A stretch of 49,637 nt of DNA, taken from contig MEGH01000046.1 of the NCBI GenBank assembly GCA_001725415.1, positions 1,721 to 51,357 of the forward strand. The letters are read 5' to 3'. Position numbers and translations under genes: made by a program. Shown one piece after another: positions 1 to 49,637 of the stretch (its first letter is position 1; every line of letters starts with the position of its first letter). The notes under the pieces are model-generated. The model made no database searches, was not told the origin of the DNA, and saw only the letters and a program-made list of their open reading frames with translations. This stretch comes from Pseudonocardia sp. SCN 73-27 (GTDB lineage Bacteria > Actinomycetota > Actinomycetes > Mycobacteriales > Pseudonocardiaceae).

Positions 1-188
1 CCCGCCGCGCCGCCGCCGTCGCGGTCGTGCCCATGCACGTCGTGGTCGCGGGGAACCGCGCCGTCGCGCGCCCGCTGGAGGTCACCGGTCTGGCCGCCGT
101 CTTCACCCTCGCCGACTCCGTGCAATCGGTGGCCGAGACCCTCGACGCCACGGCGGCGGCCGACCAGGATCACCCCCATGATCGGTGA
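1..188 (+). CDS. STAS-domain anti-sigma factor antagonist, C-terminal part
   Basis: The reading frame enters from the left edge (first full codon at position 3) and stops with TGA at 186-188, so only about 61 C-terminal residues are visible. They contain a V-V-V-A-G strand, then R-P-L-E-V-T-G-L and a helix ending in S-V-A-E-T-L. This is the usual last strand and helix of a STAS domain of the RsbV/SpoIIAA type, where the L-x-x-x-G-L segment follows the phosphorylatable serine region. The conserved serine itself lies outside the window. The gene overlaps the start of the following epimerase gene by 11 bases, so the two are probably co-transcribed. Family assignment is by pattern recognition of a fragment. 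Confidence 0.7.
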   Translation, partial: RRAAAVAVVPMHVVVAGNRAVARPLEVTGLAAVFTLADSVQSVAETLDATAAADQDHPHDR

Positions 189-1095
189 CGTGCCCCAGAC
201 GATGCCCCCCACCGGCCGCCAGCTCACGGTGACCGACGGCGCGGGCACCACCGCCGTCGTCACCGAGGTCGGCGCCGGCCTGCGCGCCTTCGAGTCCGGC
301 GGCCGCGCCTACGCCGAGACCTACCCCGAGGACGTCCGCCCGCCCCGCGGCTGCGGCGCCCTCCTCGCGCCCTGGCCCAACCGTGTCCGCGGCGGCCGCT
401 GGACCTGGGAGGGTGCCGAGCAGCAGCTCGCCCTCACCGAACCCGCCGCGGGCAACGCCATCCACGGGCTCCTGCGCCACGTCTGCTGGACCGTCGCCGA
501 ACAGACCTCCGACGCCGTCACCCTGGCCGCCGTCGCCGTCCCGCAGCCGGGGTGGCCGCAGCCGGTGCGCATCACCGTCGGCTACTCCGTGGCCGCCGAC
601 GGGCTCACCGTCGCCATCGGCGCGCAGAACCTCGGCACCGACGACGTCCCCTTCGGCGTCGGCTCCCACCCCTACCTGCGCGTCGGCACCACGGCGGTCC
701 GCGACTGCACCCTCCACCTCGGCGCCACCACCGCCATCACGCTGCGCGACCAGCTCCCCGAGGGCGATCCGCGACCCCTCACCGACGACGAGCGCACCAT
801 CGCGCTGCGCGACGCCCGTCTCGACGACTGCTTCGGCGGCGCCCGCCCCGAACCCGGCGACGACCTCGTCCGCCACCGCCTCACCTCGTCCGACGGCGGG
901 GTCGAGCTGTGGGCCGATCCCGCCTTCGGCTGGGTGCAGGTCTTCACCCCCGACGACCTCGGCGGCAACGGTCCGGCGGTCGCCGTCGAACCGATGACCT
1001 GCCCGCCCGACGCCCTCAACTCCGGCGACGGCCTCGTCGTCCTCGCGCCCGGCGAATCGTGGAGCGCCCGCTGGGGGCTCCGCCCGCTGACCTGA
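178..1095 (+). CDS. aldose 1-epimerase family protein
   Basis: This 305-residue protein has the length and motifs of the galactose mutarotase-like family, which interconverts alpha and beta anomers of aldoses in the cytoplasm. Visible signatures are P-W-P-N-R-V-R-G-G-R-W at residues 65-75, H-G-L-L-R at 96-100 with the conserved catalytic His96, G-S-H-P-Y-L in the middle, and E-P-M-T-C-P-P-D-A-L-N-S-G near the C terminus carrying the catalytic Glu. The ATG at 178 overlaps the end of the STAS gene. A second in-frame ATG lies at 205, and neither has a convincing ribosome binding site, so the start is uncertain. The substrate cannot be told from sequence. Confidence 0.9.
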   Translation: MIGDVPQTMPPTGRQLTVTDGAGTTAVVTEVGAGLRAFESGGRAYAETYPEDVRPPRGCGALLAPWPNRVRGGRWTWEGAEQQLALTEPAAGNAIHGLLRHVCWTVAEQTSDAVTLAAVAVPQPGWPQPVRITVGYSVAADGLTVAIGAQNLGTDDVPFGVGSHPYLRVGTTAVRDCTLHLGATTAITLRDQLPEGDPRPLTDDERTIALRDARLDDCFGGARPEPGDDLVRHRLTSSDGGVELWADPAFGWVQVFTPDDLGGNGPAVAVEPMTCPPDALNSGDGLVVLAPGESWSARWGLRPLT

Positions 1096-1145
1096 TCACA
1101 CCGGCCCCATGTCACAGGAACGGTCGACACGCACCGGGCATCGAT

Positions 1146-1151
1146 TACGGT
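1146..1151 (+). promoter_or_regulatory. -10 box of leaderless cobF promoter
   Basis: TACGGT ends six bases before the ATG at 1158. This TAnnnT box plus 6-7 bases plus start codon is the usual actinobacterial leaderless layout, and no Shine-Dalgarno sequence precedes the ATG. Confidence 0.55.
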
Positions 1152-1157
1152 CGTGCC

Positions 1158-1943
1158 ATGCGGACGGTGCTCGTGATCGGGATCGGCGCGGGCGACCCCG
1201 ACCATCTGACCCTGCAGGCGGTCGCGGCCATGCGCCGCGCCGAGGTGTTCTTCGGCATCGACAAGGGCACGGTCAAGGACGACCTCGCCGCGCTGCGCAC
1301 CGAACTGCTCACCCGCCACGTCGACCCCGGGACCTACCGCGTCGTCGACGCCCCCGATCCCGAACGCGACCGCGTCGCCGACGGCAGCGCCTACCGCGAC
1401 GCCGTCCTCGACTGGCAGGACCGGCGCGCCGAACTCTACGCCGCCATGATCGCCGACGAGCTCGGCCCCGACGGCGTCGGCGCCTTCCTGGTCTGGGGCG
1501 ACCCCTCCCTCTACGACGGCACGCTGCGGCTCCTCGCCGGCGTCCGCGACAGCGACGTCGCCTCCGGCGGCCAGGGCTTCGACATCGAGTCCGTCCCCGG
1601 CATCAGCAGCGTCGCCGCACTGGCCGCCGCGCACCGCCTCATCCTCAACCGGGTCGGCGGCTCCGTACTGGTGACGACGGGCAGGCGCCTCGGCGCCGGC
1701 ATGCCCCGCGACGTCGACGACGTCGTGGTCATGCTCGACGGCGCCACCACGTTCGCCACGCTGCCCGACGACGACCTCGCCATCTTCTGGGGCGCCTACC
1801 TCGGCACCCCCGACCAGATCCTCGTCAGCGGCGACCTGCAGAAGGTCAAGGACGAGATCGTCCGCGTCCGCGCCGAGGCCCGCGACCGCAAGGGCTGGAT
1901 CATGGACACCTACCTGCTGCGCCGCGACCCCGGCAGGCGCTGA
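1158..1943 (+). CDS. cobF: precorrin-6A synthase (deacetylating)
   Basis: The 261-residue product is a tetrapyrrole methylase. It begins V-L-V-I-G-I-G-A-G-D-P-D-H-L-T, the SAM-binding first loop, and has W-G-D-P-S-L-Y-D and S-V-P-G-I-S-S-V further on. The residues F-F-G-I-D-K-G and L-R-R-D-P near the end are typical of CobF, which methylates C-1 of precorrin-5 and removes the acetyl group in the aerobic cobalamin pathway. Family length (about 250-260) agrees. The ATG at 1158 is preceded by a -10 box but no ribosome binding site, which suggests a leaderless mRNA. It lies 8 kb from the main cobalamin block and is probably transcribed alone. Confidence 0.92.
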   Translation: MRTVLVIGIGAGDPDHLTLQAVAAMRRAEVFFGIDKGTVKDDLAALRTELLTRHVDPGTYRVVDAPDPERDRVADGSAYRDAVLDWQDRRAELYAAMIADELGPDGVGAFLVWGDPSLYDGTLRLLAGVRDSDVASGGQGFDIESVPGISSVAALAAAHRLILNRVGGSVLVTTGRRLGAGMPRDVDDVVVMLDGATTFATLPDDDLAIFWGAYLGTPDQILVSGDLQKVKDEIVRVRAEARDRKGWIMDTYLLRRDPGRR

Positions 1944-2051
1944 CCCCATGTGCCGCGAACGTCTCCGATTGAGACGGCGATCACCCGGGACCTCACGCAG
2001 ACTGGCCGATCATGCCGGTGGACGACTCGACTCTCGCGGAGGGCTGAGCGG

Positions 2052-3302
2052 GTGAACGCGATGACCATGGCGGTGAAGGCGCGTGTCGAACGTGCCAGAT
2101 CCGGGGCGTTGCTCCTCGGTCCGGCGCTCGTGGCGGCCGCCGCCTACGTCGACCCGGGCAACGTCGCCACCAACACCGCCGCCGGCGCGGGATTCGGCTA
2201 CCTGCTCGTCTGGGTCGTGCTCGCCGCCAACGTCATGGCCGGCCTCGTCCAGTACCTCTCGGCCAAGCTCGGGCTCGTCACCGGCAAGTCGTTACCCGAG
2301 TCGCTGCGCGACCACCTCCCGCGCCGCGCCCGGTTCGCCTACTGGGCCCAGGCCGAGCTCGTCACCATGGCCACCGACCTCGCTGAGGTCCTCGGCGGCG
2401 CCATCGCTCTCGCCCTGCTCTTCGACCTGCCCCTCATCTGGGGTGGCGCCATCACCGCCGTGGTGTCGATGGTGATCCTCAAGGTCGCCGACCGCTTCGG
2501 GCAGAAACCCTTCGAACGCGTCGTCACCACGATGCTGCTCGTCGTCGGCATCGGGTTCGTCGCCAGCCTCTTCGTCGCCCCGCCCTCGGCCGCGGGCATC
2601 GTCGGCGGCATCGTCCCCGGCTTCGAGGGCACCAGCAGCATCCTGCTCGCCGCCGGCATGCTCGGCGCCACCGTCATGCCCCACGCGATCTACGTGCACT
2701 CGTCGCTCTCGCGCGACCGGCACGGCTCGCCGGCCCCCGGCCCCGAGCGCCGTAGGCTCCTGTCGGCCACCAAGGCGGACGTCGCCGTCGCTCTCACCGT
2801 CGCCGGTGCCGTCAACCTCGGGCTGCTGCTCGTCGGCGCGGCCCTGCTCAGCGGTGACGAACGCACCGAGACACTCGAAGGCGTCCACGCCGCCATCGGC
2901 GACAAGGCCGGCCCCCTCTTCGCGCTCGGCTTCGCCATCGCCCTGCTCTTCTCCGGCCTGGCCTCGACGGCCGTCGGCTGCTACTCCGGCTCCGTCGTCA
3001 TGGCGGGGCTGTTGAAGGTCAAGGTGCCGCTGCCGGCGCGGCGCGTCGTCACCGCGATCCCCGCGCTCGTCGTCCTCGGGATGGGCATCGACCCCACCTG
3101 GGCGCTGATCGTCTCCCAGGTCGTCCTCTCCTTCGGTATCCCTTTCGCCCTCATCCCGCTGGTGATCCTCACCTCGCGGCGCTCGATCATGGGCGACGAC
3201 GTCAACAAGCGGTTCACGGTGGTCGCCGGGATCGTCGTCTGCACGGCGATCGTCGCCCTCAACGTCGTCCTGCTGTACCTGACGGTGACCGGCCAGGGCT
3301 GA
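2052..3302 (+). CDS. mntH: Nramp-family divalent metal transporter
   Basis: This 416-residue polytopic membrane protein belongs to the Nramp family, which imports Mn2+ and Fe2+ with protons. D-P-G-N at residues 34-37 is the metal-binding motif of transmembrane helix 1. M-P-H-A-I-Y at 209-214 is the helix 6 counterpart, whose Met contributes to Mn selectivity. About eleven hydrophobic segments are visible. GTG at 2052 is chosen because GGAGGG at 2038-2043 sits eight bases upstream; an in-frame ATG at 2061 is the alternative. The upstream gap (1944-2051) contains a short inverted repeat, CGTCTC-N5-GAGACG at 1960-1976, that might be an operator. No metalloregulator gene is adjacent. Confidence 0.92.
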   Translation: MNAMTMAVKARVERARSGALLLGPALVAAAAYVDPGNVATNTAAGAGFGYLLVWVVLAANVMAGLVQYLSAKLGLVTGKSLPESLRDHLPRRARFAYWAQAELVTMATDLAEVLGGAIALALLFDLPLIWGGAITAVVSMVILKVADRFGQKPFERVVTTMLLVVGIGFVASLFVAPPSAAGIVGGIVPGFEGTSSILLAAGMLGATVMPHAIYVHSSLSRDRHGSPAPGPERRRLLSATKADVAVALTVAGAVNLGLLLVGAALLSGDERTETLEGVHAAIGDKAGPLFALGFAIALLFSGLASTAVGCYSGSVVMAGLLKVKVPLPARRVVTAIPALVVLGMGIDPTWALIVSQVVLSFGIPFALIPLVILTSRRSIMGDDVNKRFTVVAGIVVCTAIVALNVVLLYLTVTGQG

Positions 3303-3646
3303 CCAGGGGCGCGCCGCAGCGGTGCACCCTGCCGCCGCACACCTTTCGGATGCGCAGCACTCCCTGCAGCCTGTGCGGCGCGCACCGAAGATGTGCGGCG
3401 CGCACGACCACTGCCGGGTGGGCGCGTCGCCACGCCGGTCGAGCCGGTGCGCAGCGGCGTCCGGCCGTCGGGCCGCGGTCGAGTCGGCGGGCAGCGCCTC
3501 GATCAGCGGACGTGCGCTGCGGCGAGCCGGTGAGCGTCGTGCTCTGTGCGGCCAGCGGTGTTTGCCCGGGGGTGGGTTCGTGCAACTCCCGATGCGTACG
3601 ACCTGCCGCGGCCACCCGCGCCGAACCCAGTTCACGGAGCGTGCCG
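3303..3646. other. 344-bp gap between mntH and the anti-sigma gene
   Basis: No convincing gene is seen here. Reading frames through it have Arg/Ser/Ala-rich shadow composition. The notable content is a pair of 14-base direct repeats, TGTGCGGCGCGCAC, at 3372-3385 and 3392-3405, each containing the palindrome GTGCG-GCG-CGCAC. They are spaced 20 bases apart, close to two helical turns, as a tandem operator would be. GGAG at 3635-3638 is the ribosome binding site of the next gene. Confidence 0.5.
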
Positions 3647-4144
3647 ATGAGCAAGCCCGCCCGCCACTCCGACCCGACCCACCCCGACCGCAACCACGAC
3701 GCCGTCGCCGAGGCGGAGCAGCCGCGGTCCGTCGAGTTCGTCCACCGTTCCTGGCCTGCGGAGGCGGCCGCGCTGGGGCACATCCGTCGTGAGCTGGTCG
3801 CCTGGATCGGATCGCTCGGGCTCACCCTGGAAGAGGTCGACGACGTCGTCCTCGCCGTCGACGAGGCCGCCGCCAATGTCGTCGAGCACGCCTACAGTCC
3901 CGACGACTCCGGCAGCGTCGAGCTGACGTTGTGGACGGAGCCGGACGCGTTGTGCATCGAGATCACCGACCACGGCACGTGGAACCCGACGGAGACGCCG
4001 GGCCGGGGGATCGGGCTGATGCAGCGCATGGTCGGTGCCGTGCTGATCCACGTCGACGACCGTGGCAGCAAGGTGCTGTTGCGTCATCCGTTGCCGGGCG
4101 CGCGCGCCGAGGACTCCGGACGGCCCCACGCCGAGGGCGCCTGA
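3647..4144 (+). CDS. RsbW-like anti-sigma factor histidine kinase-type ATPase
   Basis: The 165-residue protein is a HATPase_c_2 (GHKL fold) anti-sigma regulatory factor. Residues 70-82 give the N box (A-V-D-E-A-A-A-N-V-V-E-H-A, with the Mg-coordinating Asn77). D-H-G at 108-110 is the G1 region, and G-R-G-I-G-L-M-Q-R-M at 119-128 is the ATP lid. Such proteins bind a sigma factor and phosphorylate STAS-domain antagonists like the one whose tail opens this window, although no sigma gene is adjacent. The ATG at 3647 has GGAG eight bases upstream. Upstream in-frame starts would add an Arg-rich stretch and are rejected. It converges on the TetR gene, with only three bases between the stop codons. 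Confidence 0.88.
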   Translation: MSKPARHSDPTHPDRNHDAVAEAEQPRSVEFVHRSWPAEAAALGHIRRELVAWIGSLGLTLEEVDDVVLAVDEAAANVVEHAYSPDDSGSVELTLWTEPDALCIEITDHGTWNPTETPGRGIGLMQRMVGAVLIHVDDRGSKVLLRHPLPGARAEDSGRPHAEGA

Positions 4145-4147
4145 GGG

Positions 4148-4792
4148 TCAGACGGCTCCGTCGCTCGCGGCAGCCTGTCTGGCGGTGGGGGCGCCGGTGC
4201 GGCCGTCCAGGATCGCCTGCGCGCCGCGGAGCACGTGCGCGCTGATCGTGTCGGGGTCGGCCCCGGCGATGGGGCGGGTGGCGATGACGGTGCGCAGCAG
4301 CCCGATGCCGAGCAGCCAGGCGAGGACGAGCTCGGCGCGCAGGGCGGCGTCGTCGGCGTCGTCGGTGGCGGCGAGCGCGGCGAAGGTTCCTGCCCAGCGC
4401 GACTCCAGCTCGGCGCGCATGAGCTTGCCCGCTTCGCTGCTGCCGGTGGAGCGCAGCACGGCGAAGAAGAGCTCGGTGCCGCTGGGGTCCTCGGCCATGA
4501 TCGCGCCGAGGGTGCGGCGCAGCAGCTCCTCGGGCGGCCCGTCCTCGAGCACGGCCATGGCCTCACCGGAGATCGCCTCGGCGAAGAGGCCTTCCTTGTT
4601 GCCGAAGTGGCGGAACAGGAGGGCCTGGTTGACCCCGGCGCGGTCGGCGACGGCGCGAACCGTCGTGGCGTCGTAGCCGACGGAGGCGAACAGCTCGCGG
4701 GCGGCTTCGAGGAGTGCCCGGCGGGTGGCCGCGGCGTCGCGAGGTCGGGGCGGCCTGACTCCCCGACCGTCGGACTCGCCCCTGCCCGCCAT
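4148..4792 (-). CDS. TetR-family transcriptional regulator
   Basis: The 214-residue protein has a TetR N-terminal DNA-binding domain. Residues 22-40 form helix 1 (T-R-R-A-L-L-E-A-A-R-E-L-F-A-S-V-G-Y) and 42-65 the helix-turn-helix (A-T-T-V-R-A-V-A-D-R-A-G-V-N-Q-A-L-L-F-R-H-F). The C-terminal half is Ala/Leu-rich and helical, as expected for the ligand-binding domain, with no recognisable ligand specificity. The ATG at 4792 follows a good GAGGAGA ribosome binding site, so the longer reading frame to 4876 is not used. The target is unknown; the 242-bp divergent gap in front of the DUF5709 gene shows no clear TetR palindrome. Confidence 0.88.
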   Translation of the reverse strand: MAGRGESDGRGVRPPRPRDAAATRRALLEAARELFASVGYDATTVRAVADRAGVNQALLFRHFGNKEGLFAEAISGEAMAVLEDGPPEELLRRTLGAIMAEDPSGTELFFAVLRSTGSSEAGKLMRAELESRWAGTFAALAATDDADDAALRAELVLAWLLGIGLLRTVIATRPIAGADPDTISAHVLRGAQAILDGRTGAPTARQAAASDGAV

Positions 4793-5034
4793 CTGGTCTC
4801 CTCGCCGTGCCCGCGCTGCCGACCTGCCGCACGTTTCGTCCGGATCGTCCCGACCTGTTTCCGGTGTGGTCATCACAACACATCGGCCCCACCACGACGG
4901 CGCCGGACGACGGCGACGCGCCCGGCGGGCCCCCGGACGGGGGCGGGCGGTGTGGCGACGGTGCCGGCCGGGTATCCGCGTCGACCACCGGACGGGACAC
5001 CGTCCGGCCCCCGAACGAGAGGAACGACCGGCCG

Positions 5035-5658
5035 ATGTCGCGCCGTGACGACCCGCAACCGCAGGACCCCGACGCGGGCCAGATGGTCCAGGAGGACGCC
5101 GAGTACACGCTGACCGGGACGGGCGACCCGTTGGACTCGGGCTACGTCCCGCCCGACCGGCCGTTGGAGCTCGACGGCGACACCGTGACGCCGGCGGGTG
5201 CCCGGGCGGGGGAGTCGCTCGACGACCGGCTCGCCCGCGAGCTGCCCGAGGACGCGTCCGCGACCGACCCCGAGCGCGCGGGCCGGCTCGAACCCGACGA
5301 GGGCGACGACACCGCGGCGCGCGATGTCGGAGTCGACGGGGGTGCGGCGTCGGCGGAGGAGGCGGCGGTGCACCGCACCGGCGGTGACGGTGACGCCCTG
5401 GAGCCGGTCGTGGACGACAGCCCGATGGAGGATCCCGAGGTGGCCGAGCAGCTGGACAGCGACCCCCGGGCCGAGCAGGCCGAGCGGGATGCGAGTCGTG
5501 ACGCGGAGGGTGACCCGGTCGCGGGGCGCGACGCCGAGCACCGTGGTGAGCCGCTCGACGACCGTGCGGCGGGGATCGACGCGCACCCCGACGCCGGCGG
5601 CGCGGTGGCGCCCGCGTCGGGACGTGACGACGTGGGTACCGAGGGCCGCCTGCGCTGA
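5035..5658 (+). CDS. DUF5709 domain-containing protein
   Basis: This is a 207-residue, extremely acidic protein (many Asp and Glu) without hydrophobic segments, probably largely disordered. The N-terminal Y-T-L-T-G-T-G-D-P-L-D-S-G-Y-x-P-P-D-R-P and the following L-D-D-R-L-A-R-E-L-P-E match the DUF5709 pattern found across actinobacteria. The function of that family is not known. The ATG at 5035 is preceded by GAGAGGAA at about 5017-5024. It is divergent from the TetR gene across a 242-bp gap (4793-5034), in which nothing else was recognised. Confidence 0.8.
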   Translation: MSRRDDPQPQDPDAGQMVQEDAEYTLTGTGDPLDSGYVPPDRPLELDGDTVTPAGARAGESLDDRLARELPEDASATDPERAGRLEPDEGDDTAARDVGVDGGAASAEEAAVHRTGGDGDALEPVVDDSPMEDPEVAEQLDSDPRAEQAERDASRDAEGDPVAGRDAEHRGEPLDDRAAGIDAHPDAGGAVAPASGRDDVGTEGRLR

Positions 5659-5706
5659 GCAGGCGGCCGGGTCCGACGACGGTCGGTCATACGGGCGGTT
5701 GGACGG

Positions 5707-6117
5707 TCAGGGACAACCCTGGGTGAGCTTGGCGATCTCGGAGTCGATGTCCATGCAGTCGGACTCGGCGCCGAGGGGGACGAGCTCGACGGTGGACTCG
5801 ACGAAGCTGCGCAGCAGGTCGCGGTCGACCTCGAGGATCGCGCGGCCGTCGTGCGAGGAGATCTCGATCTCGACGATGTCGTAGCCCTGGACGATCTGGG
5901 GGCTCATGCGGACGTGGCCGTAGCCGGCGGGCCCTTCGAGCGCTTCGACGACCAGGTCGCGCGCGACCATCCACTCGACCCAGCGGTCGCTGCGGGTGCG
6001 GACGGCGAGGACGACGGCGAAGGGGTCGTCGGCGGCGTAGGACCAGCGGGTCACGACCGGCGCGGGCTGGCCGTGGAGGACGGTGAACATGTCCTGCTGG
6101 ACCGAGTCGGTCGTCAT
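5707..6117 (-). CDS. SsgA-family sporulation/cell division regulator (SsgB-like)
   Basis: The 136-residue protein has the SsgA-like (SALP) architecture: a V-T-R-W-S-Y-A-A-D-D-P-F-A-V strand, then W-V-E-W-M-V-A-R-D-L-V and G-H-V-R-M-S-P. SALPs guide septum placement; SsgB recruits FtsZ in sporulating actinomycetes. The length fits SsgB, usually the only family member outside Streptomyces, which is why that identity is favoured. The ATG at 6117 has GGGAG upstream on the reverse strand. The 143-bp upstream region contains a 28-bp imperfect palindrome centred on GAATTC (6223-6250). The protein is acidic and has no membrane segment. Confidence 0.87.
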   Translation of the reverse strand: MTTDSVQQDMFTVLHGQPAPVVTRWSYAADDPFAVVLAVRTRSDRWVEWMVARDLVVEALEGPAGYGHVRMSPQIVQGYDIVEIEISSHDGRAILEVDRDLLRSFVESTVELVPLGAESDCMDIDSEIAKLTQGCP

Positions 6118-6222
6118 GGTCGTGCTCCCTGGTGCGGTGGTGCCGGTCCCCGATGTTCCGGTCTTGCACAGGGAATCGTCCGGAGCCGCCGGAACGCTGC
6201 ACATTCACGGCCGGTTCACTCG

Positions 6223-6250
6223 ATCAGATGACCGAATTCGATCATCTGAT
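6223..6250. promoter_or_regulatory. 28-bp palindrome upstream of the SsgA-family gene
   Basis: ATCAGATGA (6223-6231) and TCATCTGAT (6242-6250) flank a GAATTC centre. It lies between the end of the lipoprotein gene and the SsgA-family start, and is unusually AT-rich for this genome. It could be an operator or a terminator hairpin for the lipoprotein gene; there is no T-run on either side. Confidence 0.5.
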
Positions 6251-6260
6251 GAGCGCAGCG

Positions 6261-6755
6261 TCAGTTCCGCCGTTCGGCGGACACGATCCAGATGCCTGCT
6301 GACCCGGTCGTGGCAGGTTGCACCAATGTGAGAGTGACGGAGCCGGCGTCGGGGTCGGTGACGACGACGGTGTCGCCGTCGGGTGCTCCGGCGCTCGGCG
6401 CGTGCCACCGCAGGACGGTCGTCGCGTAGTTGGTGGCGACCTCGGAGGGGTCGAGCAGCCACGGCTGGGAGCCCTGGTCGACCTGAGCCTGCAGGGCCTT
6501 GGCCTGGGTCGCGTCGGTCACCGGCCACAGCAACGCCCCCGGTGCCGCGAAGGTGGAGCCGGCGGGCGGTGGCGTCGCCATCGGAGTCGGCTGTGTCGCG
6601 GACGTCGCCGCGGCGGTGGACCCCGACGGCTGCGATCCGCAGCCCGCGACCGAGACCGCGGCCACCAGGGCCAGGGCCACGGCCACGCGCGCCGGTGCGG
6701 CCCACCGGCGGCGCGCGGAGCGGACGGGAGCAGGAGTGGCAGGCTGCGTCGTCAC
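6261..6755 (-). CDS. putative secreted lipoprotein
   Basis: Starting at GTG 6755, the 164-residue product has a basic N-terminus (R-S-A-R-R-R-W), a hydrophobic stretch (A-V-A-L-A-L-V-A-A-V) and the lipobox S-V-A-G-C, so it should be exported and lipid-anchored. A Ser/Thr/Pro-rich linker follows, then a compact domain of about 100 residues ending V-S-A-E-R-R-N. I do not recognise that domain. The TAGCGT box at 6764-6769 lies eight bases before GTG, consistent with a leaderless start; the longer frame to 6947 would overlap the divergent ligase gene. Function unknown. Confidence 0.75.
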   Translation of the reverse strand: MTTQPATPAPVRSARRRWAAPARVAVALALVAAVSVAGCGSQPSGSTAAATSATQPTPMATPPPAGSTFAAPGALLWPVTDATQAKALQAQVDQGSQPWLLDPSEVATNYATTVLRWHAPSAGAPDGDTVVVTDPDAGSVTLTLVQPATTGSAGIWIVSAERRN

Positions 6756-6945
6756 GACCCGGCACGCTAGCCCGCCACGCCCGCCGCGGGTGTCGTTCCC
6801 GCCCGGCACGTCAGGCTGACGTGGGGCTGCGCGCGGGTACCCCGCCGGACGGTCAGCCCGGTCCGTCGCCACACCCTCCGCGCGGGCCGCGCCGTGGCTA
6901 GGGTGACTGCCGGACATGATCGGCGAGCCGACGACGGAGTGGGAC

Positions 6946-8628
6946 ATGACCGATGCGGAAGCCTTCTACGCGGCGCGCGACTTCCTGCTCGCCCACCGCA
7001 CCGACTACGACACCGCGGTGCGCGACTTCCGCTGGCCTGCGCTGACCGAGTTCAACTGGGCGCTCGACCACTTCGACAACGTCGCCGCCGACACGGAGCG
7101 TGGCGCGCGGCGGGCGCTGTGGATCGTCGAGAGCGACGGCTCCGAGGCGTACTGGACGTTCGCGGAGATGTCGTCGCGCTCCAACCGGGTGGCGAACTGG
7201 TTGCGCGCCAACGGCGTCGGCCGCGGCGACCGGATCATCCTGATGCTGGGCAACCAGCTGGAGCTGTGGGAGACGCTGCTCGCGGCGATGAAGCTCGGCG
7301 CGGTCGTGATCCCGGCGACGACACTCCTCACGGCCGAGGACCTGCGCGACCGGGTGGAGCGCGGCAACGCCAAGCACGTCGTCGTCGGCGGTACGGACGC
7401 GGGCAAGTTCGACGGCGTCGCGGGCGACTACACCCGCATCGCGGTGCGCGGCGCCCCCAAGGGCTGGCTCGACTACACCGAGGCCTACGACGCCGCCGAC
7501 ACCTTCGCCCCCGACGGCGTCACCCGCGCCGACGACACCCTCCTGCTGTACTTCACCTCGGGCACGACGGCGAAGCCGAAGCTCGTCGAGCACACCCACC
7601 AGTCCTACCCGGTCGGCCACCTGTCGACGATGTACTGGATCGGCCTCGAACCCGGCGACGTCCACCTCAACATCTCCTCGCCCGGCTGGGCCAAGCACGC
7701 GTGGTCCAACGTGTTCGCGCCGTGGATCGCCGAGGCGACCGTGCTGGTCATGAACTACGCGCGGTTCGACGCCGAGTCCGTGCTGGGCGTGCTGGAGCGG
7801 TGCGGCGTGGACAGCTTCTGTGCCCCGCCGACGGTGTGGCGCATGCTGATCCAGGCCGATCTGTCGACGTTGCGGACGCCGCCGCAGAAGGTCGTCGGTG
7901 CGGGGGAGCCGCTCAACCCCGAGGTGATCGAGCAGGTCGAGAAGGCCTGGGGCGTCCGTATCCGCGACGGCTTCGGCCAGACCGAGTCGAGCGTGCAGAT
8001 CGGCAACCCGCCCGGGCAGACGGTCAAGCCGGGCTCGATGGGCCGTCCGATCCCGGGCTTCCCGATCGAGCTGATCGACCCGTCCACCGGCAAGCCCGCC
8101 GACGAGGGCGAGATCTGCATCGACCTGTCGCGGCGCCCGACGGGACTGATGGTCGGCTACTACGGCGACGACGAGCGCAACGCCGAGGCCATGGCCGGCG
8201 GGTACTACCACACCGGTGACGTCGGCTCCCGCGACGACGACGGCTACATCACCTACGTCGGCCGCTCCGACGACGTCTTCAAGGCCAGCGACTACCGGAT
8301 CAGCCCGTTCGAGCTGGAGAGCGTGCTGATCGAGCACCCGGCGGTGGCGGAGGCGGCCGTCGTTCCGTCGCCGGACCCGGTGCGGCTCGCGGTGCCCAAG
8401 GCCTACGTGGTGCTGGCGTCGGGGCACTCGGCCGACGAGGCGACGGCGCGGTCGATCCTGGAGTTCGCGCGCGACAACCTGGCCCCGTACAAGCGGATCC
8501 GGCGGCTCGAGTTCGCCGACCTCCCGAAGACGATCTCCGGAAAGATCCGCCGGGTCGAGCTGCGGGGTCGTGAGCAGGAGATCCACGGCTCCGACTCCGA
8601 CGTCGCGCAGGGCGAGTACACCCTGTGA
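6946..8628 (+). CDS. AMP-dependent acyl-CoA synthetase/ligase
   Basis: The 560-residue enzyme activates a carboxylic acid with ATP and transfers the acyl-AMP to CoA. Visible adenylate-forming motifs are Y-F-T-S-G-T-T-A-K-P-K at residues 202-212 (A3 P-loop), G-F-G-Q-T-E-S at 342-348 (A5), Y-H-T-G-D-V (A7), and the catalytic Lys533 in P-K-T-I-S-G-K (A10). The overall pattern resembles the medium-chain/benzoate-CoA ligase group, but the substrate is not predictable. ATG at 6946 is preferred because GGAG lies six bases upstream; ATG 6916 is an alternative, and a TAGGGT box sits at 6899-6904. The TGA stop is part of the 40-bp palindrome at 8625-8664. Confidence 0.9.
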   Translation: MTDAEAFYAARDFLLAHRTDYDTAVRDFRWPALTEFNWALDHFDNVAADTERGARRALWIVESDGSEAYWTFAEMSSRSNRVANWLRANGVGRGDRIILMLGNQLELWETLLAAMKLGAVVIPATTLLTAEDLRDRVERGNAKHVVVGGTDAGKFDGVAGDYTRIAVRGAPKGWLDYTEAYDAADTFAPDGVTRADDTLLLYFTSGTTAKPKLVEHTHQSYPVGHLSTMYWIGLEPGDVHLNISSPGWAKHAWSNVFAPWIAEATVLVMNYARFDAESVLGVLERCGVDSFCAPPTVWRMLIQADLSTLRTPPQKVVGAGEPLNPEVIEQVEKAWGVRIRDGFGQTESSVQIGNPPGQTVKPGSMGRPIPGFPIELIDPSTGKPADEGEICIDLSRRPTGLMVGYYGDDERNAEAMAGGYYHTGDVGSRDDDGYITYVGRSDDVFKASDYRISPFELESVLIEHPAVAEAAVVPSPDPVRLAVPKAYVVLASGHSADEATARSILEFARDNLAPYKRIRRLEFADLPKTISGKIRRVELRGREQEIHGSDSDVAQGEYTL

Positions 8629-8664
8629 GTGGCGTTATTGGCCATGGCCAATAACGCCACTCAC
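8625..8664. repeat. 40-bp intergenic palindrome, copy 1
   Basis: A perfect 20+20 inverted repeat: outer arms GTGAGTGGC, inner GTTATTGGCCA. It lies exactly between two convergent genes and supplies the TGA stop of the ligase gene (8626-8628) and, on the reverse strand, the TGA of the DUF1707 gene (8661-8663). See copies at 11644, 22036, 29847, 33302 and 34435. Confidence 0.95.
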
Positions 8665-9089
8665 GACCTCGCTCGGGTCGTCGCACACGGCCAGTGGCGG
8701 CCCGTGAGGGTGCCGAGCACGAGCACGGCGCCCCACGGGCCGATCACCCAGACCGGCCAGAAGGGCTGCATCGCGCCGGTACCGAGGGACGTCGCGAGCC
8801 AGACGACCATGCAGATCGCGCCGACGGCGGCCCACGGTGCCCACATCGCAGCGCGCTGCAGGTTCCGCGGGGCGCGAGCCGGGCGCGCTGCACGAGCAGG
8901 CGCGGGCAGATCGCGGGTCACCGCGTCGAGGTCGGCCTGCGTGTGGGCGGCATGGACGGCGTCGAGCCGCGACTCGAACTCGGGCAGGTCGAGTCGCCCG
9001 GCGCCGACGTGGGTGCGCAGCAGCGCCTCGGTGCGCTCGCGTTCGGCGTCGCCGACCCGCAGGCCGGGTCGTGCGGTGTGCTCGGACAT
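8661..9089 (-). CDS. DUF1707 (SHOCT-like) domain membrane protein
   Basis: The 142-residue protein begins with a DUF1707 domain at about residues 9-60 (L-R-V-G-D-A-E-R-E-R-T-E ... G-R-L-D-L-P-E-F-E-S-R-L-D-A-V-H-A-A-H-T-Q-A-D-L). An Ala/Arg linker and two hydrophobic segments follow, consistent with two membrane spans. DUF1707 is common in actinobacteria and its role is unknown. The ATG at 9089 has GGAGGA just upstream. The longer frame to 9155 would start inside the 54-bp palindrome at 9121 and is rejected. The stop codon is provided by the 40-bp palindrome. Confidence 0.85.
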   Translation of the reverse strand: MSEHTARPGLRVGDAERERTEALLRTHVGAGRLDLPEFESRLDAVHAAHTQADLDAVTRDLPAPARAARPARAPRNLQRAAMWAPWAAVGAICMVVWLATSLGTGAMQPFWPVWVIGPWGAVLVLGTLTGRHWPCATTRARS

Positions 9090-9120
9090 CGGGTCCTCCG
9101 TCCCTGGGCGTGGACCCAGC

Positions 9121-9174
9121 CTGATCTGCCGTACCCAACATGTCAAGTTCGACATGTCGAATACGGCAGATCAG
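9121..9174. repeat. 54-bp intergenic palindrome of a second type
   Basis: Outer arms CTGATCTGCCGTA and TACGGCAGATCAG are perfect, and inner arms ACATGTC and GACATGT are perfect. The five mismatched pairs are all transitions, so they still allow G-T/G-U pairing. The element separates two reverse-strand genes and supplies the TGA stop (9171-9173) of the flavin reductase gene. No second copy was seen in this window. Confidence 0.85.
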
Positions 9175-9815
9175 GGAGAGGGTGGCGCGTCGGTGAAGTG
9201 CCCCGGCCAGTTCTTCCACGCGATCCGCGAGATCGTCACGACCTCACCCAGCCGCGACCACTCGTCGCGACCCAGCCGGGCCAGCGGGCGCAGCCGCTGC
9301 ACCGACGGCAGCGTGTTGCCGCGCTCGTCGGTGACCAGCACGTCCTCGTCCACGACGGCGTGCACCACCCGCCCGATCACGACCGTCGAGTCGCCCAGCG
9401 CCAGGTCGTGCTCCAGCCGGCACTCGAACGCGATCGGCGACTCCGCCACCCGCGGCGGCGCCACGACCGTGCTCGCCTCCGGGGTCAGCCCGACCGCGGT
9501 GAACTCGCTGATCTCCGCCGGGAAGTCCGTCGCCGTGGCGTTGATCCGCTCGAACATCGACTCCGTCGCCAGCGAGATCACGAACTCGCCCGTCTCGCGC
9601 ACGTTGCGCAGCGAGTCCTTCGTCCCGACCGAGGTGAACTGCAGCATCGGCGGATCCACGCACGACACCGTGAAGAACGAGTGCGGCGCGAGATTGTCGA
9701 CGCCGGCGGCCGACCGCGTCGACACCCAGGCGATCGGGCGCGGCACCACGGATGCCGTGAGCAGCTTGTAGAACGTCGAGGCGCCCATCTCGTCGGGAAC
9801 CATGTCGGTGCGCAT
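9171..9815 (-). CDS. flavin reductase family protein (FMN-binding split barrel)
   Basis: The 214-residue protein has the flavin-reductase-like split-barrel pattern: F-Y-K-L-L-T-A-S-V-V-P-R-P-I-A-W-V-S-T near the N-terminus, then N-L-A-P-H-S-F-F and the conserved D-S-x-R-N-x-x-x-x-G-E-F-V-I-S. Members bind FMN and either reduce free flavin for a partner oxygenase or act as other FMN oxidoreductases. No partner monooxygenase is adjacent. ATG at 9815 is used. The gene is divergent from cobD across 56 bases, and its stop codon falls in the 54-bp palindrome. Confidence 0.85.
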   Translation of the reverse strand: MRTDMVPDEMGASTFYKLLTASVVPRPIAWVSTRSAAGVDNLAPHSFFTVSCVDPPMLQFTSVGTKDSLRNVRETGEFVISLATESMFERINATATDFPAEISEFTAVGLTPEASTVVAPPRVAESPIAFECRLEHDLALGDSTVVIGRVVHAVVDEDVLVTDERGNTLPSVQRLRPLARLGRDEWSRLGEVVTISRIAWKNWPGHFTDAPPSP

Positions 9816-9859
9816 GCCCCGATCATCTCCCCGGACGCCCGGCGCCCGCAGCCGGACCG

Positions 9860-9865
9860 TAGCGT
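9860..9865 (+). promoter_or_regulatory. -10 box of leaderless cobD promoter
   Basis: TAGCGT ends six bases before the GTG at 9872, with no ribosome binding site, so cobD probably begins as a leaderless transcript. Confidence 0.55.
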
Positions 9866-9871
9866 CGCGGT

Positions 9872-10915
9872 GTGCGACCCTCCCGCGCCGCCGGCCTGCT
9901 CCTGGGCGTCCTCGCCGACGCGGCCTTCGGCGATCCCCGCCACCTCCATCCGGTGGCCGGGTTCGGACGGCTGGCCGCAGCGCTGGAGACCCGGACGTGG
10001 GCCGACGACCGCCGCCGCGGCGCGATCCACACCGCCGCGCTGGTCGGGGCCGTCGTCGGCGCGGGGGTCGCCGTCGAAAGATGTGCGCGGGGGCCGGTCG
10101 GTACTGCGGTCACCACGGCCGTGGCGACGTGGGCGGTCGTCGGCGGCCGGTCGCTGGTGGGGGAGGGCGCCGCGCTGGGACGCGAGCTCGCCGCCGACGA
10201 CCTCGCCGCCGCCCGGCGCCGCCTGCCCAGCCTGTGCGGGCGCGACCCGTCGACGCTCGACGCCGCCGGGATGGCCCGCGCCGGCGTGGAGTCGTTGGCG
10301 GAGAACACGTCCGACGCCGTGGTCGCCCCGCTGCTCTGGGGTGCCGTCGCCGGGGTGCCGGGGCTGCTGGGCTACCGCGCCGTCAACACCCTCGACGCGA
10401 TGATCGGGCACCGCTCCCCGCGCTACGAATGTTTCGGCTGGGCCGCCGCACGGCTCGACGACGTCGCCAACCTCGTACCCGCCCGGGTCGCGGCCGCGCT
10501 GTTCGCAGGGCTGGCGTCCGTCGTCGGCGGGTCACCGGCCGCGGCGGCGCGGGCCTGGCGTCGCGACGCCCACGCCCATCCCAGCCCGAACGCCGGGCCC
10601 GTCGAGGCCGCCGCGGCCGGGGCGCTCGGGCTGCGGCTCGGCGGCACGACCGTCTACCCCTACGGGGTGCAGGAACGGCCGGTGCTGGGCGAGGGCCGTC
10701 CCCCCGCCGTCGACGACCTGCTGCGTGCGGCGCGGCTGTCGCGGGCCGTCGGCGTCGCCGCGGCCCTCCTCGCGGCGGTGAGCGCCCTCAGGGGCGGTCG
10801 GGCGTCTCGTCGCGGCCCGCGAGAGCGTCGCGCAATGCCGTGCGCTCGGCGGCGCGGTCGCGGCGGCCGCGGCGCTGCAGGATCTCCAGCCGCACGAAGT
10901 AGCCGAGCGCGATGA
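9872..10915 (+). CDS. cobD: adenosylcobinamide-phosphate synthase (CobD/CbiB)
   Basis: This membrane enzyme attaches the aminopropanol arm to adenosylcobyric acid. Family motifs are intact: L-A-D-A-A-F-G-D-P, H-P-V-A-G-F-G, E-N-T-S-D-A-V-V-A-P-L-L-W, N-T-L-D-A-M-I-G-H-R-S-P-R-Y and H-P-S-P-N-A-G-P-V-E-A. The usual C terminus should fall near residue 304 (about position 10785), but there is no in-frame stop until 10915. The last 40 or so residues are Arg-rich and antisense to surf1. A stop (TGA 10779-10781) exists one frame over, so a small frameshift or a real tail are both possible. Start is GTG 9872, leaderless. Confidence 0.88.
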   Translation: MRPSRAAGLLLGVLADAAFGDPRHLHPVAGFGRLAAALETRTWADDRRRGAIHTAALVGAVVGAGVAVERCARGPVGTAVTTAVATWAVVGGRSLVGEGAALGRELAADDLAAARRRLPSLCGRDPSTLDAAGMARAGVESLAENTSDAVVAPLLWGAVAGVPGLLGYRAVNTLDAMIGHRSPRYECFGWAAARLDDVANLVPARVAAALFAGLASVVGGSPAAAARAWRRDAHAHPSPNAGPVEAAAAGALGLRLGGTTVYPYGVQERPVLGEGRPPAVDDLLRAARLSRAVGVAAALLAAVSALRGGRASRRGPRERRAMPCARRRGRGGRGAAGSPAARSSRAR

Positions 10916-11594
10916 TCGCGATGGCGCCGAACGTCAGCCACTGCAGCGCGTAGGAGAAGTTGGAGAACGGCGCCGCACCCTCACCGGCCTCGACCGGCAG
11001 CGGCGTGAGCACCCCGGGGCCGGTCTGCTGCGCGACATATCCCTCCACCATCGCGGTGCCCGCCGCGGCGGCGACGGTCCTCGAGTCGGCCGCGTACATC
11101 TGCCGGTGCCCGGCGACCTGGAACGCGGGCCGGCCCTGCGGGTCGGTCTCGTCGGTGCGCAGCCGGCCCTCGACGGTGACCTCGCCCTGCGGGGCGGGCG
11201 TGAAGTCCGGGACGGTCTGGCCGTCGAGCGCCCGGACGGTTCCCCGGTCGACGACGACGATCCGGCCGTCGGTGGTGCGCATCGGCGTCATGACCTCGAC
11301 GGCGGGCTTGCCGTCGACGACCCGCAACCGCACCACGGTCTCGTCCTGCGGGAGGAACGTGCCGGTGAGGCTGACCTGGCGCCACGTGACGTCGGAGTCG
11401 ACGGCGCCGCCCGGCACGAGCGTGCCGAACGGCACGGGGGCCATGGTGGCGGCGGTGTCGATCTGCTTCTGCTGCGCGTCGCGCTGGGACTCGCGGCCGA
11501 ACTGCCACGGCGCCAGGTAGACGTAGCAGGCCACGGCGAACCCGACGACCGCCACGACGAGGGCGATCCACTGGGGCCGCAGCAGGAAACGCAT
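10788..11594 (-). CDS. SURF1-family cytochrome c oxidase assembly protein
   Basis: The 268-residue protein has the SURF1 layout: one N-terminal membrane helix ([14 protein letters not shown]), the W-Q-F-G-R motif, a large extracytoplasmic domain with [15 protein letters not shown], and a second helix after [12 protein letters not shown]1 helps insert heme a into the aa3 oxidase, so it works with the ctaE-qcrCAB genes at 40-44.6 kb although it is not linked to them. ATG 11594 is preferred because ACGGTA at 11601-11606 gives a reverse-strand TACCGT box six bases upstream; GTG 11600 is the alternative. Its 3' end overlaps cobD antisense. Confidence 0.88.
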
Positions 11595-11643
11595 GCCCAC
11601 ACGGTATGCGGTCGGCGTCCGGGCGTGTCATCGCGGTGGGGTC

Positions 11644-11683
11644 GTGAGTGGCAATGGTCGCTATAGCGACCATTGCCACTCAC
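11644..11683. repeat. 40-bp intergenic palindrome, copy 2
   Basis: A perfect 20+20 inverted repeat with outer arm GTGAGTGGC and inner AATGGTCGCTA. It lies between the divergent surf1 and cobQ genes, so it cannot be a terminator for either of them. It ends nine bases before the presumed -10 box (GATACT, 11692-11697) of cobQ. Confidence 0.95.
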
Positions 11684-11703
11684 AGGGGTTCGATACTGGG
11701 CGC

Positions 11704-13248
11704 ATGTCCGGAGGTCTCCACGGTGCGCTGCTCGTCGCCGGGACGACGTCCGACGCCGGGAAGAGCGCCGTCGTCGCCGGGCTGTGCCGATGGCTGTACC
11801 GGCGCGGGGTGTCGGTCGCGCCGTTCAAGGCGCAGAACATGAGCAACAACTCCGTCGTGACGCCGGACGGCGGCGAGATCGGTCGCGCCCAGGCGATGCA
11901 GGCGCACGCGTGCGGGCTGGCCCCGAGCATCGACTTCAACCCCGTGCTGCTCAAGCCGGGCAGCGACCGGACGTCGCAGGTCGTGGTCCGCGGCCGCGCC
12001 GACGGCCACGTCACCGCCATGTCCTACCGGACCCGGACCGCGGCGCTGCGTGACGTCGTCGCCGACTCGCTCGCGCGCCTGCGCGCCCGCCACGACGTGG
12101 TCATCTGCGAGGGGGCCGGGTCTCCCGCGGAGATCAACCTGCGCGCCACCGACATCACCAACATGGGGCTGGCCCAGGCCGCGGACCTGCCCGTCGTCGT
12201 GGTCGGCGACATCGACCGCGGCGGCGTGCTCGCCCACCTGTTCGGGACGGTCGCCGTGCTCGACCCGGGCGACCAGGCGCGGATCGCGGGGTTCGTCGTC
12301 AACAAGTTCCGGGGTGACCCGGCATTGCTCGCGCCGGGGCTCGACCAGCTGCGCGCGTTGACCGGCCGCCCGACGCTCGGTGTGCTGCCCTGGTCGGACC
12401 GGCTCTGGCTCGACGCCGAGGACTCGCTGTCGGCGGTGGCCGATCGCGTGCTCGGGCGGCCTGCGCCGCCGCGCGGGTCGGCGTGGCTGCGGGTCGCGGT
12501 GGTGCGGCTGCCGCGCATCTCCAACGCCACCGACGCCGAGGCGCTGGCCTGCGAACCGGGCGTCGCCGTCCGGTACGCGACGGAGCCGTCGCGGCTGCTG
12601 GACGCCGACGTCGTCGTGCTGCCGGGGTCGAAGGCCACGGTGTCGGACCTGGAGTGGTTGCGGCGCACCGGTCTCGCCGACGCGGTGCTCGCCCACGCCA
12701 ATGCCGGGAAGCCGGTCGTCGGGATCTGCGGGGGCTATCAGATGCTCGGGCGGCGCATCGCCGACCCGGACGGGGTCGAGGTCGTGGGTGGCGCCGTGGT
12801 CGACGGCCTCGGGCTGCTCGACCTGGAGGTGCGGTTCGACGTCGACAAGCACCTGGCGACACCCTCCGGTGCCGGACTCGGCGAGTCCGTGCGCGGCTAC
12901 GAGATCCACCACGGACGCGTCGTGGCGTCCGGCGACCCGGTGCTGCTCGACGACCCGGGGGAGGGCTCCGACACGGGCGTGGTGCTCGGCACGCACTGGC
13001 ACGGGCTGCTGGAGAACGACGGCTTCCGCCGCGGCCTGCTCACCCGGCTCGCCGCCCAGGCCGGGCGCGACGGGTTCGTCGTCGCCCCCGACACCGACTT
13101 CGGCGCCGAGCGCACCGCCCAGCTCGACGTGCTCGGCGACCTGGTCGCCGACCACCTCGACACGGCGTCACTTGACCATGTCATCAATCACGGTGCGCCG
13201 CCGGAGCTCCCGGTCCTGACGACCGGTCTGGCAGAGTCGCGCGGGTGA
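11704..13248 (+). CDS. cobQ: cobyric acid synthase (CobQ)
   Basis: The 514-residue amidotransferase converts adenosylcobyrinate a,c-diamide to adenosylcobyric acid with glutamine and ATP (four amidations). The dethiobiotin-synthetase-like N-terminal domain has the P-loop G-T-T-S-D-A-G-K-S at residues 13-21 and the diagnostic K-A-Q-N-M-S-N-N-S. The class I glutaminase domain has Cys342 in I-C-G-G-Y-Q-M-L-G and a catalytic-type His433 in T-H-W-H-G. ATG 11704 follows a GATACT box at 11692-11697 with no ribosome binding site, suggesting a leaderless start. It overlaps the next gene by four bases (GTGA), so the downstream genes are translationally coupled. Confidence 0.95.
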
Positions 13249-15317
13249 GGTTCCCCTTCTCGGCGGTCGTCGGGCACGACGACCTGCGGCTCGCCCTCCT
13301 GCTCAACGCCGTCCACCCGGCCGTCGGCGGCGTGCTGGTGCGTGGGGAGAAGGGCACGGCCAAGTCGACGGCCGTCCGTGCGCTGGCCTCGCTGCTGCCC
13401 GCCGTGTCCGTGGTCGAGGAGTGCCGGTTCGGGTGCGACCCCGCGTCACCGGACCCGGGCTGCCCCGACGGGCCGCACCCGGCAGGCGGCGCGGTGGAGA
13501 CCCGGCCCGCGCGGCTCGTCGAGCTGCCCGTCGGCGCCACCGAGGACCGTCTCGTCGGGGCGCTGGACCTCGAACGCGCCCTGGCGGAGGGGGTTCGCGC
13601 CTACCAGCCCGGACTGCTCGCCGAGGCGCACCGCGGCGTCCTCTACGTCGACGAGGTCAACCTCCTGCACGACCACCTCGTCGACCTCCTCCTCGACGCC
13701 GCCGCGATGGGCCGCGCCCACGTCGAGCGCGACGGGGTGTCGGTGTCGCACGCGGCGCGGTTCCTGCTGGTCGGGACCATGAACCCGGAGGAGGGGGAGC
13801 TGCGCCCGCAGCTGCTCGACCGCTTCGGGCTGACCGTCGAGGTCGCCGCGTCACGCGACGTCGCGACCCGGGCCGAGGTCGTTCGGCGCGGACTCGCGTT
13901 CGAGGCCGACCCGGCCGGGTTCGCCGCCGCCTGGGGGGATGCCGACCGCGCGATCGCCGCCCGGATCGCCGACGCCCGCGCCCGGCTCGCCGCGGTCACG
14001 CTCTCCGACCGCGAGCTGTGCCGCATCGCCGGGGTGTGCGCGGCGGTCGACGTCGACGGCATGCGCGCCGACCTGGTCATCGCCCGGGCCGCCGCGGCGC
14101 ACGCCGCCTGGCGAGGGGCGGACGAGGTGGAGGAGCAGGACGTGCGCGTCGCGGCGCGGCTGGCGTTGCCGCACCGGCGCCGGCGCGACCCCTTCGACGA
14201 GCCGGGTATCGACGACAAGACCCTCGACGAGGCCATGCGCTCCGCGGCCGAGAACCTGGACGACGACCCGGACCCGGAGCCGGAGCCGCCGACGCCCGAC
14301 GGCCCGGGCTCGGGTCCGGGGCCGGACGCGTCGGGCGGTCCAGGTGCCGACGGTTCGCAGCCTGATGATGCGCAGCCTGGTGGCTCGGGGGCCGATGCTT
14401 CGCAGGCCGACGGTTCACGAGCGTCCGACACCGGCTCGTCCCAGCCCGGCGCCGACGGGGCGGCCGACGATCCCGTCGGTGCGCCCGTCCCCGCGCCCCG
14501 GCCGCTGCGGCTCGCGTCGTCGGCGGTGCGGCGGTTCCGCGTCCCCGGCGTCGGGGAGGGCACCCCGGGCCGGCGCTCGCGCGCCCGCACCGCCACCGGT
14601 CGCGTCGTCCGTTCCTCGACCACGGCACCGCGCCGGGCCGCCGACCTGCACCTTCCCGCCACCCTGACGGCGGCGGCCCCACACCAGCGCTCCCGGGGCG
14701 CCGGGCGTTTCGATGTCCGCCCCGCCGACCTCCGCTCCGCCGAGCGCGAGGGCCGCGAGGGCAACCTGGTGCTGTTCGTCGTCGACGCCTCCGGGTCGAT
14801 GGCGGCCCGCAAGCGCATGAGCGCGGTGTCGGGCGCGGTGCTCGCGCTGCTGCGCGACGCCTACCGTCGCCGGGACAAGGTCGGGCTCGTGAGCTTCCGC
14901 GGCGGATCGGCCGAGGTGGCGCTGCCGCCGACGTCGAGCGTCCCCGCCGCGCAGGCCCGCCTCGCCACGCTGCGCACCGGGGGGCGGACCCCGCTGGCCG
15001 AAGGGCTGCTGCGGGCCCGTCGGGTGCTGGACGCGGAGCGTCGTCGGGATCCCCGTCGGCGGGCGCTGCTGGTGCTGCTCACCGACGGCCGGGCGACCGT
15101 CGCGACCCGCGAGGGTGGCGACCCGGTGGCCGACGCCTGCCGCGCCGCCGGTCTGCTGGCGGCCGACCGCGTGCACACGGTCGTCGTCGACTGCGAGAGC
15201 GGGCCGGTGCGCCTGGGCCTCGCGGGCACGGTCGCGGGCCACGCCGGAGGCGAGTTGGTGCGGCTCGACGAGCTGTCCGCGGAATCCGTTGCGGGCGTCG
15301 TGTCCCGCGCTGCCTGA
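13245..15317 (+). CDS. AAA+/VWA chelatase subunit, probable cobaltochelatase (ChlI-ChlD type fusion)
   Basis: The 690-residue protein joins the two small chelatase subunits in one chain. The N-terminal AAA+ domain has Walker [10 protein letters not shown] at residues 34-42 and Walker B L-Y-V-D-E-V-N at 133-139. The C-terminal VWA domain has the MIDAS D-A-S-G-S at 514-518 and L-T-D-G-R-A. Between them is a 100-plus-residue acidic Pro/Gly/Ser/Asp/Gln linker with imperfect repeats. With a CobN-like large subunit (not in this window) it would insert cobalt into hydrogenobyrinate a,c-diamide. A magnesium chelatase role is unlikely in this cobalamin setting. GTG 13245 overlaps cobQ; cobO follows after 15 bases. 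Confidence 0.9.
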
Positions 15318-15332
15318 GCAGGAGGAAGAAGA

Positions 15333-15947
15333 ATGCCGCAGGGCAAGGTCGCCACCGTCCCCGACGACGGGCTCTCGACCCGCCAGCGCCGCAACCGGCC
15401 GCTGCTCGTCGTGCACACCGGCGAGATGAAGGGGAAGTCGACCGCGGCGTTCGGGCTGGCGCTGCGCGGCTGGAACCAGGGCTGGTCGATCGGGGTGTTC
15501 CAGTTCGTGAAGTCGGCGAAGTGGAAGGTCGGCGAGGAGGAGGCGTTCCGCGCGCTGGGCCGGGTGCACGAGGAGACCGGCCAGGGCGGGCCCGTCGAGT
15601 GGCACAAGATGGGCGCCGGCTGGAGCTGGACCCGCAAGGCCGGCACCGAGGACGACCACGCCGCGGCCGCCCGTGAGGGCTGGGCCGAGATCCGGCGGCG
15701 GATCGAGAACCAGGTCCACGACGTCTACGTGCTCGACGAGTTCACCTACCCGATGAAGTGGGGCTGGGTCGACGTCGACGAGGTCGTGGAGGTCCTCGCC
15801 GCGCGGGAGGGCCGCCAGCACGTGATCATCACGGGCCGCGACGCCGCTCCTGCCCTGGTCGAGGCCGCCGACCTCGTCATGCAGACCACCAAGGTCAAGC
15901 ACCCCATGGACGCCGGGCAGAAGGGCCAGCGGGGCATCGAATGGTGA
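15333..15947 (+). CDS. cobO: cob(I)yrinic acid a,c-diamide adenosyltransferase
   Basis: The 204-residue enzyme transfers the adenosyl group of ATP to Co(I) corrinoids. The P-loop is G-E-M-K-G-K-S-T at residues 30-37. F-V-K-S, G-W-S-W and L-D-E-F-T-Y-P are characteristic of the CobO/BtuR family, and the length is typical. A strong AGGAGG-type ribosome binding site precedes ATG 15333. It sits in the coupled run between the chelatase gene and cobB, matching the step after cobalt insertion. Confidence 0.95.
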   Translation: MPQGKVATVPDDGLSTRQRRNRPLLVVHTGEMKGKSTAAFGLALRGWNQGWSIGVFQFVKSAKWKVGEEEAFRALGRVHEETGQGGPVEWHKMGAGWSWTRKAGTEDDHAAAAREGWAEIRRRIENQVHDVYVLDEFTYPMKWGWVDVDEVVEVLAAREGRQHVIITGRDAAPALVEAADLVMQTTKVKHPMDAGQKGQRGIEW

Positions 15948-17275
15948 ATGCCCTGGTCGTGGCCGCACCCGCGTCCGGGAGCGGGAAGACGACCGTCGCC
16001 ACCGGGATCATGGCGGCGCTCGCGCGGCGGGGGACGTCGGTCGCGCCGTTCAAGGTCGGGCCCGACTACATCGACCCCGGCTACCACACGCTCGCCGCGG
16101 GCAGGCCCGGTCGCAACCTCGACCCCGTGCTCGTGGGCGAGGACCGGATCGCGCCCCTGCTACGGCACGGGTCGACGGGTGCGGAGGTCGCCGTCGTCGA
16201 GGGCGTCATGGGGCTGTTCGACGGCCGGGTCGACGACGGGCACGGATCGACCGCGCACGTCGCGCGGCTGGTCGGGGCGCCGGTGGTGCTGGTCGTCGAC
16301 GCGAAGGGGCAGTCGCGCAGCCTGGCCGCGCTGCTGCACGGGTTCCGCTCCTTCGACCCGGGTGACGGGGCAGTCGACATCGCCGCGGTGGTGCTCAACC
16401 GGGTCGGCAGCCCGCGGCACGAGGCGATCCTGCGCGCGGCCGCCGACGAGGTCGGCCTGCCGGTCCTCGGCGCGCTCCCGCGTCACGTCGGGCTCGCCGT
16501 CCCGTCGCGGCACCTGGGCCTGGTCACGGCGGCCGAGCACGGCGCCGCGGCGCACGCGGCCGTCGACGCCATGGCCTCCCTCGTCGCCGCGCACGTCGAC
16601 CTCGACGCGATCGTGGCGCTCGCGCGGCCGGTGGCGCCGGGGCCTGCGTGGGACCCGCACGTCGGCCCACCGCAACGGCGCGAACCCGTCGTCGCCGTCG
16701 CCGGTGGCGACGCCTTCACCTTCGGCTACGCCGAGCACACCGAGCTGCTCGCCGCGGCCGGGGCGCGGGTGGTCGTCGTCGACCCGTTGCGCGACGAGAA
16801 GCTCCCCGACGGCTGTGCTGCGCTCGTGCTGGGCGGCGGGTTCCCGGAGGAGCACGTCGCTGCGCTCGCCGGGAACGCGGCGCTGCGCAACGCCGTCGCC
16901 GACCTGGCGGCCGCCGGAGCTCCCGTGCTCGCCGAGTGCGGCGGGCTGCTCTACCTGTGTGCCGACCTCGACGGCGCCCCGATGTGCGGGGTGCTGCCGG
17001 CATCGGCGTCGATGACCGGACGACTGACGCTGGGCTACCGCGCCGCGGTCTCCCTGTCGCCGACGCCCTGGCGCCCGGCCGGGACCCGCGTCGCCGGGCA
17101 CGAGTTCCACCACTGCGCCGTCACCCCTCGGGCCGGGGCCGCGCCCGCGTGGAGGTGGCGGGGCGCGGAGCCGGAGGGGTTCGTCGTCGGCGGGGTGCAC
17201 GCGTCGTTCCTGCACACCCACCCGGCGGGCGACCCGGAGGCGATCGCGGCGTTCGTGAGCGCGGCCGCGAGGTGA
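15941..17275 (+). CDS. cobB: hydrogenobyrinic/cobyrinic acid a,c-diamide synthase
   Basis: The 444-residue glutamine amidotransferase amidates the a and c side chains of the corrin ring. Residues 10-18 (P-A-S-G-S-G-K-T-T) are the P-loop. K-V-G-P-D-Y-I-D-P-G-Y-H, G-V-M-G-L-F-D-G and H-V-G-L-A-V-P-S-R-H are CobB/CbiA signatures. The glutaminase Cys333 lies in A-E-C-G-G-L-L-Y-L. The start is ATG 15941, inside the last codons of cobO, or GTG 15944. Either way translation is coupled. The stop overlaps the GTG of the next gene. Confidence 0.95.
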   Translation: MVNALVVAAPASGSGKTTVATGIMAALARRGTSVAPFKVGPDYIDPGYHTLAAGRPGRNLDPVLVGEDRIAPLLRHGSTGAEVAVVEGVMGLFDGRVDDGHGSTAHVARLVGAPVVLVVDAKGQSRSLAALLHGFRSFDPGDGAVDIAAVVLNRVGSPRHEAILRAAADEVGLPVLGALPRHVGLAVPSRHLGLVTAAEHGAAAHAAVDAMASLVAAHVDLDAIVALARPVAPGPAWDPHVGPPQRREPVVAVAGGDAFTFGYAEHTELLAAAGARVVVVDPLRDEKLPDGCAALVLGGGFPEEHVAALAGNAALRNAVADLAAAGAPVLAECGGLLYLCADLDGAPMCGVLPASASMTGRLTLGYRAAVSLSPTPWRPAGTRVAGHEFHHCAVTPRAGAAPAWRWRGAEPEGFVVGGVHASFLHTHPAGDPEAIAAFVSAAAR

Positions 17276-17664
17276 GGCTCGTCGTCGGGCTGGGCGCGTC
17301 GAGCGGCGTCAGGACCGAGGCCGTCGCCGCCCTGCTGGCCCGGGTCGTCGATCGGCCCGACGAGGTCGTCGCCTACGCGAGCATCGACCGCCGCGCCGAC
17401 GAGCCCGGTCTGCTCGCCGCCATCGCCCCCGCGCACCTGCGGACGTACCCGGCAACGGCCCTGGACGCGGTCGCGGCCGCCGGGAACGAACGGGTCCGCG
17501 CCGCGACAGGCACCGGCAGCGTCGCCGAGGCCGCCGCCCTGCTGGCCGCCGGAGAGCTGGCAGGACCGGACGAGACGGTGGGCCTGCGCGTCGCCAAGAC
17601 GGTGGGGGAGCGCTGCACCGCCGCCGTCGCCCAGATTGCACGAGCGGCTCCTTCCCGCAACTGA
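17272..17664 (+). CDS. cobE: cobalamin biosynthesis protein CobE/CbiG C-terminal domain
   Basis: The 130-residue protein has the CbiG C-terminal fold pattern: V-V-G-L-G-A-S-S-G-V at the N-terminus, S-I-D-R-R-A-D-E-P-G-L in the middle, then G-T-G-S-V-A-E-A-A-A-L. In anaerobic organisms this domain is part of CbiG, which opens the lactone of cobalt-precorrin-5A. As stand-alone CobE in aerobic pathways its role is less defined; binding of a pathway intermediate has been proposed. GTG 17272 overlaps cobB by four bases. The last ten or so codons lie inside an imperfect palindrome, so the C-terminal tail is probably not under functional constraint. Confidence 0.85.
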   Translation: MRLVVGLGASSGVRTEAVAALLARVVDRPDEVVAYASIDRRADEPGLLAAIAPAHLRTYPATALDAVAAAGNERVRAATGTGSVAEAAALLAAGELAGPDETVGLRVAKTVGERCTAAVAQIARAAPSRN

Positions 17665-17690
17665 GCTGCAGCAGAGTGCCGTTCGTGCAA
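17636..17690. repeat. 55-base imperfect palindrome at the end of cobE
   Basis: TTGCACGA-x-CGGC at the left end pairs with GCCG-x-TCGTGCAA at the right end, with weaker pairing towards a centre near 17663. The left arm encodes the cobE C terminus and the stop lies near the axis. It may terminate the cobQ-cobE transcript or be another dispersed palindrome. Confidence 0.6.
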
Positions 17691-17776
17691 CTCGGCATGG
17701 GCGCCTCGCGGGGGTCGCACACAGGGTCTGGGTGTGACGCCCTGCGGACACGGCCGGATGCACCCTCACCCGCGGT

Positions 17777-17782
17777 TATGCT
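17777..17782 (+). promoter_or_regulatory. -10 box of the SUMT gene promoter
   Basis: TATGCT lies about 40 bases before GTG 17823, which has its own AGGAGG at 17810-17815. The SUMT-cobC pair therefore likely has its own leadered promoter, separate from the cobQ run. Confidence 0.5.
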
Positions 17783-17822
17783 CACCGCCGCCCGTCCCGA
17801 CGTACCTGCAGGAGGATCGCGC

Positions 17823-19034
17823 GTGAGCGAGGAGCACTACCTGGTCGGCCTCGACCTCGCCGGAAGGCGGGTCGTGGTGGTCGGGGGCGGGCAGGTCGCG
17901 CAGCGCAGGCTGCCGCGGCTCATCGCCTCCGGCGCGGTGATCGAGGTGGTGTCCCCGCAGGTCACCCCGGCGGTCGAGGGCATGGCGTCGGCGGGGGAGA
18001 TCACCTGGACCGAGCGCGGCTGGGCCGACGGCGACCTCGACGGCGCCTGGTACGTCGTCGCCTGCACCGACGACGCGGCCGTCAACGTCGCCGTCGGTGA
18101 GGAGGCCGAGCGCCGCCGCGTGTTCTGCGTCCGCGCCGACGAGGGCAGCGCCGGCTCCGCCGTGACGCCCGCCTCCGGCGACCACGACGGCATGACGATC
18201 GGCGTCCTCGCGGGTGGGGTGCACCGCCGGTCGGCGGCCGTCCGTACCGCGCTGGTCGAGGCGTTGCAGGCCGGTGTCGTCGACGACGTCGCCGCACCGG
18301 TGGCCGCGGGCGTCGCGCTCGTCGGTGGCGGCCCCGGCGACCCCGAGCTCATCACCGTCCGCGGCCGGCGGCTGCTTGCCCGTGCCGACGTCGTCGTCGC
18401 CGACCGGCTCGGCCCCCGCGACCTGCTCGACGACCTGGCCCCGCACGTCGAGGTCATCGACGCCTCCAAGATCCCCTACGGCCGCGCCATGGCCCAGCAG
18501 AAGATCAACGAGCTGCTGATCGAGCACGCGCGGGCCGGGAAGTTCGTGGTGCGGCTGAAGGGCGGCGACCCGTTCGTCTACGGCCGCGGCTACGAGGAGG
18601 TACAGGCCTGCACGGCCGCGGGCATCCCCGTCGCGGTCGTCCCCGGCATCACCAGCGCGTTCGCCGCGCCCGCGGTCGCCGGGGTCCCGGTCAGCCACCG
18701 CGGCGTCGCGCACGAGATCGTCGTCGTCTCCGGGCACGTCGCGCCCGACCACCCGCAGAGCCTCACCGACTGGGAAGCGCTCGGGCGGATGCGCGGCACC
18801 GTCGTGCTGATGATGGCCGTCGAGCGGATCGACAGGTTCGCCGACGCACTCATGACGCACGGCCGCCCCGCCGACACCCCCGTCGCGGTGATCCAGGACG
18901 GCACGACGCGCATTCAGCGGTCGCTGCGCACCACGCTGCGCGATGTCGCCGCCGACATCCGCGACCAGGAGATCAGCCCGCCCGCGATCGTCGTCGTCGG
19001 CCCGGTCGCCGGACTCTCGCCCGACGGGTCCTGA
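17823..19034 (+). CDS. uroporphyrinogen-III C-methyltransferase fused to precorrin-2 dehydrogenase domain (CobA/CysG-like)
   Basis: The 403-residue protein has two parts. Residues 8-150 are a siroheme-synthase N-terminal NAD-binding domain (V-V-V-V-G-G-G-Q-V-A-Q-R-R at about 17-29) that would oxidise precorrin-2 to sirohydrochlorin. Residues 163-395 are a SUMT methylase with L-V-G-G-G-P-G-D-P-E-L, A-S-K-I-P-Y-G-R, R-L-K-G-G-D-P-F-V-Y-G-R-G and V-V-P-G-I-T-S. The methylase commits uroporphyrinogen III to corrins and siroheme. The protein is shorter than CysG, and the central chelatase/dimerisation part is reduced. GTG 17823 has an AGGAGG eight bases upstream. The phosphatase gene follows after seven bases. 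Confidence 0.9.
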   Translation: MSEEHYLVGLDLAGRRVVVVGGGQVAQRRLPRLIASGAVIEVVSPQVTPAVEGMASAGEITWTERGWADGDLDGAWYVVACTDDAAVNVAVGEEAERRRVFCVRADEGSAGSAVTPASGDHDGMTIGVLAGGVHRRSAAVRTALVEALQAGVVDDVAAPVAAGVALVGGGPGDPELITVRGRRLLARADVVVADRLGPRDLLDDLAPHVEVIDASKIPYGRAMAQQKINELLIEHARAGKFVVRLKGGDPFVYGRGYEEVQACTAAGIPVAVVPGITSAFAAPAVAGVPVSHRGVAHEIVVVSGHVAPDHPQSLTDWEALGRMRGTVVLMMAVERIDRFADALMTHGRPADTPVAVIQDGTTRIQRSLRTTLRDVAADIRDQEISPPAIVVVGPVAGLSPDGS

Positions 19035-19041
19035 GCGCGGC

Positions 19042-19602
19042 GTGCTGTACCTCGTCCGCCACGGCGAGAGCACCTGGAACGTCGCCGGCCTGCTGCAGGG
19101 CTGCACCGCCGACGTCCCGCTGACCGCGCGCGGGCGGAAGCAGGCGCTCGCGGCGGCCGACGTGCTGGCGGAGCTGCCGGTCCGGGCCGTCGTGTCGAGC
19201 GACCAGCGCCGCGCCGCCGACACCGCCGCCGTCATCGCCGCCCGCCTCGGTCTGCAAGTGGTCACGGCGCCCGCGCTCCGCGAGCAGTGCCACGGCGCCT
19301 GGGAGGGCCGACCCGCCGCCGACCGGGCCGCGCTGCTCGCCGATGCCGACCCCGACTGGGCGCCGCCCGGCGGCGAGTCGGCCCGGGCCCTCGCGACACG
19401 CGTCGCGGCCGTCCTCGACAGCCACGGCACCGACGGGACGGTGCTGGTCTCCCACGGTGAGACGCTGCGCACCGCCCTCGCCCTGCTCACCGGCACCGAC
19501 GACCGTGCCGTCCCCCCCAACGGCGCCGTGACCAGCGTCGTCCGCGGACCGGTGGGCGACTGGCGGGTCACCGGGCACGACTGTGCCGGTCTGCTCGCTT
19601 GA
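19042..19602 (+). CDS. cobC: histidine phosphatase family protein, probable alpha-ribazole phosphatase
   Basis: The 186-residue protein starts V-L-Y-L-V-R-H-G-E-S-T, with the phosphorylated His7 in the R-H-G-E signature. It has S-S-D-Q-R-R-A-A-D-T-A and V-S-H-G-E-T-L-R as the other active-site elements, so it is a phosphoglycerate-mutase-like phosphatase. Placed directly behind SUMT and before the bluB-cobT transcription unit, it most likely dephosphorylates alpha-ribazole phosphate (CobC), but other substrates cannot be excluded from sequence. GTG 19042 is only seven bases after the previous stop, which implies co-transcription. Confidence 0.8.
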   Translation: MLYLVRHGESTWNVAGLLQGCTADVPLTARGRKQALAAADVLAELPVRAVVSSDQRRAADTAAVIAARLGLQVVTAPALREQCHGAWEGRPAADRAALLADADPDWAPPGGESARALATRVAAVLDSHGTDGTVLVSHGETLRTALALLTGTDDRAVPPNGAVTSVVRGPVGDWRVTGHDCAGLLA

Positions 19603-19611
19603 CCTGGTCGG

Positions 19612-19792
19612 GGCGCTGTGGTGCAGTCCTCATCGACGGCAGTGGAGGAAGTCCGGTGCGAATCCGGCGCGGTCCCGCCACTGTCACGGGGAGCACGTCC
19701 GCCCACTCGAAGGCCATGTCCAGCGTCGGACGATCAGGCCGGGCGACGTGCGGTGATCCGGGAGCCAGGAGACTTCCTGCCGTCGTCGACAC
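19612..19792 (+). promoter_or_regulatory. cobalamin riboswitch
   Basis: The conserved core is easy to read: GGTGCGAATCCGG at 19655-19667, then GGTCCCGCCACTGT at 19671-19684, and the B12 box AGCCAGGAGACTTCCTGCC at 19763-19781. The spacing between core and box (about 80 bases, holding the variable helices) is normal. It ends about 40 bases before the ATG at 19831, whose GAGGAGG ribosome binding site is at about 19819-19825. Cobalamin should repress the downstream methylase-like gene and bluB-cobT; whether by translation or transcription is not clear, since no obvious terminator hairpin with a T-run is present. Confidence 0.95.
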
Positions 19793-19830
19793 CCCGACTT
19801 CGGAGGGCGAGGACCCTCGAGGAGGCGATC

Positions 19831-20295
19831 ATGTCCGGCGACGGTCCGGGCGCGGCGGAGCCCGCGCGACGATCACCGCGTTTCCCGTGCTCGCGAACGT
19901 TCCGCAGCGCGTCGACGTCGGCCGGGCGGCTGCTCGTCGTCGGCTGCGACGTGCCCGGCGACGGGCCGCCCCCGTCGGTGGCACCCCACATCGTCGACCG
20001 GCTCGACCGCGCCGAGGTGGTCTTCGCCGTGGGTGAGGCCGAGCCGACCGTGCTGTTCTACGCGGAGGCGTGGCGCGTCGAACGCCTCGACGGCGTCGCC
20101 GCGCGCGACGCCCGCCGGGTCGCCGCCTGGTTCGCCGACCACCCGGGCGCGACCGCGGTGCTCGTGGACTCCGGCGACCCCCACCACGTGACGACGGTCG
20201 TGTCGTCGCTGCTGCCCGCGTTGCGGGTGGAGTGCCTCGACGGTCCGGGCCTGGCCCCGCCGCAGCAGTACCCGCTGGACTGGTCGACGGAGTGA
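19831..20295 (+). CDS. small tetrapyrrole-methylase-like protein of unknown function under riboswitch control
   Basis: This 154-residue protein is the first gene behind the cobalamin riboswitch and overlaps bluB-cobT by four bases (GTGA). Residues 34-66 (L-L-V-V-G-C-D-V-P-G-D-G ... L-D-R-A-E-V-V-F) resemble the SAM-binding first loop of tetrapyrrole methylases (V-G-x-G-P-G-D-P ... L-x-x-A-D-V-V). V-L-V-D-S-G-D-P-H-H-V at 110-120 resembles their L-x-x-G-D-P-x-x-Y motif. The second methylase domain is absent: the protein ends where family members would continue with V-P-G-I-S. The first 30 residues are Arg/Ser-rich. This is an inference from short motifs; it may be a degenerate methylase, a binding protein, or unrelated. 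No gene name is justified. Confidence 0.8.
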   Translation: MSGDGPGAAEPARRSPRFPCSRTFRSASTSAGRLLVVGCDVPGDGPPPSVAPHIVDRLDRAEVVFAVGEAEPTVLFYAEAWRVERLDGVAARDARRVAAWFADHPGATAVLVDSGDPHHVTTVVSSLLPALRVECLDGPGLAPPQQYPLDWSTE

Positions 20296-22031
20296 GCGGC
20301 ACCGACTTCCACGGGGACGACTTCCACCGGCTCGCGCGGGCCCGCCGCGACGTGCGGTCCGGGTTCCGGCCCGAGATCGACGTCGACGACGACGTCCTGC
20401 ACCGCATCCTCGCCTCCGCCCACGCCGCCCCGAGCGTCGGCCACTCGCAGCCGTGGGACTTCGTCGTGCTGCGCGACCGCGCCGTCCGCGAACGGGTCCG
20501 CGACCTCGTGCACCGCCACCGTGCCGCCTACGCCGCATCCCTGCCGCGGGCCCGGGCGGAGGCGTTCGCATCGCTGCAGGTCGAGGCGATCCTCGAGACG
20601 CCGGTCAACGTCGTCGTCACCAGCGACCCGACGCGCGGCGGCCGGCACACCCTCGGCCGCTACACCCAGCCCCGCATGGGCACGTTCTCCACGGTCACGG
20701 CCGTGCAGAACCTGTGGCTCGCCGCGCGCGCCGAGGGCCTCGGGGTCGGCTGGGTCTCCTTCTTCGACGACGACGGCGAACGCGAGCTCGGCGACCTGCT
20801 CGGGCTGCCCGCACACGTCGAGGTCGTCGCCTACCTGTGCGTCGGGCACGTCGACGGGTTCGCCGACGCCCCCGAGCTCGAACAGGCAGGCTGGTCACGG
20901 CGCCGCCCGCTGCGCTGGGCGGTGCACCACGACGTCTACGGCCGCCGCGGACTGCCCGGCGAAGAACCCGTGGACCTGGTCGACGAGACCGTCGCCGCGA
21001 TCGAGCCCGCCTCCGAGGCGGCCCGCGAGGCTGCGCGGGAGCGGCTCGACCGGATGACCAAGCCGCGGGGGTCGCTGGGCCGTGTCGAGGACGTCGCCGT
21101 CACCCTCGCCGGGATCGCCGACGCCTGCCCGCCGCCGCTGCCCGAGCCCGCGGTCGTCGCGGTGTTCGCGGGTGACCACGGGGTCCACGCCCAGGGGGTG
21201 ACGCCGTGGCCGCAGGAGGTCACGGCGCAGATGGTCGGCAACTTCCTCGCAGGCGGCGCGGTCGTCAACGCGTTCGCGCGCCAGCTCGGCGCGGAGGTGT
21301 GCGTCGTCGACGTCGGCGTCGCCGCCGACCTCGAACCGGTGCCGGGTCTGTTGCCGCGCAAGGTGTCCCGCGGCACAGCCGACATGACCGCCGAGCCCGC
21401 GCTGACCCGTGAGCAGGCTCGCGCGGCCGTCGAGGCGGGGATCGAGACGGCCCGCGACCTCGTCGCCGCCGGCAACCGCTGCCTGCTCACCGGCGACATG
21501 GGCATCGCCAACACCACCGCCGCGGCCGCGCTGACCTGCACGTTCACCGGCGCCGACCCCGCCGTCGCGACGGGCCGTGGCACCGGCGTCGACGACGACA
21601 CCCTCGCCCGCAAGACCGACGTCGTGCGGGCGGCGCTCGACCGGCACCGCCCTGACCCGGCCGACCCGCTCGGCGTGCTCGCCGCGTTCGGTGGGCTCGA
21701 ACACGCGGGCCTCGCCGGGCTGATCCTCGGCGCCGCGGCGCTGCGGGTGCCGGTGCTGCTCGACGGCGTCTCCGGCGGCGCGGCCGCCCTGGTCGCCGCC
21801 GCGTTCGCCCCCGCGGCGGTGGAGTACTGCCTGGCCGGGCATCGCTCGGCCGAGCCCGGGCACACCCTCGCGCTGTCGCACCTGGGCCTGGACCCGTTGC
21901 TGGACATGGGGATGCGGCTGGGGGAGGGCACCGGTGCGCTGCTGGCCCTGCCCGTCGCCCAGGCCGCCGCCCGCGCCCTGCACGACGTCGCGACCTTCGA
22001 CTCGGCCGGGGTCGTCGACAAGGACGCCTGA
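20292..22031 (+). CDS. BluB-CobT fusion: 5,6-dimethylbenzimidazole synthase / nicotinate-nucleotide-DMB phosphoribosyltransferase
   Basis: The 579-residue protein fuses two consecutive enzymes of lower-ligand assembly. Residues about 5-220 are a BluB nitroreductase-like domain (R-R-D-V-R-S-G-F, A-P-S-V-G-H-S-Q-P-W-D-F, Y-T-Q-P-R-M-G-T-F-S), which cuts FMNH2 with oxygen to form 5,6-dimethylbenzimidazole. Residues about 225-579 are CobT (G-D-H-G-V-H-A-Q-G-V-T-P-W-P, G-D-M-G-I-A-N-T-T-A, catalytic-type Glu545 in G-E-G-T-G-A), which makes alpha-ribazole phosphate. There is no frameshift between them. GTG 20292 overlaps the upstream gene, so both are under the riboswitch. Its stop lies five bases before the 40-bp palindrome at 22036. 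Confidence 0.93.
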   Translation: MSGTDFHGDDFHRLARARRDVRSGFRPEIDVDDDVLHRILASAHAAPSVGHSQPWDFVVLRDRAVRERVRDLVHRHRAAYAASLPRARAEAFASLQVEAILETPVNVVVTSDPTRGGRHTLGRYTQPRMGTFSTVTAVQNLWLAARAEGLGVGWVSFFDDDGERELGDLLGLPAHVEVVAYLCVGHVDGFADAPELEQAGWSRRRPLRWAVHHDVYGRRGLPGEEPVDLVDETVAAIEPASEAAREAARERLDRMTKPRGSLGRVEDVAVTLAGIADACPPPLPEPAVVAVFAGDHGVHAQGVTPWPQEVTAQMVGNFLAGGAVVNAFARQLGAEVCVVDVGVAADLEPVPGLLPRKVSRGTADMTAEPALTREQARAAVEAGIETARDLVAAGNRCLLTGDMGIANTTAAAALTCTFTGADPAVATGRGTGVDDDTLARKTDVVRAALDRHRPDPADPLGVLAAFGGLEHAGLAGLILGAAALRVPVLLDGVSGGAAALVAAAFAPAAVEYCLAGHRSAEPGHTLALSHLGLDPLLDMGMRLGEGTGALLALPVAQAAARALHDVATFDSAGVVDKDA

Positions 22032-22035
22032 GGTC

Positions 22036-22075
22036 GTGAGTGGCGATAGTTGCTACAGCGACCATTGCCACTCAC
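22036..22075. repeat. 40-bp intergenic palindrome, copy 3
   Basis: Outer arms GTGAGTGGC/GCCACTCAC are intact. The inner arms differ from symmetry at four positions, all transitions. It separates convergent bluB-cobT and dinB and supplies the reverse-strand TGA stop of dinB (22072-22074). Confidence 0.93.
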
Positions 22076-23427
22076 AGGGTCCAGGAGTCCATCGGGTCCG
22101 CGCGGGTCAGGGCCGGGTCGTCGGCGGACAGGGTGCGCGCCGAGCCCGGGCCCGTCGCCCGTGTCTCGAACCGGACCGTCACCCGGCCGTGCCCGGCACC
22201 CTGGACCCAGCCGTGGCCGTACTCGGTGTGGGCGACGTCGTCGCCGGCCCGCCACGGTGCCGATGGTGCGGGCTCCCGGTGCGGGACCTCCGGCGGGCTC
22301 ACGGGAGGTGGCGCCTCCGACCCCGCTGCCACCGCCGTCCAGCCGTCGGCCGACGCCACGGCCTCGAACAGCGCGGGCGGCGGGGAGTCGTCGAGACCCG
22401 ACAGCGACACCCCGATCAGCCGGATGCCGCCCTCGCCGACCGCGGTACGCGCCAGCCGCTGCGCCACGGCGGTGAGCGTGCCCAGGTCGGTGCTCGGGTA
22501 GGCGGTGGTCTCCGAGCGGCTCGACGTCGCGAAGTCGGCCGTGCGGGCTTTGACGGTGACGGTCCGCGCCGCCCGCCCCGACGCCACGAGCCGGCGGTGT
22601 GCGGCCTCGGCCATGCGGGCGACGGCGGCGTGGACGTCGGTCATCGTGGTCAGGTCGGTCTCGAACGTGGTCTCGGCGCTGACCTGCTTGGCCGCGCCGC
22701 GGGGGGCGACGGGGCGGTCGTCGATGCCGCGGGCGAGCCGGTGCAGCTCCGTCCCGACCGCGGAGCCGAGCACGCCGCCGACCTCGCGGCCGTCCATCGC
22801 CGCGAACTGCCCGATGGTGGTGACACCGAGCCGGTGCAGCGCCGCCTCGGACACCGGGCCGATGCCCCACAGCGACCGCACCGGCAGCGGGTCGAGCACC
22901 GTCCGCTCCTCCTCGGGGGCGACGACGCGCAGCCCGTCGGGTTTGGCCAGCTCGGAGGCGATCTTGGCCAGCTGCTTGCCCGAGCCCGCGCCGACCGACG
23001 CGGGCAGCCCCGTCCGCTCCCGGACCGCGGCGCGCAGGGCGGTGCCGAACGCGGTGACCTCCGCGGCGTCGGCCCCGGCGAGGGCGGGGGGTTCGAGGAA
23101 GGCCTCGTCGAGCGACACCGGTTCCAGCACCGGCGCCGCCTCGCCCAGCACCGTCATGACGATCGCGCTCAGCGCCTTGTAGAGCTCGAACCGCGGCGGG
23201 AGCACGGTGGCGTGCGGGCAGGCGCGGCGGGCCTGGGCCATGGGCATCGCCGACCGCGCGCCGAACACCCGCGCCTGGTAGCTCGCCCCGGCCACGACGC
23301 CGCGCGGCCCGGCGCCACCGACGAGCACCGGCCGATCGGCCAGCGTGGGCCGGGTGAGCTGCTCGACGGACGCGTAGAAGGCGTCCATGTCCAGGTGCAG
23401 CACCCAGCGCCGTCCCGGACCCGTCAC
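22072..23427 (-). CDS. dinB: DNA polymerase IV (Y-family)
   Basis: The 451-residue protein is an error-prone translesion polymerase. It opens [13 protein letters not shown], which carries the first catalytic Asp, and has S-L-D-E-A-F-L with the second acidic pair. [13 protein letters not shown] and W-G-I-G-P form the finger/palm and helix-hairpin-helix region. A C-terminal extension of about 70 residues ([15 protein letters not shown]) is usual in actinobacterial DinB. GTG 23427 is chosen because it places the M-D-A-F-Y motif at the normal distance; the frame is open much further upstream. The last codon and stop fall in the 40-bp palindrome. Confidence 0.93.
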
Positions 23428-23462
23428 CCGGCCATTCTCACCCCGGGCACCGACATCCCCGG

Positions 23463-24065
23463 TCAGGGCTCGGCCGGCACCGGTTCGCGCTGCAGCGCGT
23501 CGAGGAACCCGCGCACCGACACCGGGCCCTCGTGCAGCACCCCGTTGACGAAGAACGACGGCGTCCCGCGCACCCCGCTGCGGACGCCGGAGTTGAAGTC
23601 GGCCTCGACCCGGTCCTCGACGAACCGGGTGTTGGGCCACAGCACCTTCTCCGGCGGGATGCCGATCTCCTCGGCGTAGCGGCGCAGGTCGGGCTGGGTG
23701 AGGCGCGGCTCGTCGCCGGAGTAGAGCTTCTCGTGCATGGCCCAGTACTGGCCCTTCACCGCGGCACCCTCGGCCGCCGTCGCCGCGGCGAGCGACAGCG
23801 GGTGCAGCTCGTAGAGGGGGAAGTGCCGGAACGCGAAGACGAGCTTGTCGCCCAGCCGCTCGATGACCTCCTCCACGACCGGGTAGGCCGCCCGGCAGTA
23901 GGGGCACTCGAAGTCGCCGTATTCGACGAGCGAGTACGGCGCACTGAGGACGCCCCGGAGATGGTCGTACGCGCCGATCGGGGGATCGAGCCGGAATGTG
24001 CTGATGGTCGCCCTCCCTGATCGCGTGCCGCCGGCGCCGGGCAGGATTCCGGGGGTGGCCGTCAC
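23463..24065 (-). CDS. DsbA/thioredoxin-fold protein, partner of divergent nhaA
   Basis: The product is a DsbA-type thioredoxin domain with the C-P-Y-C active site in [11 protein letters not shown], followed by [14 protein letters not shown] and the cis-Pro loop [10 protein letters not shown]. The same type of domain is fused to the C terminus of many actinobacterial NhaA antiporters; here it is a separate divergent gene. No signal peptide is visible. The start is unclear: GTG 24065 (used here) lies just after a reverse-strand TAATGT but overlaps nhaA. A GGGAGG ribosome binding site near 24013-24018 points instead to a start near 24007, where only an ATC codon is in frame. Confidence 0.75.
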
Positions 24066-25395
24066 GACATTAGCCGAGCGCGGGGACCTGAGCCGTGCCG
24101 CGCGCCAGTTCCTGCGCACCGAGTCGGGCTCGGCGGTGATGCTGCTCTCGGCCGCCTTCATCGCCCTGATCTGGGCGAACGTGTCCGGGAGCTACGAGAC
24201 GTTCTGGCACACCGAGTTCTCGCTGCGCTTCGGTGGGGTGGCCCTCACCGAGGATCTCCGCCACTGGGTCAACGACGGCCTGATGGTGATCTTCTTCTTC
24301 AGCATCGGCCTGGAGATCTCGCGTGAGATGACGCTGGGGGAGCTGCGCGGCGGCCGGGCCATCGCCGCGCCCGCGCTCGCCGCGCTCGGCGGGCTCACGA
24401 TCCCGGCACTGCTCTACGTCGCGTTCAACGCGGGCGGCCCGGGCGCGAGCGCATGGGGCATCGCGATCTCCACCGACACCGCCGTCCTGCTCGGCGTGCT
24501 CGCGCTGGTCGGGCCGCGCTGCCCCGACCAGCTGCGCATCTTCCTGCTCGCGCTCGCCGTCGTCGACGACATCGGTGCCATCGCCGCGATCGCGATCTTC
24601 TACACCGACCACGTCGCCTGGACGCCGCTGCTGATCGCGATCGGCCTGTTCGTCGCGACGGTCGCGCTGCGCTTCGTCAACTTCTGGAGGACGCCGATCT
24701 ACGTGCTGATCGGCGTCGTCATGTGGGTGTCGGTGCTGGAGTCGGGCATCCACCCCAGCGTCGTCGGCGTCCTGATGGGGCTGCTGGTCAACGCCTACGC
24801 CCCCCAGCGGCGCGACCTGATGCGGCTGCAGCTCGCCGGGACGAGCCTGCTCGTCGACCCCACCCCGGAGCGCGCGCTGGCCGCGCAGGCTGCCGCGGTC
24901 GGGACGATCTCGCCCAACGAGCGGCTGCAGCTACGGATCCAGCCGTGGTCGAGCTACGTGATCGTGCCCCTGTTCGCGCTCGCCAACGCCGGGATCGTGC
25001 TCGACGGTGAGACGCTGCGCGCCGCGGCGGCGTCGCCGATCACGTGGGGCATCATCGTGGCGCTGGTCGTCGGCAAGCTGTTCGGTGTCTCCGCCGGCAC
25101 CTGGGTGGCACTGCGCACCGGCGTGGGGCGGGTGCCCGACACCCTGCGCTGGGGCCAGCTCGTCGGCGGCGCCGCGCTGTCGGGCATCGGGTTCACCGTG
25201 GCGCTGTTCGTCACCGATCTCGCGTTCGACGACGAGGCGCTCAAGAGCCAGGCGACGATCGGAATCCTCGTCGGGTCGGTCCTCGCGGCGCTGCTGGGCT
25301 GGCTGATCTTCCGACTGCTCGGCGAGCGCGGCGGCCAGTGCGCCCCGAGCGGGCTGCCCGTGCTGCCGCCGCGCCCATGGCGCCCGCCCGCCTGA
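24055..25395 (+). CDS. nhaA: Na+/H+ antiporter NhaA
   Basis: The 446-residue membrane protein has about eleven hydrophobic segments and the NhaA signatures G-L-E-I-S-R-E-M (helix IV region) and the tandem aspartates in [10 protein letters not shown], which bind Na+ and protons. It exports Na+ in exchange for H+ at alkaline pH. GTG 24055 is preferred, with AGGA at 24043-24046; an earlier ATG at 23998 would overlap the divergent gene more. Unlike many actinobacterial homologues it carries no C-terminal thioredoxin domain, which is instead encoded by the neighbouring gene on the other strand. The C terminus ends in a Pro-rich tail. Confidence 0.93.
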
Positions 25396-25405
25396 CCTGT
25401 CTGTG

Positions 25406-25549
25406 TCACCCCGGTCCCGGTGACGGCCCCAGGACGACGACGAGGTAGCCGGTGACGCTGCCGTCGGCGACCATGCCCATCGGGGTGTCCATGACGTGGG
25501 CGTCGCCCGGGTCGCCGAGGACGAGGAGGACGTCCATCTCCTCCGGCAC
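25406..25549 (-). CDS. possible short coding remnant, unknown
   Basis: On the reverse strand the frame is open from 25660 (directly after the stop of the phosphopantetheinyl transferase gene, in the same frame) to a TGA at 25406. From about 25600 down, nearly every codon ends in G or C, as in real genes here, and the translation contains M-D-V-L-L-V-L-G-D-P-G-D-A-H-V-M-D-T-P-M-G-M-V. The only start codons are GTG 25549 and ATG 25537, giving about 47 residues. It may be a short gene or the 3' remnant of a larger one. I do not recognise it. Confidence 0.35.
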   Translation of the reverse strand: MPEEMDVLLVLGDPGDAHVMDTPMGMVADGSVTGYLVVVLGPSPGPG

Positions 25550-25660
25550 CGCGATCTCGGGGGTGGCGGCGAGCGAGAAACCGGCGCCGAGCTCGACAGC
25601 AGACTGCTCCGGAGCATGATCGAACCGGTCCGACGTCGAACTCGCCGGCTCCGGGACGGC

Positions 25661-26410
25661 TCAGCTGTGGACGACGCGGGCGCGCAGGACGGCGTCGCCG
25701 TCGTGCTCGGTGACCGTCGGCGCGACGGCGCCGAGCCCTGCCACGGCCGCCGGGTGGCGCAGCCGCGGCATCAGATCGACCAGCCAGAACGGGCCCGCGG
25801 GCGCGTCGTCACCCGCCCAGCCCACGACGGCCGCCGGCGTGCCGGGTGGGCTCAGCGTGATCGAGTCCATCGGCCGCGACAGGCCTTCACCGGTGACCTT
25901 GAGCAGCGCCTCCTTGCGGGTCCAGATCCGCAGGAACTCCTCGGTCGTCGACGGCGCAGGCCGCTGCTTCTCGACGGACGAGCTGACGTGCTCGGCCATC
26001 GACGCCACGTCGGACAGGGTGCGGTGGTGCTCGGCGTCGAGCCCGACGGCGACGTCGGCGACCGCCAGCCCGACGAGGTCGCCGGAGTGGGTGAAGGAGA
26101 ACTCGGGTGCGCCGGGCTCGTCGAGACGCGGCTTGCCGTGCTGGGCCCCGCAGCGGCAGGTTCGGTCGAACCGCACGCCGGCGGGATGGGTGGCGGTGCG
26201 CTCGCCCAGGACGAGCCGGGTCAGTGCGTGCGCGGCGAGGTAACGGCCGGCGTCGTCGGGCTTGCGAAAGGCGCGCAGCCGGGTGCGTTCGTGCTCGTCG
26301 AGCAGGGCGACGAGGTCGGACCGGCCGGTGGGGTCGATCGGCCGGGCCCACCAGATCGCGCACTCGCCTGCGCGAGGTGTGGACGGGCCGGTCGGGTCGG
26401 GGTCGGGCAC
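25661..26410 (-). CDS. 4'-phosphopantetheinyl transferase superfamily protein
   Basis: The 249-residue protein resembles Sfp-type transferases, which move the phosphopantetheine arm of CoA to a serine of carrier proteins. F-S-F-T-H-S-G-D-L-V-G-L-A-V leads to V-G-L-D-A-E-H (the Mg-binding G-x-D-x-E motif) and later W-T-R-K-E-A-L-L-K-V-T-G-E-G-L (the W-x-x-K-E-A motif). A possible Cys cluster (C-R-C-G) lies in the middle. No carrier-protein or NRPS/PKS gene is nearby, so the target is unknown. GTG 26410 is the best start; frames upstream give only Arg/Pro-rich shadow sequence. Confidence 0.88.
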   Translation of the reverse strand: MPDPDPTGPSTPRAGECAIWWARPIDPTGRSDLVALLDEHERTRLRAFRKPDDAGRYLAAHALTRLVLGERTATHPAGVRFDRTCRCGAQHGKPRLDEPGAPEFSFTHSGDLVGLAVADVAVGLDAEHHRTLSDVASMAEHVSSSVEKQRPAPSTTEEFLRIWTRKEALLKVTGEGLSRPMDSITLSPPGTPAAVVGWAGDDAPAGPFWLVDLMPRLRHPAAVAGLGAVAPTVTEHDGDAVLRARVVHS

Positions 26411-26520
26411 GTCGTCAGCGTCGCACGGCGCGGCGTCCGGACCGAGCGCGCGTGACGGGCGCGACGGGCGTATCCGGGTGTCGGTGGAGGGCCCGGCGCT
26501 CGCCCTCGTGAGGGGCCGCG

Positions 26521-26556
26521 TGCGCGGGACGCGGTACACACCCTGCGTCCCGCGCA
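26521..26556. terminator. hairpin, first of a tandem pair
   Basis: Twelve-base arms TGCGCGGGACGC (26521-26532) and GCGTCCCGCGCA (26545-26556) with a 12-base loop. It lies downstream of the small reverse-strand gene at 26602-26820 and upstream of the phosphopantetheinyl transferase gene. Confidence 0.6.
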
Positions 26557-26568
26557 CGGCCCCCCGGC

Positions 26569-26597
26569 GCGGCCCGTCGTCACCAGCGACGGGCCGC
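26569..26597. terminator. hairpin, second of a tandem pair
   Basis: Eleven-base arms GCGGCCCGTCG (26569-26579) and CGACGGGCCGC (26587-26597) with a 7-base loop, only five bases past the stop of the small basic-protein gene on the reverse strand. No T-run, as usual for GC-rich actinobacteria. Confidence 0.65.
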
Positions 26598-26601
26598 GGT
26601 G

Positions 26602-26820
26602 TCAGCCGCTGCGGCGAGCGGCGAAGTCGGTGCGATGGTGCGCCGGCTTCGTCGACACCGATCCCGAGCGCGTGGACGACGCCCCGGGGATCGTGCGCTG
26701 CGGCTGGTTCCCGCCCGTGCGGCGCGCGCGTCGTTCGGCGCGGTTCAGGGCGGGCTGGTCGGTCCCGGCAGCGGTCGCTGCGGCGGGGACGGAACGACGT
26801 GACGGAGTACGTGCGGTCAT
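26602..26820 (-). CDS. small basic hypothetical protein
   Basis: The 72-residue product starts at ATG 26820 behind a strong AGGAGG with six-base spacing, the clearest support that it is real. It is rich in Arg, Ser, Thr and Ala, with L-N-R-A-E-R-R-A-R-R in the middle and no hydrophobic segment. The composition suggests nucleic-acid or ribosome association, but nothing specific is recognised. Two hairpins directly follow the stop. The upstream region 26821-27031 holds a hairpin GCGGGTG-AG-CACCCGC (26935-26950) and the promoter of the divergent FAD oxidoreductase. Confidence 0.6.
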   Translation of the reverse strand: MTARTPSRRSVPAAATAAGTDQPALNRAERRARRTGGNQPQRTIPGASSTRSGSVSTKPAHHRTDFAARRSG

Positions 26821-27018
26821 GCGGACCTCCTGGTGAGCTGGGCCGGCGCGCAGCGACGGACGGCAGTGCCGGCCGGTGGGCTGGGACGGGCAGCCCCGCG
26901 TCGCGGTGTCGGACTCCCGGACGGGGGGGCGACTGCGGGTGAGCACCCGCGGTCGACTCAGAGGAAGAAGCGCATGACGGGAAAGGTAGCCGCGTGCCCC
27001 GCGATCCCGCCACTGAAT

Positions 27019-27024
27019 TACCGT
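27019..27024 (+). promoter_or_regulatory. -10 box of the FAD oxidoreductase gene
   Basis: TACCGT ends seven bases before GTG 27032, with no ribosome binding site in between, consistent with a leaderless start. Confidence 0.5.
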
Positions 27025-27031
27025 CGACGTC

Positions 27032-28183
27032 GTGACCAGCACGAACGGTTCTGTCGACGTGGTCGTGATCGGTGGCGGGATCGCCGGGGCGTCGGTGGCC
27101 TACGAGCTCGCCGCGCACCGTCGCGTGCTGCTGCTGGAGGCCGAGCAGGCCCTGGCCACGCATTCGACGGCGCGCTCGGCGGCGACCTACATCCCCGGCC
27201 ACGGCACGGGCCCGGTGCGGGCTCTGGTCGCGGCGAGCCTGGAGCGGTTCGCCGCGCTCGCCGAGGAGCTCGACGCCCCGCCGCTGCTGACGCCGCGGAT
27301 GGTGGTGTGGGCGGGGTTCGACGACGACGGCGTCCGCGGCGTCGACGCGCTGCTCGCCGAACGCGTGGGAGAACCGCTTGCGCCGCAACGGATCACTTCG
27401 GAGGAGGCGGAACGGCTGAGCCCGGTGCTGCGGCCCGGTGCGGTGCAGGCCGCCGCGTTGACGTCGGAGTCGGCCGACATCGACGCCGCCGCGCTGCACG
27501 CCGCGTTCGTCCGTGGCCTGCGCCGCCGCGGCGGACGGGTGCGGACGTCGACCCGGGTCACGGGGATCGACCGGCTCGCCGACGGCTGGCGGGTCCACGT
27601 CGGCGACTCCGCCACGGACGTGCCCGACGTCGTCGACGCCGCCGGGGCGTGGGTGGACGTCGTCGCGGCCGCGGCCGGCGTCGCGCCGATCGGGCTGACC
27701 CCGTTGCGGCGCACCGCCGCCGTGCTCTCGGTCGCCGAGCCGGAGCGCCTCGCCGGTGTCGACGGCGGGCTGCAGCCGATGGTCACCGAGGTCGAGGAAC
27801 GCTTCTACTTCAAGACCGAGTCGGGCGGCCTGCTGGCCTCGCCGGGCGACGAGACGCCGTCGGACCCCGTCGACGCCCGCCCCGACGAGCTCGACGTGGC
27901 GCTCGCGCTGGAACGGGTCGCGGCGGTGACGACCCTGGGGTTGCGCTCGGTGCGGACGTCGTGGGCGGGGCTGCGCTCGTTCGTCGGCGACCGGTGCCCG
28001 GTCGTCGGATCCCGGCCGCACAACCCGGGGTTCCACTTCGTCGCAGGTCAGGGCGGGTCGGGGATCGAGACGTCGCCGGCGTTGGGGGCGTTCGCGGCTG
28101 CAGTGATCGCGGGGACGCCGGTGCCGGCGGACGTCGACCTCGATCCGGCGGAGCTGAGCCCGAATCGGCTGCCGCAAAAGTAA
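27032..28183 (+). CDS. FAD-dependent oxidoreductase (DAO family)
   Basis: The 383-residue protein belongs to the D-amino-acid oxidase/glycine oxidase-like flavoprotein group. The dinucleotide-binding motif is V-V-V-I-G-G-G-I-A-G-A-S-V-A-Y-E-L at residues 10-26. H-S-T-A-R-S-A-A follows as the second FAD contact, and the C-terminal F-H-F-V-A-G-Q-G-G-S-G-I-E-T-S-P-A closes the fold. The substrate, an amine or amino acid, cannot be named. The stop codon TAA (28181-28183) begins a TetR-type operator-like sequence in front of the P450 gene 35 bases downstream. The pair may act together, but the P450 has its own promoter-like box. Confidence 0.88.
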   Translation: MTSTNGSVDVVVIGGGIAGASVAYELAAHRRVLLLEAEQALATHSTARSAATYIPGHGTGPVRALVAASLERFAALAEELDAPPLLTPRMVVWAGFDDDGVRGVDALLAERVGEPLAPQRITSEEAERLSPVLRPGAVQAAALTSESADIDAAALHAAFVRGLRRRGGRVRTSTRVTGIDRLADGWRVHVGDSATDVPDVVDAAGAWVDVVAAAAGVAPIGLTPLRRTAAVLSVAEPERLAGVDGGLQPMVTEVEERFYFKTESGGLLASPGDETPSDPVDARPDELDVALALERVAAVTTLGLRSVRTSWAGLRSFVGDRCPVVGSRPHNPGFHFVAGQGGSGIETSPALGAFAAAVIAGTPVPADVDLDPAELSPNRLPQK

Positions 28184-28194
28184 GCGCTCGCTCA
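28181..28194. promoter_or_regulatory. TetR-type operator-like sequence before the P450 gene
   Basis: TAAGCGCTCGCTCA is an imperfect dyad resembling the TnAGCGCTCGCTnA sites known for actinobacterial TetR regulators of lipid and acyl-CoA genes. It lies 24 bases upstream of the P450 start, near the -35 region of the CACGAT box at 28205-28210. The regulator is not identifiable here. Confidence 0.4.
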
Positions 28195-28217
28195 CCATCG
28201 ATGGCACGATGGGGGTC

Positions 28218-29414
28218 ATGACGGAGACCACCGCCACCACCGGTACCCCCGAGCTCTTCGACGGTGCGTTCTGGAGCGACCCCTACCCGGCGTATGCCGC
28301 GCTGCGCGACGCGGCCCCGGTGCGGCGCATCGACCTCCCCGGCGGCCCGGCCTGGATCGTCACCCGCTACGACGACGTGCGCGCCGCCTTCACCGACCCC
28401 CGGCTGGCCAAGGACTGGCGCTGGACGCTGCCACCCGAGCAGCGCGCCGACGCCCCGGCCACGCCGATGATGATCCTCATGGACCCGCCGGACCACACCC
28501 GGCTGCGCAAGCTCGTCAGCCGGCCGTTCACGGCGCGGCGGATGGCCGAGCTGCGCCCGCGCGTCGAGGAGATCGCCGCCGACCTGCTGGCCGACCTCCC
28601 GGCCGAGGGCACCGTCGACCTCATGGCGCAGTACGCGTTCCTGCTGCCGGTGAGGGTGATCTGCGAGCTGCTCGGCGTGCCCGCCGAGGACCGTGACGAG
28701 TTCAGCGCCTGGTCGGCCACGATGGTCGACGACGCGCCCCAGGACGCCAAGCTGGCCGCGTCGCAGGAGATGAGCGCCTACCTGGGGCAGCTCGCCGGGC
28801 GCAAGGCCGCCGACCCCGGCGACGACCTGCTCTCCGCCCTCGTCGCCGTGTCCGAGGACGACGGCGACCGGCTGTCCGGCGAGGAGCTCGTCGCGATGGG
28901 TGTACTGCTGCTCATCGCCGGGCACGAGACGACCGTCAACCTCATCGGCAACGCCCTGCTGGGCCTGCTCACCCACCCCGACCAGCTCGAGCTGCTGCGC
29001 CGCGACCCCGGCCTGGGCAAGGGCGCGGTCGAGGAGTTCCTGCGCTGGGACTCACCCGTCGGCAACGCGCCCGTCCGGTTCACCACCGAGGACGTCGAGA
29101 TCGCGGGGACGACGATCCCCGGCGGGTCCGTCGTCATGCTCGGGTTGGGCGCGGCCAACCGCGACCCCGCCAGGTTCCCCGACGCCGACCGCCTCGACGT
29201 CACCCGCGACGCGAGCGGCCACGTCGCCTTCGGGCACGGCCTGCACTTCTGCCTCGGCGCGCAGCTCGCCCGTATCGAAGGCGACGTCGCGCTGCGCGCG
29301 CTGCTCGACCGCTACCCGTCGCTCACCCTCGCCGCCGACCCCGACGACCTGGTGTACCGGCACAGCACGCTCATCCGCGGGCTGCGCGAGCTGCCGGTCA
29401 CACTGGGGTCGTGA
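28218..29414 (+). CDS. cytochrome P450
   Basis: The 398-residue protein is a soluble bacterial P450. Key motifs are A-G-H-E-T-T at residues 234-239 (I-helix oxygen-activating), E273-x-x-R276 (K-helix), and F-G-H-G-L-H-F-C-L-G with the heme-ligating Cys345. N-terminal M-D-P-P-D-H-T-R-L-R is the usual B'/C-region motif. Overall similarity is to CYP105/CYP107-like groups, but family and substrate cannot be assigned reliably. No ferredoxin gene is adjacent, though an FprA-type reductase is present at 37.2 kb. ATG 28218 follows CACGAT by seven bases; ATG 28209 is an alternative start. Confidence 0.93.
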   Translation: MTETTATTGTPELFDGAFWSDPYPAYAALRDAAPVRRIDLPGGPAWIVTRYDDVRAAFTDPRLAKDWRWTLPPEQRADAPATPMMILMDPPDHTRLRKLVSRPFTARRMAELRPRVEEIAADLLADLPAEGTVDLMAQYAFLLPVRVICELLGVPAEDRDEFSAWSATMVDDAPQDAKLAASQEMSAYLGQLAGRKAADPGDDLLSALVAVSEDDGDRLSGEELVAMGVLLLIAGHETTVNLIGNALLGLLTHPDQLELLRRDPGLGKGAVEEFLRWDSPVGNAPVRFTTEDVEIAGTTIPGGSVVMLGLGAANRDPARFPDADRLDVTRDASGHVAFGHGLHFCLGAQLARIEGDVALRALLDRYPSLTLAADPDDLVYRHSTLIRGLRELPVTLGS

Positions 29415-29846
29415 ACCGCTCCGTGCCGATGACGCCGAGCAGCCGGATCTTCTCCTCGGCCTCCGAGCGGGGCGCGGCCGTCAGCACCAGCAGGGCCTGC
29501 GACTGGTCCTCGGTGAACAGCGCCTGACAGTCGACCTCGATGTCGCCGAGCTGCGGGTCGACCAGGATCTTGTGGTCGACGAGCCGCTGCGCCACCTCAT
29601 GGCGGTCCCACAGCTCGGCCCGTGAACCGCGACCGGTCGCCGTAGAGGGCCTCCGCCAGCGCGTTCTGCACCAGCACCTCACCCAGCGACGACAGGATCA
29701 GCGCCGGGGTGTCCGACAGCCGGTCGAGTACCCGCAACAGCGCGGGTGCCACGTGCGTGGCCACCCTCACCGGCGACGGCGCGTTGCGGCCGGCCACGTG
29801 GAACAGGTAGTCGCGCTCGGAGTCCGACAGCCGCGGCAACTGACCC
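29398..29846 (-). pseudogene. decayed XRE/MmyB-type regulator remnant
   Basis: Two overlapping reverse-strand frames together make a broken MmyB-like ligand-binding domain. The first part (from about 29839) reads L-P-R-L-S-D-S-E-R-D-Y-L-F-H-V-A-G and L-I-L-S-S-L-G-E-V-L-V-Q-N-A-L-A up to G-D-R-S-R-F-T-G. It then jumps, near 29625, to E-L-W-D-R-H-E-V-A in another frame, which continues D-I-E-V-D-C-Q-A-L-F-T-E-D-Q-S-Q to the normal C terminus. About 60 family residues between F-T-G and E-L-W-D-R-H are missing, and so is the whole helix-turn-helix domain. The broken 5' end is directly beside palindrome copy 4. An intact relative lies at 32039-32824. Confidence 0.8.
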
Positions 29847-29886
29847 GTGAGTGGCGTTATTGGCTATAGCCAATATCGCCACTCAC
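29847..29886. repeat. 40-bp intergenic palindrome, copy 4
   Basis: Outer arms GTGAGTGGC/GCCACTCAC, inner TTATTGGCTA, with one mismatched pair; it belongs to the same inner-arm subtype as copy 1. It encodes the last residues and TAA stop of scoB on the reverse strand and abuts the truncated 5' end of the decayed MmyB gene. Confidence 0.95.
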
Positions 29887-30516
29887 GGGTCGGAGAAGCT
29901 CAGCGTCGGTTGCCGCGCGGACCTCGTCCGCGGTCACGCCCGGCGCCGTCTCCACGAGGACCAGGCCCCGGTCGGTGACGTCGACGACCGCGAGGTCGGT
30001 GACGATCCGGTCCACGCACGCCAGGCCCGTCAGCGGCAGCGTGCACTCCTCGACGATCTTCGGCGACCCGTCGCGCGAGACGTGCTCCATCATCACGACG
30101 ACCTTCGCCGCCCCGTGGACGAGGTCCATCGCCCCACCCATGCCCTTGATCATCTTGCCCGGGACGGCCCAGTTCGCGAGGTCGCCGCGTGTGCTGACCT
30201 GCATCGCCCCCAGCACCGCGACGTCGACGTGGCCGCCGCGGATCATCCCGAAGCTCGTCGACGACCCGAAGAAGCTCGCCCCCGGCCGCACCGTCACGGT
30301 CTCCTTCCCCGCGTTGATGAGGTCGGCATCGATCTCGTCCTCGGTCGGGTAGGGACCGACGCCGAGGATGCCGTTCTCCGAGTGCAGCACCAGCTCCCGG
30401 CCCGGCGGGACGTGCCCGGGCACGAGCGTCGGCATGCCGATGCCGAGGTTGACGTAGGCACCGTCGGGCAGCTCCGCCGCGACCCGAGCGGCCAGCTCGT
30501 CACGCGTGAGCGCCAT
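29857..30516 (-). CDS. scoB: 3-oxoacid CoA-transferase subunit B
   Basis: The 219-residue beta subunit carries the catalytic Glu in H-S-E-N-G-I-L-G and the G-M-P-T-L-V-P and [10 protein letters not shown] signatures of class I CoA-transferases. It moves CoA between succinyl-CoA (or another acyl-CoA) and a 3-oxoacid. ATG 30516 overlaps the stop of scoA (ATGA), so the two subunits are translationally coupled. The natural C terminus appears to end near L-L-R-P; the final V-S-G-D-I-G-Y-S-Q and the TAA stop are encoded by palindrome copy 4. Confidence 0.92.
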
Positions 30517-31277
30517 CAGGAACCCCCTCCGGAGCGCAGGGTCCGGAACTCGATCCGCTTCTCCACCCCGGACGCGTCGACGACCCGCTGCACGTGGATG
30601 CCGGGCGTGTGCACGGAGTCCGGGTCGATCTCCCCGGGCTCCACCAGGTGCTCCACCTCGGCGATCGTGATCCGCCCCGCGGCCGCACAGTCGGGGGAGA
30701 AGTTGCGCGACGAGCGTCGGTACACGAGGTTGCCGTGCCGGTCACCCTTCCAGGCGTGCACCAGCGCGAAGTCGGTGACGATCGCCTGCTCCATGACGTA
30801 GGTGGCGCCGTCGAACTCGCGGGTCTCCTTCGCCGGCGACGCCACGGCGACGCTCCCGTCGGAGGCGTAGCGCCACGGCAGACCGCCGTCGGCGACGAGG
30901 GTCCCCACCCCGGCCGGGGTGTAGAACGCCGGGATGCCCGCCCCGCCCGCGCGCAGCCGCTCCGCGAGCGTGCCCTGCGGCGTCAGCTCCACCTCGACCT
31001 CACCGGCGAGGTACTGGCGGGCGAACTCCTTGTTGTTGCCGACGTAGGAGCCGATGGTGCGCCGGATCCGCCCGGCGGCCAGCAGGTTCCCGAGGCCGAA
31101 CCCGTCGACGCCGAGGTTGTTGCTGACGGTCTCCAGGTCGGTGGCGCCCTGGGCGAGCAGCGCCTCGATCAGCGTGACCGGCACGCCCGACATCCCGAAC
31201 CCGCCGACGGCGAGCGACGCCCCGTCGGGGATGTCCGCGACGGCCTCCGCCGCCGACGCGACCACCTTGTCGATCAT
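30516..31277 (-). CDS. scoA: 3-oxoacid CoA-transferase subunit A
   Basis: The 253-residue alpha subunit starts M-I-D-K-V-V and has [10 protein letters not shown] (the G-G-F-G loop that binds CoA), [10 protein letters not shown] and [10 protein letters not shown]. The S-Y-V-G-N-N-K-E segment favours the succinyl-CoA:3-ketoacid (ScoA) type over 3-oxoadipate transferase PcaI. ATG 31277 has only a weak AAAGG upstream. A TAGCCT box lies on the reverse strand at 31304-31309, next to a 16-base CG palindrome (31310-31325). scoB follows with a four-base overlap. Confidence 0.92.
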
Positions 31278-31338
31278 GGCCCGGCCTTTGTGCGCATGGC
31301 CGCAGGCTAACCCGCGCGCGCGGGTCACGACCTGTGCG

Positions 31339-31995
31339 TCAGCGCAGCGCGGCGGCCAGATCGTCGACGGACTCGAAGACGTTCACCGCGCCCGCCTCCT
31401 CCAGCTCGCCGGGGTCGGCGTAGCCCCACCCCGCGCCCAGGCAGGCGATGCCGTGCGCGGCCGACCCGGCGACGTCGTTGCGCCGGTCGCCCACCATCAC
31501 CGCACGCTCGGCGGCGCCGGACCCCAGGCGGCGCAACGCTTCCGCGACCACGTCGGCCTTGGTGGGGCGGCCGGCGTCGAGGGTGTCGCCGACGATCGTC
31601 GTGAACAGGTCGGTCCAACCGTGGTGGTCGAGGATGCGCTCGGCGTAGACCTCCGACTTGCTCGTCGCCAGCACCAGTCGGACCCCGGCGGCCGACAGGT
31701 CGCGCAGCAGGGCGTCGATACCGGGGTAGGGGGCGCAGTCGTAGAGTCCGCCCGCGGCATAGTGCCTGCGGTAGACGACCAGCGCCTCGTCGGCCAGGTC
31801 GTCGCCGACGATGCCCGGCAGCGTCGTGTAGAGCGGCGGGCCGAGGACGTGGCGGCCGACCGCACCCGGCGCCACCTCGATGCCCATCTCGGCGAACGCG
31901 GCGGCCAGCGAGCCGAGGATTCCGGACGCGGAGTCGACGAGGGTGCCGTCGAGGTCGAGCAGAACGGTGTCGTGGCGGGTCGTCACGTGCTCCAT
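31339..31995 (-). CDS. HAD-family hydrolase (phosphoglycolate phosphatase-like)
   Basis: The 218-residue protein has all four HAD motifs: D-L-D-G-T-L-V-D-S with nucleophile Asp14 and Asp16, L-A-T-S-K-S with the Thr/Ser, a Lys in T-K-A-D-V-V, and V-G-D-R-R-N-D-V. The helical cap between motifs I and II places it in the Gph/PGP subfamily. It probably dephosphorylates a small phosphometabolite such as phosphoglycolate, but the specificity is not visible. ATG 31995 is used; GTG 31986 is an alternative. It lies 61 bases upstream of scoA on the same strand. Confidence 0.88.
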   Translation of the reverse strand: MEHVTTRHDTVLLDLDGTLVDSASGILGSLAAAFAEMGIEVAPGAVGRHVLGPPLYTTLPGIVGDDLADEALVVYRRHYAAGGLYDCAPYPGIDALLRDLSAAGVRLVLATSKSEVYAERILDHHGWTDLFTTIVGDTLDAGRPTKADVVAEALRRLGSGAAERAVMVGDRRNDVAGSAAHGIACLGAGWGYADPGELEEAGAVNVFESVDDLAAALR

Positions 31996-32038
31996 CGTGG
32001 CCGACCCACGCCTCGGTGACCCGCCCCGGTCGGTGACG

Positions 32039-32824
32039 TCACGTCGCGAGCGCCCGCAACGCATCGGCCGTCGCGGCGTCGGCCGGGTGGAACGTCTCGA
32101 CGGCCAGCTCCTCGACGGTCACGTCCGCCGCCGTCGTGACGTGCGCGGCCAGCGAGAACAGCGCGAGCTCCCCGCCGGGTACCCGCAGCCGCAGCGGCAC
32201 GACGACCGCGCCCGGCCCCGGGTCCTCGTCGGTCCCACCCGGGTACGCGGCCAGCTCCTCGTGCAGTGCCGCGAGCCGGGCGTCGCCGGTCCGTTCGGCG
32301 CGGCGGCGGACCTGGCCCAGCAGGTGTGCCCGCCACTGCGGGAGGTTCGCGATCCGCGGCGCCAGCCCGTCGGGGTGCAGGCTGACCCGCAGCACGTTGA
32401 GGGGTGGCTCCAGCAGGTGCGGGGCGCACCCGGCGAGCAGTGCCGACGCGGCGGCGTTGGCGTCGACGAGGTCCCACCACCGGTCGAGCAGCAACGCCGG
32501 GTGCGGCAGGTGCGCGGCCAGCACCGCGGCCAGCGCGTCCCGCACCCCGGCCAGTGCGGGGTCGTCGAGGCCGTGCTGCGGGTAGGCGGGCGCGAACCCG
32601 GCGGCGAGCAGCATCGCGTTGCGCTCCCGCAACGGGACCTCCAGGTCGTCCGCGATCCGCAGGATCATGCGGGCCGTCGGACGGCTGCGGCCTGTCTCGA
32701 TCCAGCTCAGGTGCCTCGTCGACACCTCGGTGCGGTTCGACAGCTCCAGCTGGGAGAGCCGTCGACGTTCCCGCCACTCGCGCAGCAGGACCCCGACGGG
32801 GCGGGTCGCGGTCGGGGTCGTCAT
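32039..32824 (-). CDS. XRE-family regulator with MmyB-like ligand-binding domain
   Basis: The 261-residue protein has an N-terminal helix-turn-helix at residues about 10-65 (R-L-S-Q-L-E-L-S-N-R-T-E-V-S-T-R-H-L-S-W-I-E-T-G-R-S-R-P). A C-terminal MmyB-type domain of the PAS-like fold follows (L-L-L-D-R-W-W-D-L-V-D-A-N, then a late V-T-V-E-E-L-A-V-E-T-F-H-P). Such actinobacterial regulators usually stand divergent from the enzyme gene they control, here the SnoaL-like gene. The 119-bp divergent gap contains a perfect 21-bp palindrome. ATG 32824 follows a reverse-strand TACCGT (ACGGTA at 32832-32837) by seven bases, so it is probably leaderless. Confidence 0.9.
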   Translation of the reverse strand: MTTPTATRPVGVLLREWRERRRLSQLELSNRTEVSTRHLSWIETGRSRPTARMILRIADDLEVPLRERNAMLLAAGFAPAYPQHGLDDPALAGVRDALAAVLAAHLPHPALLLDRWWDLVDANAAASALLAGCAPHLLEPPLNVLRVSLHPDGLAPRIANLPQWRAHLLGQVRRRAERTGDARLAALHEELAAYPGGTDEDPGPGAVVVPLRLRVPGGELALFSLAAHVTTAADVTVEELAVETFHPADAATADALRALAT

Positions 32825-32857
32825 GGCCCCGACGGTAGTGCGCCGGGGTCGTCGCGA

Positions 32858-32878
32858 CGATGACCTCCGAGGTCATCG
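32858..32878. promoter_or_regulatory. 21-bp perfect palindrome, probable operator
   Basis: CGATGACCTC-C-GAGGTCATCG lies midway between the divergent XRE-MmyB and SnoaL-like genes, about 20 bases behind the regulator's -10 box. Position and symmetry fit an operator for the XRE dimer that controls both genes. Confidence 0.7.
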
Positions 32879-32943
32879 ACGTCCTGCCCTCGACGGCCGC
32901 AGGATCGGTGCCGTTCACATCGACACCACGAACGGAGACCACG

Positions 32944-33297
32944 ATGAGCACCCTCGCCGACACCTACCTCGCCTGCTGGAACGAGACCGACCCGCAGGCC
33001 CGCCGCACCCTCGTCGAACAGCATTGGGCCCCCGACGCGGCCTACACCGACCCGCTCGTCGACGTCGCCGGCCACGACGGCGTCGCCGCCACCATCGCCG
33101 CGGTGCAGGAGCAGTTCCCGGGGTTCGTGTTCACCCCCGTCGGGCCCGTCGACGCCCACCACCGGCTGGCCCGCTTCGGCTGGGGGCTGGGCCCGGCGGG
33201 GCAGGAGCCGATCGTCGTCGGGTTCGACGTGGTCGTCACCGACGAGCAGGGCCGCATCGAGCGGGTCCTGGGATTTCTGGACAAGGTCCCGGCGTGA
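32944..33297 (+). CDS. SnoaL-like (NTF2 fold) protein
   Basis: The 117-residue protein fits the SnoaL/NTF2-like alpha+beta barrel: a first helix L-A-D-T-Y-L-A-C-W-N-E-T-D, then H-W-A-P-D-A-A-Y-T-D-P and the hinge G-H-D-G-V-A-A-T-I. The closing strands are F-D-V-V-V-T-D-E-Q-G-R-I-E-R-V-L-G-F. Members act as cyclases, isomerases or binding proteins for small hydrophobic molecules; no substrate is indicated. ATG 32944 has CGGAGA upstream. It is divergent from the XRE-MmyB gene, which is its probable regulator. Palindrome copy 5 begins five bases after its stop. Confidence 0.85.
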   Translation: MSTLADTYLACWNETDPQARRTLVEQHWAPDAAYTDPLVDVAGHDGVAATIAAVQEQFPGFVFTPVGPVDAHHRLARFGWGLGPAGQEPIVVGFDVVVTDEQGRIERVLGFLDKVPA

Positions 33298-33301
33298 GCC
33301 T

Positions 33302-33341
33302 GTGAGTGGCGATGGTCGCTATAGCGACCATCGCCACTCAC
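33302..33341. repeat. 40-bp intergenic palindrome, copy 5
   Basis: A perfect 20+20 inverted repeat with outer arm GTGAGTGGC and inner GATGGTCGCTA. It lies between the SnoaL-like gene and pcaB-like gene on the same strand, 15 bases before the pcaB -10 box (TACGCT, 33356-33361). Copy 6 sits at the other end of the same gene. Confidence 0.95.
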
Positions 33342-33368
33342 GACCCCCTTCTGACTACGCTCCGCGGC

Positions 33369-34445
33369 ATGTCCGACGCTCCGGGGGGAATGCTCGGCCC
33401 ACTGCTGGGCGCGGACCGCGTCGCCGCGACGCTCGACGCCCGGGCCTGGCTGCACGCGCTGCTCGACGTCGAGGTGGCCCTCACCCACGCGGCCGCGGGG
33501 CAGGGACTCGTCGACGACGCGTGGCAGGTCGAGCGGGCCGCCGAGGAGCTGCGGGACGCGCTCGACCCCGCGGTCCTGGCCGTCGAGGCCGTCGAGGGCG
33601 GCAACCCGGTGATCCCGTTGGTGCGCAGGCTGCGCGCCGCCGCCGGACCGGCCGGGGCTGCGGTGCACCCGGGCGCCACCAGCCAGGACGTCATGGACAC
33701 CGCGCTGGTCCTGCTCGTCCGCGCCGCCACGGCGGTGATCGACGACGACCTGCGCGGCGCGGCCGACGCCGCGGCCCGGCTGGCCGCGACGCACCGAGAC
33801 ACCCCGATGGCCGCCCGCACCCTGGGCCAGCAGGCCCTGCCGACGACGTTCGGCCTCGTCGCCGCGGGCTGGTGCGCCGGCCTGGACCGGGCCCGGCACG
33901 GCCTCGCGGGCGTCGTCGGCACGCTGCCCGTGCAGTTCGGGGGAGCGGCGGGGACGCTCGCGGCGTCCCGCCCCCACGGGCCGGCCGTGGCCGACGCGCT
34001 CGCCGACCGGCTCGCCCTCGGCGTCGCTGCCGGGGCCTGCGCCAAACCGGCGACTGACGTCGTGCTCCTCGCCGCGACCGAGGTCGGCGAGGTGTCGGAG
34101 TCGGCGCCGGGCGCGTCGTCGTCCATGCCGCACAAGCGCAACCCGGTCGCGGCGGTGACGGCGCGGGCGTCGGCGCGTCGGGCTCCGGGCCTGGTGGCGA
34201 CGCTGCTCGCCTCCGCCGACCACGAGCACCAGCGGGCAGCCGGGCCCTGGCACGCCGAGTGGCCGGCGCTGACCGACCTGTTGTGTGCCACCGGCGGGGC
34301 CGCCGCGCGGCTGCGTACCTGCCTCGAGGGGCTGCAGGTGCACCCGGAGGCCATGGCGCGCAACCTGTCTCTGACCGACGCGGGTGGGACGCCGAATCAC
34401 GCCGGCGACCTCGTCGACCGCATCCTGCGGGGTCGTGAGCGGTAG
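33369..34445 (+). CDS. pcaB: 3-carboxy-cis,cis-muconate cycloisomerase-like protein (fumarase/aspartase superfamily)
   Basis: The 358-residue protein has the superfamily signature G-A-S-S-S-M-P-H-K-R-N-P and the earlier G-A-T-S-Q-D. The N-terminal A-R-A-W-L-H-A-L-L-D-V-E-V-A-L pattern is typical of PcaB, which cyclises 3-carboxymuconate in the protocatechuate pathway. It is shorter than usual (about 440): roughly 20 residues seem absent between A-D-R-L-A-L and the A-K-P-A-T-D-V-V-L-L segment, and the C-terminal domain is short. No other pca genes are adjacent. ATG 33369 follows TACGCT by seven bases (leaderless). Palindrome copy 6 supplies its TAG stop, so the gene is bracketed by two copies. 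Confidence 0.8.
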   Translation: MSDAPGGMLGPLLGADRVAATLDARAWLHALLDVEVALTHAAAGQGLVDDAWQVERAAEELRDALDPAVLAVEAVEGGNPVIPLVRRLRAAAGPAGAAVHPGATSQDVMDTALVLLVRAATAVIDDDLRGAADAAARLAATHRDTPMAARTLGQQALPTTFGLVAAGWCAGLDRARHGLAGVVGTLPVQFGGAAGTLAASRPHGPAVADALADRLALGVAAGACAKPATDVVLLAATEVGEVSESAPGASSSMPHKRNPVAAVTARASARRAPGLVATLLASADHEHQRAAGPWHAEWPALTDLLCATGGAAARLRTCLEGLQVHPEAMARNLSLTDAGGTPNHAGDLVDRILRGRER

Positions 34446-34474
34446 CAGTCGCTGTAGCGACCACTACCGCGCAC
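34435..34474. repeat. 40-bp intergenic palindrome, copy 6 (diverged)
   Basis: GTGAGCGGTAGCAGTCGCTG faces a right arm ending CTACCGCGCAC; four base pairs are broken. The inner CGCT-core matches copies 2, 3 and 5. It encodes the last codons and the TAG stop (34443-34445) of the pcaB-like gene and lies 16 bases before the next start. Confidence 0.88.
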
Positions 34475-34490
34475 AGGCTTGAATCGTCCG

Positions 34491-35555
34491 GTGGCGGAGC
34501 GGGTGCTGGCGCGGGAGGCGCTCAACCGGGCGTTGCTGGCGCGGCAGGGGCTGCTGGAGCGGGTGCGGATGTCCCCGGAGCGGGCCGTCGAACGCTTCGG
34601 CGGGCTGCAGACGCAGTACGCGCCGTCCGGGTACGTCGGGCTGTTCTCCCGCGTCGACGGGTTCGTCCGCGACGACCTCACCGCGGCGCTGACGTCGGGA
34701 CGTGTCGTGCAGGCGTGGGTCATGCGCTGCACCATCCACATGGTCTCGCGCGCCGACTACGCCCCGCTGACGGCGGCGGTCCGGCTCCCGCGCCGCGGGT
34801 ACTGGATGCGGCTGCACAGGACGCACCCCGAGGAGCGGTTCGTCGAGGCGTCGGCGCTGGTCCGTCGGCGGCTGACCGACGGTCCCGCCACCCAGGCAGA
34901 GCTCACCGCCGCTCTGACCGACGCCGGGCTCGACCGGGCGTTGTTCCCCGGCACCCAGCTGTGGACGGACATGGTCCGCATTCCGCCCGCCGGGACCTGG
35001 CACAAGCCGCGCGCCCACGTCTACGGCCTCGCGGGCGATCTCCTGCCCGGTCCCGTGCCGGAGCCCGGCGACGTCGTCGCCGCGGGGGAGGAGCTGCTGG
35101 TCCGGCGTTACCTGCGCGCGTTCGGCCCCGCCGCGGCGACCGACGTCGCCCGCTACGCCGGGGTCACCGTCGGCACGATCCGGGCGGTCCTGTCCCGCCT
35201 GGACCTGCGCCGCTTCCGCGACGAGGAGGGCACCGAGCTGTTCGACCTTCCCCGCGCCCCGTTGCCCGACCCACGGGTTCCGGCCCCGGTGCGGTTCCTG
35301 TCGAACTTCGACGCCGCCCTCCTCCTCGGGCACGCCTCCCGGGCCGGCGTGGTCCCCGCCGAGTGCCGGGACCGGGTGTTCCACCGGTCGATCCCACAGT
35401 CCGTGCCGACGGTCCTCGTCGACGGCCACGTGGCGGGAAGTTGGCGGGTCACCGACGGCCGGGTCGTCGTCGAGCCGTTCACGCAGCTGTCCGCGCGGCA
35501 GGCCCGGGAGGTCGACGCCGAGGCCGAGCGGCTGACGGCGTTCCGCGAGGACTGA
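34491..35555 (+). CDS. winged-helix DNA-binding protein, AlkZ-like (HTH_42)
   Basis: The 354-residue protein belongs to the HTH_42/AlkZ group of tandem winged-helix proteins. Residues 38-42 give G-L-Q-T-Q; the Q-x-Q type motif is the catalytic element of AlkZ/YcaQ DNA glycosylases that unhook alkyl adducts and interstrand crosslinks. F-S-R-V, A-W-V-M-R-C-T-I-H-M-V and G-T-W-H-K-P follow. It may be a DNA repair glycosylase, often linked to resistance against genotoxic natural products, but no such biosynthetic genes are adjacent. GTG 34491 follows TTGAAT (34479-34484) by six bases, suggesting a leaderless start. Confidence 0.82.
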   Translation: MAERVLAREALNRALLARQGLLERVRMSPERAVERFGGLQTQYAPSGYVGLFSRVDGFVRDDLTAALTSGRVVQAWVMRCTIHMVSRADYAPLTAAVRLPRRGYWMRLHRTHPEERFVEASALVRRRLTDGPATQAELTAALTDAGLDRALFPGTQLWTDMVRIPPAGTWHKPRAHVYGLAGDLLPGPVPEPGDVVAAGEELLVRRYLRAFGPAAATDVARYAGVTVGTIRAVLSRLDLRRFRDEEGTELFDLPRAPLPDPRVPAPVRFLSNFDAALLLGHASRAGVVPAECRDRVFHRSIPQSVPTVLVDGHVAGSWRVTDGRVVVEPFTQLSARQAREVDAEAERLTAFRED

Positions 35556-35571
35556 GTCCGGACAGGCTGAG

Positions 35572-35600
35572 GGCCCGGACGCCATGAGGGCATCCGGGCC
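35572..35600. terminator. bidirectional terminator hairpin
   Basis: GGCCCGGACGCC (35572-35583) pairs with GGCATCCGGGCC (35589-35600) across a 5-base loop, with one G-T pair. It lies between the convergent AlkZ-like gene and the small membrane protein gene. Confidence 0.75.
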
Positions 35601-35634
35601 GTGGACGTGAGGTCTGCCGGCACCGCGAGCAGGG

Positions 35635-35871
35635 TCAGCGCAGGTGCTGGGCCAGGTCGGCGGGGGCGTCGGCCTGCGCCCGCAGGTCGGACATCAGCCG
35701 CTGCATGTCGCGGTCGGCGTGGCTGAAGTCGTCACGTGTGAGCAGTCCGGTGAACGGTGCGGAGGGACGGAACTGGGAGAGGCGGAAGGGTCGGGAGCCG
35801 TCGCGGTGCGCCCGCACCGAGACGGCGACGACGACGAGGACCAGGGCGAGAACCAGCAGCGAGAGGACCAT
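35635..35871 (-). CDS. small single-pass membrane protein
   Basis: The 78-residue product opens with one strong membrane helix (L-S-L-L-V-L-A-L-V-L-V-V-V-A-V at residues 3-17), followed by a charged cytoplasmic or extracytoplasmic tail with F-T-G-L-L-T-R-D-D-F and Q-R-L-M-S-D-L-R-A-Q. I do not recognise the family. ATG 35871 touches the array of GGCAGGAAsT repeats in the divergent gap with the GlxA-type regulator, so it is a good candidate target of that regulator. Confidence 0.65.
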   Translation of the reverse strand: MVLSLLVLALVLVVVAVSVRAHRDGSRPFRLSQFRPSAPFTGLLTRDDFSHADRDMQRLMSDLRAQADAPADLAQHLR

Positions 35872-35920
35872 GGCAGGAACTATCCGCCCGATCAGTTCCT
35901 GCCAACAGGCGGCAGGAAGT
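35871..35920. promoter_or_regulatory. three AdpA-like sites in the glxA-type divergent promoter
   Basis: TGGCAGGAAC occurs at 35871-35880 (forward) and at 35895-35904 (reverse strand), forming GGCAGGAACT-N12-AGTTCCTGCC. A third direct GGCAGGAAGT lies at 35911-35920. Each TGGCAGGAAC matches nine of ten positions of the Streptomyces AdpA consensus TGGCSNGWWY. The sites lie between the small membrane gene start and the TACACT -10 box (35944-35949) of the regulator gene. Confidence 0.65.
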
Positions 35921-35956
35921 CAACCTTCGCAAAGATTCCGCCATACACTGTGACCC

Positions 35957-36946
35957 ATGCTGCGCAGCGTTGCCGCACTCGTCCTCGACGAGCTGGCCGT
36001 GTTCGAGTTCGGCGTGATCTGCGAGGTCTTCGGCCTCGACCGCTCCGAGGACGGCCTGCCCGTCCTCGACTTCCGCGTCTGCGGCCCCGAGGCGCACGTG
36101 CCGCTGCGGGCCACGTCGGGCGGCGTGCTCATCACCCCCGACCACGGCCTCGAGGGCCTGCAGGATGCCGACCTCGTCGCCGTCGGCGCCACCCGGCTGC
36201 GCGAGTTCCCCGAACCTGTCCTCGACGCCCTGCGCGCCGCCCACGCCGCCGGCGCCACGATCCTCTCGGTCTGCTCCGGGGTGTTCGTCCTCGGCGCCGC
36301 CGGGCTGCTCGACGGCCGCCGCTGCACCGCCCACTGGAATGCCGTCGACGACCTGCGCGAACGTCATCCGCTCGCCCTCATCGAGCCCGACCTGCTCTAC
36401 GTCGACGAGGGCGACCTCGTGACCAGCGCCGGCACCGCAGCGGGCATCGACGCCTGCCTGCACCTCGTCCGTCGCGAGCTCGGCAGCACCGTCGTCAACG
36501 GCATCGCCCGCCGCATGGTCGTCCCGCCCCAGCGCGAGGGCGGCCAGCGCCAGTACGTCGACCAGCCGATCCCGGAGTGCTCCGTCGACACCCTCGCGCC
36601 CGTGCTCGACTGGATGCTCGAACACGTCGACCAGGACCACAGCGTCGCCGCCCTCGCCTCGCGGGCCGGGATGTCGGCGCGGACCTTCGCCCGCCGCTTC
36701 GCCGCCGAGACCGGCACCACACCCGTCCGCTGGCTCACCCTGCAGCGGGTTCTGCGCTCCCAGCGCCTGCTCGAGGACACCGACCTGTCCGTCGAGGAGA
36801 TCGCGCACGAGTGCGGGTTCGGTGGGGCGGCGCTACTGCGCCACCACTTCCGCCGCCAGGTCGGCGTCTCGCCGGCCGACTACCGCCGCTCCTACGGCTG
36901 CGGGGCCGACTCCGTCGCGGCCAGGCTGCGCGCGGCGAGCGTCTGA
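35957..36946 (+). CDS. GlxA/AdpA-type transcriptional regulator (DJ-1/PfpI plus AraC domains)
   Basis: The 329-residue protein combines an N-terminal DJ-1/PfpI-like domain (residues about 5-180; S-V-C-S-G-V-F-V-L-G-A-A-G-L-L-D-G carries the nucleophile-elbow Cys) with a C-terminal AraC double helix-turn-helix (residues about 215-315). The latter contains S-A-R-T-F-A-R-R-F-A-A-E-T-G-T-T-P and C-G-F-G-G-A-A-L-L-R-H-H-F-R-R, very close to the AdpA pattern. It should bind the AdpA-like repeats just upstream and so regulate itself and the divergent membrane gene. ATG 35957 follows TACACT by seven bases (leaderless). It is somewhat shorter than Streptomyces AdpA, so orthology is not claimed. Confidence 0.88.
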   Translation: MLRSVAALVLDELAVFEFGVICEVFGLDRSEDGLPVLDFRVCGPEAHVPLRATSGGVLITPDHGLEGLQDADLVAVGATRLREFPEPVLDALRAAHAAGATILSVCSGVFVLGAAGLLDGRRCTAHWNAVDDLRERHPLALIEPDLLYVDEGDLVTSAGTAAGIDACLHLVRRELGSTVVNGIARRMVVPPQREGGQRQYVDQPIPECSVDTLAPVLDWMLEHVDQDHSVAALASRAGMSARTFARRFAAETGTTPVRWLTLQRVLRSQRLLEDTDLSVEEIAHECGFGGAALLRHHFRRQVGVSPADYRRSYGCGADSVAARLRAASV

Positions 36947-37012
36947 GGTCGGTGCCGGCCCGTTCCCCGGCGGCGCACACCCTGTTGCGGGGACGTGCGT
37001 CGCGGCGTCATC

Positions 37013-37062
37013 GTCGTCGCCACCGAAATTGTCGTCGCCACCGAAATTGTCGTCGCCACCGA
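37013..37062. repeat. 18-bp tandem repeat, 2.8 copies
   Basis: The unit GTCGTCGCCACCGAAATT is repeated at 37013-37030 and 37031-37048, with a partial third copy to 37062. The GAAATT steps are AT-rich islands 18 bases apart in a 232-bp non-coding gap (36947-37178) upstream of fprA, whose likely -10 is TATGAA at 37125-37130. Confidence 0.8.
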
Positions 37063-37178
37063 CCGGACCCCGGCCGGGTCCGTGACCTGCACAATCCCTG
37101 GCCCGGTACGGCGCCCCGGTGGGGTATGAATAAGCCCGGTGCCCGGGACGACGACCCCCGGCGCAGCAAGGAGATCGC

Positions 37179-38549
37179 ATGACATCCGCCCAGCCCAGAG
37201 TCGCCGTGATCGGGGCCGGACCGTCCGGCCTCTACGCCGCGGCCGCCCTGCTCGCCTCGGCTGCCGACACCGGCGTCAGCGTCGACGTGATCGACCGGCT
37301 CCCGGCCCCCTACGGGCTGGTGCGCTACGGCGTCGCGCCCGACCACGTGAAGATGAAGTCGGTCATCCGCGTGCTGCAGAAGCCGTTCGACCCGGCAGAG
37401 GTGCACTTCCTCGGCAACGTGCCCGTCGGCCGCGAGGACGGCGGTCTGCCCCTCGACGTGCTGCGCGAGCACTACCACGCCGTCGTGCACGCCACCGGCA
37501 GCTCCGTCGACCGCGCCCTCGGCGTGCCGGGGGAGGACCTCGTCGGCAGCGTCGGCTCGGGCCAGGTCGTGAGCTGGTACTCCGGGCACCCCGACCACCT
37601 CGGCTCCGCGCCCCCGCTCGACCACCCGGGCGTCGCCGTCGTCGGTGCCGGCAACGTCGCACTCGACGTCGCCCGCGTGCTCGCGAAGACCGCCGACGAG
37701 ATGGCCGCCACCGACATCCCCGACAACGTGCTCGCCGTCCTGCGCGAGAGCGCCGTCCGCGACGTGCACATCCTCATCCGGCGCGGCCCGCAGCACGTCA
37801 AGTTCACCCCGGCCGAGCTGCGCCAGATCGGCGACCTCGCCCACGCCGACGTGATCGTCCACGACGACGACCTGCTGGCCGGTGAGGGCCCCGACCGCAC
37901 CGGCATCGACGACCGTCGCCAGCACCAGAACCTCGACATGCTCACCGCGTGGGCCGCCGCCGACATCGAGGAGGGCCGGCCGCGCCGCATCCACCTGCGG
38001 TTCCTGCGCAGCCCCGTGCGCATCCTCGGCACCGACGGCCGGGTCAGCGGGCTCGTGATCGAGCGCAACGAGGTCGTCGACGGCCGCGTCCGCGGCACCG
38101 GCGAGGAGGAGACGCTCGACGTCGGGCTCGTCGTGCGGGCCATCGGCTACTCGGCCGAGCCCATCCCCGGCCTGCCGTTCGACGAGGCGTCCGGCACCGT
38201 GCCCAACGAAGGCGGCCGTGTGATGCGCGACGGCGAGCCCGTCGTCGGCTCCTACGTCACCGGCTGGATCAAGCGCGGCCCGAGCGGGGTCATCGGCACC
38301 AACAAGGGCGACGCCATCGAGACCGTCGGGAAGCTGCTCGAGGACCTGCCGAACCTGCCCGACCCCAAGGCGCCCGCCCGGGAAGACCTGCTGGCCTCCC
38401 TCGCCGAGCACGGCGTCGAGCCGGTCGACTGGACCGACTGGCTGCGCCTCGACGCCGAGGAGATCCGGCTCGGGGGAGTGCGCGGCGGCGCCGACCGCGT
38501 GAAGGTCGCCGAGCTGGAGGCCATGATCGCGGCCTGCCGCGGAGCCTGA
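37179..38549 (+). CDS. fprA: ferredoxin/adrenodoxin-NADP+ reductase (FprA type)
   Basis: The 456-residue flavoprotein resembles adrenodoxin reductase and mycobacterial FprA. The FAD site is V-A-V-I-G-A-G-P-S-G-L-Y-A at residues 8-20 and the NADP site V-V-G-A-G-N-V-A-L-D-V-A-R at 154-166. A-P-Y-G-L-V-R-Y-G-V-A-P-D-H and the C-terminal G-W-I-K-R-G-P-S-G-V-I-G-T-N-K are diagnostic. It passes electrons from NADPH to ferredoxin, and could feed P450s such as the one at 28.2 kb. ATG 37179 has AAGGAG at 37168-37173. A strong hairpin terminator follows at 38581. Confidence 0.93.
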   Translation: MTSAQPRVAVIGAGPSGLYAAAALLASAADTGVSVDVIDRLPAPYGLVRYGVAPDHVKMKSVIRVLQKPFDPAEVHFLGNVPVGREDGGLPLDVLREHYHAVVHATGSSVDRALGVPGEDLVGSVGSGQVVSWYSGHPDHLGSAPPLDHPGVAVVGAGNVALDVARVLAKTADEMAATDIPDNVLAVLRESAVRDVHILIRRGPQHVKFTPAELRQIGDLAHADVIVHDDDLLAGEGPDRTGIDDRRQHQNLDMLTAWAAADIEEGRPRRIHLRFLRSPVRILGTDGRVSGLVIERNEVVDGRVRGTGEEETLDVGLVVRAIGYSAEPIPGLPFDEASGTVPNEGGRVMRDGEPVVGSYVTGWIKRGPSGVIGTNKGDAIETVGKLLEDLPNLPDPKAPAREDLLASLAEHGVEPVDWTDWLRLDAEEIRLGGVRGGADRVKVAELEAMIAACRGA

Positions 38550-38580
38550 CCGACCGCGAGAAGACGCCCGAGACGTGCTC

Positions 38581-38613
38581 GAGGCCCCCGCCCAGTCGTT
38601 CGGCGGGGGCCTC
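38581..38613 (+). terminator. fprA terminator hairpin
   Basis: Perfect 12-base arms GAGGCCCCCGCC and GGCGGGGGCCTC with a 9-base loop, 31 bases after the fprA stop. No T-run follows, as is normal in this GC range. It may also serve the convergent small gene at 38683. Confidence 0.8.
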
Positions 38614-38682
38614 GGCTCGCTCACACCTGTGTGACCCGTCGAGTGGTCACCGCGGTGTGACGGTCTGGGGTGGTACCGGGGA

Positions 38683-38958
38683 TCAGCTGGGGTCGACGGC
38701 CAGGATCATCGGGTGCGCGAGCATCCGGTCGGCGAAGCCCGGGGCCTCGCCGACGGTCATCGACATCGTGGCGAACACCGAGCTGTAGGGGACGCCCTCG
38801 CGGACCTCGACGGAGAAGTCGCGGACGGGCAGCCCGCAGTCGCGCAACAGCTCCGCGGCCTGCAGGGCGCCACCGAGGCCCCCGGAGACGGTGATCTCGT
38901 AGCGGCGGTGCATGCGGAAGCCGGTGTCGGACGGACGGCGGTCGTCGAGAAGAGTCAT
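38683..38958 (-). CDS. small ACT-like hypothetical protein
   Basis: The 91-residue protein has a strand-helix-strand pattern: R-R-Y-E-I-T-V-S-G, G-G-A-L-Q-A-A-E-L-L-R-D-C-G, V-R-D-F-S-V-E-V and Y-S-S-V-F-A-T-M-S-M-T-V. This resembles an ACT or ferredoxin-like regulatory fold. There is no partner domain, so a stand-alone regulatory role is only a guess. ATG 38958 has GGAG about eight bases upstream. It converges on fprA, with the shared terminator between them. Confidence 0.6.
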   Translation of the reverse strand: MTLLDDRRPSDTGFRMHRRYEITVSGGLGGALQAAELLRDCGLPVRDFSVEVREGVPYSSVFATMSMTVGEAPGFADRMLAHPMILAVDPS

Positions 38959-39308
38959 GGCAGTGCTCCGGTCTGGGTCCTGACGAGATGAGGAACCCGA
39001 GCCAGGTCTCGGAAGAGTTCGAGTGCCGCAGGGGTGGGCGGCGGAAACGTGCGCGCAGGCGACCTGGCTCAGCCGACGCGCAGGGCTACTACCTCTGCGC
39101 GCGGAGCGATGAACTCGGTGAGGCGCACGAGTGTGACGGTAGCAACGTCGCGCGTCCGGATCAACCGACCCACGGGGTCGCGGTCCGGTCGAGTGAAGCC
39201 CGCCGGGCAGCGGTGATGGTCTAGCATCAGCACAACAGGTTCATTTGTCATCCTGTTTCGACGCCGTGCCCTCGGCTCGGTCGATGTGGGAATCGGGGAG
39301 GTCCGCGG
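38959..39308. other. 350-bp regulatory gap before the GntR gene
   Basis: No convincing gene. The right part has a TAGCAT -10 box (39222-39227) and an inverted repeat AACAGG-N12-CCTGTT (39234-39257) overlapping the expected transcription start, a plausible autoregulatory operator for the FCD regulator that follows. A GGGGAGG ribosome binding site lies at about 39295-39301. A reverse-strand frame of 60 residues (39069-39251) crosses these sites and is not trusted. Confidence 0.5.
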
Positions 39309-40115
39309 ATGGCTGCCGGCGGCGACGCCTCCTCCCCGGAACCGGTGGCCCCGGTCGCCCCCGGACTCGCGGTCGGGCGTCGGTTGCGCGTCCCCAAGAT
39401 GGCCGAGCTCGTCGCGGCCCACCTGCGCCGCCAGATCATCCGGGGCGAGCTCTCCGCGGGCGACGCGCTGCCGTCGGAGGCCGCGCTCATGGAGCAGTTC
39501 CAGGTCTCCCGGCCCACGCTGCGCGAGGCGTTCCGCGTCCTGGAGTCCGAGTCGCTGATCAGCGTCCGGCGCGGCGCCCACGGGGGAGCGCGCGTCCAGG
39601 TCCCCGACGCCGACGTCGCCGCCCGCTACGCGGGCTTCATCCTCGAGCACCGCGGCACGACGCTGGAGGACGTCTACGACGCCCGCCTCGTCCTCGAACC
39701 GCCCTGTGTGGCCCTGCTGGCCGAGCGCCGCACCGACGAGGACGTCGTGCGCCTCAAGGCCGCCCTGAAGGCCCACGACGACGTCAGCGGCGACCACGAC
39801 CTCACGATCCGTACGCACACCGCGTTCCACACGCTGCTCATCGAGATGACCCGCAACCAGACGCTGCAGGTCCTCATCGGCATGATCGACCACATCATCG
39901 CGCTGGCGAACTGGTCGCACATCGCCGCGGACGCCGGGACACCTCAGCACCTGCGTGCCATCCGCCGCGGGTTGCGTGCCCACCACCTGGCCGTCGAGCA
40001 CATCGAGGCCCGTGACGCCGTCGCCGCCGAGGCGATCTGGCGCAAGCACCTGGAGGAGGCGCGGGAGTACCTGCTGCGCGCGGACTTCCGCACGGTGCTC
40101 GACCTCATGGACTGA
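39309..40115 (+). CDS. GntR-family regulator with FCD domain
   Basis: The 268-residue protein has a GntR winged helix at residues about 28-95 (A-A-H-L-R-R-Q-I-I-R-G-E-L-S-A-G-D-A-L-P-S-E and V-S-R-P-T-L-R-E-A-F-R-V-L-E). A FadR-type FCD effector domain follows (D-V-Y-D-A-R-L-V-L-E-P, then H-x-x-F-H-T-L-L and H-x-x-I-x-x-x-H-L metal/ligand positions). FCD regulators respond to organic acids; no adjacent catabolic gene reveals which. ATG 39309 has a strong ribosome binding site. The gene stands alone, ended by a large hairpin at 40226-40268. Confidence 0.9.
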   Translation: MAAGGDASSPEPVAPVAPGLAVGRRLRVPKMAELVAAHLRRQIIRGELSAGDALPSEAALMEQFQVSRPTLREAFRVLESESLISVRRGAHGGARVQVPDADVAARYAGFILEHRGTTLEDVYDARLVLEPPCVALLAERRTDEDVVRLKAALKAHDDVSGDHDLTIRTHTAFHTLLIEMTRNQTLQVLIGMIDHIIALANWSHIAADAGTPQHLRAIRRGLRAHHLAVEHIEARDAVAAEAIWRKHLEEAREYLLRADFRTVLDLMD

Positions 40116-40225
40116 GCGTCCGACTCCCGCACGTCATCCTGCCGAGTGCGACACCAGACTGCCTCGATCTCTGTCCGGACCAGCGTCACGTCGAACTCGC
40201 CGGGATGGTCGAACCCGGCGCAACG

Positions 40226-40268
40226 ACGACGAAGGCCCCGCCCGGAATCCGGGCGGGGCCTTCGTCGT
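40226..40268. terminator. 43-base bidirectional terminator
   Basis: Arms ACGACGAAGGCCCCGCCCGG and its complement form a nearly uninterrupted 21-bp stem around position 40247. It lies between the convergent GntR gene and qcrB, 12 bases beyond the qcrB stop. Confidence 0.9.
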
Positions 40269-40280
40269 GGAGTGCGACCG

Positions 40281-41972
40281 TCAGTCGGTCGGGTCCTTCG
40301 GGCGTCCGGCGTCGGGGCGACCGGCCAGGGCCGGCTCGTCACGACGCTCGCGCTCGTTGATCCGCTCGACCTCGGCATGGTGGTTCGCCGCCCGTGCCTG
40401 CTCCAGCGCCACGGTCTCCTCGACCGGGTCCGGGGTGAGCAGCGAGCCGGCGACCGACTGGCCCGACGAGCCGAGCTGGTTCATCCGCTTGGGCACCGGG
40501 GCGCCCTGGTAGGCCAGCGGAATGGCGTGTCCGTGGGAGTCCACGCCGCCGAGAGGCTGGTGGACCTCGATGAACTCGCCGTGCGGCAGCCGCTTGATGA
40601 TGCCGGTCTCGATGCCGTGCTCGAGGACCGCGCGGTCGGACCGCTGCAGGCCGATGCAGATGCGGTAGGTCACCCAGTACGCGATCGGCGGGACGATCAG
40701 GGCGCCGAGGCGTCCGGCCCACGTGGTCGCGTTCAGGGAGACGTGGAAGAAGTAGGCGATCCAGTCGTTGATGCCCGAGAGCACCAGCCACAGGTAGAAC
40801 GAGATCCCCATGACGCCCAGCGAGGTACGGACCGGCGCGTCACGCGGGCGCTGCAGCAGGTTGTGCAGCGCGTTGTCCTTGGTGAACCGTCGTTCCAGCG
40901 CCGGGTAGATGCCCGCGACGATGTAGAGCAGCGGGAGGAACGCGGCCGTGCCCCAGAAGGCGGCGGGGATCGTGTAGTTCCCCAGGTAGATCTCCCACGG
41001 CGGGAAGATGCGGGCCATCCCCTCGGTGAACAGCACGTACCAGTCGGGCTGCGACCCCGCCGAGATGTGCGCGGGGTCGTACGGGCCGAAGTTCCAGATC
41101 GGGTTGATCTGGAACAGGCCCGCCATCAGGCCGATGACACCGACGGTGACGGCGAAGAACGCGCCACCCTTGGCCGCGAAGGCCGGGAGGATGCGGACGC
41201 CGACGACGTTGTGCTCCGTGCGGCCGGGGCCGGGGAACTGGGTGTGCTTCTGGTACCAGACCAGGCCGACGTGCACGGCGATGAGCGCCAGCAGGATGCC
41301 CGGGATGATCAGCACGTGCGCGATGTAGAAGCGCGGGATGATCTCGGTGCCGGGGAACTCGCCGCCGAACAGCAGCCACTGCAGCCAGGTTCCGATGACC
41401 GGGGCGGTCATCGTGATGCCGGACATGATCCGCAGGCCGGTGCCGGACAGCAGGTCGTCGGGCAGCGAGTAGCCGGTGAGGCCCTCGAAGAAGCCCAGCA
41501 GCACCAGGACGACGCCGATGATCCAGTTCGTCTCACGCGGCTTGCGGAACGCGCCGGTGAAGAACACCCGGAACATGTGGACGACCATCGCGGCCATGAA
41601 CAGCAGGGCCGACCAGTGGTGGACCTGGCGGACGAACAGGCCGCCGCGCACGTCCATGGAGATGGCGACCGAGCTCTCGAACGCCTTCGACATGTGGACG
41701 CCGCGCAGGTTGTCGAACGACCCGTTGTAGGTGACCTCGGTCATCGACGGGTCGAAGAACAGCGCCAGGTACGTACCGGAGAGCAGCAGGACGATGAAGC
41801 TGTACAGCGCGATCTCACCGAGCATGAACGACCAGTGCGTCGGGAAGACCTTGTTGAACTGCTTACGCATGCCGGCGGCCGGGTGGAACCGCTGGTCAAG
41901 CTCGTCGAGCGCCACTCCGGCCTTGGCCTGCAGCCCGCTGGGCGAGCTCGTGGGGGTCGTGATCGAACTCAT
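40281..41972 (-). CDS. qcrB: cytochrome bc1 complex cytochrome b subunit
   Basis: The 563-residue membrane protein is cytochrome b of the actinobacterial menaquinol:cytochrome c oxidoreductase. [12 protein letters not shown] and [11 protein letters not shown] carry heme-ligating histidines, with the paired ones in M-V-V-H-M-F and A-V-H-V-G-L-V. The P-P-W-E quinol-site motif is present (I-F-P-P-W-E-I-Y). A long hydrophilic C-terminal tail is normal for the group. ATG 41972 has GGAG upstream and overlaps the qcrA stop (ATGA). It is the last gene of ctaE-qcrC-qcrA-qcrB, ended by a strong terminator. Confidence 0.96.
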
Positions 41973-43105
41973 GATCTCCGCTCCCAGAATGCGGGGCCGA
42001 CTGCTTCGTGGAAGTCGCTGAGTGCCACGAAGTAACCCTGCTCGTCGACCGTGATGGGCAGCTGCGGCAGTGCCCGGGTCGCAGGCCCGAACACGGGGCG
42101 AGCGTACTCCGTCGCGAGGAACTGCGACTGGTGACAAGGACACAGGATGCGGTTGTCCTGTGCCTGGTACAGCGAGGTGGGGCAGCCCAGGTGGGTGCAG
42201 ATCTTCGAGAAGGCGTAGTAGTCGCCGTAGTTGAAGTTCTCCTGGCCTGCCCGCTTGACGACCTTCGTGCCGGGCCGCAGGCGGATCAGCATGACCGGGG
42301 CGTCGGAGGCCTTCTGCGCATGCAGGAGGGCCTCCTCGTTGCCCCGCTCGCTCTCCCGGAACGGGAAGACCGTCTGCATCGAGCCGGGCTCCATGTCCTC
42401 CGGGCGCACCCGGCGGATGTCGTCGAGCTCACCGGTGTCGGCGCGCAGGTAGACCGTCTCGCCGTTCGTCGACTTCCAGCCCGTGACCCACAGCGGGGAG
42501 TCCGGGCCGTCCTTCCACGGGTTGCGGATCAGCGGGCCGATCGCCGCGATGCCCAGGCCGATGCCGAACAGACCCGCCGCCGCACCCGCCGACCGCTTGA
42601 TCAGCGAACGGCGCGCGATCGTCGTGTCCTTGCCCGCCGAGGCGAGCTGGGCCATGACGGTGCGGCGGGCGACCTCGTCGGACCGACCGTCGTGACGCTG
42701 CTGGACCGAGACCTCTTCGGGGAAGAACTTCCGGACGTAGGTGATCACACCGACGCCCAGCGACAGCACCGCCAGGCCGAAGGTGATGCCGACGGCCGGC
42801 GTGTACAGCGAGTACATCGTGTAGCCGGGGTCGGACGGCGGCCGGTACTCGTGCGGCCATGCGATGAACGCGACGACGAACGCCAGCGCCGCGATCGCCG
42901 ACAGGCCGAACCAGAAGGCGACGGCGCGCTCGGCGCGCTTCTCCGCCCGCGTCCCGGGGATCGGGAACTTCGGGGCGTTGTGCTGGACGACCACGTCGTC
43001 TAGCTCGGTGGCGAGCCGGGCGAGCTCCTCGGGCGACATCTCGTCGAGCTCGGCCGCGGTCGGGGTCGGCTTGGCGCCGCCCTCACCCGTCGTGACGCCG
43101 CTCAT
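41969..43105 (-). CDS. qcrA: Rieske iron-sulfur subunit of the cytochrome bc1 complex
   Basis: The 378-residue protein has three predicted membrane helices in its N-terminal half, as actinobacterial QcrA does. The C-terminal Rieske domain has C-T-H-L-G-C and C-P-C-H-Q-S, which bind the 2Fe-2S cluster. The N-terminal region is acidic and Thr/Pro-rich. ATG 43105 is chosen because GGGAG lies eight bases upstream and it overlaps the qcrC stop (ATGA). It sits between qcrC and qcrB and is translationally coupled to both. Confidence 0.96.
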
Positions 43106-43962
43106 TGCTTTGCTCCCAACCACATCGCGAAACCGACGAGTGCGGCAATGCCCACGATGAAGGCGATGACACCCTCGGACGTCGGGCCGATGCCACCCAG
43201 ACCCGCCCCACCGACGTCGTTGTTGCCGTCACCGACGGACTTGACGAAGGCGATGATGTCCTCCTTCTCCTCCGGCGAGAGCTGCGCGTCGGAGAACTTG
43301 GGCATGTTCTGCGGGCCCGTGAGCATGGCCGCGTAGATCTGCGACTCGGAGGCCGGGTCGAGCGCCGGGGCGAACTTGCCGGACGACAGCGCGCCACCGC
43401 GACCGGTGAAGTTGTGGCACGACGCGCAGTTCAGACGGAACAGCTCGCCGCCGCGCGCCGGGTCGCTGCCGCGCAGCGCCTCACCGGTGGCCGCCGGCAG
43501 CGTGGGGCCGCCGCCGTTGGCCTGGATGAACGCGCCCAGCGCCGACAGGTTCTCCTGACCCTCCTGCGTGTGGGGGTCGAACTCGGCCTTCGGCGGCTTG
43601 CGCACCGCCTGGGCCTCCTGCCGGGCCAGCGGCATCCGACCGGACGAGACCTGGAAGTAGACGGCCGCGTCGCCCACGCCGACCAGGCTCGGGCCGCGGT
43701 CCGTCACCCCCTGCAGGTTCGAGCCGTGGCAGGAGATGCAGGCGTTGTTGTACAGGTCCTGGCCCTTGGCGACCGTCGCGGCGTCGGCCTGCTGGGCGAC
43801 CGCGGTCTGCGGTGCCGGCTCGACGACGGAATAGAGGGCGCCGACCGACAGCAGCCCGATTCCCAGCGCGAGCGCTCCGGCCAGCCGGCGCCGCACCTTG
43901 CCGTGCGGTCGTCGGCCACGGCGGGACCGCGGCTCAGGTGGTGTGGTGGTCGTGGATTCCAT
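43102..43962 (-). CDS. qcrC: diheme cytochrome c subunit of the bc1 complex
   Basis: The 286-residue protein has an N-terminal membrane anchor after an Arg-rich start, two c-type heme sites (C-I-S-C-H and C-A-S-C-H), and a C-terminal membrane helix ([14 protein letters not shown]). The fused diheme cytochrome c replaces a soluble cytochrome c in actinobacterial bcc-aa3 supercomplexes. ATG 43962 gives the normal N-terminus; the open frame upstream is not family-like. The stop overlaps qcrA, and ctaE lies 52 bases upstream on the same strand. Confidence 0.95.
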
Positions 43963-44014
43963 CGTCGGCGTTGTCCAACCCTCGCGTCGTGTTCGGGGCG
44001 CTTGCGAAGCAGGC

Positions 44015-44617
44015 CTAGCGGATGAAGTAGATGACGGCGAACAGGCCGACCCACACCACGTCGACGAAGTGCCAGTAGTACGACACGACGATCGCCGCAG
44101 TGGCCTGCGCCGGGGTGAACTTGCTGAGCTTGGTGCGGATGAGCAGGTACACGAACGCCACGAGACCACCGGTCACGTGCAGCGCGTGGAAGCCCGTCGC
44201 GAGGTAGAAGACGGTGCCGTACGCGCTGGAGGACAGCGTCGTGTGGTGCTCCTCGACCAGCACCCGGTACTCGTTCGCCTGACCGAGCACGAAGATCGCG
44301 CCCATGATCAGGGTGAGGATGTACCAGCGGCGCAGGCCGAACACGTCGCCGCGCTCGGCCGCGAACACGCCGAACTGGCACGTGAACGACGAGGCGACGA
44401 GGATGATCGTCACGACGAGGGCATAGGGGACGTTGAGCTCGGTCGGCGGGGGAGGCCATTCACCGACGTTCTGCGCGCGCGCAGTGAAGTAGATGGAGAA
44501 CAGCCCGGCGAAGAACATCAGCTCGCTGGACAGCCAGACGATGGTGCCGATGCTGACCAGGTTCGGGCGGTTCAGCGAATGGATCCGCGCGCTGATGTTG
44601 GGGGCGGCTGTCGTCAC
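44015..44617 (-). CDS. ctaE: cytochrome c oxidase subunit III
   Basis: The 200-residue protein has five hydrophobic segments and the subunit III signatures [13 protein letters not shown] and [25 protein letters not shown] is at the C terminus. It belongs to the aa3 oxidase and leads the ctaE-qcrCAB unit, the standard actinobacterial order. GTG 44617 lies six bases after a reverse-strand CATAAT (44624-44629 on the forward strand), so the operon mRNA is probably leaderless. Confidence 0.95.
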
Positions 44618-44799
44618 CCGGGCATTATGACCCCACCCGAACTTCTACAGCGTGTCGGGGGACCAGGGACCTACGTCACTCCTCCTCGGGCGTAACGCCG
44701 CACGCCCGCGCCCGGTTCCCGCACGGCACCCGGGGCCTGCGACGCAGCCGATCACCGCGCGCGCCGGCGGGTGTGCCGGTGCCCATTACGATGACGCGC

Positions 44800-45249
44800 G
44801 TGACCAGCCCCGCGCCCCGCAACGCCGGAGCGGCCTCCGAGCCGCACCGCCCCCTCCACGTGCTCGTGTTCAGCCACCGCCCCGAGGTCCGGGAGGGGAT
44901 CGTGTCGGCCGTCGGCCGCCGCCCCGCCCCCGATCTCGGCCGCGTCACCTTCACCGAGGTGGGCACGATCGCCGACGTCCTCGCCGCGGCCGACGCCGGC
45001 GGGCAGGACCTGCTGGTCCTCGATGGCGAGGCACAGCCGACCGGGGGCATGGGCCTGTCGCGTCAGCTCAAGAACGAGATCACCGACTGCCCGCCGATCC
45101 TCGTCACGGTCCGCCGCCGCGACGACCGGTGGCTCGCCACGTGGTCGCAGGCCGACGCCGTCCTCGTGCACCCGCTCGACCCGCTCGCCGCGGCCGAGAC
45201 GGTCGCCGACGTCCTGCGGCGCACCGCGGGCGTCGCCGTGCGTGGCTGA
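44800..45249 (+). CDS. atypical receiver-domain (pseudo-response-regulator) protein
   Basis: The 149-residue protein resembles a CheY-like receiver: [13 protein letters not shown] as first strand and helix, Q-D-L-L-V-L-D-G-E carrying an Asp at the phospho-acceptor position, then P-P-I-L-V-T-V and [10 protein letters not shown]. The usual acidic pair after strand 1 is replaced by S-H-R-P and the conserved Lys is not obvious, so phosphorylation is doubtful. There is no output domain. GTG 44800 follows TACGAT (44787-44792) by seven bases. It overlaps trpD by eight bases and is divergent from ctaE across about 180 bases. Confidence 0.75.
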
Positions 45250-46345
45250 CGTGGCGGCGCAGGTGTCCGGGCGGCCCGAGGGCAGGACGTGGCCGAGGCT
45301 GCTCGCCAGCCTGATCGCCGGTCGTGACCTCGACACCGCCGACACGGCCTGGGTGATGGACCGGGTGCTGTCGGAGGACGCCACACCTGCCCAGTTGGCG
45401 GGGTTCCTGGTCGGCCTGCGGGCCAAGGGGGAGACGGCTGCCGAGGTCGCGGGTCTCGCCGAGGCGATGCTGGCCCGCGCGCAGCGGGTCGGCGTCAGCG
45501 GCCCGGCGGTCGACATCGTCGGCACCGGTGGGGACCAGGCGCACACCGTCAACATCTCCACGATGGCGGCGATCGTCGTCGCCGCCGCGGGTGTGCCGGT
45601 CGTCAAGCACGGCAACCGGGCGGCGACGTCGAAGTGCGGCGCGGCCGACCTGCTGCAGGAGGTCGGGGTGGCCATCGCGCTGCCCTCGGCCGGCGTCGAG
45701 GCCTGCGTGGCCGAGGTGGGGATCGGGTTCTGCTTCGCGCCCGTCTTCCACCCCGCGATGCGCCACACCTCGGGGCCGCGTGCCGAGCTCGGCGTGCCGA
45801 CGGCGATGAACCTGCTCGGCCCGCTCACCAACCCGGCGCAGCCGTCCGCGGGTCTCGTGGGCTGCGCCGACGGCCGGCTCGCCCCCGTCATCGCGCAGAT
45901 CTTCGCCTCGCGCGGTCAGTCGGTCCTCGTCGTCCGCGGCGACGACGGGCTCGACGAGCTCACCACGACCATGAGGTCGACGGTGTGGGTCGCCGGCGGG
46001 GGCACGGTCCGCGTCGCGGGTGTCGACCCGGCGGAGCTGGGCATCGAGCCCGCCACCAGGGAGGACCTGCGCGGTGGCGACGCCCCGTTCAACGCCGCCG
46101 CCTGCCACGCCCTGCTCGCGGGCAAGCACGGTCCCGTCCGTGACGCCGTCCTGCTCAACGCTGCCGGCGCACTGGTCGCCGCCGACGGCGTGCCTGCCGA
46201 CGCGGTGCCGGGTTCCGACGACACGCCGGACCTGACGGGTCCGCTGCGTGGTGCGCTCGAGCGTGCGGCCGCGGCCGTCGACTCCGGTGCGGCCGCCGAC
46301 CTGCTCGCCCGCTGGGTGTCGGTGTCGACGCGGCTGGCCGGCTGA
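45242..46345 (+). CDS. trpD: anthranilate phosphoribosyltransferase
   Basis: The 367-residue enzyme joins anthranilate and PRPP in tryptophan synthesis. [14 protein letters not shown] is the PRPP-binding glycine-rich motif, followed by [25 protein letters not shown] and N-L-L-G-P-L-T-N-P complete the signature. GTG 45242 (or GTG 45251) overlaps the pseudo-receiver gene. As in other actinobacteria it is separated from the other trp genes and lies next to the ctaE-qcr locus. A perfect hairpin terminator follows. Confidence 0.94.
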
Positions 46346-46356
46346 CCGTTCCTCAC

Positions 46357-46392
46357 GTCGTGTGGCGGAGACCCGTGGGTCCGCCACACGAC
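46357..46392. terminator. bidirectional terminator between trpD and the AsnC-domain gene
   Basis: Thirteen-base perfect arms GTCGTGTGGCGGA (46357-46369) and TCCGCCACACGAC (46380-46392) with a 10-base loop between two convergent stops. Confidence 0.9.
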
Positions 46393-46395
46393 CGG

Positions 46396-46674
46396 TCAGT
46401 CCATGCCGGCGGTGAAGATCGCATCGTTCTCCGTGCTGGAGTAGGAGCGGAACGCGATGTGGGTGTCGGTACGCACCACACCGGCGACCTTGCTCAGCCG
46501 GCCCGCGATGACGTCGGCCAGGTCCTCGTGCGCGGCGACCTTGACGACCGCGATGAGGTCGACATCGCCCGCGCACGAGTACACCTCGCTGACCCCGTCG
46601 AGGTCGGCGATCGCCTGCGCGGTCTCGGGAATCCGGTCGGCGGCGGTGTGCACCATGACGATCGCGGTGATCAC
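46396..46674 (-). CDS. stand-alone Lrp/AsnC ligand-binding (RAM) domain protein
   Basis: The 92-residue protein consists only of the AsnC-type effector domain: I-T-A-I-V-M-V-H-T-A, then V-S-E-V-Y-S-C-A-G-D-V-D-L-I-A-V-V-K and the closing T-D-T-H-I-A-F-R-S-Y-S. There is no helix-turn-helix. Such proteins bind amino acids as oligomers and may modulate full-length Lrp proteins. GTG 46674 has AGGAGG eight bases upstream, so the longer frame to 46755 is not used. It may sense an amino acid near trpD, but this is only suggested by position. Confidence 0.88.
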   Translation of the reverse strand: MITAIVMVHTAADRIPETAQAIADLDGVSEVYSCAGDVDLIAVVKVAAHEDLADVIAGRLSKVAGVVRTDTHIAFRSYSSTENDAIFTAGMD

Positions 46675-46754
46675 GGTTGCCCTCCTGGGGGACGTCGGGG
46701 CGGTCCCGGCCACGCACGGCACACGGCGGCGCGGGCGGCGACCGGGACCGAACA

Positions 46755-48512
46755 CTAGCCGAGGGTGATCTCCGAGGGACTGCCGAGCGGCACCGGCCGG
46801 GCGCGCCGCGCCCAGTCCTCCCAGGAGGCCGCGCCGTGGGCGGGTTCTGCCCAGGCAGGCTCGCTGTGCACCAGCCGCGTCCCGCCGGTGGTGAGCCAGC
46901 GGCGGACCAGGTTCACCTCCTCCGCCGGCGCACCGGCCAGCGGCCCGTCGGCGGGCAGGATCGTCTGGGCGCTGCGGCGCAACGACTCCACGACCGGCAT
47001 CGGCGGGGTGCCGCGGCGCGCGACGCCGGCCGCCGCGAGCAGACCGTGCCGGACCACGGCGAGCTCCCAGCCGCCGCGCCCATCGGGACGGGCACCCACC
47101 ACCTCGGGCAGCGCGGCCAGCGCGGCGAGCTGCTGCGACCGGGCCAGCGCCGACGCGAGCGCGGCCAGCCGGTCGCGGCTCCGCGCCGCCGACTCGAACC
47201 GCTCACCCGCGGCGAGCTGCTCGATCCGGTCGGCCAGCACGCGCAGGGGGGCGTCGTCGTCGCCGGTGACCAGGCCGCGCAGCGCGTGCACGCCAGGGGC
47301 GTAGGCCTCGATCGTCTGCAGGCCCGCGCACGGCGCCCGGCAGCGGTCGAGCTCGTGGAGCACGCACGGACTCGCCGAGGGGGAGCGGGCCGGGATGCGC
47401 TGCGTGCAGCTGCGGATCGGCAGCGCGTCGAGCAAGGTCTCCACCGCGTCGGTCGCGCCGCGCCGCGACCCGAACGGACCCAGCGCCGACGCCCGCGGCG
47501 CCGTCACCACCGACAGCCGTGGGAACGCCTCCTCGGTCGGCGCGACCCACCACGCGCGGTGCGGGTTGCGGGAGCGCCGGTTGTAGCGGGGCCGGTGCGC
47601 CGCGATGAGCCGCAGCTCCCGCACCCCCGCCTCCAGTGCGTGCGCGCACACCACGGTGTCGACGCGCTCGGCCAGCTCCACCATCTCCCGCACCCGGCGG
47701 CGCCGCTCGCCCGCGGTGAAGTAGCTGCGGACCCGGCGCCGCAGATCACCGCTGGTGCCGACGTACAGCACCTCGTCGCGGGCCCCGCGGAACAGATAGA
47801 CCCCCGCCGCCGACGGCACGTCGCGCGCCAGCGTCCGCCGCCTGCGCACGCGTTCGGGCGGCCGATGCGCCGACGACTCCCGCGCCAGCGACAGGAGCTC
47901 CTCCAGGCTCTGCACCCCGAGGTTGCCGATCCGCTCCATCAGGTGGTGCAGCACCTCGACGGTGGCGCGCGCGTCGGCCAGCGCCCGGTGCGTCGGCTGC
48001 GTCGACGTGCCGAACAGCCGGGCCAGCGCGCCGAGCCGCACGCTGGGGGCCTCGGCGTGGCTGAGCACCGCGCGCGCCAGCCGGGCCGTGCACAGCACCG
48101 GGGGGCGCGGCCACGGCCGCTCGTGGCGCTCGCACGCCGCCCGCAGGAACCCGGCGTCGAACGGGGCGTTGTGCGCCACCAGGACCGCGCCGCCCAGGAA
48201 CTCCAGCAGCGCGGGCAGCACCTCACCCAGCCGCGGCGCGCCCGTGACCATCGCCGTGGTGATGCCGGTGAGCGCCACGATGTTGGGCGGAAGGCCCGTC
48301 CCCGGGTCGACGAGCGTGGCCAGCTCGCCCAGCACCTCCCCGCCGCGGACCTTCACCGCGCCGACCTCGGTGATCGAGTCGTTGTTGGCCGAGCCGCCAG
48401 TGGTCTCCAGGTCGAGCACCACGAACGTGACGTCGCGCAGAGGCGTGCCCAGCTCGTCGAACGACAGCTGCGGGAGTGCGCCGGGACGTGCGGATCCGGG
48501 GGGAGCGGACAC
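46755..48512 (-). CDS. DEDD 3'-5' exonuclease with UvrC-like GIY-YIG domain
   Basis: The 585-residue protein joins a DnaQ/epsilon-type exonuclease (residues about 28-200; V-V-L-D-L-E-T-T-G with Asp34 and Glu36, then H-N-A-P-F-D and H-R-A-L-A-D-A) to a GIY-YIG nuclease domain near 235-265 (A-G-V-Y-L-F-R-G ... L-Y-V-G-T-S-G-D-L-R-R-R-V). A UvrC-like Cys region with C-x-A-P-C follows. This architecture is known in actinobacteria next to trpD; a DNA-repair role is likely but its exact function is unsettled. GTG 48512 follows a reverse-strand TACCGT (48520-48525) by seven bases, i.e. a leaderless start. Confidence 0.9.
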   Translation of the reverse strand: MSAPPGSARPGALPQLSFDELGTPLRDVTFVVLDLETTGGSANNDSITEVGAVKVRGGEVLGELATLVDPGTGLPPNIVALTGITTAMVTGAPRLGEVLPALLEFLGGAVLVAHNAPFDAGFLRAACERHERPWPRPPVLCTARLARAVLSHAEAPSVRLGALARLFGTSTQPTHRALADARATVEVLHHLMERIGNLGVQSLEELLSLARESSAHRPPERVRRRRTLARDVPSAAGVYLFRGARDEVLYVGTSGDLRRRVRSYFTAGERRRRVREMVELAERVDTVVCAHALEAGVRELRLIAAHRPRYNRRSRNPHRAWWVAPTEEAFPRLSVVTAPRASALGPFGSRRGATDAVETLLDALPIRSCTQRIPARSPSASPCVLHELDRCRAPCAGLQTIEAYAPGVHALRGLVTGDDDAPLRVLADRIEQLAAGERFESAARSRDRLAALASALARSQQLAALAALPEVVGARPDGRGGWELAVVRHGLLAAAGVARRGTPPMPVVESLRRSAQTILPADGPLAGAPAEEVNLVRRWLTTGGTRLVHSEPAWAEPAHGAASWEDWARRARPVPLGSPSEITLG

Positions 48513-48607
48513 GGCGCCGACGGTAGCCGCGGGCACCGACAGGATCGCGCGCCCGCGTGCATGCGTGGCGGTCGCGGCAGCCGGACGCACACGGATAACC
48601 TGGTCGG

Positions 48608-49637
48608 ATGTCCGCGGAGGAGAGGGAGCCGGCCGGGCGCGAGCCCGCGCCCGCCGCGGACCCCCCTGCCGGCGACGTGGACGCCGCTGCCGACGACGTG
48701 GACGCCCCTGCCGACGAGGTGGAGGGGCCGGGCCCGCTCGACTGGGACCGCTTCCCCGAACCCGTCCGCGGTCGCCTCGCCGAGCTCGCCGCGGCCGCCG
48801 TCGCGGGCCTGCCCGATGCCGACGTCCCGCACCGGCTGCGTCGCTTCGCCCGGTTCACCCCGGCCAAGCGGGCCCGCCTCGGTGGGCAGGCGCTCCTGCG
48901 CGAGCTGCGCGCGTCCGCGGCGTTCCGGGCCGCCGTGCTGGCCTGGTGCCACGAGCACCACCCGGCGGCCGCCGACGCCGACGACCCGCTGGGCGCCGCC
49001 GCGCTCGCCGTCCTCGGCAACGCCGCCGACGCCGCGACCCTCGTCGCCGACGCCGCCCGCCGCGGCGAGGCGGGGGAGCTGCGTGCCGAGCTCGACGCCG
49101 CACTGTCGCGCGTCGACAAGCTCAGCCTCGAGCTGGAACGGATGCGCGCCGAGCTGGCCGAGGCGCGGGAGGAGGCCCGCACCGCCGGGCAGGCCCGCGA
49201 CGCCGAGTTCTCGCAGCTCCGCCGCCGGGTCGGCGAGCAGGTTCGCCGCGACGCCGAGCAGCGGCACGTGCGGGTCGATCAGCACGATGAGCGGACCGCA
49301 CGCCAGCTGCGCGGACGTCGGCACCGCGAGGGCGAGCGCGAGAGGACGGGGCATCCATCGTCCGAGGCCGTCCGCCAGGGGGCGGGCGAGCACGAGAAGG
49401 GCGGCGGTGGCGGCCGTCGACAGCGCGAAACCGAGAGAGCGGCACAGCCACGGGTCGGCGATGAGGAGTGCGGTGACCGCGGCGGCGAGCACGGCGATCC
49501 CGACCGTGAGCCGACCGAACCCGAGGGCGAGGATGCCGATTGCACTCATCGCGGCGGCGCGGACGACGCTCGGTTCGGGAGTGACGAGCACGACGAAACC
49601 GACGAGGACGAGGAGCGCGACGAGCACATCGACATGA
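48608..49637 (+). CDS. NYN-domain-type protein, N-terminal half, chimeric 3' part
   Basis: ATG 48608 follows TAACCT (48596-48601) by six bases. About 210 residues look genuine: an acidic Ala/Pro/Asp leader, L-D-W-D-R-F-P-E-P-V-R-G-R-L-A-E-L-A-A-A-A-V, R-F-T-P-A-K-R-A-R-L-G-G, and a coiled coil (S-R-V-D-K-L-S-L-E-L-E-R-M-R-A-E-L-A-E-A-R-E-E-A). This is the N-terminal region of actinobacterial NYN (PIN-like RNase) proteins. From about 49220-49242 on, the frame stays open to the window end but is antisense to a comEC fragment, and the NYN domain itself is missing. The gene is therefore truncated or chimeric. Confidence 0.7.
   Translation, partial: MSAEEREPAGREPAPAADPPAGDVDAAADDVDAPADEVEGPGPLDWDRFPEPVRGRLAELAAAAVAGLPDADVPHRLRRFARFTPAKRARLGGQALLRELRASAAFRAAVLAWCHEHHPAAADADDPLGAAALAVLGNAADAATLVADAARRGEAGELRAELDAALSRVDKLSLELERMRAELAEAREEARTAGQARDAEFSQLRRRVGEQVRRDAEQRHVRVDQHDERTARQLRGRRHREGERERTGHPSSEAVRQGAGEHEKGGGGGRRQRETERAAQPRVGDEECGDRGGEHGDPDREPTEPEGEDADCTHRGGADDARFGSDEHDETDEDEERDEHIDM
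49220..49637 (-). pseudogene. comEC fragment (competence/Rec2 membrane domain)
   Basis: On the reverse strand about 139 residues read as the middle of the ComEC Competence domain: V-T-P-E-P-S-V-V-R-A-A-A-M-S-A-I-G, I-A-D-P-W-L-C-R-S-L-G-F-A-L-S-T-A-A-T-A-A-L, A-V-P-T-S-A-Q-L-A-C-G-P-L-I-V-L and G-V-A-A-N-L-L-A-D-P-A-A. The frame enters from the right edge, and ComEC sequence stops abruptly after N-L-L-A-D-P-A-A, where it runs into the antisense of the NYN-type gene. The family normally continues for hundreds of residues. It is a truncated copy or the product of a rearrangement or misassembly. Confidence 0.75.

Follow-up and report, generated by a model that had tools for sequence, protein, structure and literature searches.

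The window analysed here, a stretch of 49,637 nucleotides from the genome of a Pseudonocardia near P. sulfidoxydans (G000 below), carries six dispersed palindromes, and the question it raises is by what means their arms have stayed complementary while their letters changed, and what such elements do at the ends of genes. An earlier note had named selection on a hairpin, a two-fold protein site, or copying by a REP/MITE-like mechanism.

The six copies and their surroundings

All six copies of the earlier note were confirmed, each of 40 bp, and reading of the sequence bore out that seven of the eight mismatches in copies 3 and 6 are of the transition type (the exception is A4/G37 in copy 6). Its word "intergenic" was loose, since copies 1 and 3 supply stops of their neighbours and copies 4 and 6 overlap coding 3' ends. 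Copy 1 (8625..8664; arm type GTTATTGGC, perfect palindrome) lies between convergent genes, its two TGA triplets being the stops of an AMP-binding ligase gene (+, ends 8628) and a DUF1707 gene (-, ends 8661); the same site is occupied in P. sulfidoxydans (G023), with the arm GATAGTCGC. Copy 2 (11644..11683; arm AATGGTCGC, perfect) separates SURF1 (-) from a CobB/CobQ-like gene (+), and these divergent neighbours make it the exception among the window copies; at the orthologous place an element is found in G023 and G060, with none in G017 and G020. Copy 3 (22036..22075; four mismatched pairs), again between convergent genes, begins 4 nt past the stop of a nitroreductase/phosphoribosyltransferase gene (+; tentatively named CobT-like) and provides the TGA of an impB/mucB-family polymerase gene (-, ends 22072).

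Copy 4 (29847..29886; arm GTTATTGGC, one mismatch) is entered by a CoA-transferase frame (-, 29857-30516) that terminates at a TAA within the element. Copy 5 (33302..33341; arm GATGGTCGC, perfect) follows a SnoaL-like gene (+), whose stop is 4 nt away, and lies where a lyase gene of the same direction (tentatively PcaB-like) begins; it is classed as inside a gene in the counts below because the called GTG start of the lyase gene falls within it; this place is without an element in G023 and G017. The same lyase gene (+, 33306-34445) terminates at a TAG within copy 6 (34435..34474; outer arm GTGAGCGGT, four mismatches), which precedes an AlkZ-like glycosylase gene (+) and is present also in G023 and G060.

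The six copies were the sole 40-bp stretches of the window pairing at 16 or more of the 20 positions, compared with 0-2 such stretches in each of 20 Markov shuffles of the window (best, 17 pairs), and the outer arms were matched in one of the 20 shuffled windows. A covariance model search of the window returned the same six copies and no seventh, and on its + strand six of the seven GTGAGYGG words begin a copy. An Rfam search of the window at gathering score gave no family at the copies, the only hit being a cobalamin riboswitch elsewhere.

Size, anatomy and placement of the family

The earlier note had allowed for a genome-wide search finding no further copies; G000 instead held 168 exact matches to GTGAGYGG-N24-CCRCTCAC, with 0 for the reversed control. 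Allowing any gap of 10-40 raised the count to 175, only 7 more being of other length; members of the family are almost always exactly 40 letters long. Within the genus, exact matches occurred in 41 of 62 Pseudonocardia genomes, with at least 3 copies in 33 of them and a maximum of 313, and P. dioxanivorans CB1190 has 68 exact copies; the family is also found in other Pseudonocardiales and in Rhodococcus. Its outer arms are conserved (GTGAGYGGC/GCCRCTCAC), with a TGA built in on both strands; they enclose a seven-base inner arm, in which either side may vary if the other varies with it, and a short conserved core that often reads GC-YATR-GC. Many Pseudonocardia copies have asymmetric flanks (CCT...GAC). 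No description of the family was found in the literature searched, which took in a minority of subscription papers, and it is apparently undescribed so far.

For the statistics below we used 282 copies, gathered via the element itself and not at random: 124 among the matches listed in a scan of named records, 152 from stretches of G000, G023, G017, G060 and G020, and the 6 of the window, a copy that occurs in a named as well as an unnamed record being counted once, for the named one. Duplicates (L001-L004) and viral stretches (L114-L139) were left out. With the window counted in, the set covers 56 of about 175 copies of G000, and it covers 36 of the 68 of G017. Genome counts made with the covariance model took in both strands, up to 150 matches. 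The least paired copies of the set had 14 pairs (4 copies), and 64 copies had all 20.

Intergenic gaps contained 254 of the 282 copies; by gap class, with labels that are approximate because genes were called by a codon-usage script, 133 copies were convergent, 107 codirectional and 14 divergent, with 16 inside a called gene and 12 undecided at an edge. Per kb of intergenic DNA this corresponded to densities of about 4.0, 1.2 and 0.24 for convergent, codirectional and divergent gaps, respectively. It was also clear that the copies are placed at stop codons: the median distance from the upstream stop to the element was 6 nt, the element's own TGA was the stop at 85 of 373 gene ends, and in gaps with at least 150 bp free about half of the copies lay within 12 nt of a stop, against a uniform expectation of 5-7%. 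The median 60-nt folding energy at convergent ends was -38.9 with the element and -25.2 without it, and -36.8 with the element at codirectional ends. No U-tract was found downstream of the element, T accounting for 0-5% at positions 1-3, and 339 of 373 ends had at most 2 T in the 8 nt downstream.

Arm pairing and arm types across genomes

That pairing is kept as the sequence changes was strongly supported by arm covariation; the opposite outcome raised in the earlier note, arms varying without preserved pairing, was not what we saw. Over 56 copies the covariation score was 0.450, against 0.134 when shuffled (reached in 0/500), and with sliding it stayed at or below 0.102, with 96.4% of cells paired versus 79.6% when shuffled, and the covariation was detected within single genomes as well. 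The inner arms of G000 are diverse yet paired (GTTATTGGC, AATGGTCGC, ATTACTGGC and AATCATGGC among them). Pairing extended to the centre: pair 19/22 covaried in G000 (p 0.002) and in G017 (0/2000 permutations), which argues for the DNA level, an RNA hairpin being unable to close this pair. In G023, pair 19/22 did not covary (p 0.45) and pair 20/21 did (p 0.01).

In most genomes, arms resembled one another more closely than they did those of other genomes. In all 13 genomes or species sets the copies were closer to one another than to the median other set, with the nearest other set equally close or closer in 6 of the 13. TGGC-ended arms made up 41 of 108 in G000 and 0 of 46 among G023/P. sulfidoxydans copies, the latter picked by synteny or outer arms only, regardless of arm type; three of the 12 shared sites carry TGGC in G000 and TCGC in G023. 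At the 12 sites common to these two genomes, copies were no closer to their orthologue than to other copies, orthologues differing at 6.08 of 36 arm positions and non-orthologous pairs at 6.52 (p 0.26); seven sites shared by G000 and G060 leaned towards in-place evolution (p 0.051). G000 is not itself homogeneous, its within-genome difference of 7.5-7.9 of 36 exceeding that to its G023 orthologues. Paired changes outnumbered one-sided ones between G000 and G023 (28 versus 17); the other five genome pairs gave 12 versus 19, 9 versus 11, 9 versus 11, 5 versus 9 and 5 versus 10, and one-sided changes that equal or exceed paired ones in five of six pairs fit slow compensatory evolution as well.

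Some sites without the element carried another hairpin family in its place. As a general rule, with another hairpin always replacing a missing element, this did not seem to hold despite striking cases: 33 element-less gene ends had a median hairpin z of -0.38, a figure from faulty frame walking in which several diverged elements were scored as absent.

Possible origin and role

Taking these observations together, we tentatively favour, at somewhat below even confidence, that the six window copies are members of a REP-like palindrome family of Pseudonocardiales with relatives in Rhodococcus, kept symmetric at the DNA level, partly homogenised by a route other than RAYT, and used or tolerated as a bidirectional hairpin at 3' ends. 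Both the function and the copying mechanism are inferred from sequence comparison. The arms of each copy would be held identical by DNA-level copying or conversion, and new arm versions would move into existing sites through the same process, which would work without a REP-type Y1 transposase. Copies that persist would be those directly behind stop codons, where the element, in either orientation, may act as a putative 3'-end hairpin (a transcription terminator or a read-through block) of one or both neighbours. Among the options of the earlier note, REP/MITE-like copying fits best because single copies are dispersed, most genomes have arms closer to their own than to those of others, and shared sites carry a lineage-specific arm type.

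The likeness to REP elements (GTAG/CGTC types, BIMEs, REPINs) lies in a short, dispersed, high-copy palindrome with lineage-specific versions, located behind genes where neighbours are convergent or codirectional and supplying stops, TGA here and TAG from the termini of GTAG REPs according to PMC3733652; CGTC REPs, by the same paper, apparently also occur without a RAYT. Unlike REPs, the present elements are nearly always 40 bp and symmetric to the centre, with no Y1 transposase in G000 and no G·U excess on the sense strand. They have no consistent unpaired tetranucleotide tag (GTAG and CGTC being the tags tallied; within 6 bp of the ends of the 282 copies, in both readings, GTAG occurred 0, CTAC 2, CGTC 9 and GACG 7 times), and no REPIN- or BIME-like pairing (0 of 77 neighbour distances of at most 200 bp, the smallest being 209).

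An actinobacterial type of intrinsic terminator lacks a U-tract. A real but lesser possibility is that our elements are terminators of this kind, with selection on an RNA hairpin, compensatory change in place, and a preferred hairpin underlying the similarity of copies. The very stable hairpins a few nt past stops, often between convergent genes and also in codirectional gaps, as well as the one-sided changes that are frequent in five of the six genome comparisons, agree with this, as does PMC8355165, in which hairpins are reported to lie near stops and poly-U not to be required. Against it, the sense strand of the 107 codirectional copies showed no G·U excess (32 G·U versus 35 A·C) that would signal RNA-level selection, and flank polarity showed no significant orientation bias (15 versus 21, p 0.41; 19 versus 31, p 0.12, in a wider count). 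Together with the symmetry past RNA-pairable positions in two of three genomes, these results leave selection on an RNA hairpin alone unsupported. Moreover, a near-exact length of 40 bp and outer arms conserved across genera are unnecessary for termination, and old sites carry a lineage-specific arm type.

In Neisseria and Haemophilus, an inverted DNA-uptake-sequence word serves as a hairpin terminator at gene ends. Our family shares with these the short conserved word, inverted into a hairpin at gene ends, but here the word is hardly ever single in the window.

Also possible, at a similarly modest probability, is that the palindrome is self-templating, a DNA process other than RAYT copying arm onto arm and overwriting dispersed copies at existing sites, by fold-back or template-switch synthesis or by hairpin-guided conversion as candidate routes. 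If this were true, sets of stop-codon hairpins would change sequence together with length and symmetry kept.

We consider it doubtful that the family is a mobile or selfish hairpin repeat lacking any role in the host, its stop-adjacent position arising from purging elsewhere or from insertion into existing terminators. The patchy exact copy number (0 to 313 within one genus) would fit this, as would the sites where other hairpin families take the same place and an Amycolatopsis site at which the element is present in some species and absent in others, the interval shrinking from 179 to 45 bp. Wide gaps too, however, have their copies crowded within 12 nt of stops, beyond what uniform tolerance would give, and neither a transposase nor a target-site duplication was identified, the latter sought in 105 oriented copies with nothing convincing (the highest z, that of a 4-mer, was 4.0, at an identity of 0.55 versus 0.53). 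With MITEs the family shares inverted ends and a short, non-autonomous form, and one Amycolatopsis copy is part of a longer repeat, which gave matches of roughly 55-115 bp in many places; the family differs in the missing duplication, and we found neither a related autonomous element nor an enzyme for the copying process. Viral spread was rejected: of the 26 IMG/VR stretches with matching outer arms, 24 have 8-13 of 20 pairs and 2 have 14, the bottom of the cut-off, and because of this low pairing they are read as chance. Copy 2, searched together with 10 bp on either side, matched nothing in plasmid and phage records.

It is unlikely that the element is a two-fold site of an abundant DNA-binding protein (a nucleoid protein, or gyrase-like) whose species-shifting preference drags all copies along; the fixed outer arms and length, the symmetry to the dyad and the lineage-specific arms would suit such a site, but a protein would fix letters and not pairing, and the inner arms of G000 differ widely while remaining paired. 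That the element is a canonical REP mobilised by a RAYT, the Y1 transposase suggested in the earlier note, is highly improbable even though 20-40 bp palindromes downstream of genes with element-supplied stops match the REPs of PMC3733652, as PF01797 had no match in G000 and, among 25 genus genomes, Y1 was present in 1 of the 9 that have 30 or more exact copies and in 2 of the 9 that have none, uncorrelated with copy number, in addition to the lacking tags and dimers.

The family adds a major repeat class to biotechnologically weighty actinomycetes (Pseudonocardia, Amycolatopsis and Rhodococcus), and hundreds of copies that supply stops, and perhaps end transcripts, matter for the annotation of genes, the prediction of operons and the design of terminators. 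With paired arm change at shared sites and no REP transposase, the old REP question of gene conversion or transposition becomes testable in close strains. Two partial elements were also seen. An extra half arm lies 36 bp away from the copy at L026:2211, and A. decaplanina has a pair of half-elements about 540 bp apart, whose differing arm types make a deletion that fused two copies no less likely than a nested insertion.

Anatomy and spread of the 40-bp palindromes

All six of the palindromes listed in an earlier note were found in the window, each of exactly 40 bp and starting, as had been claimed, at 8625, 11644, 22036, 29847, 33302 and 34435, with 0, 0, 4, 1, 0 and 4 mismatched pairs, respectively. 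No other 40-bp stretch of the window had 16 or more of 20 pairs; each of 20 Markov shuffles held 0–2 such stretches, at best with 17 pairs. A covariance model derived from 56 copies found the same six in the window and none besides. In the genome assembly of this Pseudonocardia (G000; 6.95 Mb, 99 contigs) a search for GTGAGYGG-N24-CCRCTCAC gave 168 exact matches, with 0 for the reversed control, bearing out the expectation of further copies. Widening of the gap to 10–40 yielded merely 7 more, and the length of 40 is therefore nearly fixed.

That pairing is kept while sequence changes, as the earlier note proposed, was confirmed using the 56 distinct copies, which had a covariation score of 0.450 compared with 0.134 upon shuffling (reached in 0 of 500 shuffles) and at most 0.102 when the partner was slid; paired cells amounted to 96.4% versus 79.6%, and cells altered on both sides to 159 versus 40.7. 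With a larger set of 282 copies, gathered through the element itself from a scan of named records, fetched stretches and the window (no more than two outer-arm mismatches and 14 or more of 20 pairs), positions paired as 10–16 were complementary in 87–95%, versus 34–77% expected with independent arms. Covariation was also present within single genomes. Pair 19/22 covaried in G000 (p 0.002) and in P. dioxanivorans CB1190 (G017, NC_015312.1; 0 of 2000 permutations), with none seen in P. sulfidoxydans NBRC 16205 (G023; p 0.45), while pair 20/21 covaried in G023 (p 0.01), marginally in G017 (p 0.05) and not in G000 (p 0.57). The symmetry hence extends in part to the dyad. We regard the family, its length and its covariation as firm.

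Exact matches occurred in 41 of 62 genus genomes; 33 of these had three copies or more, and the highest numbers were 313, 257, 168, 143 and 127. Two of the genomes, G041 and G474, gave identical numbers and may be a single genome counted twice. Exact counts are lower bounds, because one genome (G067) had 0 exact copies and 63 covariance-model matches (both strands counted). Its copies (fetched stretches L262, L263 and L274) were diverged 40-bp forms, and in some of them the outer arms, too, had changed on both sides with pairing kept (for example GTGCGCGG/CCGCGCAC). Among the other seven genomes picked as zero-copy, five still gave 0 with the model and two gave 5 and 2 matches. In a class-wide sample 5 of 394 genomes matched, being the own genome, one from the same order that carried 11 copies with a different arm type, and three with single hits. 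The named records contained at least 109 matching stretches, and among the matches listed were Pseudonocardia, Amycolatopsis, Saccharopolyspora, Actinophytocola, Qaidamihabitans, Prauserella, Pseudonocardiales MAGs and Rhodococcus koreensis, opacus, wratislaviensis and jostii, together with a single Planctomycetota MAG that is probably a chance match. Plasmid and phage records had no match to copy 2 with 10-bp flanks, and no clearly palindromic copy was seen in viral stretches.

Placement at gene ends and level of maintenance

Among the 282 copies, 133 were located in convergent, 107 in codirectional and 14 in divergent gaps, with 16 within a called gene and 12 at a stretch end. By our arithmetic this corresponds to about 4.0, 1.24 and 0.24 copies per kb of convergent, codirectional and divergent intergenic DNA in the same stretches. 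The median distance from the upstream gene end was 6 nt (373 ends, 79% at or within 30 nt of the element), the TGA of the element's own GTGAG served as stop codon at 85 of these ends, and in 6 of the 133 convergent pairs both genes stopped on the element. Where at least 150 bp were free, 50% of 26 convergent and 48% of 33 codirectional copies lay within 12 nt of a stop, compared with 7% and 5% expected from uniform placement (matched in 0 of 200 simulations), so that lack of room is not the sole cause. This stop-codon placement is firm. In the window, where Pfam backs the neighboring gene calls, both convergent neighbors of copy 1 stop on it; copy 2 (11644), between divergent SURF1 and CobB/CobQ-like genes, is an exception to the usual placement; and copy 5 was counted as within a gene because the called gene start falls inside the element. 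A cobalamin riboswitch (Rfam RF00174, 59.4 bits) was also seen at 19623–19795, near cobalamin-type genes.

Selection on an RNA hairpin of a codirectional pair would be expected to tolerate G·U and not A·C. The 67 transition-type mismatches of the 107 codirectional copies comprised 32 G·U and 35 A·C, so that G·U made up 0.48 of them (about 0.35–0.60 by our own interval). Flanks showed no significant polarity relative to transcription (15 versus 21 strict flanks, p 0.41; 19 versus 31 in a looser set, p 0.12), and no U-tract was found downstream of the element. These three observations argue against purely RNA-level maintenance, although young copies, still unfiltered by selection, would yield the same results. 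Pairs 19/22 and 20/21 would moreover close loops of two and zero nucleotides, which is impossible for RNA. Asymmetric flanks CCT-[40]-GA(C/G) allowed 105 Pseudonocardia copies to be oriented; in the named set, including Amycolatopsis, the commonest flanks were symmetric (GTC/GAC, CCC/GGG and CTC/GAG). Gupta and Pal (PMC8355165) lend support to a terminator role of hairpins that lie near stops and lack poly-U. We infer copying of arms at the DNA level together with a bidirectional 3'-end role.

Arm types at shared sites and comparison with REPs

The window segment is 85–92% identical between G000 and G023 over matched pieces. At 12 common sites, orthologues differed at 6.08 of 36 arm positions and non-orthologous pairs at 6.52 (p 0.26). 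The within-genome difference was 2.88 in G023 and 7.89 in G000, the former genome thus being homogeneous and the latter not. For G000 and another genome, G060, orthologues tended to be closer (7 sites, p 0.051); in four further genome pairs, each with 3 to 7 sites, p ranged from 0.48 to 1.0. Stem pairs changed between G000 and G023 numbered 45, of which 28 were two-sided and paired in both and 17 one-sided; in each of the remaining five genome pairs, one-sided changes outnumbered paired ones (paired/one-sided 12/19, 9/11, 9/11, 5/9 and 5/10). In all 13 genomes or species sets compared, copies were nearer to those of their own set than to those of the median other set, but in 6 of the 13 the nearest other set was no farther away, since the GATNGTCGC arm is common to several Pseudonocardia.

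Arms ending in TGGC made up 41 of 108 in G000, 0 of 46 in G023/P. sulfidoxydans copies picked regardless of arm, and 0 of 74 in fetched G017 copies; one further G017 copy, outside the fetched set, carried the TGGC-ended arm GATGGTGGC, and in P. eucalypti 3 of 12 copies had TGGC-ended arms of a different kind. At 3 of the 12 shared sites, window copy 1 included, G000 had TGGC where G023 had TCGC. Most simply, a new type of arm would have arisen in the lineage of G000 and then taken over existing sites; lineage-specific arms at shared sites are moderately firm. Individual sites are also gained and lost, copy 5 missing from G023 and G017, and one Amycolatopsis site being without the element in G467 and G473.

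A REP-associated transposase (RAYT) as mover, suggested earlier, found no support: a Y1 domain was present in one of the 9 genus genomes that had 30 or more exact copies and in two of the 9 that had none, and it is firm that none was found in the own genome. PMC3686654 links the abundance of REPs to the presence of a cognate RAYT, and reports that REP versions can be replaced by others ('orthoswitch'). The 40-bp family resembles REPs in place and spread, but differs in being negative in the tag, dimer and RAYT tests; it is a new REP-like variant. The terms actinobact-, Pseudonocardia, Amycolatopsis, Rhodococcus and Frankia are all absent from the text of Di Nocera et al.

Neighboring hairpins and repeats

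A second hairpin family, mostly of 39 bp (ACGGCAC...GTGCCGT), has the same design of fixed outer and variable but paired inner arms, as seen in the neighborhoods of L149:2444 and 17430 and at L160:11450, L161:1211 and L162:2976. Its pattern was counted 14, 55, 35 and 27 times in G000, G023, G017 and G060, respectively, some off-length matches looking like chance, and at some orthologous gene ends it lies in the place at which a sister species carries the 40-bp element. Next to the copy 2 orthologue of G060 (L142:13892-14066), a run of GGGGTC-like repeats with a partial extra arm gives the impression of a multiplied flank of the element. At the place of window copy 6, the lyase/AlkZ-like interval spans 841 bp in G017 (L146:2940-3850) and 919 bp in the genome G020 (L148:14850-15812) and, judged by eye, reads like a putative IclR-type regulator gene. 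At L060:6111-6289 of Amycolatopsis the element sits within a longer repeat, with extra hairpin repeats beside it there and in orthologues L254–L261 (e.g. arms TACATGAAGGCCCCCTTCC). In A. decaplanina (L256), finally, two half-elements of unlike arm types are separated by about 540 bp containing other hairpin repeats, reflecting either a nested insertion or a deletion between two copies.
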